From positions 15,855,501 to 15,919,500 of the forward strand of contig JAZHRO010000054.1 of NCBI GenBank assembly GCA_037157565.1: 64,000 nt of DNA, given 5' to 3'. Source of the DNA: Thalassia testudinum. Its lineage: Eukaryota > Streptophyta > Magnoliopsida > Alismatales > Hydrocharitaceae. The position numbers were made by a program, and so were the translations under genes. Positions 1 to 64,000 of this stretch are shown here, piece by piece (within the stretch, counting starts at the first letter, position 1; every line of letters begins with the position of its first letter). The notes under the pieces are model-generated. The model was not told where the DNA came from, made no database searches, and was given only the letters and a program-made list of their open reading frames with translations.

Positions 1-815
1 AAGGGATTTCTTGATCTCTTTGAGGGCCTGTTGTCACTAAAGGGTCCAATGTGTTAGCATATACCCTTTTTGATGCATTCAAAAAAGGGAAAATATTTGT
101 CAGAAGATCGAGACAAGAATCGACCTATAGCTACGATTTTGCCGACCAACGACTGGAATCCCTTTAGGCTAGTCGGGGGTGTTAAGGCCATAATCACTTG
201 GATTTTGTTGAGATTTGCTTCTATCCCCCGGTCGGAGACAATGAAACCCAGGAATTTTCCTGAAGCAACGCCAAATGAGCACTTCTCAGGATTCGGGCAA
301 AGTTAGATGTCCCTTAAAACTTGGAATACCTGGGTTAAATTCCCCAACTATTGGGGGAATTTTAAGCTTTTGACAAGCATATCATCGATATATACTTCAA
401 ATGACTTTCCAATTAAATGAGCAAATATCAAATTTACAAGACACTGATAAGTAACTCTAGCATTTTTTAAGTGAAAGAGCATAACTTTATACTGAAATAG
501 ACCCCTATTAGTTACAAATGATGTATGGGGCCATTCAATTGGAGCTAGACTTATCTGGTGATAACCACTATAAGCATCGAAGAAAGACATATGAGATTGC
601 CCGCTACAGGAATCCACAAGGGCATTGATCTTCGGAAAGGGGAACTGATCCTTTAGGCAAACATCATTTACATTTGTGAAGTCCACGCACATCCTCCAAT
701 TTCCATTTGACTTCTTGACCATCACAATATTAGACAACCACTCTGGGTAAATGGACTACTCGATGAAGCCTACTTCTAGTAGTTTGTCTACTTCTGCAGC
801 GATCGTCTGCCACTG
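1..815 (-). pseudogene. Ty3/gypsy reverse transcriptase fragment
   Basis: This is the reverse transcriptase part of a Ty3/gypsy polyprotein, read on the minus strand. An open stretch at 348-737 contains a VKKSNGNWRMCVDF-type block, FDAYSGYHQI and the catalytic YIDDM motif (most relatives have YVDDM). Downstream, at about 70-330, the CSFGVASGKFLGF and RGIEAN motifs are present but in frames interrupted by stops. The upstream YPEWL motif lies at about 740-760, next to an in-frame stop. The motifs place it in the Tat-like (Retand/RIRE2-like) branch. The fragment is decayed and cannot encode an active enzyme. It runs off the left edge, so RNase H, integrase and the 3' LTR are not visible. It continues at 3367-4261 on the far side of an inserted solo LTR. 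Confidence 0.9.
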
Positions 816-1966
816 TGATGATAACATCCTCATCAGTCATATCTAGCTTTAATTAGTCAAAATTCATTGACAAATGCTCCTACATAACCGCTATAAGACC
901 ATAATTCATTGCATATCCTTTCTAAGAGAAATGCATTAAAACATGGGTAAATCTACAGTTTTAACAGAATATCCTAAATGTAGAACAATCACGGGATTTC
1001 CCAAGGGTCAATTAAAGTTCAAATGGTCATTAATGTCTAATAAGTGGGTTCATGCGGACAAAAACATGTTTTCACACGTTTCGAGAATTATTGGAATCTA
1101 AAACCCTAAAAATTATAGAAAAATATTACCTAAGGTTTGGTACCTTTAAATTGACCATCTGAACCCGATTTGACCTAAAACAGTCTTAGATAGACAATTA
1201 CCCTAATTTGGATTTTTGCATAAATTATCCAATCAAAATTGGTGAAAACCTAAATCCAAATTCACCATCAAATTCCTTGGGTCAAAATTAGGTTTATAAT
1301 AAAATTTGGGCCCAATCAGAGATCACTTTAACCTAGTTTACATTTTAGTCCTGTCTGACTCTTTTCTCTCACACATATGCCCCTAACTTTTGAAATCCTT
1401 GCAAATATGCCCCTAACTTCATCATCTTCTTCACCAGCAGGTCCCCACTGCCTTCAACTCCTAAACCCACTTCACTGGCGACCTTCAATCAGGGATTACT
1501 CCCTGATTTCACGACCAAACTCTTCTAAATTTGGAAAGAAGAATCATGAAGGATTTCCCTACAATCTGAGCTGCATCTTGGGCTCCAATTCCTACTCAAT
1601 TCCTCATGTGAATCGTTTGAAATTTAGGGTTTCCCTGTGCGTGAAGCTTCCAAGCTTGGAATGCTCACCTAAGCCCTATAAAAGGACCTAGGTCGCAAGG
1701 CTGTGCTCCTTAGTTTGGTTTGGAGGCCGGACACCCTCTCTTCTCTTCTCCCCAACCTCCACCTCCACCAACTCTAGTGAGCCCCTCCGTCTACCTTCCT
1801 CGTCCTCTCTTACAGACCATAGCGAGTGGATTCCTTCTTCCCACGTTCTTCCGCGCCTCGCAATACCGGCAAACACTTCCTACCTCGTCTTCCTCGCTGC
1901 TCCATCACCGGAGGCTTCATCTTCTCCGTCGATGTGAATCCTACCCGCTTCATCCAATTAGATTAG

Positions 1967-2352
1967 GTAGATTATTTCCCTTAGGCACTTAGGTTAGTTT
2001 CCACTATTCAAAACCCAAAAATATTCCCTCGACCTACATGCACGCCACCTTCGTTCTTCGCTCCAGCCACCCCTCTGGCGAGTCCACCCCACCTCCACAA
2101 TCCACCAATCAACTAACCAACAGGCACTACACCTCCGCCTCATCCACCTGAACCAAAGCACTCTCCTATTTAGGGCTATTCACCCCTTCAAATGCCTGTC
2201 GAAAAACCCACCTTCGCATGCCATTCTCCATCATCGCCAGACCTCCACAACGCTTCTCACCCCACGCCACTACCACCACAGCATTCACCGTGCCCCGACG
2301 ACCCTTATGAACTATTTTAACGTGGCCAAGAGGCCGTGTTCGTGATTTTCAG
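1967..2352 (+). other. Possible LTR-encoded intron (copy 1)
   Basis: About 290 bp downstream of the Pol II TATA box a donor-like ATTAG/GTAGAT is followed 386 bp later by the acceptor-like TTTTCAG/GGTTCGC. The LTR copy at 21471-24252 has the same arrangement with a 385-bp interval. Splicing is inferred from sequence only. Confidence 0.4.
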
Positions 2353-2561
2353 GGTTCGCTGTCGCTCTGCCGTTGTCGCCATTACCGCCACCACGTTCTT
2401 CGAGTTTGAGGGCACGCTTGCTTCAGGTGACATCTCCAGGTAGCACGAAAGGCTCCCAGGAGCACGCCCAGGTGGTCAATTGGAGACCACATTACCTGCT
2501 ACTACTCCAATTGAAGACACATCCACACTGCAAGCGCACGCAAGAAACAAGAGGGACTTTA

Positions 2562-2604
2562 GTCCCACATCGGTGGGAGATAAGCAAACACGCACGCATA
2601 AAGG
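2562..2604 (+). promoter_or_regulatory. snRNA-type promoter in LTR (USE + TATA, copy 1)
   Basis: GTCCCACATCG at 2562-2572 is a perfect match to the plant snRNA upstream sequence element. Exactly 24 bp later lies CATAAAGG (2597-2604), a TATA-like box. Plant U6 and U3 genes, transcribed by Pol III, use this short spacing, while Pol II snRNA genes have about ten more base pairs. Confidence 0.6.
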
Positions 2605-2626
2605 TTTTTTGTCACTTGGGCTTATC

Positions 2627-2815
2627 GCCTCAAGAACACCAAGGTGAGGTCCCACTCACCCACATAGACTCGACTCGACCTGCCTACTGTACACTCCTCG
2701 GTTGTGACCCCACGCCCGCAGCCCTGGACCCAAGCACGCGATCCGTATACCCGATTAGCCCAGCTATTTGAGAGAGGAGGAAGGCACAGAGAGAGCGTGG
2801 AAAGGGTGGGTTTTT
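2627..2815 (+). ncRNA. Predicted short LTR RNA (copy 1)
   Basis: The predicted start GCCT lies 23 bp after the TATA-like box. The core GGTGAGGTC (from 2643) can pair as GGTGAG/CTCACC around a short loop. The first T-run is TTTTT at 2811-2815, a possible Pol III terminator, giving an RNA of about 189 nt. No expression data are available. Confidence 0.4.
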
Positions 2816-3366
2816 CCCTCTGAAGTATATACCTTTGTGATCTCTAAAGAAAGGAAGAGAGGAGGAAGAGGCTGAAGCTAAGGCAGAGAAGAGAAAAGAA
2901 GTGGTCGTTCTTGAAGACGAGAACAAAAGAGAGTTTCGAAGAAAGCACTGCAGCAAAGCTTCAATTAAGTCATCTGATTTGAAAGTCAAACGTCTAATTA
3001 CTGTTGGATGATTTGGTTTATTTGAGATATTTGTGATGTATATCTAGAGGGCTTAGTTGGTGATTTAAATCAGTACTTTTGGCTTTTCTATTCTTTTTAT
3101 CCTAAGATATATTAATCTTCATTGAATATCTAATGTGCCAGATTAATATTCATTGAAATATCTTTATAGTGCTTCATTTATTGTGCTCATTTATATATTC
3201 ATTGAGATTAGCATGTGAATTCCTACTTGCTCCCTATGTTCGATCTCGAACTTCATTTATAGATTTTCGAGTTATAAATATTATTTGTTAAAAGATCAAT
3301 TGTGGATTTTGCACTACAATGATGATAACTTAATCTTAATCCTCTCTACATCCATTCAACACACTG

Positions 3367-4261
3367 CTCGACTGATTTGTGTCGTTGAGCCTACTTAATT
3401 GCTTGAGAGCCCAACTGTATATTGAGCCGGTTCCCGATTAAAGACGGGTATACTCTTGGCAGGTTATTGGCTGACCATGCAAAAATGTCTGCATTAGCCC
3501 TCAGTAGGAGGAATAGCTCGTGGATTTCGGCCCCAAACAGCTCGACCCCTATGTGAACCAGTTTATCAGTTGCATTAGGGTACAACTGAATGGCCATGGT
3601 TGAAGACCCAGGCTTCATTTCCTGCGTAGGCGGGCGTGGATCAAACTTCTCTTCCCCCATCTATGAGATTTGGGAGGGATTCTCTCCATTGAGCACTCAA
3701 GCTCAACGCGCAGCAATTCTCGGTCAGCGAACTGCTCTCCGTGGACAATCCTGATTCCACGTGGGAAGGGGAAAGTATGAACTAGAAGTACGATGAGGGG
3801 ATTGCCCAAAAAGCATGAGTCGTGGGGTGGTCCATAATACCTTCAAAAGCTGTCGTCATCCTCACCACTATGAAAGTGGCCGTTTTGTTGTGTTTATCTC
3901 CTTCGCATATTGACACTAGCAGGCTGATTTCTCCTTTAGGCATTACTTTATGGTTCCCAAACCCTACTACCGGCAAGGTTGGCAGGGACAAATGTTCCTC
4001 GCTGAGACCTAACTGCGTGAGAGTCTTGAGGAAGAGGACATCCATGGTGCTAACCTCATCTACAAGGAGATGGGGTTGTTAACACCCAGCCAGGAGGAGT
4101 GTTATTAACAAGGGATTTGTGAGGTCTATCGGATTTGACAAGGAGAAGAGCCTTGAGGTGGCTTGCTTGATGGAACTCATCTCTCCCCACTGCAAAAAGG
4201 GATACATCTCCCATATGGCCCTCTAAGGAGAAGGGGTGGCCCCTGAACCTCCCAGGGGGCC
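3367..4261 (-). pseudogene. Ty3/gypsy protease and linker fragment
   Basis: Minus-strand sequence holds the part of the polyprotein upstream of reverse transcriptase. At 3782-4080 a retropepsin-like block includes MDVLFLKTLTQLGL, where the expected catalytic DNGSSAD-type segment is degraded, and a following PKGEISLLV strand. At 3391-3660 the linker has the ADIFAWSANNLPRV signature that precedes the polymerase domain in Tat-like elements. At 4100-4261 the reading continues with several stops. The fragment is joined in sense to the reverse transcriptase at 1-815, with the solo LTR between. Stops and frame changes show it is dead. Confidence 0.85.
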
Positions 4262-4854
4262 TGTTGACGGAGCTTTTTAGGAGTTTAAATATGTCTCGTT
4301 GTAGTAAAGTCTCCTAAATCACTCAATCAACAAAGATAACTTATAAACTTAGATATCTATAAATGAAGTCCGAGGTCGAACACAGGGAGCAAATAGGAAT
4401 TCACGCGTTAATCTTCAATTAAAATATAAATGAGCACAGGAAATAAGCCGAGAATAATATTTCAATGAATAACACTACTCAAAATTGATATTCAATGATA
4501 AATATGAGTATTTCAAGAGCTTAGTGAAGCAAAAAGATGTCTAATACAAAATAATGGTGATTTAGATCACCAATTATTAGTATAAATATATGTATATCAA
4601 TTAATCATCTCAAATAAATGAACAGTACTTAGACATTCAAGTCAGACGACTTAAATGTTCTCTGCTACAGTACTCTTCTTCTTCAGTTGTCTTCTTCTCT
4701 TCTCTTAGATTCTTCTTCTTTCTTCCTTAACCCTTCTCTTCTTCTCAGAGGCACGACCCCTTCTTTTCCTTTCTTCTCTCTTCAAGCCTTCTCTTCCTTC
4801 AGATCTTCTTCCTTCTTTTCTCACAACGGCTAAGTGTCGAGAGCCCTGGAGAGC

Positions 4855-5041
4855 AAAACCCCCCATACCCTGCTCTCTCTTTCCTTTCCTTCTCTTATCT
4901 CTTAGAGGTTCGAGTAATCGGGTATACGGGTATGCGTACCTGGGTCTAGGGTTGCAGGCGTGGGTCGCAATTGAGGAGTGAGGCTAGTCGAGTCGAGTTA
5001 AGTGCGGGTGACTGGGGACCTCACCCCCATGTGTCAGAGGC
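4855..5041 (-). ncRNA. Predicted short LTR RNA (copy R)
   Basis: On the minus strand, GCCTC starts at 5041, 23 bp after the TATA-like box. It is followed by a GGGTGA/TCACCC hairpin and then the first T-run, TTTT at 4858-4855. The predicted length is 187 nt. Sequence prediction only. Confidence 0.4.
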
Positions 5042-5063
5042 AACACAACATTATCAGAAAAAT

Positions 5064-5106
5064 AATTTATGTGTGCTCAATGGTTCTTCTCCCACCGATG
5101 TGGGAC
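5064..5106 (-). promoter_or_regulatory. snRNA-type promoter in LTR (copy R)
   Basis: The minus strand reads GTCCCACATCG at 5106-5096, then 24 bp, then CATAAATT at 5071-5064. The architecture is identical to copy 1 although the spacer sequence differs. Confidence 0.6.
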
Positions 5107-5899
5107 TAAACACACGCCTCCTTCACGTTGTAGTTGCAGGTGATGCTTTCGTTCAATTGGAGCAGCTGTAGAGGGCATGGTCCTCAATTAATCACCTGGG
5201 AAGGTGCCTGGAAGTCACCCGCAACTCTTGGGTGTAACACCTGGGTCCTTTTGTAGCTTGGAGCTTGAAGAACGAAGGCGGCGACAATGGTGGCAGCGGT
5301 GTGACGGTGTGGAACCTAAAATCCAATAATACAGGCGCTAAGCCCCTATTAGAAAGCTCAGGAGCTTCACCTAGACTTGACGAAGGTGGTGAAGGTGGTC
5401 TCGTGGTCAGTGGAGGTGTGTGGCGAAGTAGTGAAGTCAAGAAGTGCATATGAAGATGGATTTATTTGGTGGATAGTTTGGGAGGTTGAGAGGCCCAATA
5501 AAGTTAGGGCTCTTAGTCGTGGGCGCACAGCGAAAGTTGTGAGGGTGTTGGCGAGGTGGTTGGATGTGTGTGGTGAGAGAATGACCTCACTGGGGAAGTG
5601 GTTGGAGCGTAAGAAGGTGACGGCGTGCGTGTGCATCGAGGGATGTTTTTGGGTTTTGGATAGAGGGATAAAACCTAATAACATAAAGAAACTAAACTAC
5701 CCTAATTAAATTGGACGAAAGGGGAGTTTTCCTTGCCGGAGATACACCGGACTTGGAGGAGATGAAATCTCTGGTAGGGGAGAAATGGCTAGGAAGATGT
5801 GGAAGAAGGCCCTCGCTGGTATTACAAGCGGTGGAGGAACTTGAGGAGGGTAGATCGACCAACTATGGTTTGTGACAGTCGACGAAGAATGTAGATAGG

Positions 5900-6632
5900 T
5901 GATACGTTTCTTACCTCAACTCAGTAATTAAGTTAATTTCACTTAATTAAAAGTAGAGAAAAGTAATTTAGGTTAACTCAAAATTGTGTCAGTTGTGTAG
6001 TATAGGGTTGAATTAACATAACATTTTAGATTTTTTTTACTAGTTGAGTCCAGATCGTTCGCTAGGACGTATAATTCATTCTAAATTCACTAGTTATTTT
6101 TTATTTTTCTTTATAAGTATAGGAGGTATATTAAGTTAATTTAAAAACATGGATTTTGCCAAATGATTTAAACTTTAAGGAATATACAAAATCCCATATG
6201 AATTCTAATTTATTCAAATGTTTTAAGGCAAAGAAAAGTTGATTTAGCTAGAACATGCCTTATTACAACAATTGCAAGTAAAAAGAAATTTTTCATATAG
6301 CAAGAAAAAAAACAAATTCTTCTTTTTATTCTTCAGCCTCTCTCTCTCTTTTCTTCTTCTTTCTTTCTATTTTTCTTTTATTTATCCTTTATCTTTTCTC
6401 TCTTTCTTTTATTACTCTCTTATTCTCTCGACCTCTCTTCTTTTGCTCCTGCCTTCTTCTTCCCTTAGTATTTCCTTAAGTAGCCTCCTCTTTAGTCTTC
6501 ATAGTGCCTGTTCCTTCTCTTTTCTTCAACTAAACCGGGTTTATTTTCCTTTTCAACCAAAAATTATTTTTTATTTGCAGTGAGGTCCTTTCGAGGATAC
6601 ACAGCACCCTGAGATCAGGGTGGGAACAGACC
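5900..6632 (-). mobile_element. Distal part of a very long LTR, minus strand
   Basis: This AT-rich stretch ends in a long pyrimidine tract (6320-6530), equivalent to the purine tract of the other long LTRs. It is probably the terminal part of the minus-strand LTR that begins at 15160 and was later split by two solo LTRs. The apparent terminus is TGATACG at 5900 (ATCA in minus sense). No gene is seen here. Confidence 0.5.
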
Positions 6633-6660
6633 TGTTACGAACGTGGCATCAGACGGGTTT

Positions 6661-7560
6661 TTAAGACGTCTGGGAAGTGGCCCAGACGTCTGGTAATAAA
6701 TTTTTGCGGCGTACGGGGTTGCGTCTGCGTGCCTGCGCGCGCAGACTGCACCCACCGCTCTCGTTCCTCTTTTCTTCTCTCTCTTCCTGTAGACGCGCCG
6801 CTCTCTTCTCTCTCTCCCCACGCGGCCTTATAAGAACACCCTCGCCCTCTCCCTCACCCTCATCTCCTCCGCCTTCCTCTTCTCCTTCTCCCTGCCAGTG
6901 CGAGAGCGCGAGCGAGTAAGCGGTGGCAACAGCGGCCGCGGCGAGTGTGCGGGAAGGAGGGTTGCGAGCGGAAGGGGAAGCTCGATCGCGAGGGTTCGAG
7001 CTTGCCGAGGCAGCTAGAGCCGGTCCGCGGGGGAGCGGCAGGCGTGGGGTGTTGCGGAGGGGCTGCTGCAGCTCGGGCAGCAGGCGGAAGGGGCGCAGCG
7101 CGGCCGTGCGTCGCGGGCGGAGAGCGAGTCGGGCCCTGGTTCTGGAAAATTTTCCAGAAGCAGACGTCTAGGCTTACGACCAGACGACGGTGAAGACGTC
7201 TGGAGGACTGTCCAGACGTCTGACAGGTAAGATATTTCTATCTTCTTCCTTTCTCGCGTGTACGGCTATGCAGCCGTCCGCCGCGACTTCATCTGCGCTT
7301 CGTCATGCTGAGAGCAGGAGTGTGTGTGCGCAGGTTGCACTCGGGAGGGCACGAGGGCTCGCCATCCCACGTAAATCAGACGTCTGGCTGCAGTGCCAAA
7401 CTACGGAGAGGACTTCCAGACGTCCGGGGTGACAATCGGATGTCTGGGAACCAAGCCAGACGTCCCAGCGGGCTTCTAGACGTCTGAAGGACTACGCAGA
7501 ATTAAGGTACGATCTGACCCACCTTTTAAGACGTCTGGAAGCGGTTCCAGACGTCTGATT
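6661..7560. repeat. Array of AGACGTCTGG-type palindromes in LTR A
   Basis: About a dozen matches or near matches to the palindrome CAGACGTCTG occur on both sides of the TATA box and around the possible intron. The core GACGTC is the C-box recognised by many plant bZIP factors. LTR B has a similar array at 9345-10250. Confidence 0.8.
7227..7333 (+). other. Possible LTR-encoded intron (LTR A)
   Basis: A consensus donor CAG/GTAAGA and an acceptor TGCGCAG/GTTGC lie 107 bp apart downstream of the TATA box. LTR B has the matching pair GAG/GTACGT and GTGCAG/GATTC, 105 bp apart (9909-10013), despite sequence divergence. Confidence 0.4.
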
Positions 7561-7866
7561 TTTGTCAGTTTCGTCGTTTTTGACCCGTTTAGGGCCCGTT
7601 CGAAGTCTGTTTTCTGCGTTTCGAGTTGCGTTCTTTACAGAATAAAATCCTCTACCCGTTTACAGTAATTGTATACCGTTCTGAGAAACTCCTTGTGTTT
7701 GATCCTCGTGTTAGGACCCCGTTCCGTTGCAGTCTTGGGGGTTGCGGAGGCGTGCGGGATTGCCAACCACGCCCCCAGTACTCCCGTTTTCGCTGGTAGA
7801 GTGACTTTTAAATTATTTAGTATAAATTGTTACAATTATGGAACAATTAATAGAGTCTAGGGCATT

Positions 7867-8010
7867 GCATGAATCCTAGGACTGAGAAACTAGATTGAAT
7901 GATAGATCCTAGGGTATTGCATGAATCCTAGGGCTGGAAAACTAGATTGAATGATAGATCGTAGGGTGCGGCATGAATCCTAGGACTGGGAAACTAGTGG
8001 AATATATAAA
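7867..8010. repeat. 52-bp tandem repeat in LTR A
   Basis: GCATGAATCCTAGG recurs at 7867, 7919 and 7971, a 52-bp period with about 2.7 copies. LTR B carries two related units near 10556 and 10610. Confidence 0.8.
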
Positions 8011-9201
8011 TATTGCAGTCTTGGAACAGTGGAAAGGAAATAATAGCTGCCTGTAAATTAATATCTGCACGTTATGAATGAATAAGAATGATTGAGAATA
8101 TGGGTTGTATGAACGTAAAACTGGAACAGTGAAACCTACAATGGCCAACAAAAAGAACACGAACCCTACGGGGAATTAGGAGTAGAACTCCTGGAAAGGA
8201 GAATAGAAGGGAACTGAGAAAGTGAAACGTGGAAGTGTGTTGTCTCTCAGGTACGTGGTACCAAAGAGAGCACTAGCTACCCTACGGGCCCCGGGGTTCT
8301 GCTAGCTCTCCTACACCAACTTGTTAGGCCCACTGGGCAAACCAGGGTAGTCAGGCAAGGGTGCGCGGACTGTGGAGGGGTTGGACCCCTGTTACTGAGA
8401 GGGCTCTGCCCTATACTGGTTCCGTGCTATGCTTTGGGTGCACCCGTTAACAGAAACGACTGACCGCGTGCCAGTGCGGGGTAGCTACCTGTGCGCTTAT
8501 CGCGCGTGCCGTAGTCACCGTTACGTCTGTCAGCGACCTTGGGGTGGTTGACTGAGGGTAGGACCACCATGGGGGACTCTCCCGGCCAGGAGAGCACCAC
8601 GTGTTACTCCTACTTTTCGGAAAAGACTGCAATCAATATCGTTCCCACGAGGAACATTCGAGATCAAGTGAAGGATCTGAGAAATAAATCAATCGTGAAA
8701 TAATAGAAAGACGTAAATACAGAAAGTAAAAATATAACAGCTATTGTACACTCTACTGCTTCTTTAGCTTTTAGTTGCCACACTACTCAGCGTTTCGCTG
8801 ATGTGTTACCCTCGTTACTTTTCAGGACCAGGTGTTGAGCAGCCAGGGTCAGCGGCTGCAGAGGACGCTGGGCCTAGTAGGGTCCAGTAGAGTTACCCGC
8901 AGTTCTTTTTGTACTTTTCTTCCACTGTAGTGAGTAGTTTCCTTGTTACTCCTTGTACTTCTTTATTGTAAGATTCATGTTATGTACATATTTGTTGTTC
9001 TACTGTTGTGGTGGTGTATACTGTAGTAGTTCCTTTTCTTATTGTTGTATTTTGTTACTGCTAGTTATATTCATGATGAATGTGGTTTATTTTACTGCTC
9101 TTTTGGTTACTTCCTCGTTGGACGACTAGGTCTTGGGATTAGTCGAGTCGGTCCGATTCTCATGTCTCGTAGGGACTCGAGAATCGGGTCGTTACAAGAC
9201 C

Positions 9202-9312
9202 CTACTCGGTCCTCGCCTGATTTTAATTAAGGTTCGATTTCGGTTTATTTTTTGGTTCATAGTTTCGAGCCAATCCGGCTCAACCAAGCCAAACCAGTTC
9301 ACGCCTCCCAGG
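9202..9312 (-). mobile_element. Sliver of host LTR between two solo LTRs
   Basis: This 111-bp remnant of the host sequence lies between the two chromovirus solo LTRs. It resembles the GC-richer, GGTTTGGCTTGG-type block of the long LTR in minus orientation. Confidence 0.45.
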
Positions 9313-12094
9313 TGTTGAGACCCGTGCCTTCAAAGCTCTTTAAGACATCTGGGACTTGGGTCAGACGTCTGGAAATCAATTTTTATGTGCGTACGACCTC
9401 GAGTCTACGCGCGTGCCGTGCACAGACTTAGCCCAGCCTCGTTCTCTTTCTTCTTCCCTCACCGAATGTAGAGCCCTACCCCCCCCCCCCCCCCCCCCCC
9501 GCGCTTACAAATACCCTCCTCCTCTCCCTCACGCCACCCCACTCCCATCCACCTTCTCCTTTCTCCAGCGAGCGAGAGCAAGCGCGGCGAGTTGCAACCG
9601 AGCGCAGCAGCGGAGAGGAGAGGGGCAGTGTGAGAAGGAGAGGCGAGGAGAGCACGTGAGCTCGCAAGAGAGCTCATCGGAGAAGCTCGCGGCCGGTCGA
9701 GCGTGCGCGAGGCGGAGTGTTGTGCCAGGGAGGTTTCCCCCGACGCTGCTGCATCTAGAGCAGTGGACGAGTGAGCACGACGCGGCCGCGCGTAACAGGA
9801 AGAAGACGAAGGAGATTCTGATTCTGGGATTTTTCCAAGAATCAGACGTCTGGACCTACATCCAGATGACGCGAATGATGTCTGGAGAAAGCTCTAGACG
9901 ACTGAGAGGTACGTCCTGCGCCTTATACCTCCCTTTGCGGATACAACCATGCAGGCCGTTCCGTCGAGGCTCTGATGTGTGCTGTGTTAAGAAGATTTGC
10001 GTTGCGCGTGCAGGATTCACTTCGAGAAGGCGCGGGACACTCCCTCCCACGCGGTTCAGACGTCTAGGCAAGGCACCAGACGGCGAAGAGCGTCTCCAGA
10101 CGTCTGGACAGGTGATCGGACGTCTGGAATCTGGACAGGTGATCGGACGTCTAGAACTAGGTCCAGATGGTTCAGCAGGATCCCTGGACGTCTGAGGAGC
10201 AGCACAGAGTGAGGTATAGTTTTGGACTCTCTTTAAGACGTCTGATTTGAGTCAGGATCGTCGTTTTTGACCCGTTTAGGGTCCGTTTGAGGTTCGATTT
10301 TCGTGTTTAAGATTCCGTTCTTCTTTGTATAAGTTCCTCTACTTGTTGGAATGCATTTTTATCATGTTCTGAGTGGTTCCTTGTAGTTGATCCTTATGTT
10401 AGGACCTCGTTCTATTGCGGATTTGGGGGTTGCGGAGGCGCGTGGACCTGTCGATCAAGCCCCCATTACTCCTGATTTTGCAAGTAGAGTGGCTTCCCTT
10501 AGTTAATTACAAACATAAATGCATATCTGGAATAAATGGTAGATCCTAGGGTTTGGCATGAATCGTAGGACCAGAAACACTAGATTGAATGATAAATCCT
10601 AGGGTATGGCATGAATTCTAGGACTAGAAACACAGGAACGATTGTATTGAATGCCTGAATTGCAGTCTTGGATGTGTAAATAGAATAATAACAATTGCCT
10701 ATAATTGGATAACAGCTGCCTGTGAAATGTAGAGTACTGTTGTTAGTAACTGTTACATGTAATTCCTGTTGTTTGCAATTAAATACGAGCAGCTTGTATA
10801 TAAATTGGAAAAGAAAGATTGAAAGTTGGAAACACGTGCTATATGCGAATAAACCTGAAATGATGAAACCTAGTATGGCTTGTCCTAAGAAACATGAGCA
10901 TGAACCAAACGGGGAATTAGCTGTAGAGCTCCTGGAAATAAATAGAATGGAACTGGAAAGGTGAATGGGGAAGTGAGCCGGCCCTTGAGTACGGAGTACC
11001 AAGGAGAGTGACTGTCCCCCTGCTTAGTACAGAGCGGAGCTAGCCGCCTTACGGTTGGGACCCGGGGTTAGTACTGGCCACTTTGTACCGACTTTTTGGC
11101 CCTCGCGTACACAGTACCGGGGAGAGCTACTAGTGTAGGGAGAGAGCTAGCCACCCCACGGGGCTCGAGGTTCACCTAGCTGTCCTACACCGACTTGTTA
11201 GGCCCACTGGGCAAACCAGGGTAGTCAGGCGAGGGTATGCGGACTGTAGAGGGGGGAGACCCCTATTTGGTTACTGTGGAGGGGCTAGACCCCTGTTACT
11301 GAGAGGGCTATGCCCTATACTCGTTCCATGATGTGCATTGGGCGCACCCATTAACGGAAACGACTGACCGCGTGCCAGTGCGGGGTAGCTACCCGTGCGT
11401 TTATCGCGCGTGCAGTAGTCACCGTTATGCCTGTTAGCGACCTTGGGGTGGTTGACTGAGTGTAGGATCACCACAGGGGACTCTTCTGGCCAGGAGAGCA
11501 CCATGTGCTACTTCTATTCTTCGGAAAAGACTGCAATCAAGATTGTTCCCACGATGAACATTCGAGATCAAGAAAAAGACCTGATAAATAAACCAAGTGA
11601 TAAAAGAAAGAATAATTAGTTAAATAAAGAAAGAAATTGAAACAACAGCTACCTGTCCACCTTTACGATTTTTAGTTAGCTGGTTGCCACTCTACTCAGT
11701 GTTCGCTGATTTCGTGTACTCATAACCTTTTTCAGGTCCAGGTGTTGAACAGCCAGAGCCTACGGCTGTAGAAGGTGCTGAGCCCAGTAGAGCCCAATAG
11801 TGTACCTTTTCGTTGTACCGTTCTGTTGTAGTAAGTATTTTGTTACACTTCTGTACTCTTTTGTTGTATCTTTATATTCCTGTACCTGTTTGAATTCTCT
11901 ACTGTTGTGGTGGTGTGTACAGTAGTAGTTACTTCTTTACTGCTGTACTTTTGTTACTGTTAGTTGCTTGCATGGTGAATGTGGTTTATTTTACTACTTT
12001 TTGGTTACTTTCTTGTTGGACGACTGGGTCTTGGGATCAATCGGGTCGGCTCGGTTCTCGTGTCTTATAGGGATTCGGGAACCGAGTCGTAACA
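9313..12094 (+). mobile_element. Solo chromovirus-type LTR B
   Basis: This second LTR of the LTR A family is about 2782 bp long, starts TGTTGAGACCC and ends GTCGTAACA. CAGG lies on both sides (9309-9312 and 12095-12098); the expected fifth base is missing on one side, so I read it as a 5-bp TSD (CCAGG) with one base lost. It has a TATA-like CTTACAAATACC near 9505 just after a 20-C run, an AGACGTCTGG palindrome array, a possible 105-bp intron and the same conserved 3' half as LTR A. A 279-codon open frame at 9356-10195 is not preserved in LTR A and is discounted. Confidence 0.8.
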
Positions 12095-15000
12095 CAGGCC
12101 TCGCCCTCCCAAGGCCAACGCATTCGCACACCCACTTGGGCGCACACCCGCAGGCACACATGCCCGCACACACACACGCATGCTCAAATGTTCAAATGTT
12201 CAGATCGCGGCAAGCACTTGACAACTGGCATGGCTATACAACAAATTAGTTTTATTCCAAGGCGGGCGCTCATGTCTTACCGATGTGGGACTATGCCCCC
12301 CCCTCCAGACCTGACTTCAATTGATGAAATCTCCCTACTCATAGCTCCAAATCAAGCGACTCAAAGCTTGATAGAAAGCTCTAAGGTAGATCTACAAGGT
12401 TGCAAGGTCAATTTTAAGTTTAGAGGATGATTTCCTATTCGATTTGAAGAGTGAAACAAGGGGTTCCTACAGGTTTTATTGCTTGGAAATAGAGTTAATC
12501 TTCACAGAGTCCACAGATGGACTCTCCTCTCTCAACTAAGGGTCTAAATAGGTTCTATAGGTTATTCCGCGGCTACAGGTAGAGGTTCTGAGCTCTTAGA
12601 GGCTTCAGGTAACACAAAGAAGCTTCAAGCTTCTCTAAAAGCTTCAGAGACAATAATCAGACATGAGAAAGTTGTAACAGACAGCTAAAGGCATTCTCAG
12701 TCGATTGGAATAATCTCTAAGGGATATAACAGATTGATCTAGGTAGGATTTCACTTCAAATCTCATCAAAATGCTACTGTTATCCGTTTGGATTCGAAAA
12801 CAACCCAAACTGATAGGTTGTGAATTCCAACAAATTAACTCATCTGAGCTCATTTTAATCTCTTTCAGATCATTCAAAAGAATCTCAGAATCCATGTAAG
12901 CTTCTCAAATCATCAAATCATGCTTAGAATCAGAATCTCCTTCCCAGGTTTGACTGCAAAGCTTCGAAATTTGACTTTCTGATTAATGCTTTCTTACAAG
13001 GAATTAAGGCCTCAAATAGCATCTCTTCAATCTCAGGAATTTGTTCAGACCCTCAGATATTTGAACTAAGGTTTCCAGGGTTCTAAGCTTGTCGCCTGAG
13101 CTCCAAAAGGTGTTTGATCGTCAGAACAAATAAGAGATTGATACACTGTTTGGATCACAGAAATGAACTCAGAGTAAAGCATTGAAGCTTCCAGAACTCT
13201 TAAACGTAACTTTAACCTAACTGACAAACTTCTCCAACTCTGCTGGAGTTGGAGAAGACAAAGATTTATCTAAATCTCCAGACACTTAATCCTCAAATAA
13301 ACATCCTCAGAGCAATCAGTGATCATTAAATCATTGATCTGGAGCTTTTCACTAAATTCCCCAGGCTGAAGAACAGTTTTGACTTACTAGAGCTTGCCGG
13401 AGCTCCGGTGAGTCTAGAAAAAGTGCAAACTGTGCACAAAATGGCGAATTATGCCATTTTTGAATTAAAAAGGTTCCTGAGGTTGCAAGGAACCTCAGGG
13501 ACTCAATTAATTCTCCATTTGCTTGTTAGAATTAAGGTTTAACAATGAATTCCATTTCTTAAAGGATCTGTGTTGGTTAATGCTCAGGACTTGTTTTCCC
13601 ACTCAATTGAGTGGTCAAAACAAGTCAACAAATATTTACGATCATAAATATATATAATTAATAGTTTTAACTGCTCCTGAGCCGCCATGGACAGCGAGCT
13701 CAGGAGCTTAATTACAATTTGGGCGTTTAAGTTATATGTGGTAATTCTATAAATTAAAGTGTCAATTAGGGTCCTCAGGTTGTGAATAAGTGATGGAGAA
13801 TCCTATGAAGGTGATTCTAAACTCAGCTCCTGTCGCCATGGACAACAATAGTAGTCGGTGGAGGTGAAGTTGATTTAGGCGATAAAGTGATCAATTGAGT
13901 GTTTAAATGGGTTAGAAATGATTATGAGGGTTTAAGGAAGGTGGACAATGAGTTAAAAAGACGAAATAAGGACTTTGGCGAGCTCAAGGAGCTCGTCGGA
14001 GTCGGAGAAGATGAAATGTAAAATCTAGAATTACAACTAAACTACCTACCTAACTACCCTACTTCTACTCCTAATCTATTGTTACCTGGGCGAAGGGGTA
14101 ATAGGGTTCCGCCGAAGGCTAATAACGGACGACGAAATCAGAGGGTGTAAGAGGAAGATCTCCGGCGGGCGGATATGAGGTGAAGCAGAGGACTCCTTAG
14201 TCAGCGTATGTATCCAGAGATGCGGCTGACCTCGTCGGATCTCCTCGGCTAATCAAGATGGATGGAGGAAGTCGGAGAGTGGTGTGGAAGGTCACCAGAG
14301 TTACAGAGAGAATAGCCTATTGAAGTTGGCTGCAGTGTTAGAAGAGGGAAGGGAGACAACTTGCCAGAAATCAGAGGGGTGAGGGGGTATTTAAGTGGTT
14401 GGCGACGAAGAGAATGGCAAGGTCTGGACGAAGAAGGAACTTGAGGAGCTTAACCTCCAGCGTCGACTCCGACGACGGTGAGGTTAACTCCCGCCAGAAA
14501 TTAGGATTTCTGATTAATCCAGACCGGTGGATGAAAATGAAGTGGTGAGCCCAAGCTCGAAGAGCTTGGAGAAAGAAGGTTGATGTCGGCAGGGCGGTGA
14601 TCGTGCGGTGGCGGCACTCTCCATCGCCAGCTATCTAAACAGATGAAAAAGAAGAAGAAGACAAAAAGGGACCTAAATGTAATGAAACTTAAGGACCTAT
14701 GTGAAACTTAAGGATCCGATTGCAATGAGTTTTAGGAACCAAAATGTAAACTCAAGTTTTGAAGGTTTATTTTAACTTGGATCTTTTTCAACTTTTCATA
14801 TATGTTAGTAAATAAGGTAAATATTATGTTTTCACCTTGAATTTACATTTTTGATCTTTTTAAGTTAATTTATTAAATTAGGTAAAGTTACTTAAGTTAT
14901 TATATACTTAGGTATACATTATATTTAAGTTACTTAACTTATTAATTAAGGAATTGATTAATAAGATTTCGAGTCCAATTATTAATTAAATTGTTAATAA

Positions 15001-15160
15001 TGTCAATTGAATGATAAAATATCACTTTTAACTTATTTTAAGGTCCTTTACTATATATCCCTTATTTAATAATTAACCCTTATATGTTCATAACCTTAGC
15101 TAATTAACTAAGAAGATTAGTTAATTAGGGTAATTAGAGATCATGATGAGCCTCTCATCA
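12095..15160 (-). mobile_element. Very long LTR, minus strand (proximal part)
   Basis: In minus sense an LTR begins at 15160 with TGATGAGAGGCTCATCA, directly after a GCTTGGGGGTA polypurine tract, so it is a 3' LTR. It contains a TATA-like CTTAAATACC (near 14390) and an snRNA-type promoter (12291-12249). It is cut at 12095 by LTR B and appears to continue in 9202-9312 and 5900-6632, about 3.9 kb in all. No protein is encoded. The plus-strand sequence around 12110-12185 is rich in CACA repeats. Confidence 0.7.
12249..12291 (-). promoter_or_regulatory. snRNA-type promoter in LTR (very long LTR copy)
   Basis: The minus strand has GTCCCACATCG at 12291-12281, a 24-bp spacer and the TATA-like AATAAAAC at 12256-12249. 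The conserved GCCT start is not at the exact +23 position here, so this copy is a diverged example. Confidence 0.5.
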
Positions 15161-17600
15161 TACCCCCAAGCAAAAGTTTTGCTAGTCCCTAGCAAAATTA
15201 ACTGAGACTATGATGATGTAAAGCACTTGGATTTAAATTATTATAAATAGTAACTATGTAGAGGAAAGCTTAGGTCAGAAATTTTTAAGTTTAATATAAA
15301 TGATTAATATACAAAGCATATGTGAAAATTTTCTTACTTAGATTTATACTTATAACATTTAAAAAAAACACAATTTGTTAACAAGAATTTTATTCAAAAT
15401 TAGAATTCTTAAAAATATCTTAATTCTTGTAACTATTCTTAACTCAAATTAGAAGACAATGTATTTTAAGGAAACAAAACTTAAGGATTGAGAATTAAAT
15501 TTTAACTCAAAAACTCAATAGAATTAAGTTAATCCTTTATTTATGATATTTGACTTTTATCAATATAAATTTAAGCAAATTAACCAGATACTCATTATTA
15601 ATCAAACTTAGAGTAGTAAAACTCTAATTTATTAGCCTACAATACTAAAGAACAACTTCTAGACTTAGGATTCTGTTAATTCTTCTCCTTTAGGTCTCAA
15701 CTTAAAATCTTCAAAATCCGATTTCTTAGGCTTCATTGCCCAATACTAAGGTTTAGTAGTTATGATTTTAAAACATCTGTGCTTACTGAAGAGATTTGTC
15801 CTAAAGGCATCTAAAGTTGCAAAAATCCAGATCTTAAGACATCAATGTCCAATCCCAATTATTCCAATTCAAGCCTTTGACTTGGCCTTACTCAGGTTTG
15901 GTTGCTTTCTCCTCACCATTTTTTAATATCCCGAGGTCAACACCTTTTGTGTATATCTCCCCGGTGGACCATTAGGTCTCTTATTCCTAATATTTTTATC
16001 TCCATATATTTTTTCACTTTTTCTATAGGTTAGAACACCCATTTGTAGCGAGGTGTTCTTTTTATTTGATGGAAGGAAGGGTAGCATCTATTTGTATTGA
16101 GATGCTTTTATTTATTTATGGAAAAACTGCACAAGCACCCTTTTGTAACGAGGCACTTAACTGCAAGGTGTTTTATTTATTTTTTTCTTTTTCATTTTCT
16201 TTTCCCCCCTTCTCATTTTTCTTACTAACTTTATTTTCCAAATCCTTTTTCTAGGTGAGTGACACATCCTTCACCCTTTCAAGAACCGCCTCGCGGAAAT
16301 CCTTGGACTAAAGAGGATTCAAAATTGATCTCTTAACCTCTGTGTTTTCGCGGTCTCAGATGCAACAAGACAATTTTATGTGTGTGAATTTACATGTTTA
16401 GGTTACTTAGCTCTCAAACCGGAGCTTGGACAACAAAGTTCTTCACTCTCAGGTTCTTCAAATTCTTAGTTTCCTCGTATAGGACCCGTCAAGAAAAAAT
16501 TTATCAAGTCTAGTTATTTATCCTTAGCCTGTAAGTCTTGTAAACTAAAATTCTACTAACTCTCTATCTAATTAACTCTGAATATCTGGCTTTTTTACTT
16601 AATTTTATGATAAAATCAATTTTTCAAAAAGCAAAAGGATTACTTAATCTAATTGATTAAAAAGTTATAATTTAATTTCAAAATTTAAGTTTAAATGTTA
16701 ACACGCTTAGTTTCTTAATTCAAGATAAGAATAGAAAAATAAATCTTAAAAAGATTTAAAAGTTTCCTGATTCAAATAAAATCTTATTTTTTTTAAAAAT
16801 AAAAGTGTATTTTTACAAAATATTTAAAGTAAAAATCTAATTAAGAATTGAATACTCTTAAATACCTATATATATTCTATATGCATTTTAATTTCTAACC
16901 TAAAAGAAAATTAAACTCTTAATTATAATATATATATAATTTTTTTCTTCTTTTCTTCTTTATTAAAAATGAATATACCCCTCTTATTATTTTTATGAAT
17001 TTTCTTTTTCAAATTTTTGTATTTATATATATTTTTTTATGTATATAAGATTTTCCGATTTTTATGTTTTTTTTAATTTTTCAAATTTTATGAAATTTTT
17101 GATTTTTTAAAACTTTTATCATTTTTGGAATTTTTATTTTTTTTAATTTCGTGGATATTTGATTTTTATGTATTTTTTTTTAAACCCACACTTAAAGTGA
17201 AAATTTCACTTCAACACCCCCCAAGCAAAAATTTTACAATGTTCTCATTGTAAGAAAGGTGAAAAAAAATATTACAGGATGGAAGGAGTCGAAAAAAGGT
17301 GATTAAAAATCTCTGTGCAGATGATTTTAAGTCTCACCAAAGGTTAGAGTGGTCAGTCGGACTAAATGAAGATAATCAGTAAAATATGAAGTGAAAGTTT
17401 CAGAGTAAGCGTAAAAAAAATCAAAAAGGTACAAATTGGAAATGACTATGTACGAGTGCTAAGTTTTACGCCTTCAGCTAGGCGTAAACCCTAGTAAAGA
17501 ACTCCTAAAAAAAAAAGGTACATGGTAAAAACAAAAGAGTTATGAAAGAATTAGATCAAAAACAGAAAATAGATTAAACCACCTAATCAAAACTCGTCCT
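15161..17600 (-). mobile_element. Non-coding 3' region of Athila/Tat-like element
   Basis: This AT-rich region lacks long open frames. In minus sense it contains GCTAGGGACTAGCAAAAC followed by GCTTGGGGGTA beside the LTR, and a second GCTTGGGGGG block near 17210 followed by TTTAAGTGTGGG. Such blocks characterise the untranslated region before the 3' LTR in Athila/Tat elements. The 5' part of the element is missing or too decayed to recognise. Confidence 0.55.
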
Positions 17601-18697
17601 GAAATTACCTAAAATAGATCTCACAGAACCCAAAATCAGATTCTCGTGAAAATCTTAGAAAGATCAGGGGGAATCTCGCCGGAGCTCGCGGAGCTTTCGA
17701 CTGGAGAGAGGAGAAGAAGGTGGAGACACCGGCCAAAATGAGCTAAGGAGGATGGTTTGTCCTCAGGGGTCCTTAAATAGACCTTAAGAGAGCTTTCCAA
17801 GCGTGGAAGCTTCATTAAATAAGAGACCCAATCCTTCAAACGATTCACATTAGGTTTTGAGTAGGAATTAAAGCCCAAGATGCGGCTCAATTATAGGGAA
17901 ATATCTCAGGAGTCTTCCTTCCGATTTTGGAAGAGATTGGGCGAAAAATCAGGGAGAAATCCTTAATTGAAAGTCGTCGATGAAGTAGGTTTAGGAGTTG
18001 AAGGCAGTGGGGACCTGTTGGTGAAGAAGATGATGAAGTTAGGGGGTCATTTGCAAAAAATTCAAAAGTTGAGGGGCTTCCTGTAAGAAAAGGAGTCAAA
18101 ATAAGATTAAAATGCAAACTAGGTCAAGATGATCTTAGATTAGGCCCAAATTTTGGAAAAAAACCTAATTTGGACCCAAAGAATCTAATGGTGAAGTTGA
18201 ATTTAAGTTTTGACAAAGTTTGACTGGGTAATTTATGTAGAAACCCAAATTAGGACAATTGTCTGTTTGAGACTCTATTTTATGTAAAAATGGATTCCAA
18301 TGGTCAAATCAAAGGTATCAAACCTTAGAGAATATTTTTATATGATTTTTATAAGGTTTAGGTGAATTTTATTCTGACCAGAACCTCAGTTAGTTAAGTG
18401 GATCTATTTAAGGTAACTATTTGTTTCAGATGTCATTTAATTCTCGAAATGCGTGAAAACCCGTTTCTGTCCGCATGAGACATTTATGAACATTTAACCT
18501 TTAATTAACCCCTAAGAAATCCTGTGATTGCTTTGTATTTAGGATATTCTGTTAAAACTGCAGATTTACCTATGTTTTCATGTTTATCTCTCAGAAAGGA
18601 TATGCAATGAATTACAGTCTTCTGGTAGTTATGTAGGAGCATTTATCAATGGATTCTGACTAATTAAAACTAGATATGGCTGATGATGACATTATCA
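17600..18697 (-). mobile_element. Proximal part of long LTR, minus strand (copy 2)
   Basis: In minus sense the LTR starts TGATAATGTCATCATCA at 18697 and matches the first 1.1 kb of copy 1, including the TATA region (near 17775) and a downstream segment to about 17600. It directly abuts the gypsy gag fragment. It overlaps copy R in LTR coordinates, so the two are not halves of one split LTR. Confidence 0.7.
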
Positions 18698-20549
18698 TTA
18701 GGGTTGGGTGCCACATTGATGCCAGAGATTATGTCTATCTACCCTTCAACCAAGTGTTGGGGAGACAGTGTCGGCTGGGGTGATAAGGCCCCAGTCGCGT
18801 GATTTTCTAGATGTCCAGCCTTAAATACTGACATAACCTAGCAGTAATATTCCTCAGGTGGGAGTTCCACCGAGATCTCCTACTGGGCCACCAGGGTCCT
18901 AGTCTCCACTACCCCTTTCTCCAAAAGGGATACTATGTGGGCTCCCCGCAGCTGCTGGAGTTTCTCTCAGTGATAGTCTTCGGGACCCTCTACGGGGTGT
19001 TTTCCCTTATCTTTGCCTTCACTTCATTTGATGAAATCAACCAAATTGCTGTGTTGGATCTGAGACTCGATCTGGCCGTGTAGATCATGGCAATCCTGCG
19101 TGGAGTGCCCCCGGGCCTGATGGTATTTGCAGTAAGATCCAGTCTCTAGCTTCTTCTTTAGGGCTTTGGCGGGGGAAGCAAGTCTTTATTCGTGGACCAT
19201 ACCTCTGCCAGTACATCCTCTTGATTCACGGTCAGGGGAATGTATTCTTCGTAGAGGTCCCACTTGGGTTAGAGGGGACTGTTTGGCCGGTTCTTGTTGA
19301 GCCAATCCCTCAGATCTAGGAAATTCCCCTTTTCTCGATATTAATGACACCTCGGCTAGGATCCTCCTTGCCTCAGGGGAGGCACAGCCCTTGTAGTGTC
19401 CATCTGCCAGTCGACTACAGGAGCAGAAGGAGTCATCGTGTTCGGCAAACTTAGTGGAACGATCTTAAAGCTCTGCCATGTCCCTTGGAGGAAAATCGTT
19501 AATGTCATACAAGAACCTTTGAGTCAGTAAGCCTGACTTAAAGTACTGGATAGCTATAACATCATGAGACCGCTTGCAGTTAAAATATTAAGTCTTGAAC
19601 CGGTCTAGATAGGGCCGGAAACACTCCTACTTCCTCTGCCGGAATTTTGATAGCCTTTTAGGATTATCTCTAATCCGCTATTAACAGGCAAAATATTGGC
19701 AAAATTTGTCGACCAATTCTTGGAAGCAAGTGATTTGGCCTGGCAGCAGTTCATTGAACTACTCATGAGCCATCTCAGACAAGTAAGATGGGAACACCTG
19801 ACAGAGAACCCCATCCAGGCACCCAACAAGTAAGACGTAAATCCCTACGAAGTTGTTAGGGTCCAACGTCCCATCATATTGAGCCAGGATGGGCTGCATG
19901 AACTTTTCAGGGAGTGAGACAATCATCACTTCCTCGGAGAAGGGGTATGTACTCACGTGCGCCCAAGGCCTCATGCCTCTCATGGCCCGGGTGACTTGGC
20001 GGACGATCTTGGGGATCGAGCCTCCACCGCTGGTCATTAAAGGATGAGTCCTCGACTGCTCGTTCGACTCCCATGGAGGTGGGAGGGGTCCTTTAGCGAG
20101 CCATGAAGGACCTCACCCTTCTAGCTACTAAGCTCGCGCTTCATCTTTTTGAGCTATTCACACAGGTGGGTGTTTTCCTCTTCTACCACGCGACGCCACT
20201 TTAGTTGGTCATTGGTAGAGATGGAACTCAGGGGCTCTTCTTGCCAGAATTTTGCCCGGTGCTTAATTAGCCTAATCTCTTGCAATTGCTCTGCCACCAA
20301 CTGCTACTCGACTCTTAGGGTCTCTAGCTTAGCCTCGTACTTGTCCTCCTTTGCTTGCATATAGAGGAGAGCATCCTTTTGAGGGCCCTATTAACGAGGA
20401 GCCTCTTGAAGTAGACTCGGTGGCCACATCTCCTCACCCTTGCTTAGCCTAGAGGGCTATTGGTGTTTCATTGACATAGAAATGCTAAATTCCACAAGGC
20501 CAAGCTTCTCCGAATTAACGCGAGAAGAGTGACGCTTAAAAGGAGCCAT
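18698..20549 (-). pseudogene. Ty3/gypsy gag pseudogene
   Basis: The minus-strand start codon is at 20549 (MAPFKRHSSR). The gag core at about 19605-20040 includes PLPEKFMQPILAQYDGTLDP, the block that opens the capsid domain in Tat-like gypsy elements, and then a FPSYLSEMAHE segment. Many stops and frame changes follow. Near 18720-18760 the IDIISGINVAP segment marks the C-terminal end before the protease. The continuation lies at 3367-4261, separated by the 4.26-18.70 kb insertion complex. A 5' LTR and primer-binding site lie immediately upstream. Non-functional. Confidence 0.85.
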
Positions 20550-20585
20550 AGTAGGAGGGATGGAGTTGAGAAACGTAGCACTGCA

Positions 20586-20604
20586 CGTTTCCACGAAGAT
20601 ACCA
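20586..20604 (-). other. Primer-binding site of gypsy element
   Basis: The minus strand reads TGGTATCTTCGTGGAAACG two bases after the LTR end, opening with the TGG that complements a tRNA CCA tail. It fixes the element orientation and the LTR boundary. I did not assign the tRNA. Confidence 0.7.
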
Positions 20605-20606
20605 AT

Positions 20607-21130
20607 TGATCGAGACCCTTAGAATAGAAACCTCAACTCAACAAACAATCGTAGAGAATATACGCACAAGGTTTGATGACCTAGTTCCACCAAAGAAAGG
20701 TGTACGTCTAGGGGGAGGATGATACTCCAAATTTTCACTAGTAGTTGAATGACACAAACTCTCTTTTTCTCTCCCTCTCTCTGATTGTGTCACCCCTGAA
20801 GCTAGTCCATCCCCAGTATTTATAGGGTGGACATCCCTCAGTTGTGGGCCTCTTTTCTATTCTCACAATCTCGAGATTTTGATAATAATAGAATGTTGCG
20901 TAGTAACCAACAGGCGATCATAAGTTGGTGCCATACTCTGCATGATTCCTTCTCAACTGTAATGGCCAGCCTGTCAGTTGGTTGTCACCCGAATCCGGAG
21001 CAACCAACCATTCTACCGAGTACACGGACTTGGGTAAACGAATTCGTCCTGGAATGTCAAGTTTCCACTATTTACCAGGCAGCCAGATCCTCTGCGCGAC
21101 CCAACTCGTGTGGTGATTTTTCTCCCCTCA
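20607..21130 (-). mobile_element. 5' LTR of the gypsy element
   Basis: A 524-bp LTR in minus sense runs from TGAGGGGAGA to TCTCGATCA. It contains a TATA box (CTATAAATAC near 20823) and is followed by the primer-binding site and gag. Its right neighbour is the start of the MULE fragment, so the element inserted into or beside the MULE. The partner LTR is beyond the left edge, so no TSD could be compared. Confidence 0.8.
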
Positions 21131-21470
21131 TCAGCCTGGAAGGAATGAAGTTCAAGTGCCAGATGTTTATGACGTCCACATTGGTTTGGGATTGATCAAA
21201 TATAAGGATAGTATTAATGATGTGGACATTGGAAGAGCGCTCTGGCGTAGGAAGACACTCGGGAGGAAAGAAGACTTGATTTTCTTGGTAAAGATCTACC
21301 ACATGGAGAACCATTACAACTTCTCCGTACGTGAGTATGATAAAAAATGTTGGTCAAATAAATGTAGTCAAAAGGAAAAGGGTTGCAAGTGGAGACTCCA
21401 AGCACATATGACCTACAGAAGGTGTTTTTAGTCATTTGGACCTTGCATCGATTCATTTGCCTATTGTAGG
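21131..21470 (+). pseudogene. MULE transposase N-terminal region (MuDR domain)
   Basis: The frame at 21156-21431 encodes the N-terminal zinc-binding domain typical of MuDR/FAR1-like transposases: EDLIFLVKIYHMENHYNF, then CSQKEKGCKWRL with the paired cysteines. It ends in a stop shortly afterwards. The 5' end is lost at the gypsy LTR and the 3' end is cut by a solo LTR at 21471. The catalytic half continues in the same direction at 24258. Confidence 0.85.
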
Positions 21471-23310
21471 TGATGAGAGCCTCATCATAAACCCTAACTA
21501 GCACAATTTAATCTAAATAAGTGTGAAGAAGCTCCTACAAAACCTAAAGAAAAGCCTAACTCAGAGAATTCTGAATTGAAGAATTAAACAAGTCATGAGG
21601 GGTGAAACTATAATTTTACCAAGGCAATACACAAACAAGGTATCTAAGGGTCTAAACACAGGTCAAATGAGCTTAATAAGGAAGGAAGTGAGATGATCTG
21701 ATCTGAAAAGGATTATAGCAACTTCTAGGAATTAAATAACATTCTGTAACACTAAAAATAAATCCACTTTAATTCACAAGATTCTAGGCAGAGTAAAAAT
21801 CAAATAAACCCTCTAAAAATCATGGAAAAATACTCCCTAGGGTTTAGAACCTTCAATTTGGCCTTTGCAACCTATTTTGACCTAATTTGAGAACCATGCC
21901 CAAATTTAACCTAATTTGGGTTTTTACGCAAATTGATCAGTCAAATGTGGTCAAACCTAAAATCAAATTACACCATTGAATTCCTTAGGTTCAAATTAGG
22001 CTGGTACAAAAATTTGGGCCTAAGTGAAGACCATCTTGACCGACTTTACAAATTGGTCCTCTTGAATTACTTTTTGACCCTTATCTTTTCAAAACCTTGC
22101 ATTTAGCCCCCTATCTTCCCCTTCATTCTTTGCAGAATGGTCCTCCTTGCCACCCTGCGCAGGCGCCATCCTCCGCGTACCTCCGGCGACCTTGCGCGGA
22201 GGATGGCGCCGCGCAGGGTAAGGCAACCGCTCTCAGGAACGAGCGAGGGGTTCCCTGCGTTGTCCTCTGTCGCAGGGACCCTCCCTTGTGACCGGCGGCT
22301 GCCCATGCCTCTCGTGCGAACACACGAAAGGCATGGGTCTCCATCTCCGACCATCTCTAGCGAGTCTCCCACGTCACTGCCTCGAAACCCTCTCCTCGCC
22401 AACACCTTTATAAGAAGCAGCAGGGGCTACCGTCTCCTTCAAGTCTAATTTGGCCGAGGATCCCTCTCCGATTTCATCTCCTCCTCCCACGGCCAAAACG
22501 CCCGCAGGCTCCGGTGGCCCTTTCCTCCTCCTTTCATCGCTCTGCTGCCATACTTGCAGCAAAGCCCACTCCGCCTCATCTTCCTGCGCCAGGCCGCACC
22601 AGCTGGTGCCTTCCTGACCTCTTCCTCGCCGCCGTTACTCCCCTCTGGGCTCCTTCGTCTACAGCGCCGGTAGGTACGCGTCGAGCCGCCTCCCTCCCTC
22701 TTCGTTAATTAGGTAGGTAAAAACTTTCCCCTCTCCCTCTCTGTTATTTCCCCCTTCCTACTTTACTATTTCAACCCACCGACCACCACTGTCCATCACC
22801 ACCTTCTCCATCTCCGGCTACCCTCCGGCGAGGCGTACTCACCACTCCACGCCTCTATCCGCCTCGCTAGATACCCCTTAAGCTCCACGCCACCTCACTG
22901 ACACCGAATCCACCCTCCATTCACCACCTAGCACCTCCAGATCACTCCCCGAACACACCCACTCTCACGCACGCAGAGTGCCCGAGGTGCACGGCCACAG
23001 GCACTCTCGTGACTCGCTGACCCCCACACCACACTCACCGCGCTCTAGCGAACCTCCCTGAACCTTTTTGACGTGGCCGCGAGGCCGTTTGCGTGTTTCA
23101 GGTTTCGCCCTTCTCACCGCCATTGACGAGCAGCAGGAGCTGCTTGGCAGGAAGCCCCAGGTCTCTTCAGCTCCAGGCGTGAGCCCCAGGAGGCGCGAAA
23201 TGGAGCCGCGCACACATCCAGGACTTCACTTGGGGACGCAAGCTTCGGCTGCTGCCCCAATTGCGCGAAGTTTTCTCTCGCAGGCGCCCAAGATCTGAGG
23301 TGGGACTTTA

Positions 23311-23353
23311 GTCCCACCTCGGAGGTGTATGGGTGCACGCCCATACATAAATT
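23311..23353 (+). promoter_or_regulatory. snRNA-type promoter in LTR (copy 4)
   Basis: GTCCCACCTCG at 23311-23321 differs from the USE consensus at one base. A 24-bp spacer follows, then CATAAATT at 23346-23353. Confidence 0.55.
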
Positions 23354-23375
23354 GAAAAAGTGCTATCGGTTGGTT

Positions 23376-23611
23376 GCCTCCGATAGCATTGGGGTGAGGT
23401 CTCTCACCTACTCACCGGGTCTCGTCCACGACATGCCCACGCGGATCTGACCAAACTCGACTTCCCACTCCTGTGCACTCCTCGTGCACTACCCACACCG
23501 ATGCGCCTGGACCCGGGCACGTGACCCGACCCGATTACCCGGCTCTGGGAGAGCTTACCAAAGAGAGATTCAGAGAGAGAGAGACGCGGGGAAGGGGTAG
23601 GGGTAGGTTTT
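23376..23611 (+). ncRNA. Predicted short LTR RNA (copy 4)
   Basis: The predicted start is GCCTCC at 23376, 23 bp after the TATA-like box. The GGGGTGAGGTC core can fold as GGTGAG/CTCACC. The first T4 run is at 23608-23611, giving about 236 nt. Immediately upstream, TGCTATCGG and CCGATAGCA form a perfect inverted repeat that spans the predicted start. Confidence 0.4.
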
Positions 23612-23761
23612 GCGGTGACATTTGTGTGTGTGCGCAGGAAGGAAGAAAGGAGAAGAGGAGCAGTGGCTGGGACTTAGCAAGCAGGGAAGAAGGAAGAAGG
23701 AAGGAAGGAGAAGAGAAGAGGAAGCCAAGAGAAAAAGGAGAAGGAGAGGCTGATCAGATAA

Positions 23762-23787
23762 GACGTCTGAGCTCTGAATCAGACGTC
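23762..23787. repeat. GACGTCTGA inverted repeat in LTR
   Basis: GACGTCTGA (23762-23770) and TCAGACGTC (23779-23787) form a perfect 9-bp inverted repeat with an 8-base loop inside the purine tract. The LTR fragment at 33150-34622 has the equivalent CGTCTGAT/ATCAGACG at 34244-34265. Confidence 0.75.
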
Positions 23788-24257
23788 GGTGAAAAAGAAG
23801 AGGCAGCAGCAAAAAGAAGGAAGAAGAAGAAGGAAGGAACTATTGAAGACAGAAGACAGAGAAGAAGAGTGAAGAAGAAGGGCCAGAGCAGAAAAAAGAA
23901 GAAAAGAGAAAGAGGAACCGTAGCTGTTGAGAAAAAGAAAGGAAGAAGAAGCAGAGAAGCCCTTCAGAAAAGAAAAGAAAAGAAGAGAAGAAGAGCTTAC
24001 CACAGAGAAGAAGAAAGAAGAGAAGGAAAAGGGAAAAAGAAAGGAGCAATTTTTACTCTCTTTCTCTCTCTCTCTCTTTCTTAATTTTTGTAAAAAATTA
24101 TACTGTGAATTTATATGCTTCTGGAATTATAGTTTGCTCCCTGAGTTCGACCTCGGGAAACTTTTTATTTCCGAGTAACAAATTGTATTAAACTGGTGAC
24201 CGTTTCTTTATACTATACTACGACGAAACCTAGAGCGAGAAAACGACAACCAGTAGG

Positions 24258-25550
24258 CCTATAATTAGTATCGATGGAACTCATCTTTATGGAAAGTATA
24301 AGCACAAGCTATTGGTTGCATGTAGTATGGATGAGGGCAATCACATAGTTCCTCTTACCTTTGCATTGGTCGATGAAAAAAGGGAAGAGACTTGATTGTG
24401 GTTTCTTATGCGACTCAAAGACCTGATCATTCGTGGTAGAGAAGGCCTTATATGCATTATTTCAAACAGACATGATGGGATTAGGGCTACAATTACAAAT
24501 CCAGATGTTGGATGCTTCCTCCATTAGTCATCCATAGGTATTGTATGAGTCACGTGGCAAGCAACTTCAATGATGTGTTCAAGAACAATGCTCTAAAGAA
24601 GCTTGTGACAATTGTTGTGCTTCAAACATATGACCTTAAGTGCCAACATTATTTAGAGAAACTTCATGAATTAGATTATATTGTTCTTGGCTGGTTTGAA
24701 AGGCAATTATTACCACCTGATTTGTGGACTGAGGCTTATGATGGAGGGTATAGATATGGCTATATAACAACCAACATGAGCGAAAGTTATAATGTTGTTC
24801 TAAAATATGCAAGGTCATTACCTATTGCTACACTACTGAAGAAGACTCCTTATAACTGGGTTAATTACTTTAGAGAACGACAAGCTGAGGCTCAATGCAG
24901 GGTGAATAAAGGGAAAATTTACACTACATGGGCCAAGAAAAACTCGAGATGTGGCGAGAAGTTGCCCGGAGGCATAGCGTTGAAGTCTTTCAATGACACC
25001 CTGAGATGATATTTGAGGCTGTGACGGGTGAACGACCCACTGAATCTGACATCAAGGGTGGGAAGACATTGAGAGTGAATCTTGACTTGAGAATTTGTTC
25101 ATGTAATAAGTGGTAGACTTGGAAGATCCCATGCTCCCATGGATGCGCAGCGATGGCTCACAGGAATCTAAATGTCGATGATTACATGTCACATTTCTAT
25201 ACATGGGAGTAACAACTTTATTGCTATGAGGAGGGTTTCTACCCGGTTGCAGATAAGAAGTTGTGGATATGGCAGCCTTCATATTTTTCAAGGATTATTC
25301 CTGATCTAGAAAGGAAACGTAAAAAGGGATGTCCAAAATCAACTCACATACATAATATAATGGACTTAATTGAGACGTCACGACCAAATAATTGTAGCAA
25401 GTGTGGTGTACTTAGTCACACCAGGTGCAATTGCAGGGGGATAATTCCTTTTGAGTCAAGAAATGCAGAAAAAGCAGTGAATCCATCCATATCTGCTGAC
25501 AATCCCGATCCATCACGATTCCCAAGTAAAAGATGATGTAAAGATTCAAA
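24258..25550 (+). pseudogene. MULE transposase catalytic and SWIM region
   Basis: The catalytic core begins with SIDGTHLYGKYKHKLL (first Asp, near 24273). A second motif reads ISNRHDGI where an SDRH-type motif is expected, so the second catalytic Asp appears replaced by Asn. An open segment at 24512-25009 contains NMSESYNVVLKYARSLP, the conserved segment near the third acidic residue. After a frame change come a SWIM zinc finger (CSCNKW...PCSHGCAA, 25095-25155) and a CCHC knuckle (CSKCGVLSHTRCNC, near 25395). Stops and frameshifts occur throughout. It is the continuation of 21131-21470, split by the solo LTR. Confidence 0.88.
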
Positions 25551-26800
25551 AGTACCCAACAATCGTAATAAATGTCGATTGCATGGAGGGGTCAGTCACA
25601 AGAGGAGACATTGTCGTAATCTACCTAGTACGTAAGATTTTACGTGATGTTTGTTTGGTAAAACTTCTTGACTGATCCAAATGCACATAATTTAACACGG
25701 TTGACTGCATTATGCTATATTTTAATTGCTCAAGTATTTTATGAGCTTAACAACTCAATTTGAAAACCTGGCTTGAAGGTCACTCTTTTTTGCATATAAT
25801 TTCTTTCAAATGAAAATACCATTTCTGTTCAAGAAATGATAAAAGTTGCTGAAAAAGTTGATTCCTCAAGGTACAAAATGACTTAAATTGAACTGATGGT
25901 TGATTGGATATAATGAGGAACGGATCTACTCTCTGTGTTTAACATAAAAGGCTAAAAGAACACAAGCCAAATAACAGTTGAACATAATAAATTGAATCTG
26001 AAATGTTGATTGTTTGATCGGTTTTCCCATAGTTGAGAGTCATGCCCAAACATGTAACTGTTGAACCATGTGTGAAGTGAAAGGGGATAAAAATGGTTGA
26101 GATTTCACTTATTATTTAAACAAATCAGAGCCACAAACCTAAATAAAATCAGTAAATTTTGTTTAAATAAAATGGAGGCAGCAGATGTAGAAGAAATTAA
26201 AGATATTCCTATACCCTTTCAACCACAATTCAATTTAAAATTAAGATATATTGGTGGATGGCTAGTTATCAAATCCATAATGCATTTTGTAGGAGGTATG
26301 CTAGTTGCTCCAAACCTCTTAGATTTTCTCAATATGTAGCTATTTTTACCACTGTATTGTTCTCTCAATATGCTAGTTGCTCCATTTATGCATTTATGTT
26401 GGAATTTAGAACTTATCATTGATAACTATTATATGTATGCTTAAGAGTATAAATTTAGGGTCATGCGTTCCTGGGTGACGGGGAGTAAATTTCTTCACAC
26501 ATGTACAAAGAAGTTTGCATGAAGAAAAAAAGGAAGAACTCATCCTCCGTATATCATTTTTACCGTTTATTTGTAGCATGTTCTTCCATTGCATATTGAG
26601 AGTGATTTCTTAGGTGTTCATTTCCATTACATTTTTGTAGATGGATTGGGACTAGTAGATCATAGTGTTTTATAAGGTTAGGATAGACACTGGTCACATT
26701 TTATTTGGGAGGACCTTGTGAGTTAATTACAGTTTTATTGTAATGATTTATTCATTTTTAATGAAAATATTAATCATTTGTAGTTTTGTTCTTTTTAGGA
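25551..26800. other. Intergenic, no gene recognised
   Basis: This AT-rich DNA separates the MULE transposase from the PMD remnant. I see no conserved coding block, RNA gene or clear repeat terminus. It may be MULE internal sequence. Confidence 0.5.
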
Positions 26801-28690
26801 TAATACTTGGCTTAAGTGTCACAGACGTGAGGCTGTATTATGTCACAACCAGTCCCACGAGAGGATACAACCATATGTCGAGAAGGTGGGGTTATGACCC
26901 ATCCTATTGCTTCCTTTTATTTATCAGGATTGGTAGCTAATCACATCTTTGGTGGAGAGATGGCGATCGGAGACACACACCTTCCATATGGGACATGGGG
27001 AAATAACAATCACATTGGAGGATGTCGCTATTATCATGGGACTACTTATTGATGGAGATGTCGTCAAGGTAGACTATTTACTTAATGCATCCAGCCCCTT
27101 ATCTATTTATTAGTTGCATGTTTTTTGATAGTGGTTGAAACAACGACCAGACAAATATTTTTAAAGCATGTTAATTCGTAAAGCTCGCAGGCAATGCTAG
27201 CAGATGATGCTGGCTGCTGCTAGCACCACCTGAAAAATCAAAATGTGGTGGTGGTGGTGTGTATGGATATAAATTTTATAAATCAATGTGTATGGGATTT
27301 AGCAAAACACAACGCATGCCCAATCCTGAGGCATCCCTACTTTCATTGCTCATGTTACCAGATTACACTCTCTACATACGCAAGGAGATGCTCAATCCAT
27401 TTCAAGCACAAAACTGTTTTCTTTTACTATCAGCATGCATAATCCAAGAAATATGTGTTTCTGTTTTCTGAAATGATCCAACATTTTGGTAGGCTTATTC
27501 AACAAAATCTTTGCATGTGAGATTTTATTTCACGTTCATGCTATAGCATCAGAAAAAGCAACCAGTGTATCGTATCTAAATCTCTGGAAAAAAACAAAAA
27601 TAAATCCCGCTCATGTCCTTCCATAGAATTGAGGCCACATGTGTTCCCATGATACTGACGTGTTTTGAGAAAGTACCCAACCAGGCTTATTCCCACACAG
27701 AAGGATACATCATCAGAAGGTCCACAGGCATTGCAATTTTTTGCTTCATTTACCTGTTATGTATGCTTACAGATTTTTTTTTTCCTTCATTGAAACAGAT
27801 GCTACGAGACAAAATTGATTACATATGTTCCAATAGTTGTTGGGACGCCAACCACCTAACTTGAAAGGATCTCGAGTGAAGTTGCGTTAGCTGTAACAAA
27901 ATTTTGGAGAGTTACCAGACAATGAGACAATGTTGCAGTAGGTACGAGCATACATCTTGCAAATACTATGAGCAATCATCTTCCCCAACAATACGACACA
28001 TTGGTTTCACTTACATATTGCCACTGCTCCAGGATTTTGATGTCGTCGAATGGTTCAGTTAGGGATCTACATGTTTGGCGTTCCTAAAGAGGTTTTGTAA
28101 ATTTATTTATTTCATTTCTAAGTCACTATTTATATGTTAAGAATGACTTATAGTATATCCTTGAAATGTAGGAATCTATGTAGAGCCGCTCACAATGTCA
28201 CCGAACAAATCGGTGTGGGAGTGGTTCCCCCATATCACTCCTATAATACAGCAGCAACCATAGTGGAATGGGAGGCCATTGACGCGTCGCTGGAGTGCAT
28301 CGTTCAAGGTTACGGACCATCCGATGCACGTCGTGCGTCCATATCGGGATGCTTTCGACATACAGGCTCCTGATCAGGTAACAAATTTCATTCGCATTAT
28401 TTAAGTATGTTAATTAAGTTATCATCCGACCTTCACTTTTTTTAGATTGTTTGGAGGCCATATATCGAGGATATTGTAGCATAGCTTCCTCCGTATTGCT
28501 TAGTTGATCGGAAGATTTGGCACGCTCGTGTGCCATCGGTGCACTTCCATATGGTGGAGCATCACTTCACATATTGAGTTATGTTCCAGTTCGGTGGTCA
28601 CCAAGGTCCCCCAACAGATTGTGATACTGATAAAGCTTTACATGTCATTGACCTTAGAAAAGAGAATGACATTGACTGGAGATTAGAGCA
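26800..28690 (+). pseudogene. Plant mobile domain (PMD, MAIN-like) pseudogene
   Basis: Three separated blocks match the PMD found in MAIN/MAIL1 proteins and in transposon-borne relatives. Block 1 (about 26825-27070) has a RIQPYVEKVGL-like start and [20 protein letters not shown]. Block 2 (about 28170-28370) has SPNKSVWEWFPH and HPMHVVRPYRDAF-like segments. Block 3 (about 28445-28690) has VWRPYIEDI, LPPYCLVDRKIWHA, VHFHMVEHHF and CDTDKALHVIDLRKEN. Stops (for example after HHFTY) and frame changes interrupt it. The blocks are probably separated by introns. It lies in the same direction as the MULE transposase, as expected if the MULE carried it. It ends where an LTR begins at 28697. Confidence 0.85.
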
Positions 28691-28696
28691 TGTAAC

Positions 28697-29392
28697 TGAT
28701 AAGAGACTCATCATGGCTCCTAATTACCACTAATTAGTTAGTTTCCCTAGCTATTAACTACAAATACATTAAATACATGGTTAATTATACTATAGGGGTT
28801 AAATTACCAAGGTCCTGCAAAATAAGTTAAAAATACATAATTTAATATTAATTAATCATAATAATAATTTAATTAATAATTAGGACTTAAAATAATAATA
28901 ATTGGCTATATAAAAAGTATTTTATTTAACTTAATTAATTTAAAGACCTAAGTAAGTAATTAACTTAATTAAACTAATCATTTAAATAAAAATAGCTAAA
29001 AAGAGAAAAAATGTAATTTCAAGGCATAAATATAATATTTATCTAATTTATGATTATATGTAAAAAATTTAAAAATAAATAAATAAAAATAAGCCTTAAA
29101 ACTCACTATTTATGTTTAGGTACTTAACTTCTTTTTCAATTGAGTCCTTTTTATTTTCAATCAGGTTCTTTTATTGCACTTATACCCTTGTGTACATCTT
29201 CTTCATCTTCATCTTCAACCGTGGATGGTTGAGGATGACCAGTTTCCGTGCCACCGATTCACTATCGATCCTACTTCAGAAAACCTTCACCATTACCGTT
29301 CACCCTTTCCTCATCCGATGGATTGGATTACCAAGAAATCCTATTTGACCCAGGCTTTTAACTTCCGACACCAATGAGTACAATGAACCTAG
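28697..29392 (+). mobile_element. 5' part of a long LTR (copy 7)
   Basis: It begins TGATAAGAGACTCATCA and resembles the start of the minus-strand LTR at 15160, including an AT-rich first 400 bp. It is cut by the LTR that starts at 29393. The fragment at 33150-34622 could be its distal half, but I could not prove this. Confidence 0.6.
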
Positions 29393-31943
29393 TGATGGTA
29401 ACACCATCATTAGCCATAACTAACTTGAATTAGTTGGAATCAATAGACAAATGCTCCTGAATGTCGCCTGAGAGCCGTAATTTCGCTCAGATCCGTTTTG
29501 AGAAGAGAACATTAAAACATGGTTAAATCTGTAGTTTAAAAATCATATCATAAATGCAAAGTAACCATGGGATTTGTCAGGGGTTAATTGAAGGTCAAGT
29601 GAGCATTAAAGTTTAATAAGTGGGTCCATATAGATAAAATAGGTTTTCACGCACTCCAAGAACCAAAACAACACACAAAACCTTAATTTCAGACCCGCTT
29701 GAATTGAAGAGGTTCTGATCAGGATAAAATTTATCTAAAACTCCCAAAATTTGTAGAAAAATATTCTAAGAGGTTTAGTACCCTTGGTTTGACCATTTAA
29801 ATCCATTTTGACCTTAGACAAAGCTTCAGACGGGATTTTATCCTAATTTGGACTTTTGTGCAAATTACCCTATCAAATACAATCAAAACTCAAATCTAAC
29901 TTCACCTTTAGATTCCTTGGGTCTAAATTAAGTTAGGGTCAAAATTTGGGCCCACTTAGTTTGCAATATAATCCCTTAAAACTCTATTTTTTACACCTAA
30001 GGCCCTAATTTTCAAATTCCTTGCAATTAGGCCCCTAACTTCTCATCATTTTCTTCAAATGAGTTCCTACCACCATTAACATGTGAACGTATCCGCAGCC
30101 GACCTTCAAACGAGGAGATCTCTTTAATTCCTCAGCCAAATCCTCCCAAAATTAGAAGGAACAATCTTTAGAAGATCCTCATTTGGTTGAATCACTTCAG
30201 GGATTCCAAATCACACCATGGAGCTCAAGCAAAGCCCTCGAAATCCGCGAGGGAACCCAAATCAAATCGCGACTAATTCCCTTGTTTGAGCTCAAATTTG
30301 AGCTCTATATAAGCTCTAGATCATACTGTTGTTCTTCTTAGTTCGGTTTAGCCTAAAAAAAAGATCTTCCTCCTCTTCTCTGGCCAGCTTCAACCATGAC
30401 TTCGACAGCCTCCTCGCTCTCCCTCATCAGAGTCTCCAACGGACAAATTGGAGGCACTATGGCCTTCCACTTTTCTTCGCAACCAAAACCCATCAAAGTT
30501 TAGCCGCCTTTGACCCTTTCCTCGCTGTCGCTCTCCCATCGGAGCCTTCATCTCCTCCGATGCCGACCAATCAAAGCTGACGCGGAGCTCCCTCCTTTTC
30601 GTCCGTAGATAAGCTCTCTCTCTCTCTCTCTCTCTCTAGTGTCTCCCTAACCTTCTATCTTTCTAAATCAACCACTGAATCATGCTCTCCCCTCTTGTCT
30701 TCTCCACGATCAACACACCTCCGATGAGGCCATTACGCCTCCACACCGCTCCAAACTCCATGCCACCACCTCCATTAGCATCGCCACACCACCTTCAAAA
30801 GCCCTCTCCCTATTTCGCCTTCCAGCCACTCTACTCCCCCTCCGAACAACCCATCCTTTGTCCATCATCTCCGACACTATCTGGCATCTACATGCTTCCA
30901 ATCTCCTTGCTATCACCACCATTCACTTCCTCATCTCACGACGAGTCTCCTAAACCTACTAATTGGGCCAAAAGGCAGTTCTTGTGCATTACAAGTATTC
31001 GCCGACGAGCTTCATGTCTCTGGCGTCTTCTCCGATGTCGTGCATCATCATTCGGCCATCCTTCGACCTTTCTACCACCCCAAGCAATTACGAAACTATC
31101 TAGAGAGCACACCAGCAGCTCCAGCTGACAAAGCAAGGCCACCAACAACTCCAATTAGGAAACAACATCTTGTTGCTGTGAACGCAAGAAGACACATGAG
31201 ACAGTAGTCCCATATCGTGTGGGTAAAAGCATTCGCAATGGTACAAAAGGGAATTGTGATGAGGGCTTATCGCCTCTTCACTGGGGGTGAGGTCCTCGTA
31301 CTGCACTCTCTCTCACACCTCACTCACCACACACGCTGGTGAGCCTGGTCCCCTATAGTCGATCCGATTACCCGATTGAGGATCCGATTAGGGCCTAGAG
31401 ATGCGTGCATGACCGCTTAACACTTAGCATCTCAAGAGGCTTTGTGCTGTGTTGGTGCCTTGAGTTGTGATAACTTAAGTCATCTAGGGGTTATACCCGA
31501 CATCTGATATTAGTTGAGGCACTATGGAGTCATTTGATATCTATTCTGGTGTGGCTAATTGAGATATATGTGGTTCTAAACACTGTTGGGAAATTTGAAC
31601 TACGGGATGTATGCTTAAGTTGAAGGAGCTAAGTGGTGATCTAAATCACCATTATTTTTGGGGTTTTCTTCTATTCTTTTTATCTCGTTGTTCTTGAGAT
31701 ACATTGGTTTATCATTGAATATATTTCTGAGTAGTTTATTCATTGAATATCTTTAATTGTGATTTATTGATTGTGCTCATTATTTTTATATCACGATTAG
31801 TGTGTAAATTCCATATTTGCTCCTTACGAACGACCTCAGACTCAATTTCCTGATTTCAAGCACTCTATAAATTTAAATGTTGTAGCATTTTCGTTGGTCG
31901 TACTACAACGTGCATTCCTAAAACTTAACAAAAGCATGCAACA
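29393..31943 (+). mobile_element. 5' LTR of Athila/Tat-like element (copy 5)
   Basis: A 2551-bp LTR runs from TGATGGTAACACCATCA to ATGCAACA, followed after three bases by a primer-binding site, which makes it a 5' LTR. It shares most blocks with the solo LTR at 816-3361: U3 spacer, TATA region (CTATATAAGC near 30303), an snRNA-type promoter (31207-31249) and the terminal CTCCTTACGAACGACCTC block. A (CT)n microsatellite lies at 30614-30639. The short plus-strand open frames (for example 30682-31128) are proline/serine-rich artefacts. Confidence 0.85.
31207..31249 (+). promoter_or_regulatory. snRNA-type promoter in LTR (copy 5)
   Basis: GTCCCATATCG at 31207-31217 differs from the USE at one base (C to T). 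A 24-bp spacer is followed by TACAAAAG at 31242-31249. GCCTC starts at 31272, again 23 bp downstream, followed by GGGGGTGAGGTCC. The next T4+ run is only near 31657, so a short terminated RNA is less likely from this copy. Confidence 0.5.
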
Positions 31944-33149
31944 TTTTAGTGCCGTTGCCGGAGAACAATGCACAATTCATCATTAATCGTATCTTATTTG
32001 ATTGAGCTTATTACTAACTTGCCATATTTGTTTTGCTGTGATTTTGCAAGGTATATCACAAGAAGATCTTCCGCACAATCAACCACTATAGGGGCAGGTA
32101 AAATTTTTTCTTCTTCCCTCATTAACCTCCTAATCCTAGGAAGAGAAAAAAGAAACAAATGAATTAGGATCCACTTGTCTTATTTTTCTAGTAACTATTA
32201 CTTACAGGCAAAAGTTTCCTAATTTGTGAACTTGATTTATACCTGATTGAAGATTGAGACAATTTGATTAGAGATCCCTATTCTTATTTCTTGTACCTAT
32301 TAGGGATTTATGCTTAAATTCTCAACATCTTGGAATACTCACTTTCTTGTTTGGGTCCAAGGTGTTACATTTGAGATCAAATTTGACTTGAAATAGAGTC
32401 AATTAGGGTTTCCACTTTAGGATTGTGAAGTGTTAGTACACATTTTCCTGCATTAAAGGAAATTGACATTCCCGCATTTGTGTACTACCTAAGCTCTTGG
32501 TTGAAAAGATTTATTCAAGAAAACACTAAAATCAAGGGTCTAAATTCACTTGAACCCTAAAATTTTGGACCAATAATCTGAGAGTCAATTCAGATTGATT
32601 TTGGGTCTTGACCCAAATTTTACCCTCAAACTTTAGGGCAGGTTAGGTGAAGTTGGTCCACTCTGTGGATCAATCGACCTTTAATTTAGGTCACAAATTG
32701 AATCAATTTCTAAATCAAGTGAAATTTAAGACACAAATTAGGACTAAAATTGGTAGACTTAAGATCTCAATTCATACATTCCGGTCTACCTGGAATTGTA
32801 GTGACAAGGAAGATTGGGTGGGAGAAACCCTGTAACCCATCGGGATGCTTTACCGTGCAAGGGCCTTTGCGGGGCTCTCCCTTCCAGGCTATCCAAATAA
32901 TTCTCAGGTGTGTGAATTTCTGATTCGGAGGTATCATCCGCCTTGAAACAGCCTTAGTCATCCAAAAATCTTTGGGTGCCTTGATTGGGTCCAATAAACA
33001 TCTAGTCTCTCATATATTCTCTAGAGCACATACATAGGAAAGGTCCTTAGGTCTGACCTAGAGGCCTCTATTAGAGCTGATCTTCTATGGGAAAATCTGA
33101 TTTGATCTAATCAAATCGATTTGAACCTAAATTTGATACGACTGCCACC
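31944..33149 (+). mobile_element. PBS and leader of Athila/Tat-like element
   Basis: TAGTGCCGTTGCCGG at 31947-31961 is a degraded form of the TGGCGCCGTTGCCGG primer-binding site region of Athila/Tat elements. Its two differences are C-to-T/G-to-A changes. The following kilobase is non-coding leader-like sequence. From about 32800 to 33149 I see no recognisable feature. Confidence 0.6.
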
Positions 33150-33770
33150 CTGCTCCGGCCCTTTCGTCCCTGTAACTAGGTCAGAACTACTCCCCATCAC
33201 CCCCTCTTTCTTTTCCTCACTGTCTTTCATTCGATTAAACCCTCGACCGCTCCTGTCCACCGTCACCTTCTTCGTCTCTGGCCACCCTTCGGCGAGACGC
33301 TCCCATCTCTCCGCCGCCCCACACACCTCGCCGACCCTCGCATAACCTCCGCCTCATCACACTGAACAACCTCCGCCCACCCACTGCCGCTCTACACCCA
33401 CTCATCGCTCCCCCGAACACACCCACACCTCCAGTCACAGGGCGACCTAGGCACGCACGCCTAGGCCGCCTCACGACCTGCTGCACCTCTCACCACCTTC
33501 GCCGCACCACGGCGAAGGTCCCCCGCTGATCTGATTAAGCTGAGAGGCCCTTTTCGTGTCTGGCAGTTTCGACGCCCGACCGCCATAGATGCTGCATTGA
33601 AGCAGCTCCACGCACGCTCCAGGCTTCAGAACTCCAAGGCTCCAGGTGCTGCGAGGTCGGGAAGGTAGTGCGAAGGCAGCTAACCCAGCAATCGACGCGA
33701 ATAGAGCCTGCAGCTGAGAAAGTGAAGCTGCGGTCTGCTGCGCACGCGCGCGAGAAGAGCACTGAAGATA

Positions 33771-33813
33771 GTCCCACATCGTGAGTTTACTAAACCCCGC
33801 AGTAGTATAAATT
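33771..33813 (+). promoter_or_regulatory. snRNA-type promoter in LTR (copy 6)
   Basis: GTCCCACATCG at 33771-33781 is a perfect USE. The spacer is 24 bp and the TATA box, TATAAATT at 33806-33813, is the best of the set. Confidence 0.65.
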
Positions 33814-33835
33814 GATTTTGTGCTTTCTACTGGTT

Positions 33836-34077
33836 GCCTTCGAAAGCACTGGGGTGAGGTCCCGCACCCACTCACTCGCCCGGTTCGCGAGTTCATCACG
33901 CGGATCCGGCGGATCCGACCCGACCCAATCTGAGCACACCTCGCGCATCACCCACACACCGGTGCGCCTGGTCATGGGCACGAAACCCGACCCGATTACC
34001 TGCGGCTCTGGGAGAGCGTCCTGTGAGTGGTTTACAGAGAGAGAGAGACATGCGGGTAGAGGGACAGGGTAGGTTTT
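33836..34077 (+). ncRNA. Predicted short LTR RNA (copy 6)
   Basis: GCCTT starts 23 bp after the TATA box. GTGCTTTC/GAAAGCAC pair perfectly around the start site. GGGGTGAGGTC follows, and the first T4 run is at 34074-34077. The predicted length is 242 nt. Confidence 0.42.
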
Positions 34078-34622
34078 GCTCTTTGTGCAGGGACAGGGTA
34101 CGAGAGAAGAAGACCAAGGAAGAGAGAAGAAGGAGAAGGCCAAGGAAGAAGGAAGAAGAAGACCGCAGGAAGAAGAAGAAGACTGAGAGAAGAAGGAAGA
34201 AGAAGAAGCATAAAGGAAGCACTGTAGCAGACACCACTTAAGCCGTCTGATTGAGAAATCAGACGACGGATGAAGCTCTGCAGACAAAGCAAAGAAGAAA
34301 AAGAAAGGAAAAGGTGTCGCAGCTGAAAGCAGAAAGAAGAAGGAAGAAAGAAGAAGAAAAGAAAAGAAGATAAAGAAAAGAAGAAGAAGACAAGCAAAGA
34401 GAGAAAGAAGAGAAGAAGAAAAAGCCAAGAAACAAAATCTACCTCTACCTCTCTCTCTCTCTCTCTTATTTTTGTAATAAAAGCATTGTGTTTCTAGAAT
34501 TCTAGTAGCTCCCTGAGTTCGACCTCGGAAAAAAAATATTTCTGAGTAAAATTGTAATAATGGCAATGACGACAAACTGTAGCTATTTTATCTGTATCAC
34601 AACGACATTACTATACCAAACA

Positions 34623-35430
34623 AAAGACCTAGCTTCGGTCGCACTGCCACTACTATTGACCGTCCCCAAATCGATGGACAGTCAGAGCATACCATCCAAA
34701 CACTCAAGGATCTCGTAAGTGCCTGTGTGTTAGATTGGAAAGGCTCCCGGGAGGAGCACTTGTCCCTTGCGGAATTTACATACAACAGTTATCACTTTAG
34801 TATCGGCATGGCACCCTATGAGACACTTCATGGGCAGAGGTGTATGACTCCCTTGAGTTGGGTTGAGTTTGGGACCTAGTGAGAAGTTGGTCTTGGGTTG
34901 ATTCGCCAAAGTCAAGAGGTGATGGAACAAATCCATAGGCGACTCTGCACTGTCAGGAGTAGACAAAAGAGCTACGTTGACTGGAAGCGTAGAGAGGTGT
35001 AGTTGAGGTTGGAGACCATGTCTCCTTCCGTGTTTCGCCCATGAAGGGTTGCATGCGGTTTGGGGTGAGGGGGGGGAGCTCACATCGAGGTTCGTGGGAC
35101 CTTTTGAGGTCTTAGAGCGGGTTGGACCTGTTGCTTACAGGCTTGCCCTTCCACCCCAGCTGTCTGGTGCCCACGACGTGTTTCACATGTCCAACCTGAG
35201 GAGATGTCGTAGACCTTAGCCATGTTTTGAGCCACAAGAGCATTGAGGTTGGGGATGACCTAACCTATGCAGAGAGGCCAGTGCAGATTCTGGATAGAGC
35301 CGTTTAGATATTGGGACGGGAGGAGGTGCCTTTGGTAGGAGTCATGTGGAGGAGCTAAAAGTACAAGAAGGCGACATAGGAACTAAGGTGGCAGTGCAAG
35401 ATCGATGTCCAGGACTTTTTCGTGGGTATG
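34623..35430 (+). pseudogene. Chromovirus integrase C-terminus with chromodomain
   Basis: The plus strand, across several frames, encodes the end of a Ty3/gypsy chromovirus polyprotein. It opens with an IDGQSEHTIQTLKDLV block (integrase core end), then LAEFTYNSYHFSIGMAPYE and a GPFEVL-like, GPVAYRL-like DNA-binding region. It closes with a chromodomain-like segment: DDLTYAERPVQILDRAV, EEVPLVGVMW and ATWELR-like residues. Internal stops and at least two frameshifts make it inactive. Its upstream part was removed or displaced at the LTR junction near 34622. The lineage looks Tekay/Del-like. Confidence 0.85.
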
Positions 35431-35542
35431 TATTTCTCATCGACCTTAATCCTCTTTAAGTTTGTAATGCTCACAATGTCCTTTTTCCTTCCACATGTTG
35501 CAGTCAGGCTTAAGTTTAGAGGGTGAAACTTCCTTTAAGTTA

Positions 35543-38500
35543 TGTTGAAACGACCACAAGGACCACCATTGAATTTCTAAATTTCTTGGGATAGCCTCTG
35601 AAATTTTCACACAGCAAGGTGGACACCCGAGGGTCATTTCCAAACTTTTTTAAACTTCTAGTCCCCAAGGGCTCCGCTAGAATTTCTATGCCTTAGTTGT
35701 GGTGCCTAATAATTTTGGGAAATTCTCCAAAATCTTTGAGGACTTTTCTACAATTTTTGCACAGGAGCACCTATAGGGTTGTTCTGGATCTTTTCCACGT
35801 TGGGGGTGTCAAGAGCAACTTTCATATCCTTAGGTTTGAAGGTCAAAGGGGTTCCACGAAAAAAGTCTTTTAATTGGGGCTAGACCCATAATTTATCCCC
35901 TCCCCCTAACCCTAAGGGCCTTGAGGGGTTGACCCTTATTTACTTAGACAGTTAACCCCCTTCTGGTTAACACGGGTTAAGAGCTCTTAACACTGGTTTG
36001 TCTAACACCGGTTGCTATTGGTGTTAGGCAAACCAATGTTTAAGTCCCACGATTTTGTTGTGCTGTTGTGATTTCTGATTCAAATTCTTAATATCACTAA
36101 CAAGTAAACACCACAAGGGTTGACACTCTAACTTAATACCAATTCAAGTAAACACAAATCGGTGTTAACACCACTTTGCAAGTAAATACAATTGAGGGTT
36201 GATACTAATTCACATTTCTTAACACCACTTCTTTAACCCTCCAAGTAAACTAACCCTAAAACCTTCCTTTAAAAGCCCTCCCCCCCTCGAAACCAACACC
36301 TCGAGCACCTCGGGATTTTTTCCCTCCAACGATTGAGAGAGAGGTAGCTAAGAGAGGGGAGCCACGCCACTCCTCACTCTCGCTCTCTTGTCCTCTTCCC
36401 AGGTGGGTGGGCGCGAGCATCGATGTGGGAGGTGGCGTGGCGTGCTTCCGTGCTCGCGAGATGAGGTAGGTAGGTGCGCATGAGGGTGTGTGTGGTGTGG
36501 ATCAAGAGGCGAGAGCATCTACGGCTCGTGAGCTGCAGGGGATCGGACGACCTCAAGACCACACACGCGCGTGATTCGCAACTGTGGGCGTGTGCAAATC
36601 CACACGTGCCATGAGACAAGAGACCGTTCGGTCAGTCCGACTGAACCAAATCGGCTCAACACCGGTTTACGTAAACTCGATGGCTATTTTGGCTGGTTCA
36701 GGGTCCAAATAGAGTTAGATCCTTTCATGAAAGGTACTGTTGGAAGGCTAACGAATTTTTATACGTTTTGGCACCAAACTCGACCTTGTTTGCACATGTT
36801 TAATGTTTTGGAAAATTAATCGAAGCCTAGTGACCCCTATCTCAGCCCATACATACTTTAGGTTTGGTGCCCGAGAGAGATGCATGTCACAAGGTGGGCC
36901 GTACAGTGATTGTGGGGTACGTAGGCAAGCCACTTGCATCTCTTTCCTTCTGGAGTAGAGGTAGAGTGGCTACCTTTCCCATACCCTATTATTCCTGACA
37001 AATGACGTGCATAGGTATATATGTAGATGTACACCTTCTTGCATGATTTGTCGGTGGTAAACTCAAAATTGTAGACTTAAATAAAAGATTCATGTCGTGT
37101 AAAATTGTAAACTACTATGTATAAGTCGTTTGTTAATTAACCATCTAAGCTGGTATTCTTGCTAGTAGTCAAGTATTTTTCGGTGTTAATGCCCTTTGGT
37201 AAGCCCAATCGGTTAATTATGCTTATTTTCACACGCTTGCCATTTGGTTGCATGTACGTGTTTATCTGACAAGCAATACAAGTGTCATTGGAACTAGCTC
37301 AAAATACTTCTTACAACACTTACCTGGTTAGATGGCAAGAAATGTTATCATATATATCATTTTTTTTTTAGTACATACATAGAATTTTTTCTTTTAGTAA
37401 CTATCCTTTTTATTGTATGGAAGTAAGTTCATTGGTGCTATAGGAGTTTATACCCACTAGTCGATCAAGATGGAGGGAATGTGGATGTGTGTGCATTGTG
37501 AGGTCCCTTGTTGATTTCTTTTTCCTTTGAGGCCTTATAGTTGTTCCTTGCACAGATTTCTTTTGTTGATAGTGTCATTGCGTAATTGAGATTGATAATG
37601 AGATGAAAATGAAAATGTAATCTTGCGATGGGCCAATTAGATGCTCGCATGTGGGTTTTAGTGTGGGGTTAAGTTGGCCCTCAAGTGCATGTATATTGAG
37701 GAGAGTCGACTGCTTATGTGTGGGAAAGGAGTTGACTTATCCAGGTAAGGATCTGGGATAGGAATGGCCTCCACACATCGACTCTTGTTGGATCGTAAGG
37801 TCAATCGGGATAACTGGACGAGGATACGTAGGCCTATTGAGGAGTGTGACCCCCTGTGTTGTTCTATACTGTGTTGTTAGTATGCATCCATTAGCAGGAA
37901 CGACTAATCGCGTGCCAGTGTGGGGAAGCCTCCGTGTGTTTATCACGTGTGCCGTAGTCACCGCTACGCCGCTATCATGACCTTAGAGTAGTAGACTGGG
38001 TGTAGGATAACACGAGATGCTCCACGACCAGAAGAGCTCCACGTGCACGTCCTGCATTGCGGAATATTGCAACAAGATTGTCCCAAATAGGAAACATATG
38101 TATTAAAAGGAAAGGTGACTCAGCCACAGGGGTACTAATGGAAAGAAATTAAATAAATTGACGAAAACAAGCTAAAAGAAATGAGAACGAAAGGAATGCA
38201 TTTTGTTTATTTATTTATTTTTTCTTATTCTTGTGAGTATTTTTAATTACATGCACAAATGAATTACCTCTACTGTCACTCTATTCAACTTTTGCTGACG
38301 TCTGCTACTTGTACTTAGGTCAGGAGAGTGAGTAGTCAGTTCCATCGGCTGCAAAAAGAGATGAGTCCAGCCGAGTCCAGCCTTAGTACTAACAGTCTCT
38401 CTTTTCGTAGTAGTACGTTTCTGTTTTTAGAACTATTAGTTTATGTTAATTGCTACACTGTAGTGTGATGACTATGATGTGAACCACGTTCTCATCACGC

Positions 38501-38660
38501 TTTGACATTGAATTATGTCTCATTTCTCTTTAGTCGTTTAATTTCATTTTGCTATGTTGTATGTGTGGAAAATGATGCGATTTTGGTTTATTGCTCGTTG
38601 AACGACTAAGTCTTGTAATAAGGACGTGGCCTAATTCAGTTTTGAGCGGATTTAGTCGTA
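35543..38660 (+). mobile_element. 3' LTR of the chromovirus
   Basis: Starting TGTTGAAACGACC about 110 bp after the chromodomain, this is the likely 3' LTR. It has a TATA-like CTTTAAAAGCC near 36267. Its 3' half (37740-38650) is clearly related to the 3' halves of LTR A and LTR B, sharing the ACGACTnnnCGCGTGCCAGTG block and the GTTGnACGACTnnGTCTTG end. It lacks the AGACGTCTGG array. The 3' boundary is estimated from GTTTAGTCGTAAG-like sequence and is uncertain by tens of bases. Confidence 0.7.
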
Positions 38661-38910
38661 AGAATGAGCTATGTGTTTGTACAAGTACTTGTCATTGTGG
38701 TTTTTAAATTGGTTTGTGTTTTTACTTTTATATATGGTTAGAATTCTTGAATTTATGCATGATTTGTAGTGATTATTGTAAAAACAATTTTTTTGTGTAT
38801 GGTTTTTATTATAAAAGTTGTATATCAACACAACGTCACCTAACAGTAGGAACATTAGATACAAGTACCTATGAGTAGGAAATAAACACCAACAACATAA
38901 GTGTGATCGA
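38661..38910. other. AT-rich intergenic
   Basis: No coding or structured feature is seen between the chromovirus LTR and the tandem duplication. Confidence 0.5.
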
Positions 38911-39307
38911 CTTTTCAAAAATCAAATTTACTAATGTAAGTCGACTTTTCAAGATAGTAAAGTCGATTCTTAAAAAATTACTTTGTGTACGTGACTAATT
39001 TCCATAATTATAACGATTACGGACGACTTTTGTTATAATTCCAAATTATTATCATTTTTTTATATTAAAATTAACTATTATTAAGTTTTTAATATCATAC
39101 GTATAATTTTTCAAGAGTCAATTTTATTAATGTAAATTAACTTTTCAGGATAGTAAAGTCTAACTCTTAAAAAAATCACTTTGTATACCTAACTACATTC
39201 CATAATTACGAAGATCAGGGTCAACTTTTGTTACACACCCAAATTGTTACCTTTTTCCCAAATCAAAATGAGCTATTATTAATTTCTTAACGCCGTCCGT
39301 ACAATTT
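38911..39307. repeat. Tandem duplication of about 198 bp upstream of a gene
   Basis: Units at about 38911-39108 and 39109-39307 align along their length: CGACTTTTCAAGATAGTAAAG against AACTTTTCAGGATAGTAAAG, TCCATAATTA blocks, and ends CGTATAAT/CGTACAAT. Divergence is moderate. The array ends about 440 bp before the ATG at 39744. Confidence 0.75.
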
Positions 39308-39743
39308 TGTTTTCACCCATCCTCCTCTGCCCTTTTCCCTCCCCTGCGCAAGGGGCATCGAACTCACCCCGCTGCCGCGCAACCTTGCCGTTCGACCCGC
39401 CACCATCCACACCAGCGCCGCTGTCCTTCGACCATCAACACAACACCGCAGACCGCTGGTACTACGGTCCGTACCATCTCCCCTCCTCCCGAGTCGCTGC
39501 CCCGCTCGCGTGGGTTCGGCCGTTTTGTAGTCGCATGCAATCGCATCATATTCCCCGAGGCGCGTACTTTGCGAGAGATCGGAGGCACTCCTTCACTCTT
39601 TCAGGTGCGTTTTATTACGAGCTGCAACGCCTCATTTTATCGAGTTGCATTTAGATCGCACCACATCACCAACGTTCTCCTGCGAGTTGGGTTGCTCTTA
39701 TGTGTTCAGTGTATCCTGGAAGGTGTTCTTGATCAAGCTAGAG
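39308..39743 (+). promoter_or_regulatory. Promoter/5' leader of the 39744 gene
   Basis: Composition shifts abruptly from AT-rich to C-rich at 39310, as expected of a promoter-leader island. There is a pyrimidine-rich CACTCTTTCAG/GTGCG stretch near 39604 that could be a leader splice acceptor. No clear TATA box is seen. Confidence 0.4.
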
Positions 39744-42700
39744 ATGGAGGAGGAGGAGGAGGGGGCGGTGGCGATGTCGGAGGATTATTCCGCTTCCGCC
39801 ACATTGATACGGTTCGATCGGCCGATGCCGCTGCTCCGAGGGCCCGTGCCGGCCGGTTCGTCGGAAGACCCCTCTCTCGGGCCTTTCGTCCTTGCCTTCG
39901 GAGATGCTCCCAGCTGGAGGATAGCGTATCGAGAAACCGAATCCAAAGTCATGGAGCAGTGCCTGGTAAGTTGCCGAGAAGTTGTTTCTGGAAGGATTCA
40001 GTTGGAATCTTCCAAGCGTGTTCTTCCCTCATTATCGTGTAAAATGATTGGTTTTGGTACTCTGAGGAAACGACTTAAGGGAAAGCAACTTTTAAATAAG
40101 TCCCTCTACTGCAGCTAGATGGAGTAGAGGGCTGAAACTATAGGATCCCAAGTTGATTCTCACCTGCAAAAGATTTAAGTACGGAGGAACGTATATATCT
40201 CTCAATTTGGGCGTAAGCGATTTGATTGAATGGGTTGGTCTATTGGGATCAATGGCCTTCACTCACCTTGTAAAGCTCTACCAAAAACGTAAGAATCACT
40301 TTCTCACGGACAAACCTCAATAGCTGAAGCAATCTGCAATGAGGAACTAGTTCATCTTAAGATGAGTTGATGTTCACTTTTGAGGAAGGGAGGGAGGTCT
40401 TATCCTTTATGTCACGTACAGTCTAAAGCTTTTTTTTTTTTTTTTTTTCTCTATTGCAAAGGGACTAAAGTTTTGTTTACGAGAGCCTCCAAACAAGATG
40501 ATGAAATGATGAATATTCAAGCATTTGGGATTTGGTAATCTTCAATGTGTATTGATGAAGAAATAAGTTCTCAAAGACAAAACAGCCTGTAAGTAAATGA
40601 AGAGTGGCTAAGTTTCCGATCGAATTTTGGTAGTCTGCCCCATGCCTTGCTAGAGTAGGGTAGTGCAAGGACTGAGCCAGGAAGATTTTGTTTTCTTAAG
40701 AAAGTAAGTTTTTTCGTCCTCCATAATTCTCTGGAGGATCGGACACTTGTGTCTTGAAATATAAATTGCACATAAAACATTTCCATGTAATGACTTGTTA
40801 GTTGTAGAGTAATTGGCTTAGGTAGAATAATCTCAAGGACTTATGCAGGAATCTGTAATCTATATTTATGCAATCTTTTGCCCAAAAAATACACTTATAT
40901 TAGTATCATTGATTTTTGGTCTTGGTTGGCTCCATGTAATTGAACAATGTGGCCAAGTTGTAATGCTCTTTACTTTCTGTTGAATAAAGCGCATTGTCGT
41001 GCGTTATCCACATTCCACACATGGCATGTTCAGTTGAGTTGACATAGCTCAAATTCTTCCCATAATGGAAGTCCTGACGTACACTCTGCAATAAGCTCCT
41101 GAGTATAGGCTATAAAATATAGGTGAGGTAGATGACTTCGTGATAGTTTGATATTTCCGTTTATTGAGAAGTATGTAAATATTATAATTAGTTCTCTAAT
41201 TGGATGCCTCCTAGATTCATGTAATATTTGGTTGTTTAGTCCCTACCTTGCATATTGAGGAGAGTTTACGAGTGGATGGTCTATACAAGTGTCTATGTAT
41301 GAGTGCTTTATCTTGAGAAGATTCAACGAATTATTTGGCCTTCTAGGTCATTTGCCCCGTGGTTTCCCCTTCTTTAGACTCTAGAGAAGGGTTTTCCATG
41401 TACATTTGATGATCTTGTGTTGCTGTGTTGTTGCACATATATCCTGCTATTACAATGCACGATAGCAGGAAGAAGATTGATCTAAGGTATAGTCCCTTTC
41501 TCATGTAATTGTTAGAGTGCCGTGGGTATTTTAGTGCTTTGTGCAGTGTTGCCCTCTCGAGTTAGGAAAGTGCCTTTTAAAACTTGCTAGGTTTTCTCGA
41601 GTTAAAATAATATCGTTCGAGATGTGCTCTATATATGTTGTTGGGCGGATGGGAGTGCATCATCGCATCACAGAAATAATGCAATCATCTTCATCAAGGA
41701 TCCTCAATTTCTGGTCAGAATTGGTGCAATATGTGGTATCACCTGTTCTATGCAGACTGTGTAGCAGTAATTGCATCTTTGCCAATCTATTCTTCTGAGA
41801 GCCTTTGTTCTGCATGACTTTGGAGAAAGCATTAGAGTCCATGCTACGGATGCATTATGTTTAGATTCTGATGAAAGGCTTTTCAACAAAAGAAAAAAAA
41901 AAGGTTTCTGAAGAAAGGAAGAAGTTGATGTAGATATCAGTAGCTGATCTACTTGTGCTCCAATCACATGATTCTTCAATCATTTCTCCAACTTATGGCA
42001 TTGCTGCATCAAACACTGAATTCTAGACTTGCTGCTATTCAAGGATAAAATCTGCATATTCACTGAAAAGAAACTGATATACAAAACCATATCTGTAATA
42101 TCTGTGCCATTTCTGCTCCCTCTAAAAACCAGATCTTAATCTACTGTAACAATTTATGTTATGCTTTGCGCCAGATGATGAAATGGATCTAATGAATCAG
42201 AGAAAATAAAAATTGGTGGTTCGTAGAGATCAGAGGTATAACTTGAGGCTTCGATTTGTGCAGATTGTAGACTACTTTGAGATATGCAGAGATCATGCAA
42301 CCTGTTCCTAATATGCCTATAATGCTTCCAGATTTGACCACTGAGATTGTGTGATAGATTTCTAAGAGTGATGGCCTCCTGAGGTGGTAATATGTCGGTG
42401 ACAATTAAGGCCTTTTTTATTAGAAGAATGTAAAGAAATTCACTCAAACACACATTTCCTCCCACACATACTTTTCCGTATGCCACATCATTCAAATGCT
42501 AACCATCTGTCACCCCACATCAGCTTTAAGTGCTTTGTAGCAGTATATATCATCGAGTTTATGGTGCCACGTAGCACTGAGGATATAACACTCATACATA
42601 TGCATTCTTGTCCCTATCCGCGATCTTCTATAACGTGGATCCCGCTTATTAGAGAATAAAGCTAGTGGAGATGATTGATTGCATAAATTAGGGTCGAGTG

Positions 42701-45700
42701 AGGGACAATGTTTTCTCACGTTGCAGGAGCAGATTTCAAGGAAAGGTGTGAACATAGATGGTAGCTGAAGTGAGTGGAGCTGTGGTGTTATAGGATCGTG
42801 TAGCATTGGTGTTACGACAAGCATGCATTTAATGCTGGTGCCACGGTGTTACCCACCATTGATGCTACACTCATGGGTGGATCAGTGTTGTAGCACCACT
42901 GCAAAGGCATTTTAGCGCCCGTGCTACGTAACTAGCACAATGTTGTAAGACCAGAATGCTATACCCTTCATCTTCTTTCTCTAAGTCATACCTGTAAGTG
43001 AGTTCTCTTTATCCACACCTCTTCCTCACCCTCCTTCGCCTCTCTGCCACCTCGGCTCCTCCTTCAGTCATCTAACCATCAACTCCCAACAGAAATCGGA
43101 TTGTGCTGTTAGGCAACGATATTTACTCCTTTGTAGGAAGGTATATATGCTGAAAGAGAATACTCCATTCCTCTTCCTTGGCAGTCCTTCCATTGTGCCT
43201 CCACCTCATCTCGAGTGGGTGACAGGTGTGTTTGTATGGGTGCATAGAGAAAGGAGTTTCAATATTGCAATCTTTTCTTATATGGTTCAATTGGCCTCCT
43301 AACTTGGAGACCACTAAAAAAGTAAAAGCAGGAGCCATTGAATTATATACTTTATTTTGTTAGTGTGGCAATCGGTTTCGTCTTCTTTGCACATAAAAAA
43401 AGATTTTGAAGTTTTCTACTTTGTTCTTCTGTTATAGAAAATTCTCAGTTTTCTTTCCATTTTTCTCTCAGATGTGTTGTTGGAATATCTAATTTTTTGA
43501 TTTGAATGGAAGAAGATTTTGAAAAAAATTGAGCCAGAAAGTTTGGAGCATTAAGAAAAATAAAGATTGCCAATACAACAAGGATGTTTCCAGAGGGAAA
43601 AATAAAGAGAGAGGATCAAATATTTTCACTGATATTGAAAAAGTTCATATTAAGCGAAAAATTTGCATTATTTGATATCTCATGTTAGTCCATATACTTG
43701 AGGCATTTGAAAAGTAGTCCAAAGTTTTCAAAAATATTGAAAAGCCCTTGAAGTTTCTCAATTCACAAAACAGTCCACACTTTCTGGAAGTGTCAGAACA
43801 ATCCAGGAGTTGTGGCTATTTGCAAATCAATCTCTGCAACAACAGCAGAGCCATTTCCCACTCTAAGTGGGGTTGGCTACAAATCAATCTCTACATATTG
43901 CAAAAATTTCTCTGGTCTCATTTAGTCGCCATCTTTCGAATTGTTCCTTTTTTTTTTTTTTTTTTGCTTAATCTTGGTTTTCCTGGGTTTAGATCCCAGA
44001 TCATTCTCGGCTGAGTTTAAAGGAGACTTTTTCAAAATGTGCAAAAAAACAAAAGAGACAAAAGGATGGTTAGAAAAAGGAAAGAAAAGAAACTGGAAGA
44101 GGCATGAAGCATTACGAGGATATGGGGAATCACCTGTCTTTTAAGGCATCACCCCTGGACATTTCCATGGATCAAATAAATATAGGATTGAGGGGGAGAA
44201 TCAAAGTACTAGTATTTCTTCCCATTAACTTTGTGGTGGTTGCCTGAGACTATTCTTACTCTAATGAAATCCCTATATGAGAGAAACCTTCTCTTCTTGA
44301 GTTCTCCAAAAGAAAAAGACCCACTGCCTTTGGGGTCCCTTTTTGGAAGAGGCTCATTGTTTAGGGGTCACCAGTTGAGAGAGTCCAACTCATGTTAAGG
44401 TTTTTGCATAGGAGAGGCCCATTAAGATGAGTGAGGTTTACTTTTCTATATGGTTTCCATTTGGGAGACTATTTGAAGATAGATATGGTGTCTTATTTTA
44501 CCTTCTGCTTTCCAGTTTGAGAAGTATGACAAAAGATCACATTTGACGGTCTTCAGTCTTCAAATCTACTTGCAATACCTTCAATTTCTACTTTGGACAG
44601 TCTCTGATTTCAGCCCATTTAATGAGTGCATGTTCATTTGTGCTCCAACCTGCTTGCCTAGTTCCTAATGATCTGTTTACCGAGGGGGAGATTGTTTTCT
44701 CAGCCTTATGTAACAAGTTGAACATTACATGGGTCACTCCCTCCTTGAGGGGTCATTGCCTTTGTTTTGCTTGCCTAGCTCCAGGGAGGACTGTTGAGAG
44801 CTATGCAATTTAGAGTTAGATGGGTCATTACCTCCTAGATCTATGTGGTACTTGGCAGTTTAGTCCCACCTAAACGAGAGTTTGTGAGAGCTGGTAATCT
44901 ATACGAGTCTGTGCCTGTGTGTGCGTTGCTACTTTATCTTGATAAGAAGTGTTTACCATATGTCTTACTAACAAAGGCATAAAGGTCTCTAATTACCTTG
45001 GAACCACTTAAGTCATTCTGGCGAATCACATTTGATCTAATTTTGGGTCGAGATTTGCTGAAGCCCAAGGCTTAAGTGGAAACTTTCATGGATTTACAAT
45101 AAGAGCACTAACATTGATGTGGAGATTTTTTTAAGTGGAATTCATTCATCTTAAATCTTAAAGACAACGAGTAGAGTTCATCCCTTTATATTGAGAGGGA
45201 TCAATCCTACTTCCAATCTTAATCCTAGACGTCGAAAGAAATCAAATCCTAAACAAACTAAAACATATCTCTTATAATTCGGAGAGAGATAATTTTCAAA
45301 AACGTAGAAAGAGATAACTTTTACTTTCCTAAATATTATTTCCTAAATTATTTCTAACACTTCCCACTGAGTTGAAGCATACGACTCCCAACTTGTAGGA
45401 GCAATGTAGCAAGAGAGCTTCCCCCATCCCAGGCAGGCAAGCAGGCAAGGTAGGCATGTAGTTAAACAGGCACACAGGTAGTTGCCCCTTCACCAGTGGA
45501 AGTGTAATTCCCTTGGAGTAATAAAAAAGCTGACTTGGAAACCTTTAGGTGGTCGAGAGGCAATCCCAAGTAGGTTGCAGTAGTAGAGTAGACTATCCCA
45601 CATTGTAATGGAATAGGGGCGTTGATCCCAAGCAGGTAGCAAACATAAGGGAGATGATCCCAAGTAGGGGAGATGATCCAAGCACTAGTAGTCACTTTGC

Positions 45701-47588
45701 ACCAACAAAAAATCCTTCTCACTATGAGGAGGCGGAATTAATGTAGAGCATTTACAGATGGGGTTAAGTGTATGGCTTAGTTACGCCACCACTCATCAGT
45801 GTCTTCAATGTCGATCATGTGGCTTGAGGCTTCAATATAGTCCTTCGAGCTAGTTGCAAGTTTGGCAAAGAGTAATTTTGTGACATTAGTTGCGGTCACA
45901 CTTACAATAATTGTAGGAGAGGGCTCTTCATCCTTCAAAAGATTCTTGAGGTAGTCCATCGAAGTCTCTCCATTTGGCATCATAGCAACCGAAATTTTGC
46001 CAACTAAGAAAAATAGTACAAACCAATCAAAGAGGATGATCAAACCGTTGAACCAGGCCCAAGCCGATCCAGTCTTCTCAAATAGTTTTGCTCGGTCACA
46101 CAGTAGCCCTAGCTACGTAATAGGGCCCCATGCAGTGATGCAGGGACCGGACCCCTTAATTGGTGTTGTGTTTGAGATAGCCCAAGCATTGACGCTTGGC
46201 GGCACTTCGGGCGAGATAAAGATCGACACAACAAGGAGGAAGAGGAGAATCGAGATGAATGTCTCGACAGTAGATCAACACACAATGTCATAGATAGAAG
46301 TCATGGGGGCTATGTACGCACCCTGAGGCAAGGAGGTGCTAATGACACCCTTAGAGCATGGTGAAACATGTTGGGGCCCCGAGGATGGACCCGCTTTGAT
46401 ACCGTGTAGAGATCTTTGTAACTAGGAATTCAATCATCTTAAATCTCAAAGGAAACAAATGGAGTTCATCCCTTTATATAGAGAGGGATCAATCCTACTT
46501 TCAATCCTAATCCTAAACATGAGAACAAATCAAATCCTAAACAAACTAAAACATATCTCCTACAGTTTGAAAAGAGATAAACATAGGAAGAGAATCCCCA
46601 AAAGTATAGAAAGAGATAGTTTCTATTTTTCTAAATACTATTTCCTATATTATCTCTAATAATTGACAAGCATTCTTATTAGATGAAATCATGGAGGAAT
46701 GACTCACTAATATCTTTTGTGTGGTGAATTTGTAAGGACATTATCATTTGCACTTAATTACTGGTTAAAGCCTGATGTCTACCAATGTTGATAGCTATAA
46801 TTTTTCCTCTGAAAAAGAAAAGAAAGGAAAATTCTTTTGTTCTAGTTTGCTGATTCATGATCACTAAAAAGGGCATACCGAAAGGAGATTTTTAAGCAAA
46901 TTAAGTTTGAGTTGATCCATTTCCTTGCTTGGCTAACTGACTCTGCATCTCACAAATAAAAGTGATACCAAAACCCAACCATTGTATGGGATCTATTGAA
47001 CCAAGTGGCTTGATTTATCCAAAACAATTCCTTGTTTGAAAACCTTGATGCTGATATCCTCTTGAGTTTAGATCCTCATGAAAGAGGTCTGTATGGTTGC
47101 TCCATTCCTTGTATTGTTTTGAAGTTATATGCATCAATTACTTTCTAATGTTTTTTACACCTGGTTTGCTGCTTTCACTTGTCTGCTTGAACTATCTGTT
47201 CCATATGTGAGGACAGGCTGGTGCCCGGGTTGGTTGCGCCATCAGTGCATCCAAGAAGTGTAGCCCACCATGGTGGAAGAGCTTTTTCGGTCCTCCAATG
47301 GACTTGGCCGAGAGGGAACGGTGCGAGGAGCGAGAGATGGAGGCTTGTCTTGCAGCTGCCAGGGAGCCGTGTGTTCGGTTTGCCAGGGAAAAATGCTTAC
47401 CTGTCTTCCGCGATGCAAGGATAGTTTCCAATGACTTGAAGCATAATCTAAAAGCTGTTGGATCCATTGCCAAGAATGATATTTCCTCGCCAGGTTGTGA
47501 TCAGGAACAGGAATTTACAAATTTCAGGGGAAGTGTTCTGCTGCAGGTCTCAGCAGAAACCAAAGAAGCATCCAATAAGGCATCTTAA
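39744..47588 (+). CDS. Plant protein of unknown function with CX7C cysteine repeats
   Basis: I propose two exons, 39744-39965 and 47217-47588, joined in phase 0 across a consensus CTG/GTAAGT donor and a GGACAG/GCTGG acceptor, giving 197 residues. The start is the first ATG of an acidic MEEEEE stretch. Residues 1-70 are probably disordered. The segment from residue 73 to 136 is cysteine-rich: Cys73, 81, 89, then 110, 118, 126 and 134, each exactly eight apart within two clusters. Between them is a PPWWKSFFGPP segment. The predicted second cluster is a charged helix (CEEREMEACLAAAREPC). The spacing recalls, but does not equal, the twin CX9C motif of mitochondrial intermembrane-space proteins. 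There is no signal peptide or membrane segment. I recognise no named family; the clean splice joint and continuous frame argue that it is real. Confidence 0.72.
41201..41330. repeat. Diverged direct repeat, left copy
   Basis: The sequence around GCCTCCTAGATTCATGT through TTTAGTCCC, GAGAGTTT and TTTATCTTGA is repeated in the same order at 44821-44945. The copies are old. I could not assign a transposon family. Confidence 0.6.
44821..44945. repeat. Diverged direct repeat, right copy
   Basis: Partner of 41201-41330, with ACCTCCTAGATCTATGT, TTTAGTCCCACC, GAGAGTTTGTGAG and CTACTTTATCTTGAT in matching order. The two are 3.6 kb apart, so they could be LTR remnants or unrelated insertions of one repeat. 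Confidence 0.6.
45118..46661 (-). mobile_element. TRIM-like LTR element, TSD ATTGA
   Basis: Direct repeats of 242 bp (45118-45359) and 257 bp (46405-46661) flank a 1045-bp interior. Both element sides carry ATTGA (45113-45117 and 46662-46666). In minus sense the 5' LTR is followed by CGGTATCAAAGC, close to the TGGTATCAGAGC site primed by initiator Met-tRNA, and the 3' LTR is preceded by AGTGGGAAG, a polypurine tract. Size and lack of gag/pol fit a TRIM-like non-autonomous element. The left LTR ends in canonical CA and the right LTR has mutated to TA. The repeats differ by small indels, so insertion is not recent. Confidence 0.88.
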
Positions 47589-47720
47589 GCTGCATGCAGT
47601 ACCAACGGATGTGTGCATATGGGGACAAAAGGAAGGAAATTCAGCAACTTAGCTTTTCAGGTAGTGTGTGAGAAGGTTTTAAGGGGAGTGCTTGTATTAA
47701 CGGAAATAATAAATTGACAG
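47589..47720 (+). other. Probable 3' UTR of the 39744 gene
   Basis: About 130 bp follow the stop codon. AATAATAAAT at about 47705 is a plausible polyadenylation signal. Confidence 0.4.
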
Positions 47721-50477
47721 TTCCATATTTCTGTCTCTGGAGTCTATTACATTATTTAGCAAAGGACAAAATTTAACTGTAAGTATGAGATAGAATAGGA
47801 TGATGGTATTTGCAAATAGCGGTATCTATGGGATTAAATTAGCTCTCTAACAGTAGCGAATGTTGCACAAGGTGCACGACCTAAACCATGACATCAGCAC
47901 GGGGAGCAAGCAGGGAGTGTGTGTAATTTGCAGGTGAAGTAGGGTGTGCGTGTGTCCATTTTTTTCTTTAACTAAATCCTCTCGCTTTGCAGGTCGCCCC
48001 TGGATTTTAAAAAGAGAAGGGGCTAGAAAATAGGGCTTTTTTCCTCATCCTCGGCAAGCTCCTCCTTGTGAATTTGATCAGGCCTTCGATTAGCGTTGGC
48101 TGGTTGGAGAGCTCCTTCCTCTTTGCCCTTCCTCCACCGTTCATCCTTTCGTTAACCTCTGTCGCTGATTTGGGGACTTGTTGATGGTGTTTTCCACCTT
48201 GGTCGTGCTTGACTTTGCCACAATCACCGCCTCTACCTTTAACATCCTCATAGCCAATGGGATCAACGTCGGCATCATTGCTCCGATCTCCATCAACGGT
48301 TTTTTTGCTGTTTGCCTTGCTTTCACCTCCCTGTTCTCGTGGACCTACTCTCCAACTTGGATTTACTTTTGAAGTTGTACCTATAACAATTGAGTATTTA
48401 GTCAACTCATTTCGACCACTGGTATCTCGAGTGCTTGTTAATGTAGATCATGTCGATTGTTGTAGCTCTGCAACTCTGGTGACGTATCTATTGACGTGGA
48501 GCAATTCATTGTTGCTGGAATGATGACACCTTATAAGGGCACCTTTTTTTACCCTTTAGTTTAGTTTTGATTTTCTTCTTATTTTGTATTGCTCTGCTTC
48601 ATAATACCCTTGCTCTTTGGAATGGGGAGTATCAGTTCCTTTCTCTTTCAAGTAAGCATTTTGATTTTCCTTTGAATGGGATGATGTCATATTTTCGGTA
48701 AATAAATATATAATTTTATACGTAATATTATATATACCTGTCACATCCTTTACCTTTCCTTGATGTGTCATCCATCCTTTTACCTCACAGGACAAAATAC
48801 CGAAGCTTTGACATTTGGAATTTTTCAGGTTCTCGATATTTCGTCCATTCTATAGTTCCCACAAATATTAAAGTGCTTTATTACGATGGAAGTGTCATGA
48901 TCACGCGGGAGAATGAACATGGATAGGGTCAAGTGGCTACGGCTTTAATGCCTCGTCTCAGCCAAATATTTTAATTGGGATAACCGTCTCAAAATATTTT
49001 AATGGGATAGTTTGCTTGAAGCGAATCTATTCTTAACAATCTACGCCAGTGACCAAATTAGGCTGCAGGGGAAAAAGAACGGTCGAAGAAATTAGAGACA
49101 GAGCGAGTTCATTTTTCAATGGCCAAAGTTGCCTTCTTCCTCTCATGTCTCGAGCTTTGTTACGAGGTCATTACCTTCACGTACGTGATGTTGGGAGTGT
49201 AGCATGCGGAACGTACGGTACCTTCTTAACCATCAGAAATGTACATCTTGTAATTTATTTTACAACATGAATTGTGAAAAAAACACGTGGCTGATTACAT
49301 TCTGAAAATTACGGATTTAGTGGATTTTATGCCACCGTTTGCCCCTCAAAAATCAAATGTTACAGGTTGGATAATTTTTAAAATAATATCAATGATTTTT
49401 AATTTTGAATCAAATATTATTGAAGATTTTTACCTTTAAATCAAATTTTATCAATTAATTTTGAAATATTACTTGTAATTTTTGATCTTTTATCAAATTT
49501 ATCGATGATTTTTGAAAAATCATGGATAAATTTGTGATCTTTGACATGCGGTGGGTTTTATTTCATGTCTTATAAGAGACACATGATATTTTATGCGATA
49601 ATAATAAATATCATGAATGTATTTTATGGGTGAATCTCATCCAAATATATTTTTAAGTACATGTGAGAGATGTATGATGTGGTCTTCACTTCTACATTAT
49701 ATTTTAAGTTGTAAAACAAATTTCGATAACATTCTTTTAAGCATGTTGTGTTAAATCCAAATTAAAAATTGAAAAATATTCTCTCAGAGAAAAAGAGAGA
49801 AATATTTTTATCAATTAAAAACCTTAAGTCAAAGCCTACGTCCCCCTTACAAATAAAAAGGGTACAAGATTTGTCGTCAGAAAAGGGTTATGTGAATGGA
49901 ATCAAAGGCAAAAATAAGTTACTTGGATTTCAACTTGGATTACCTAATGCTCTTCACATTTCACAATATGGATGTTACTCTTTCCCACCTTCGAAGTAAA
50001 GATATTCCAAAAGCAAAAGCACAGCTCGTCATTCGTAGCGAAGGATCTTTTCCCGTTTGCGAGGATCATGGAGTAACCTCGTAACCCTAAGAATCTGTCT
50101 TTGCTTCAAGCTGCCTCCCATGTTGGCGTGCTAACATTTGTATAACAATGATTAACAAGAGGGCTTACGTGGTGTAAGGGACAAAAATGGCTCGGATCTA
50201 CTTCCAATTGCCCTATGTGGGTAATCGGATCTGATGTTGGTCACACGGATCCTCGGAGCTGGTGCGTAAATCTCTTTGGATAGGGATCTAGTTATAATTT
50301 TAATGAAAAAATTGGATTCGAATCTCGATATTCGCCGCAGTTTCATTCTGTCTAAACCCGAGCCCTTCCAGAGAGAACGATGTTTGTCGAATCCCATTCT
50401 TTTCATTACACAGGCAAATATTTTTCAAAAGATAGGCCTATCCGTAGTTTAATCTACATCTATTATCATCTCAAGGA
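47721..50477. other. Intergenic, mostly AT-rich
   Basis: No recognised gene. A 132-codon minus-strand frame at 48007-48405 is hydrophilic and matches nothing I know; its location in a small GC-richer patch is the only point in its favour. A short direct repeat (AAATATTTTAAT) sits at 48965-49005, and 49370-49540 is highly AT-rich. Confidence 0.5.
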
Positions 50478-51186
50478 ATTTTTATGGATCTCATCGGAAT
50501 CTTTTAAAATTACTTTAATATCATTTATTTGTTATATTATTAATTATATCATTAAAAATATTACATTATTTTTATATTTATCATTTCATTAGTCATGATC
50601 ATTAAATTTAACGATCTTAAATTAAAATATAATAAAATATTATTTTTTAATCTTTATATTTTTTTTTTCAACTCTTCCTCCTACCTCAACTTAAAGTTAT
50701 CATCAACCACCTCCAATGACTCTCTTCTCCCTCTTCGTGCTTTTCCTGCTCCCCATCGCAACCTTCTCCGCAGGCACCTCCTATGGGAGGTCCCTCTACC
50801 CTTGCATCGGCATCTTCCACCCCAACCTCATCCTCTTAGGGTTATAGGGTGACAACCAGAGGCAGCGGTGGGATCGACATCATTGACGTTGTGGATGGCA
50901 AGGTTGTCGGAGAAAAGAGGCAGAGGAGATGGTCGAAGGTTAGGGAGAAGAGGATTGAAAATAAAAAGGTAAATAAATTTTAAAAACTAAAAAATAAATT
51001 TAAAAGATTAAAAAATAAAATTTTATTATATTTCAATATAAAATTATTAAATTTAATGACTATAACTATTAAACTATCAAATATGAAAATAACGTAACCT
51101 TTTCAATGTCATAATCAATAATATAGTTTTAGGAATGATATTTAAATAATTTATAAATTTTTTAATGATATTTACATAAAAATATA
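50478..51186. mobile_element. Foldback/MULE-type element with long TIRs
   Basis: Inverted repeats of almost 190 bp (about 50478-50665 and 50995-51186) align end to end, for example CATTAAATTTAA and TTATTTTTTAATCTTT in both arms. The interior, 50690-50950, is GC-richer than the arms and contains an ATG frame at 50717 that opens with a hydrophobic signal-peptide-like MTLFSLFVLFLLPIATFSAG before a stop. This fits a Pack-MULE-like element carrying a gene fragment. I could not define a TSD because the ends are A/T-rich. Confidence 0.7.
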
Positions 51187-52569
51187 AGAAAAAAAAAAAC
51201 CTACATCCATTTTCAAGAATTAGTTGGGGATCCAGTAGTTTTGGATGTTTAGAGAAAGAAAAAACAGTTGCATGAGTTTAAAAATTTTCATCCCTTGCAT
51301 GTAATAATGATGCTAAAAATGGTAACACATGACTTCGATAACATCAAAATCGACGGCAGTTGATTCTCGAGGTGGTTTCCTATTTTCTGAAGTTTTATGT
51401 GACAAGGGATTCCCGTCACGTGACCAAGAATCGGTGAGTTATAGGTATGTTTTTGGTAAAGGATGCTTGTGTCATGGTGTTGGTGCTCTGAATGTAGGTG
51501 TTGCTTTTTTTTTTTTTTGTCGTCATTGACGTCATATTTTCTTAGATCATGGTGTTAGGTTGTCCATTTGATGCACAACACAAAAAGTCAAGTTGAACAA
51601 GAGATTATCCCTCGCTCTCTTATGGTGATTCCCTTCATCTCCTCTCCTTGCGACCACCGCCACCTCCATCGCGTCCCCTTCCACCCCCATGTCATGCGCA
51701 AGTGCAACTGCAAGCGCTCCTCCTAAAAGCTTTACAAGGTTGGTGGGTTCCTTTCCCCCTCGCAACCCTCTTTTCCTCTGTGACATCAGGTTGTCGTCAT
51801 CGATTATTCTGTGTTTGTTGAGTCTTCTCGTATACAAACATGTGAGGTATTCGTCTTAATGCTTGCGATTGTTTTGGGTTGTTAAGAAATGACCACTAGA
51901 TGCTTGTGTTTTGCCACCATTATGGTGTCGATGTTCGGTTGATAATGTTTTAGGTTGTTGGGTCATGCATGCGCCTCTCAAATGCTTGATTACATTGATG
52001 CTTGCAAGTAATTGGTGTCTTTGTATCTTTTTGAAGGATGAGGAGTAGAGACGCTCTACATGGAGATGGACCCGTTTGGGCAAGATAGTTGGAAGCTAGA
52101 GTATGTGGTCGACCTCATCAAAAGTGGGTTAGTTGGGGTGATTATACAGCCAAATCCACACAACTGTTGGGACTTCGTAATCCAAGAGCTGCTTATTTAA
52201 TCTTTGTGTTGAATCATCCAATGTTTGGGGGACTTTGTAGTTTCTTTATGTTTGAAATTTATCGTCTCTTTCTGGCCCATTGTGTGTGCTTCATAAGTAT
52301 TGCTTTTAATGATCGAATTTGAGTAATGAGAATTTAATTGTGCTTGTTTTTGTTATGCATTATACAAATCATATTCTCAAAAGTGCACGTACTCCTTCCA
52401 TTAATCATCTCAAATGTACATTATTTAGTAGTTCATTATGTTACATCTATTTGACGAACTCCATGTTTAAACTCTAGAGCCTTACTTTGTGGCTATTGAT
52501 AATGTGATAATATGTGTAATCCTGCCTCTGCGTGATCATTGCTTTGTAGTTGCCTTTGTCACGAGTTGT
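51187..52569. other. Intergenic, no gene recognised
   Basis: Short frames on both strands (for example minus 51547-51837) show no family signature. A poly-T run is at 51507-51519. Confidence 0.45.
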
Positions 52570-53220
52570 GTTGTAATTTATGCCTCGCCTTCATCAACTT
52601 GAGTGCTATCAAGTGTGTAGCCCACGTAGAGAATGCCATGCATCATTGCACCTTCGCACCCAAGTAGAGAGCCCCCACAAACATAACATTCACCCTGCCA
52701 TGCAACACCCACGACATCCAATCCTAACCACGCTCCCCTCTCGCATGCGCCACAGTACCCACGCAGAGAACCCCCATGAACATAGCACCCTCACCCAAAC
52801 TCCAGAAACACTTGCTTAGCACACACTTGCACCAGGACGCACACGAAACCTCACCTTCATGGGTCCCCACCTCTGTGGTAGTAGGTTAGCCCACTTACAT
52901 GCAACCCCTTTTGCCCCACAGTGCACTCCAACACCCGCACACAACACTTGCACGAGCGGAAAAGGACCCAGCACGTACCCCCTCCAGCACACATACTCAT
53001 TACACCCATACGAGGTCGCACAAACACCTCGCACCTCCACCTTTTCCAACACTCTTGAAGTAGCACACACTTACCTCAGCACACACGGTAAGCACCTAAG
53101 ACTCACCTTGCACATGCATACTTGCTGGGGCAGACCACCCACAACTACCCAACACCTTCGCAATCGACACTTACCCCCAACACACAGCACACACATGAAC
53201 ATCTGGATTGCAGGAAAATA
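52570..53220. repeat. C/A-rich low-complexity tract
   Basis: About 650 bp are dominated by CACAC, ACCCAC and similar words with strong strand asymmetry. The open frames it creates are composition artefacts. Confidence 0.65.
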
Positions 53221-53779
53221 AACTCTCAGATTAAAGGATGATTACTTATAGTTGCTGGTGACCGTACACTTTTACATATTCCTCTACTTATATATACTAC
53301 TGTTGTATAATGATTCTTACACGTGAAATTTTGTGTAAGACTCGCAACTTTTATGATAGCGACTATATCAACCTTGTAGAAGCTTCACTGTAGTTTCTTG
53401 ACAATTACCGACATCTCGTTTCCTTCCACGTTTTCGTTCCATTTTTCTTTTTCAAAAAATATTTCATTTGGGGATTAGAGTCTTGCTGCGCTCATCCCAA
53501 GCGGAGGACTATATAGACCACAAATTCATACTTTCAAATTAGTTGAGATTTAAATTAGAGATTTTTTTTTTCATTAAAGTTAGATGAGTTTATTTACCAA
53601 CTGAACTATCTATTAAGCTCTAGAGTCTTATTCCGAATGAAATCAATTAGAAAATTAAGCGCTAATTGATTATGCGTTCTGTAGATTGTAACTGCAAAAA
53701 GTCCAACTACAGGCTGTTTTTCCAAGAAAAAAGTTTGAAGTAGGTTGTATATTTATGGACAAGAGTACAAAAGTGTTAA

Positions 53780-54050
53780 AAACAACTCAAAATAAGTTGA
53801 ATCATTGTAAAAGTAAATTATATTGGTGATATTTTTTATATTTCTTATCGGTATATTTTGATTTAAAGTTAAAAATTATTTATATATTTTAGTTTGTAAA
53901 AATAAATCATCGATGATATTTTTATATTATGTTGATGTAATTTAAAAAATCACCAATGTATTTTAGTTCATAATCGAAACTCACTTGTATATTTTGATTT
54001 AAAATGAAAAATTACTAATATATTTTGATTCATAATTAGTGGTGACTTTT
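53780..54050. repeat. Degenerate TATATTTTGATTT repeats
   Basis: TATATTTTGATT-like units recur roughly every 40-50 bp (about 53850, 53885, 53955, 53990 and 54020), each followed by an AAAAATTA-type segment. Confidence 0.55.
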
Positions 54051-54324
54051 TAAATGACGGTAGATTTCATCACATAATAATATTTGCATTATTTTTCACA
54101 TTCTTGTTTGAATTCCTTTATATTTTTTATATTTATTATAAAATCTTTAAATTTTACCCTTGAAAATATCCAAAAATTAATTCCATATAATAGTACAACT
54201 CAGAAATCAAATGTGATGTATTTTTCCAGCCAAATTAAGCTAGCTAAAGTTTCTGTTGTATTTAGTGAATACTTTACTACAAGAGTGGTTAGAGCTTATA
54301 GGGAAAAGAGAGATGCGGTCGCTA

Positions 54325-56257
54325 GGGACTAGTTTATGGAGCAGGATAACCCTTGTTTTTAGGGGTTATCCTGTGTTTATGGTAGGGATAACTCAACCTT
54401 TATTTACCTTACTAACTTATGTTACCTCAACTTATGTTGAGACAAGTGTTAGGATAATCTGCAAGTTAACCTTCATTTTATCTCTCCTCCCTTGTGTTCT
54501 GTCACATGTGACTTTTCTCAATATATCCCTCCGTTCCAATATTAAAAAAAGCAACAACTAATTTACCTATCATCTCAAGGGCAAACATGTCTTTTCCAAC
54601 TTTGTCTTTCATTCTAACTCTCATATTCGAGTAAACACCATATTTTCACATCACAACTTAACCTTGTTGGTGATAAAGTACCACGATAATTGATTTTGAT
54701 GATAACAAAACATGTTATATTTAACATTGTATTTGGAGATCAATAATTTAGGGTTAGGGATGGATGAAGCTTGATGAAAGCTCAAGCTCAAGCTTTATGA
54801 AAGGATGGAGGAGAAAAATCATCAAGGAGATGAAGATTAGCTTTATTTCTTTGTTGTTTTATTCTAGAACTTTCCTATCTTTACTCTTTTATTTTAATTT
54901 GCAAGACCTAGCTCCTGTTAGTTTTTTAGACGTCCTACTTTAAGTTTAAACATCTAAGTTTGTCTTTTCAAACATCTTACCTAATCTCTTAGACGTCTAG
55001 AATCATTTCTAGAACCTATGCTCTTTGTTCTCCAATTTGAGATGTTTACTATGAGTTTAAGATGTTTGTCATTTTCTTTAGATGTCAAGTATATCCAAAC
55101 GTTTCCTTAGTCATTTATCACCATCTTAACCTACTCTTCTTTAGATTATCAACGGTCAAAATTTTCCTCGTATTTTAGACATCTGGTTTCTTTTTAAGAC
55201 ATTTGGAAATGACCAACGGTCACTTCTTATCCAACGTTTAATTTGATCACAATTGATACTCATTAAATTTGAAACGTTGTAGGCCTTCAAACAACTATGC
55301 CTTTCTTTACACATCTACTTTGTCATCTTAAGACATCTACATCTTTGATTCAGACGTTCTTATACTCAATATTGAAAAATCTAGTAACAACTACTTTGAC
55401 ACTGGAGCCTTTTCAAACGTTCTATTTTTAACTCAATTGTCTAAAATAGTCCATTTAGACGTTTGTCTAAATTTTTCTGGTCCAATCCAACTTTAAGTAA
55501 ATGATATGTAGCCGTTCTACCCTTATTTATTATATTCCAATTCAAATTCCAAATACTTCTAAGGCTTAAACCTGACCTCTTACACCTATAAATACTCACC
55601 AGGGGTTGCCTTAAGCCTACACACGAAGCATAGAAACATTCTAGTGCAAAATTCTTCCAATTCTCCTATTCTAAGCTTTCTAGTTCTATTATGCTCTATT
55701 GTGCTCTATTATTCTTAGCAAGTTCTTGAGAGCAATTCCACTCCCACTTTGATTCTCTGCATCTCATTGGTTTGAAAAGGGAATATTTTAGCCTCCTTTG
55801 TTTTTTATATTATTAAAGGCTCTTAGGATTATTTACATTATATTATTTTTATTAGTTTGTTTGAATACTTGAGTTGTGAGTTTCCCATTTCCTCTTAGTA
55901 AATGGTCTAAACTTTCCTTGGGGGTTGTCCAAGAGAGGGAAATTGTATTTTGAGGATCATCACCCTCGGATTAGTGGTGTGACTTAGTGATTACCATTTG
56001 ATTTGGGGGTAAAATTCAAAAATGGAAGATCTAGGTAGATGTTTTTCTCGCAATGGTTTTCTCTGTAAATTTTTATATCAATTTTGTGTGATTGTTTAGA
56101 TAGATTTATTTAAATTCTTGTTGCACAATTCAACTCCTTGCTTGTTCCTCTAACAAACCTTCATTCATAACCTTTATTCAGTAAACACAAACGAATGTTA
56201 TCCCATATTGCAAAGAAGCTAACCCGGCTTAGCTAACCCTTACCATAAACTAGCCCC
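54325..56257. mobile_element. Possible TIR transposon hosting a solo LTR
   Basis: GGGACTAGTTTATGG at 54325-54339 and CCATAAACTAGCCCC at 56243-56257 are inverted with one mismatch. Without the solo LTR at 54665-56155 the unit would be about 440 bp, a MITE-like size. Near the left end CAGGATAACC/GGTTATCCTG forms a perfect hairpin. No convincing TSD was found. Confidence 0.45.
54665..56155 (+). mobile_element. Solo SIRE/Maximus-like Ty1/copia LTR, TSD AACCT
   Basis: This 1491-bp LTR runs from TGTTGGTGATAAAGTACC to CTCTAACA. It is flanked by perfect AACCT duplications (54660-54664 and 56156-56160). The opening and the following ATTGATTTTGATGATAAC are typical of SIRE/Maximus-like copia LTRs. Between 54925 and 55470 it has many AGACGTCT, AGATGT and AGACAT words. 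No internal region is present. Confidence 0.85.
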
Positions 56258-56429
56258 AAGGGATTTGCACAGTGGTAAAGTCCTCCATTATCTCCATTGA
56301 CATTTAAGAGCTAATTTACTTGATTACTTAACTTCCATTTGATAGTCTACTTAGTTTCCTAAGTGAGAACTTGGGTTTTGCCTATCAAAACTTGTGTTAT
56401 GTTAACACTAGTTGGGAAGGGTTTTGTAT

Positions 56430-56580
56430 ATCTTCTGAGATATTTTTGATACCAATTTTAGGTAAACAAAAACGAATGTTAACCGGTACTTACTAAATAA
56501 ATTGAAACATGAATGTTAACTTAAGAGTCACTCCTCAAAACTTGCGTTTGTAATCCTCCAAGTAAACTACCCTGTGAGGT
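56430..56580. repeat. GTTAAC-type repeat shared with the chromovirus LTR
   Basis: Blocks such as TACCAATT, GGTAAACA, GTTAAC and TCCTCCAAGTAAACTA appear here in the same order as at 36130-36255 inside the chromovirus 3' LTR (CAAGTAAACA, GTGTTAACACC, CCTCCAAGTAAACTA). Confidence 0.5.
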
Positions 56581-57835
56581 CTTGCTCATCACATTTATCT
56601 CCTTTTAAAAAAAAAGGGAGAGTAGATGCAAGTCTTCGTTATGCCCTCTAACGTGGGTTTAGCTGTAAAATATCCTCTATTTTTATTGGCATCGAGAAGG
56701 TCATAGGATGAAATCTCATGCCCGCTATTTTACTAACATTCCCCAGAAGAGAGAGAAAATTCCACTCATTTATCATACTTATCAGGCAATTTCCATCCTC
56801 CGACTCGAGAAAAAGAAAGGGAAGGACAAAAAAAACCACGATTTTGGACGAGCTCCAACGCGCCTCCTCTCGCATAATACGGCCACGCACGAGCCGCACG
56901 TTAACGTCCACGTGTTCAGCAGGCTCACCTGCACACCCACCCTCCATTTTACCGCGACAAGCAAGCAAAGGCGACCACCAACCACCAACCTCCTCCTATC
57001 CTCTCTGTAACGCGAGAACCGAAAAAGACAGAAAAAAAAAGGTCTCAAACCCCCCTTAATCACAACATTTAGCGACCTCCCCCCCCCCCCCCCCCACCCC
57101 CACCCCGCCCGGCTGGATTATAAAAAGAAATTCCAAAAACACGGGAAGAACACAGGCGCCACAAAAATCAAAAAGACTAGCAGTTCTCCCTCGGGGAACT
57201 CCTCAATTGGAACCCGACGGACGAAAAAAGCATCGTCTTATCACACCCACACACACTAAACTCGTCCCATTCACGCTCGGATCAATCGGAAGTCAGCCTC
57301 GACGAAGGTGGGGGGGCAAAAAATAAAAAAATAAAAAAAAGGAGGAAAAGAGAAACGGCACCCCAATCCACCACCAAGCAACGGTCGGATCGCACTCGAA
57401 TCTGGAATTCCAAGAAACCAATCAACAGAGAAATAGAGATAGATATGGAGAGAGATAGAAGACCGACACGGCAAAAGAGAGGGAGACCCCATCAAAGAAC
57501 GCGAGGGAAGGAAAAAGGGTCACACACCGATAGAGCGAAATCTCCCCCACAAAACACCAAGTTGGCCGATTTAATCATGAAAAGTGGGAAGAACCCACGT
57601 CGAGAATCCGGGGCTTTCACCCGTCCGTGCCATCAAAATCCCACCTTTCCTCGATCTCTCCCTCCATCTCGTACTACAGGGGCGACAGCGCAACAGCAAG
57701 CGTATTAATTATTTGGTTTCTCTGATATTTTTTTTCCCCTCCGTTTCGGAATTTTGGGGTGTGTTGATTTTTTTTGTTTGTTCTCTTTCGGGGGTCCTCA
57801 GGCTCAGTCCGCCCCCCTTTTGATATATTTCCCTC
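56581..57835. promoter_or_regulatory. Upstream region of the ARID4-type gene
   Basis: This GC-richer DNA precedes the gene. It includes a run of about 19 cytosines (57077-57095) that could form a G-quadruplex on the other strand. No protein family is recognised in the short frames on either strand. Confidence 0.4.

Positions 57836-57878
<43 letters not shown>
57836..57878. repeat. (GT)n(GA)n microsatellite in the gene leader
   Basis: A GT run is followed by about 14 GA repeats some 360 bp before the start codon. GA-rich tracts at this place are common in plant promoters and leaders and can bind BPC-type GAGA factors. Confidence 0.85.
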
Positions 57879-57881
<3 letters not shown>

Positions 57882-58216
57882 GAGAGATAGAGAGATGTGA
57901 GACGTAAACAGATGCCGTCCCCCTCTTGCTCCTCCTGTTTGTGATTATTATTATCATTTATATTTTTAATTCCCAATTCGTTCCCCTCCTTTTTTTGCCT
58001 CCCTCTTGCGGTGGGGATTTTTAAGTGCCGAGGGGAGGGCATTTGGGCATTAGGGTTTTCTCGGCGTTCCTCGCTTTATTACTCATCCGATTCTCGCCTT
58101 TCCGCCATCTCGTGGGTCGGATTTGGGGCTTCTCGAGGGAGGAGGAGGTCGAATCCGTCGGTGGACATCTCCGGATTTGGGTGGATTCGAAGTTGGTCGT
58201 GCGGATTTTGGTGGTG

Positions 58217-58228
58217 ATGAGCGAGTGA
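58217..58228 (+). promoter_or_regulatory. Four-codon upstream ORF before ARID4-type start
   Basis: ATG AGC GAG TGA ends five bases before the main ATG at 58234. If transcribed in the leader it would be a minimal uORF, which can lower translation of the main frame. Confidence 0.5.
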
Positions 58229-58233
58229 AGAAG

Positions 58234-61200
58234 ATGTTGCCCCCTCACGGACTCGCGAAGAGTTGCCCGCTTCTCGCCGTGGTCTGCGGGAGGAGGCCCA
58301 AGGGGGACGGGAAGGGCAGAAAGGCCCAGCCTTTCCCCGAGGTCGCCTCGTCCAGCCGTCTGGAGGTGCTTCCCTTGTTCCTTCTTCACGCTCTACTTGT
58401 TTTGTTTGGTGTGTTGTTGTGTGCGTCTGCGTGTGTGTTGTTGGTGTGGTAAAGGGGGGGTGTTGTGTTTGATTTCATGTTCTATTGCTTTGCCTTTCGT
58501 TTCGGTTCGAGTGGATTTTTTTTTTTTCTGTGTGGGAGAGTTGATGAGTGAAAATTCTGTCCTATTTTGCAGGTGCACACGCTCGTGAACCCGTCGGCAG
58601 AGAAGCTCAGGGAGGTGCTAAGGGCGGTGAACCCGAGCATCTTGTACTGCCAGGGGGAGCTGATCGAGGGCGAGGAGGAGGTTGGCCCACCGACTTGGGG
58701 TGGCGTGGATGCTTCAGACCTGGAGTCAGTTTGCTTGCTGGCTGGGCCGCCGGTGCCGAACATTGTAAGCTGGTGTTGCTTTCGGATTCCGGTTGCTTAG
58801 TGTCAGGGAGCAAGTTTCAGATTCCATAGTTTTTCTTCCAGACTTACCTTGCTCTGGTGGCAATTATGGAATTACGGTGTTTAGGCTATATCTAATTGCT
58901 GAAAGCTCGTATATGCACTCTTACAGATGTGGATTGAGAAGTAAAATTGGTTAAGAGTGTGAATAATGAATTGATGCTATTTAGGGTTGAAAAAGACTGG
59001 TTATGGTTAAAGATTATGTCGTCGTTAATTTGGTATGGCTGTGAAAGAAACAATGCTTAAATGGCCTCAATGGATCTTAATACACTTCACCTGTGGATAT
59101 CAGTTGATAGAGCGATGGGTAGTATTTCTTGGGAACTCGGTGCAATACTTTCATCAAGTTTCTTTATTCTGGGCGTACTTGGGAAGTATTATTTATTTAC
59201 TGTGATACTTTCATATTTTTTCAGTAGTTGTCTTTTTGACCTATGCTCCTATGAATCTAGGTGTATTTGGAGGTCCCAAGCAGTGAAAAAGTTGCTGAAA
59301 CCCTTCGTGCAAAGGTAAAACAGCTACTACTTGATTTATTGTAAAGAATCTAATTGATGCACATGTTCCCTTTTATGCATGGTATCTACTATGTCATTCT
59401 AATTTTTGAAGTGTGTGACTTGCAATTGCATCATATGCTATTAAGATGTTGTTTCAATGATGTATCTCATAAAGGTAATCTATTTTTATTACAGGGGGTT
59501 CCGTATGTAATATACTGGAAGCATAGGATTTCGTTCTCCTTTGGTTCCCACTTTCGTCAAGCATTATTCTCAGTTATACAAAGGTATATTTGTTCACTAA
59601 TATTTTCAAAAAATAAAAATAAAAATTGTTCATTAATTTTTTAGTATTAGTTGAGATAACTTCAGAATTTCACAATTATCTGTCTTCTCTAATGCAGCTC
59701 GTGCAGCCATATATGGGATGCCTTTCAGCTAGCTCATGCATCGTTTAGGTTGTACTGTGTACAGAATAACAATGTGTCTTCTAGCAGCCACAAGGTTAGT
59801 GGCAAACTAGGTCCACGTTTACTTGGGGAGGCTCCTAAGATCAACATCCCCTTATTGGAGAAGAACCTTGAAGACGAGGAAGAAGATTTATCCGAAGCAC
59901 TTCCGGCCATCAAGATTTATGATGATGCTGTAGATATACGATTTCTTTTCTGTGGATTGCCCTCCAAATTGGTAATACGTGGTGGATTTATGTGATTGGA
60001 TAACTCATCCTTGTCTTTGTTTATTGGGATTAGTGTAATCTAGTCTATTTACCATTTGGTTCTCCCTTTTTTCAATCCAGGACTCCAGCTCGTTAAGCGC
60101 TTTGGAGGAGGGCCTTAATGCACTCTTGAAAATTGAAGTGAGTCTGCTGTAACCTTTGTTTGTTTAATCTTTAAGCCAAGTAGAAAAGCCACCACTAATG
60201 TAGGTCAGCATGTCATTATCTACAAAAAAAAATTCTAATAATTTGTCAGTTTCCTGCATGTATTTGTAACTGATTGTTTGATTTTTAGTAGCCAGTATTG
60301 CTATGATTTTACTTTTAAGTTGTTGTATTGGTTTTTACCTTCAAAGTAAAATCTTTAGAAAGATTTTGACAAATTTACTCTCTCTTTGCCTTTTCAGATC
60401 CGAGGGAGCAAACTTCATAACCGAGTCAGGTAGATCTCACTGCCTTTGTTGATTTAATGGTGGATAAAGAATGGACAAAAATTTTGAGTTTTTTAACAGC
60501 TTGATATGCTTCAGCATGCAAATTTCTAAATTCTTGATTTTTGGCAGACAATTTTTTTTTTTTTTTGCTGTGAATTCAAGCAAAAATTAGGTTCTGTTAA
60601 TTGTGTCCATAAAATTTTTTTTCTTCCATTATTTTCTCTACTTATAACCGCACTACTACCCTAATTATTTGTGCTATTCATCAGTCAATCTGTAATAGTT
60701 CATATTTACTATCCATGAAATATCTGTTTATTTATGTCTAGTTTGATCCTGATAAAGAATCATTCCATTACAACTGTCACTGGTATGGGGAATGCATTGG
60801 AAGACTGTGTCTGAAGGCATGAATATAATACTTCAAACACATATGAGATTCTTATCACCCTATCCAACTTGCATTTAGGTGGCCATTATAAACTAAATTA
60901 TACCCACATTTCACAGACTGTACAGGATTCAGAGAGTGCAAGAGCCATATGGATTTAATTCTAGTGAGGGTAAGTCCAAAAACGAAACAGCTCAATATGT
61001 GATGCCTAAATGAACTGCACCATGGGTGTTTGGAATGGTGTATTCTAATACTCAAGTAATAATAATGTGAAAATTGATAACCATATTTTTCTTAACTGCA
61101 GCCTTTAGGAGGTAGACATGCCTCTGTCCAAATAGTTTTTGAAGTGCAACTGTTCTTTGATTTCATAGGTTTGTAGATCATGCAGAAATAGTGTTGTTTC

Positions 61201-63363
61201 ATCCAGATTTCTCCACATGGTTGGATGTGACTGCATCTTGCTCATAATGTGCAAGAATACATGTAGAATTAGAAATTTTAATCTTTAGAAAAGTAAGCTT
61301 GACTCAAATATGAATTTTGGACGCGGTTATTGGCTATGTTTATGGAGATGGACATACATTTTATACTTTCTATACTGCATTTGTGTACATTGCAAAGGAT
61401 AATTCTATATTGATGGTTTTCATCTCATATTATAGTGCCGCACCACCACCTCTCCAAGCTGCGAGTTTGACTCGAGGGGTTGTGACAATGCGCTGTGACA
61501 TGACAACTTGCAGTTCTGCTCATATATCACTATTGGTCTCTGGTAGTGCCCAGACGTGTTTTGACGATCAGGTTCGAGATTGTCAAGTTAATGCTTCTGT
61601 TACATCCATGTTTCTATTTTATGAAATTATTCATTACTATTCGTAAGCCTGTCCATGCAAATGTTTGTGACCACACAGTTACTGGAAACCCACATAAAAA
61701 ATGAACTGGTGGAGAATAGTCAGCTTGTCCATGCTTCGTCAAGTGGTGAGAGCAAACCAGATCTCTCTGAACCACAGAAATCTTCTTCAGTAGCTTGTGG
61801 AGCACCTACGGCTGAAGTTTGCGTGAAAGTTCCATCATGGGCAGCTCAGGTTAATGCTGAGTTTATTAATTAATCCAGCTCTTTTATCGTCTCTGAGTTA
61901 TAGTCAATCTGTGTAACCTTTGTATTCTTAACTATCGTGCGATTCATTCTTTGTTTCTAATTCTTATTTTTCTGGTACATGAATTCTGCAGGTGCTAAGA
62001 CAACTGGCACCAGAAGTTTGTTATCGAAGCCTGGTTGCACTTGGAATTGCTGGTATTCAAGGGTTAACGGTTGCCTCTTTTGAGAAGGAAGATGCGGAAT
62101 GTCTTCTCTTTTTCTCTAGTAGACAGGATAATCAAACAGATTACATTCCCTGGTCTCCTCCTGGTTGGTTTGTTTTTCCCCCTCCAAGCAGGAAACGTGC
62201 AGCGCCTGATCAAGAAATCCAGTTGATTACAAAAGCTGACAAAGCTTTGAATGGTGTGGGGGGAAGAGGCTTGAAGACAACACACGTTAGGCCAAGATTG
62301 AGAGTCGCTGCATTGAGACCTGTACCTCACACCCGCCAGCACAAAGTGCAGCCCTTCTTACGAGTATCTGAGATCGATACTTACAATGGCAGCCATCCAA
62401 AGCCTAGCATGGCTATTGCTCCATCTGTGAAACATACACCGCCTCCACCGGTGACACACAGGAAGTCTATGTCAAGTTCTCTACATGCTCAGCAGATTAT
62501 ATCTTTAAATCCACTGCCTCTAAAGAAACACAATTGCGGTCGTGCTCCAATCCAAGTCTGCTCCGAGGTATTGTTTGATATTCATGTATACTTTCACGTT
62601 AGTGCACCTTTCTCTCGTTAAATCTAGCTATCTGGACACTGTATGACAAATTGGACTGTGGATACTGAAAGGTAAAGGTTAGGGCCTTGATCTTGGGATT
62701 TTTATAGTTGCCTTCTAAGTTTTCCTGGTACTTGTGCGCAATGGGATTCTGAAAGAAGAAAGTCAGAAGAGAAGTTTGATGTAAAAAGCTTGAAAAGCCC
62801 ATTTGATAATTTCAGCTCTTCCCCTTAAAAAGTGAAATTCATATTTATGATGACACTTAGCACTATATTGAGGGTTCTTGTAAAATGTTCTACAGAAGGG
62901 TTTTTTTTTTCCCTATGTAGGGTCCAAGATCCCATGGTACTGTAGAATAATTTAGCGTATTTTCTCTTCTACCTAAATTCATTTTGTTTTCTCTGTAAAT
63001 TTATTTTAGTTTCATGAATTTCTGCTCATTCCTTGCAGGAGGAGTTTTTGAAGGATGTGATGCAGTTTTTAGTACTTAGGGGGCATAGCCGTCTTGTCCC
63101 TGCAGGGGGGCTATCTGAATTTCCAGATGCTATTCTCAACGCAAAACGTCTAGACCTTTATAACTTGTATAGAGAGGTAGGATTTCTGGTTTTAAGTATT
63201 AGAGTCTCGTTGCAATTGTTGTAGCTTTGCAGTTTATGATGCATGTGAGTATTTGTTATTTCAGGTGGTCTCTAGAGGTGGTTTTCACGTGGGCAATGGC
63301 ATTAACTGGAAAGGACAAGTGTTCTCCAAGATGAAAAATCATACACTGACGAACAGAATGACA
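58234..63363 (+). CDS. ARID4: ARID4-type AT-rich interaction domain protein, 3' end outside window
   Basis: Twelve exons can be read: 58234-58365, 58573-58764, 59261-59314, 59495-59583, 59698-59971, 60081-60137, 60398-60429, 61436-61571, 61679-61849, 61992-62567, 63039-63176 and 63265-63363. All have GT-AG borders and compatible phases, giving 650 residues before the gene leaves the window. The conserved plant N-terminal region includes YVIYWKHRISFSFGSHFRQA and WDAFQLAHASFRLYC. A middle part contains SAHISLLVSGSAQTCFDDQ, and a basic proline-rich stretch sits in the 192-residue exon 10. From residue 572 an ARID DNA-binding domain begins (EEFLKDVMQFLVLRGH, LDLYNLYREV, GGFHVGNGINWKGQVF); its last helices lie beyond the window. 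ARID proteins bind DNA in nuclear chromatin complexes. The symbol follows resemblance to Arabidopsis ARID4 (At3g43240) and is a family-level call. Confidence 0.93.
60430..61435 (+). other. Longest visible intron of the ARID4-type gene
   Basis: This 1006-bp intron separates the short 32-bp exon 7 from exon 8. It is AT-rich with a T-run at 60551-60563. No nested gene or transposon was recognised. Confidence 0.7.
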
Positions 63364-64000
63364 GTAAGAAAATTTTATTTTTTCCAAATTAACCTATTTT
63401 TGTTTGTAGAATCTTAGTGAGCCTTGCAAGGTTGGCTTGTCGATTGTGCAAAACTAAAATTCTTCTACAGTAACCAGGGGGTGGATTTAGCATAAGACGA
63501 GAGAAAATTATGTTAATGCCTGAAGCTAGAGAAAGATATAGCAGACAAATAAACTTATTAAAAAAAATGACAGGCAAAATAATTCTTTGCAGAATTACAT
63601 TGTAGCCTAGACTAATTGTATCTGGGCATCGTCCCAATGCAGAATTACTCTTTGGGAGAAATTTTTGTAACGTGCCTGTACTTATTTGATTTGTTTGAAT
63701 GGAGATGGTGGGTGGTTCCTTCTAGTTTTCAAAAAAAAAAAAGTATCTGGACTTTGGATCTGCTAAAAATGACACAGGAATTCAGATTTTCTATAAAATA
63801 TTCATCTTATGAATTTGGTGTATTTTTTGCAAGAAATGTAAAATTTTACTAATATGCGCTCATAAAAACCAAATTTAGTTTAACTTTTATTTTACTCCTT
63901 ATTCACTCCTCCATGCATCCCTCTTAACACTAAATATTGCCGGTGCTTCTTTTATAATGCACTCATGGTTTTTAGCACACAACTAAGGTGCAATGGTGAT
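63364..64000 (+). other. Intron of the ARID4-type gene running off the edge
   Basis: The donor GTAAGA follows exon 12. The rest of the window holds no sequence that completes the ARID domain, so the next exon lies outside it. Confidence 0.75.

Follow-up and report, generated by a model that had tools for sequence, protein, structure and literature searches.

A predicted snRNA-type Pol III unit with a 24-bp USE-TATA spacing in Athila-type LTRs of Thalassia testudinum

Six long-LTR copies in a 64,000-nucleotide window of the Thalassia testudinum genome (the window being the whole stretch of DNA analysed here) each carry a USE, 24 bp, and a TATA-like box, which raises the question of what polymerase this pair would serve, and how such a promoter could persist in a retrotransposon. 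Plant type 3 (U6/U3) Pol III promoters combine the USE RTCCCACATCG with a short spacing, a TATA box near -30 and a terminal T-run. In U6/U3 genes the USE lies one helical turn nearer to the TATA box than in Pol II genes (PMC9845283, in the part consulted). Judged from sequence, Athila-type LTRs probably hold an apparently complete Pol III unit of snRNA type (type 3).

The initial annotation had reported six USE sites followed by 24 bp and then a TATA-like box, and all six were recovered at their positions. The USE is exact (GTCCCACATCG) at 2562 (+), 5106 (-), 12291 (-) and 33771 (+), and variant at 23311 (+, GTCCCACCTCG) and 31207 (+, GTCCCATATCG); the box 24 bp past it reads CATAAA at 2562, 5106 and 23311, AATAAA at 12291, TACAAA at 31207, and TATAAA at 33771. 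The window contains 22 USE-like sites (up to two mismatches), and precisely these six are followed by TATAAA (up to one mismatch) at spacing 24, against a mean of 0.05 such sites in 40 first-order Markov windows. The features are as follows (USEs, TATA-like boxes and the Pol II-type TATA are sequence matches; RNAs are predicted):
1675..1684, + strand: Pol II-type TATA CCTATAAAAG of copy A1, 887 bp before the USE
2562..2572, + strand: USE of A1 (GTCCCACATCG)
2597..2602, + strand: TATA-like box CATAAA of A1, 24 bp from the USE
2627..2815, + strand: predicted RNA of A1, from +1 (placed by the host U6 offset, 65 from the USE start) to a T5 run (2811-2815)
5096..5106, - strand: USE of copy A2
5066..5071, - strand: TATA-like box CATAAA of A2
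4855..5041, - strand: predicted RNA of A2, +1 to a T4 run
12281..12291, - strand: USE of the family-B copy
12251..12256, - strand: TATA-like box AATAAA of the family-B copy, 24 bp from the USE
12096..12226, - strand: predicted family-B RNA, beginning only, interrupted by another LTR element from about 12095
23311..23321, + strand: USE of copy A3 (GTCCCACCTCG)
23346..23351, + strand: TATA-like box CATAAA of A3
23376..23611, + strand: predicted RNA of A3, +1 to a T4 run
29393..31943, + strand: LTR of copy A4, approximate limits, followed by a tRNA-Asp-type primer-binding site with three mismatches
31207..31217, + strand: USE of A4 (GTCCCATATCG)
31242..31247, + strand: TATA-like box TACAAA of A4
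33771..33781, + strand: USE of copy A5
33806..33811, + strand: TATA box TATAAA of A5
33836..34077, + strand: predicted RNA of A5, +1 to a T4 run

As a yardstick we fetched nine U6 (Pol III) and four U2 (Pol II) loci from the same genome and counted their spacings by eye. The USE starts at -64/-65 in five U6 loci and at -61 in one (the other three have no USE), and at -75, -75, -77 and -79 in the four U2 loci; the USE-TATA spacing is 23-25 bp in five U6 loci (one more has no clear box) and 31-32 bp in all four U2 loci. At 24 bp, the LTR spacing lies inside the span seen in host U6 and undercuts that of host U2 by 7-8 bp, which bears out the proposal that the spacing is of Pol III class rather than Pol II class. 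A conserved GCCT (or near variant) stands at offset 65 from the USE start in 33 of 35 family-A copies and at 64 in the other two; offset 65 is the host U6 start position, 10-14 bp short of the host U2 start. A second, Pol II-type TATA, which had been placed roughly 900 bp upstream of the USE, is indeed present at -880..-904 in 12 of the 15 family-A copies examined.

These measurements bear on the strongest alternative, namely that the USE and TATA mark a second, SNAPc-assisted Pol II start producing a shorter capped leader, with the T-run and stems as features of that leader. The letters of the LTR box (TATAAATT) are nearer to those of the U2 box (TATAAATA) than to those of the U6 boxes (TTTATTAAT, TTAATAAATATA); the family-A T-run is mostly T4 (T5 in 2 of 22 copies), with T5-T9 at the ends of seven host U6 loci; and an LTR with two TATA boxes has a precedent in BARE (PMC3485330, in the part consulted). 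Against this, both the spacing and the GCCT position agree with host U6 and fall short of host U2, and about 900 bp upstream those 12 of 15 copies already have a TATA of Pol II type, so that we consider a second Pol II start unlikely.

Downstream of the predicted +1, 19 of 20 family-A copies from a second sample chosen without reference to USE or TATA have their first T4 in a AGGTTTTG-type block; in copy A4 (31207) this T-run block is missing, and the first T4 comes only at +383. Family B has a T4-T6 run at +234..287 in all seven distinct readable copies. Its terminal stem shows two-sided changes in 10 of 10 pairs (0 of 500 shuffles for paired percentage, 0 of 500 for the covariation score, and 6 of 500 for the number of pair types), and for the family-A stems 51 of 500 shuffles have equally many pairs with two-sided changes, the stems of both families having been predicted on the very alignments used for the pair counts. 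Such a conserved T-run, together with covarying stems, suggests that the unit encodes a small Pol III RNA. Searches of Rfam gave no match above the gathering threshold in the window (the top score was 26.2 bits versus 70) and no family for two downstream units; the unit pattern had no match in genome_contigs, and viral_contigs gave seven chance-like matches, none resembling the unit (none for the fuller pattern). We set aside T4 avoidance before the T-run as proof of Pol III: no T4 is observed where 5.4-6.0 are expected, yet runs of four A are likewise missing where 2.7-10.6 are expected, so the absence is not decisive. A hairpin spanning the predicted +1 stands out in the window copies, but its own arms outperformed swapped arms only at p=0.019 (22 copies), and we do not claim it.

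The downstream block could instead serve the leader of the genomic RNA (packaging, dimerisation), with the USE-TATA pair acting as a SNAPc/TBP docking site, a boundary mark or a means of keeping chromatin open, and yielding no defined RNA. The covarying stems would also sit in a genomic RNA started upstream; however, conservation extends from the USE to the TATA, the +1 region and the distance between USE and +1, beyond what docking needs, and the T-run occupies a conserved place in both families, which makes docking quite improbable in our view.

The USE-TATA arrangement of the predicted Pol III unit is abundant outside the window: in the 4.26-Gb genome, a USE followed at 20-30 bp by a TATA gave 20,414 matches, versus 124 in the control. 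The spacing peak rests on this 20-30 range, within which the 100 matches listed have 80 at 24, 14 at 26, two at 23, two at 29, one at 25 and one at 30, and on a sample picked without USE or TATA. This family-A sample takes the first 40 places out of 100 listed for a 17-mer; all samples used here are first places of contig C1, and every sampled copy lies on C1 or in the window. The USE is found in all 40 copies (27 exact, eight with one mismatch, five with two); the best TATAAA-like position is at 24 in 38 (13 exact, 24 with one mismatch, one with two), and in the remaining two a TTTATA starts at 24, so that in this one-contig sample the spacing is not widely spread. Among 19 non-redundant copies of the 40, the information content is 1.79 bits for TA+USE and 1.46 for TATA, versus 0.65 for the flank and 0.60 for the spacer, and spacer identity between copies averages 0.41 (minimum 0.08). 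Conservation of both elements above the flanking LTR, and the dissimilarity of the spacers, which vary as much as the flanks do, thus agree with the initial annotation.

That annotation had further concluded that fixed spacing over diverged copies implies past constraint. The five family-A copies of the window differ little in net length over about -590..+99, and constant spacing among the six window sites is therefore weak evidence when taken alone; it is the genome sample that carries the argument. In a 22-copy alignment, most of whose members had been picked by the USE-TATA pattern, there are four indel events in USE..+75, one in -150..-75 and 31 in +75..+150. Coding constraint on the indel-poor upstream block was rejected: the block shows no codon periodicity, and no reading frame stays open across all copies. 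Common descent without constraint, by which the spacing would be constant through a scarcity of indels (as in -590..+99 of the window copies and in -150..-75 of the alignment) and the USE match would be due to chance, is hardly credible given spacer identity down to 0.08 while USE and TATA persist, an element kept in 40 of 40 sampled copies, and the frequent indels past +75.

The six sites had been attributed to one LTR family; they belong to two, five to family A (Athila-type) and the one at 12291 to family B. The 12291 copy is homologous to a family-B copy (L029) over -2499..+189, and another LTR element cuts it off 195 bp downstream. The LTRs are 2.6-2.75 kb long, and those of an intact element (n=1) are 99.56% identical. 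After the LTR, a tRNA-Asp-type primer-binding site (TGGCGCCGTTGCCGGGG) is exact in four family-A copies (P1, P2, P5, L039) and has one to three mismatches in four others (P3, P4, L041 and window 31207); the other family-A stretches had no tRNA-Asp-type site within 3 kb, or ended short of it. Among family-B stretches the site was found in L031 only, with two mismatches, and in none of seven others. We take such a site to mark Athila-type elements. From this site and its gypsy-type gag-pol, family A appears to be an Athila-type LTR retrotransposon; family B may be labelled Athila-type as well, from one copy. A 10.9-kb element (L019) encodes gag, aspartyl protease, RT and RNase H across the three queried of its four listed ORFs, and two queried ORFs (of three) in a 7.1-kb element (L025) gave no gag-pol domains. 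The two families may share ancestry in the region of the USE-TATA unit.

Under the Pol III reading, each LTR would contain, in order, the USE, 24 bp and the TATA; Pol III would start at a predicted +1, about 65 bp past the point where the USE begins, make a structured RNA that in most copies measures 175-290 nt, and stop at the T-run. The separate Pol II-type TATA farther 5′ in the LTR (in family A about 900 bp before the USE) would start the genomic RNA. A type 3 promoter is not part of the RNA that it drives and should therefore be lost on retrotransposition; with the Pol II start upstream, however, USE and TATA would lie inside the genomic RNA and be copied by reverse transcription, and the gene-external promoter would therefore survive. 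A two-promoter LTR would thus explain its retention. Two roles would be likeliest: the small RNA may be a short leader copy that influences packaging, dimerisation or silencing in trans, or Pol III occupancy may keep the LTR open. The fuller proposition, that the transcribed part of each LTR in full-size plant LTR retrotransposons harbours a functional Pol III gene of snRNA type, which encodes the element's own structured RNA (about 175-290 nt) and stays mobile via the upstream Pol II promoter, with more than 10,000 such genes in this genome, seems to us evenly balanced.

Compared with plant type 3 promoters, the unit is alike in a USE close to RTCCCACATCG, a spacing in this genome's U6 range and a candidate terminal T-run; it is unlike them in its location in an LTR, its inferred copy number above 10,000, the lack of an Rfam family for two downstream units, and its TATA letters and short family-A T-run, which differ from host U6. 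With Athila-type Ty3/gypsy elements it shares the tRNA-Asp-type site and long LTRs; the literature searched, mostly at the level of listings, showed no USE-TATA unit for Athila LTRs. Also close are TRIMp3, LTR retrotransposons whose LTRs harbour a Pol III promoter, namely Cassandra (5S), Helenus (tRNA) and Ajax (5S) (PMC10886601; PMC7215508, in the parts consulted). As described there, TRIMp3 are short (no more than 1,263 bp, by the figures in PMC10886601) and non-autonomous, with 5S- or tRNA-derived promoters; PMC10886601 does not contain the terms 'snRNA', 'type 3' or 'Athila'. The likeness to what these parts describe is a Pol III-type promoter (predicted here) within the LTR. The differences are that the promoter here is gene-external (USE+TATA), the LTRs measure 2.6-2.75 kb, the 10.9-kb element has gag, protease, RT and RNase H, and there is a Pol II-type TATA in addition; given this LTR length and the absence of an Rfam match in two units, we do not count the elements as TRIMp3.

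In the parts of the cited literature consulted, LTR Pol III promoters belong to very short elements with borrowed 5S or tRNA genes, and the search found 5S- and tRNA-type promoters in LTRs but none of snRNA type. The architecture described here suggests that many mobile-element copies each carry a (predicted) small-RNA gene. If the RNA is made, small RNAs encoded by retrotransposons would gain a new class; the copies could be competitors for the host's SNAPc and Pol III and a source of confusion in annotating U6 promoters, and they could supply many natural promoter variants in which the 24-bp spacing is retained.

At the protein level, the RT/RNase H frame of an element shares 54-68% identity with the best 120 matches of a similarity listing, and for the RT frame of the window the named matches are all plants, the best at 62% identity.

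All six sites at which the initial annotation had placed an upstream element of the snRNA-gene type (USE; RTCCCACATCG type), 24 bp and a TATA-like box were found at their positions (starts at 2562, 5106, 12291, 23311, 31207, and 33771). The window contains 22 USE-like sites (at most two mismatches); TATAAA (at most one mismatch) lies at spacing 24 in six of them, which are the same six, and chance expectation for such sites is a mean of 0.05 (40 Markov windows). The sites do not share a single LTR family, as had been proposed, but fall into two: copies 2562, 5106, 23311, 31207, and 33771 align with each other (family A), and 12291, which aligns with the genome stretch L029 from -2499 to +189, belongs to family B and is interrupted 195 bp past the site by a further LTR element. 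Two related LTR-like repeats (starts TGTTACGACTCGG and TGTAACGACCCG) stand back to back from 12095 to ~6660 (reverse strand), separating the 12291 copy from that at 5106; their aligned parts are only ~140 bp apart. Elsewhere the window holds:
24485-25009, forward strand: an open frame that we take to resemble a MULE transposase (no Pfam match at E 0.1)

The genome containing the window (4.26 Gb, 237 contigs) has 20,414 matches to the pattern TCCCACATCG, 20-30 bp, TATA, vs. 124 for the reversed pattern. Among 100 listed matches the spacing is 24 in 80 and 26 in 14, the latter mostly TTTATA, i.e., an AT box beginning at 24. We also drew a family-A sample independent of USE and TATA, selected by a 17-mer 3′ of the predicted +1 (21,269 genome matches, control 0), which covers only part of the family and is absent, for example, from window copy 2562. 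In the first 40 of 100 listed 17-mer places, none skipped, every copy has a USE (27 exact, 8 with one and 5 with two mismatches), and 38 of 40 have their best match to TATAAA at 24; the other two peak at 26, since their box is TTTATA beginning at 24. In these samples, the claimed 24-bp spacing recurs as a peak.

Five family-A elements with both LTRs were retrieved from the same genome (P1-P5). Their LTRs are 2.6-2.75 kb long and 93.97 to 99.56% identical within pairs, start with TGATGAGAGCC (except the P3 5′ copy), and end with AACA in four of five; the second LTR of P4 is interrupted by an insertion, and in P5 the USE lies ~1,836 bp from the LTR start. Directly after the LTR comes a tRNA-Asp-type primer-binding site, TTTTGGCGCCGTTGCCGGGG, which is exact in three and differs at one or two positions in two; by this site we presumptively assign family A to Athila. 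The LTR-to-LTR period is ~7.1 kb in three elements, 10.0 kb in one, and 10.95 kb in one. A Pfam search covered three of the four ORFs listed for the 10.95-kb element (in L019) and two of the three of a 7.1-kb element (L025); domains of gag, protease, RT, and RNase H occur across the former, and none in the latter two. In family B, a primer-binding site similar to that of A is found in one of eight copies (L031), 1,106 bp 3′ of the USE. Four identical family-B matches ~52.7 kb apart (G000:C1:6026982-6185014) resemble a large tandem duplication.

A Pol II TATA box had been placed ~900 bp upstream, and TATAWA indeed occurs at -880 to -904 in 12 of 15 family-A LTRs; across these 15, CCTATAAAAG belongs to the 23 blocks listed as best conserved. 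Among the five window copies, one has this block exactly:
1675-1684: CCTATAAAAG, in copy 2562
Copies 31207 and 23311 carry it with two mismatches, and in 5106 and 33771 it is unrecognisable (3-4 mismatches). Among eight family-B copies, one of which extends only 1.55 kb upstream, three have CTATAAATA ~2.1 kb upstream and a fourth has CTATAAATG at -1547. If genomic RNA begins at the upstream TATA, the USE-TATA unit would lie within the transcript and so be copied into new LTRs.

Downstream of the predicted +1, 19 of 22 non-redundant family-A copies have a AGGTTTTG-type block as their first T4 (150-300 bp window); the exceptions are 31207 (first T4 at +383), a stretch ending after 175 bp, and one whose block lies at +144. 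The next 20 listed 17-mer places have this block as first T4 in 19 (+229 to +248), and T4 comes at +54 in the other. All seven distinct readable family-B copies, the truncated 12291 lying outside this count, have a T4-T6 run as first T4 (+234 to +287). Structure prediction and the counting of pair changes drew on the same alignments (seven B sequences; 19 A, three of the 22 copies being excluded). The predicted family-B structure includes a 10-bp stem just 5′ of the T-run with two-sided changes in 10 of 10 pairs, and as a whole has 88.0% of cells paired; none of 500 shuffles reaches its paired percentage or covariation score. Family A has a predicted 7-pair hairpin with two-sided changes in six pairs; for both A helices jointly, 0 of 500 shuffles attain the paired percentage or covariation score, but 51 attain the tally of pairs changed on both sides. 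A search of one unit from each family gave no Rfam match. TGGTCCC is frequent in the predicted RNA of both families, and in both a GA-rich tract comes after the unit, which hints at a common origin. The window A copies also show an inverted repeat with differing arms across the predicted +1 (~15-45 bp past the TATA box), clearest in 23311, 31207, and 33771 and weakly supported over 22 copies.

We used the host's own genes as a yardstick for polymerase class. Among the best 9 of 48 U6 matches, six have a recognisable USE (start -64 or -65 in five, -61 in one), and five have 23-25 bp from USE to AT-rich box, whereas the best 4 of 37 U2 matches all have the USE at -75 to -79 and 31-32 bp to the box (distances counted by eye). 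Measured from the USE start, the conserved GCCT (or near variant) of family A has an offset of 65 in 33 of 35 copies and of 64 in two, coinciding with the expected host U6 start. Since spacing and GCCT offset match U6 and not U2, the LTR unit is, in sequence geometry, of the Pol III class of this genome, in line with the U6/U3 spacing cited in the initial annotation; a passage of PMC9845283 puts the difference between Pol III and Pol II genes in plants generally at one turn. We favor, as the probable reading, an LTR-borne type 3 (snRNA-type) Pol III unit adjoining a Pol II promoter. Features that speak against it are the T4 of family A, short vs. the T5-T9 after seven host U6 loci, and the U2-like TATA letters of the unit; that USE-TATA is instead a second Pol II start of the LTR is, given the U6-like geometry, rather unlikely. 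Cassandra, Helenus, and Ajax (PMC10886601, PMC7215508) are very short LTR elements with 5S- or tRNA-type Pol III promoters, in contrast to the snRNA-type unit in the 2.6-2.75 kb LTRs of family A. No paper on an LTR carrying a USE or a promoter of snRNA type appeared by title or abstract in the literature searched, whose coverage lay mostly outside subscription journals.

The USE and TATA box are better conserved than the flank, in keeping with the constraint first proposed: in a non-redundant subset of 19 from the 40, TA plus USE has 1.79 bits per column and the TATA hexamer 1.46, vs. 0.60 for the spacer (mean pairwise identity 0.41, minimum 0.08) and 0.65 for the flank. In the 22-copy alignment, most copies of which were originally retrieved via the USE-TATA pattern, indel events number 4 from USE to +75, 30 in -75 to 0, 31 in +75 to +150, and only 1 in -150 to -75, so a shortage of indels does not by itself set the promoter apart. 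Because the search pattern partly determined which copies entered these counts, we keep a very small probability for common descent without constraint and a chance USE match, and rate the type 3 unit as no more than probable. Near 3126 of another genome stretch (L033), the USE recurs in a different sequence, with TATAAATA at 29 bp, closer to the spacing of host U2 (Pol II); in other types of repeat, the USE may be employed at different spacings.
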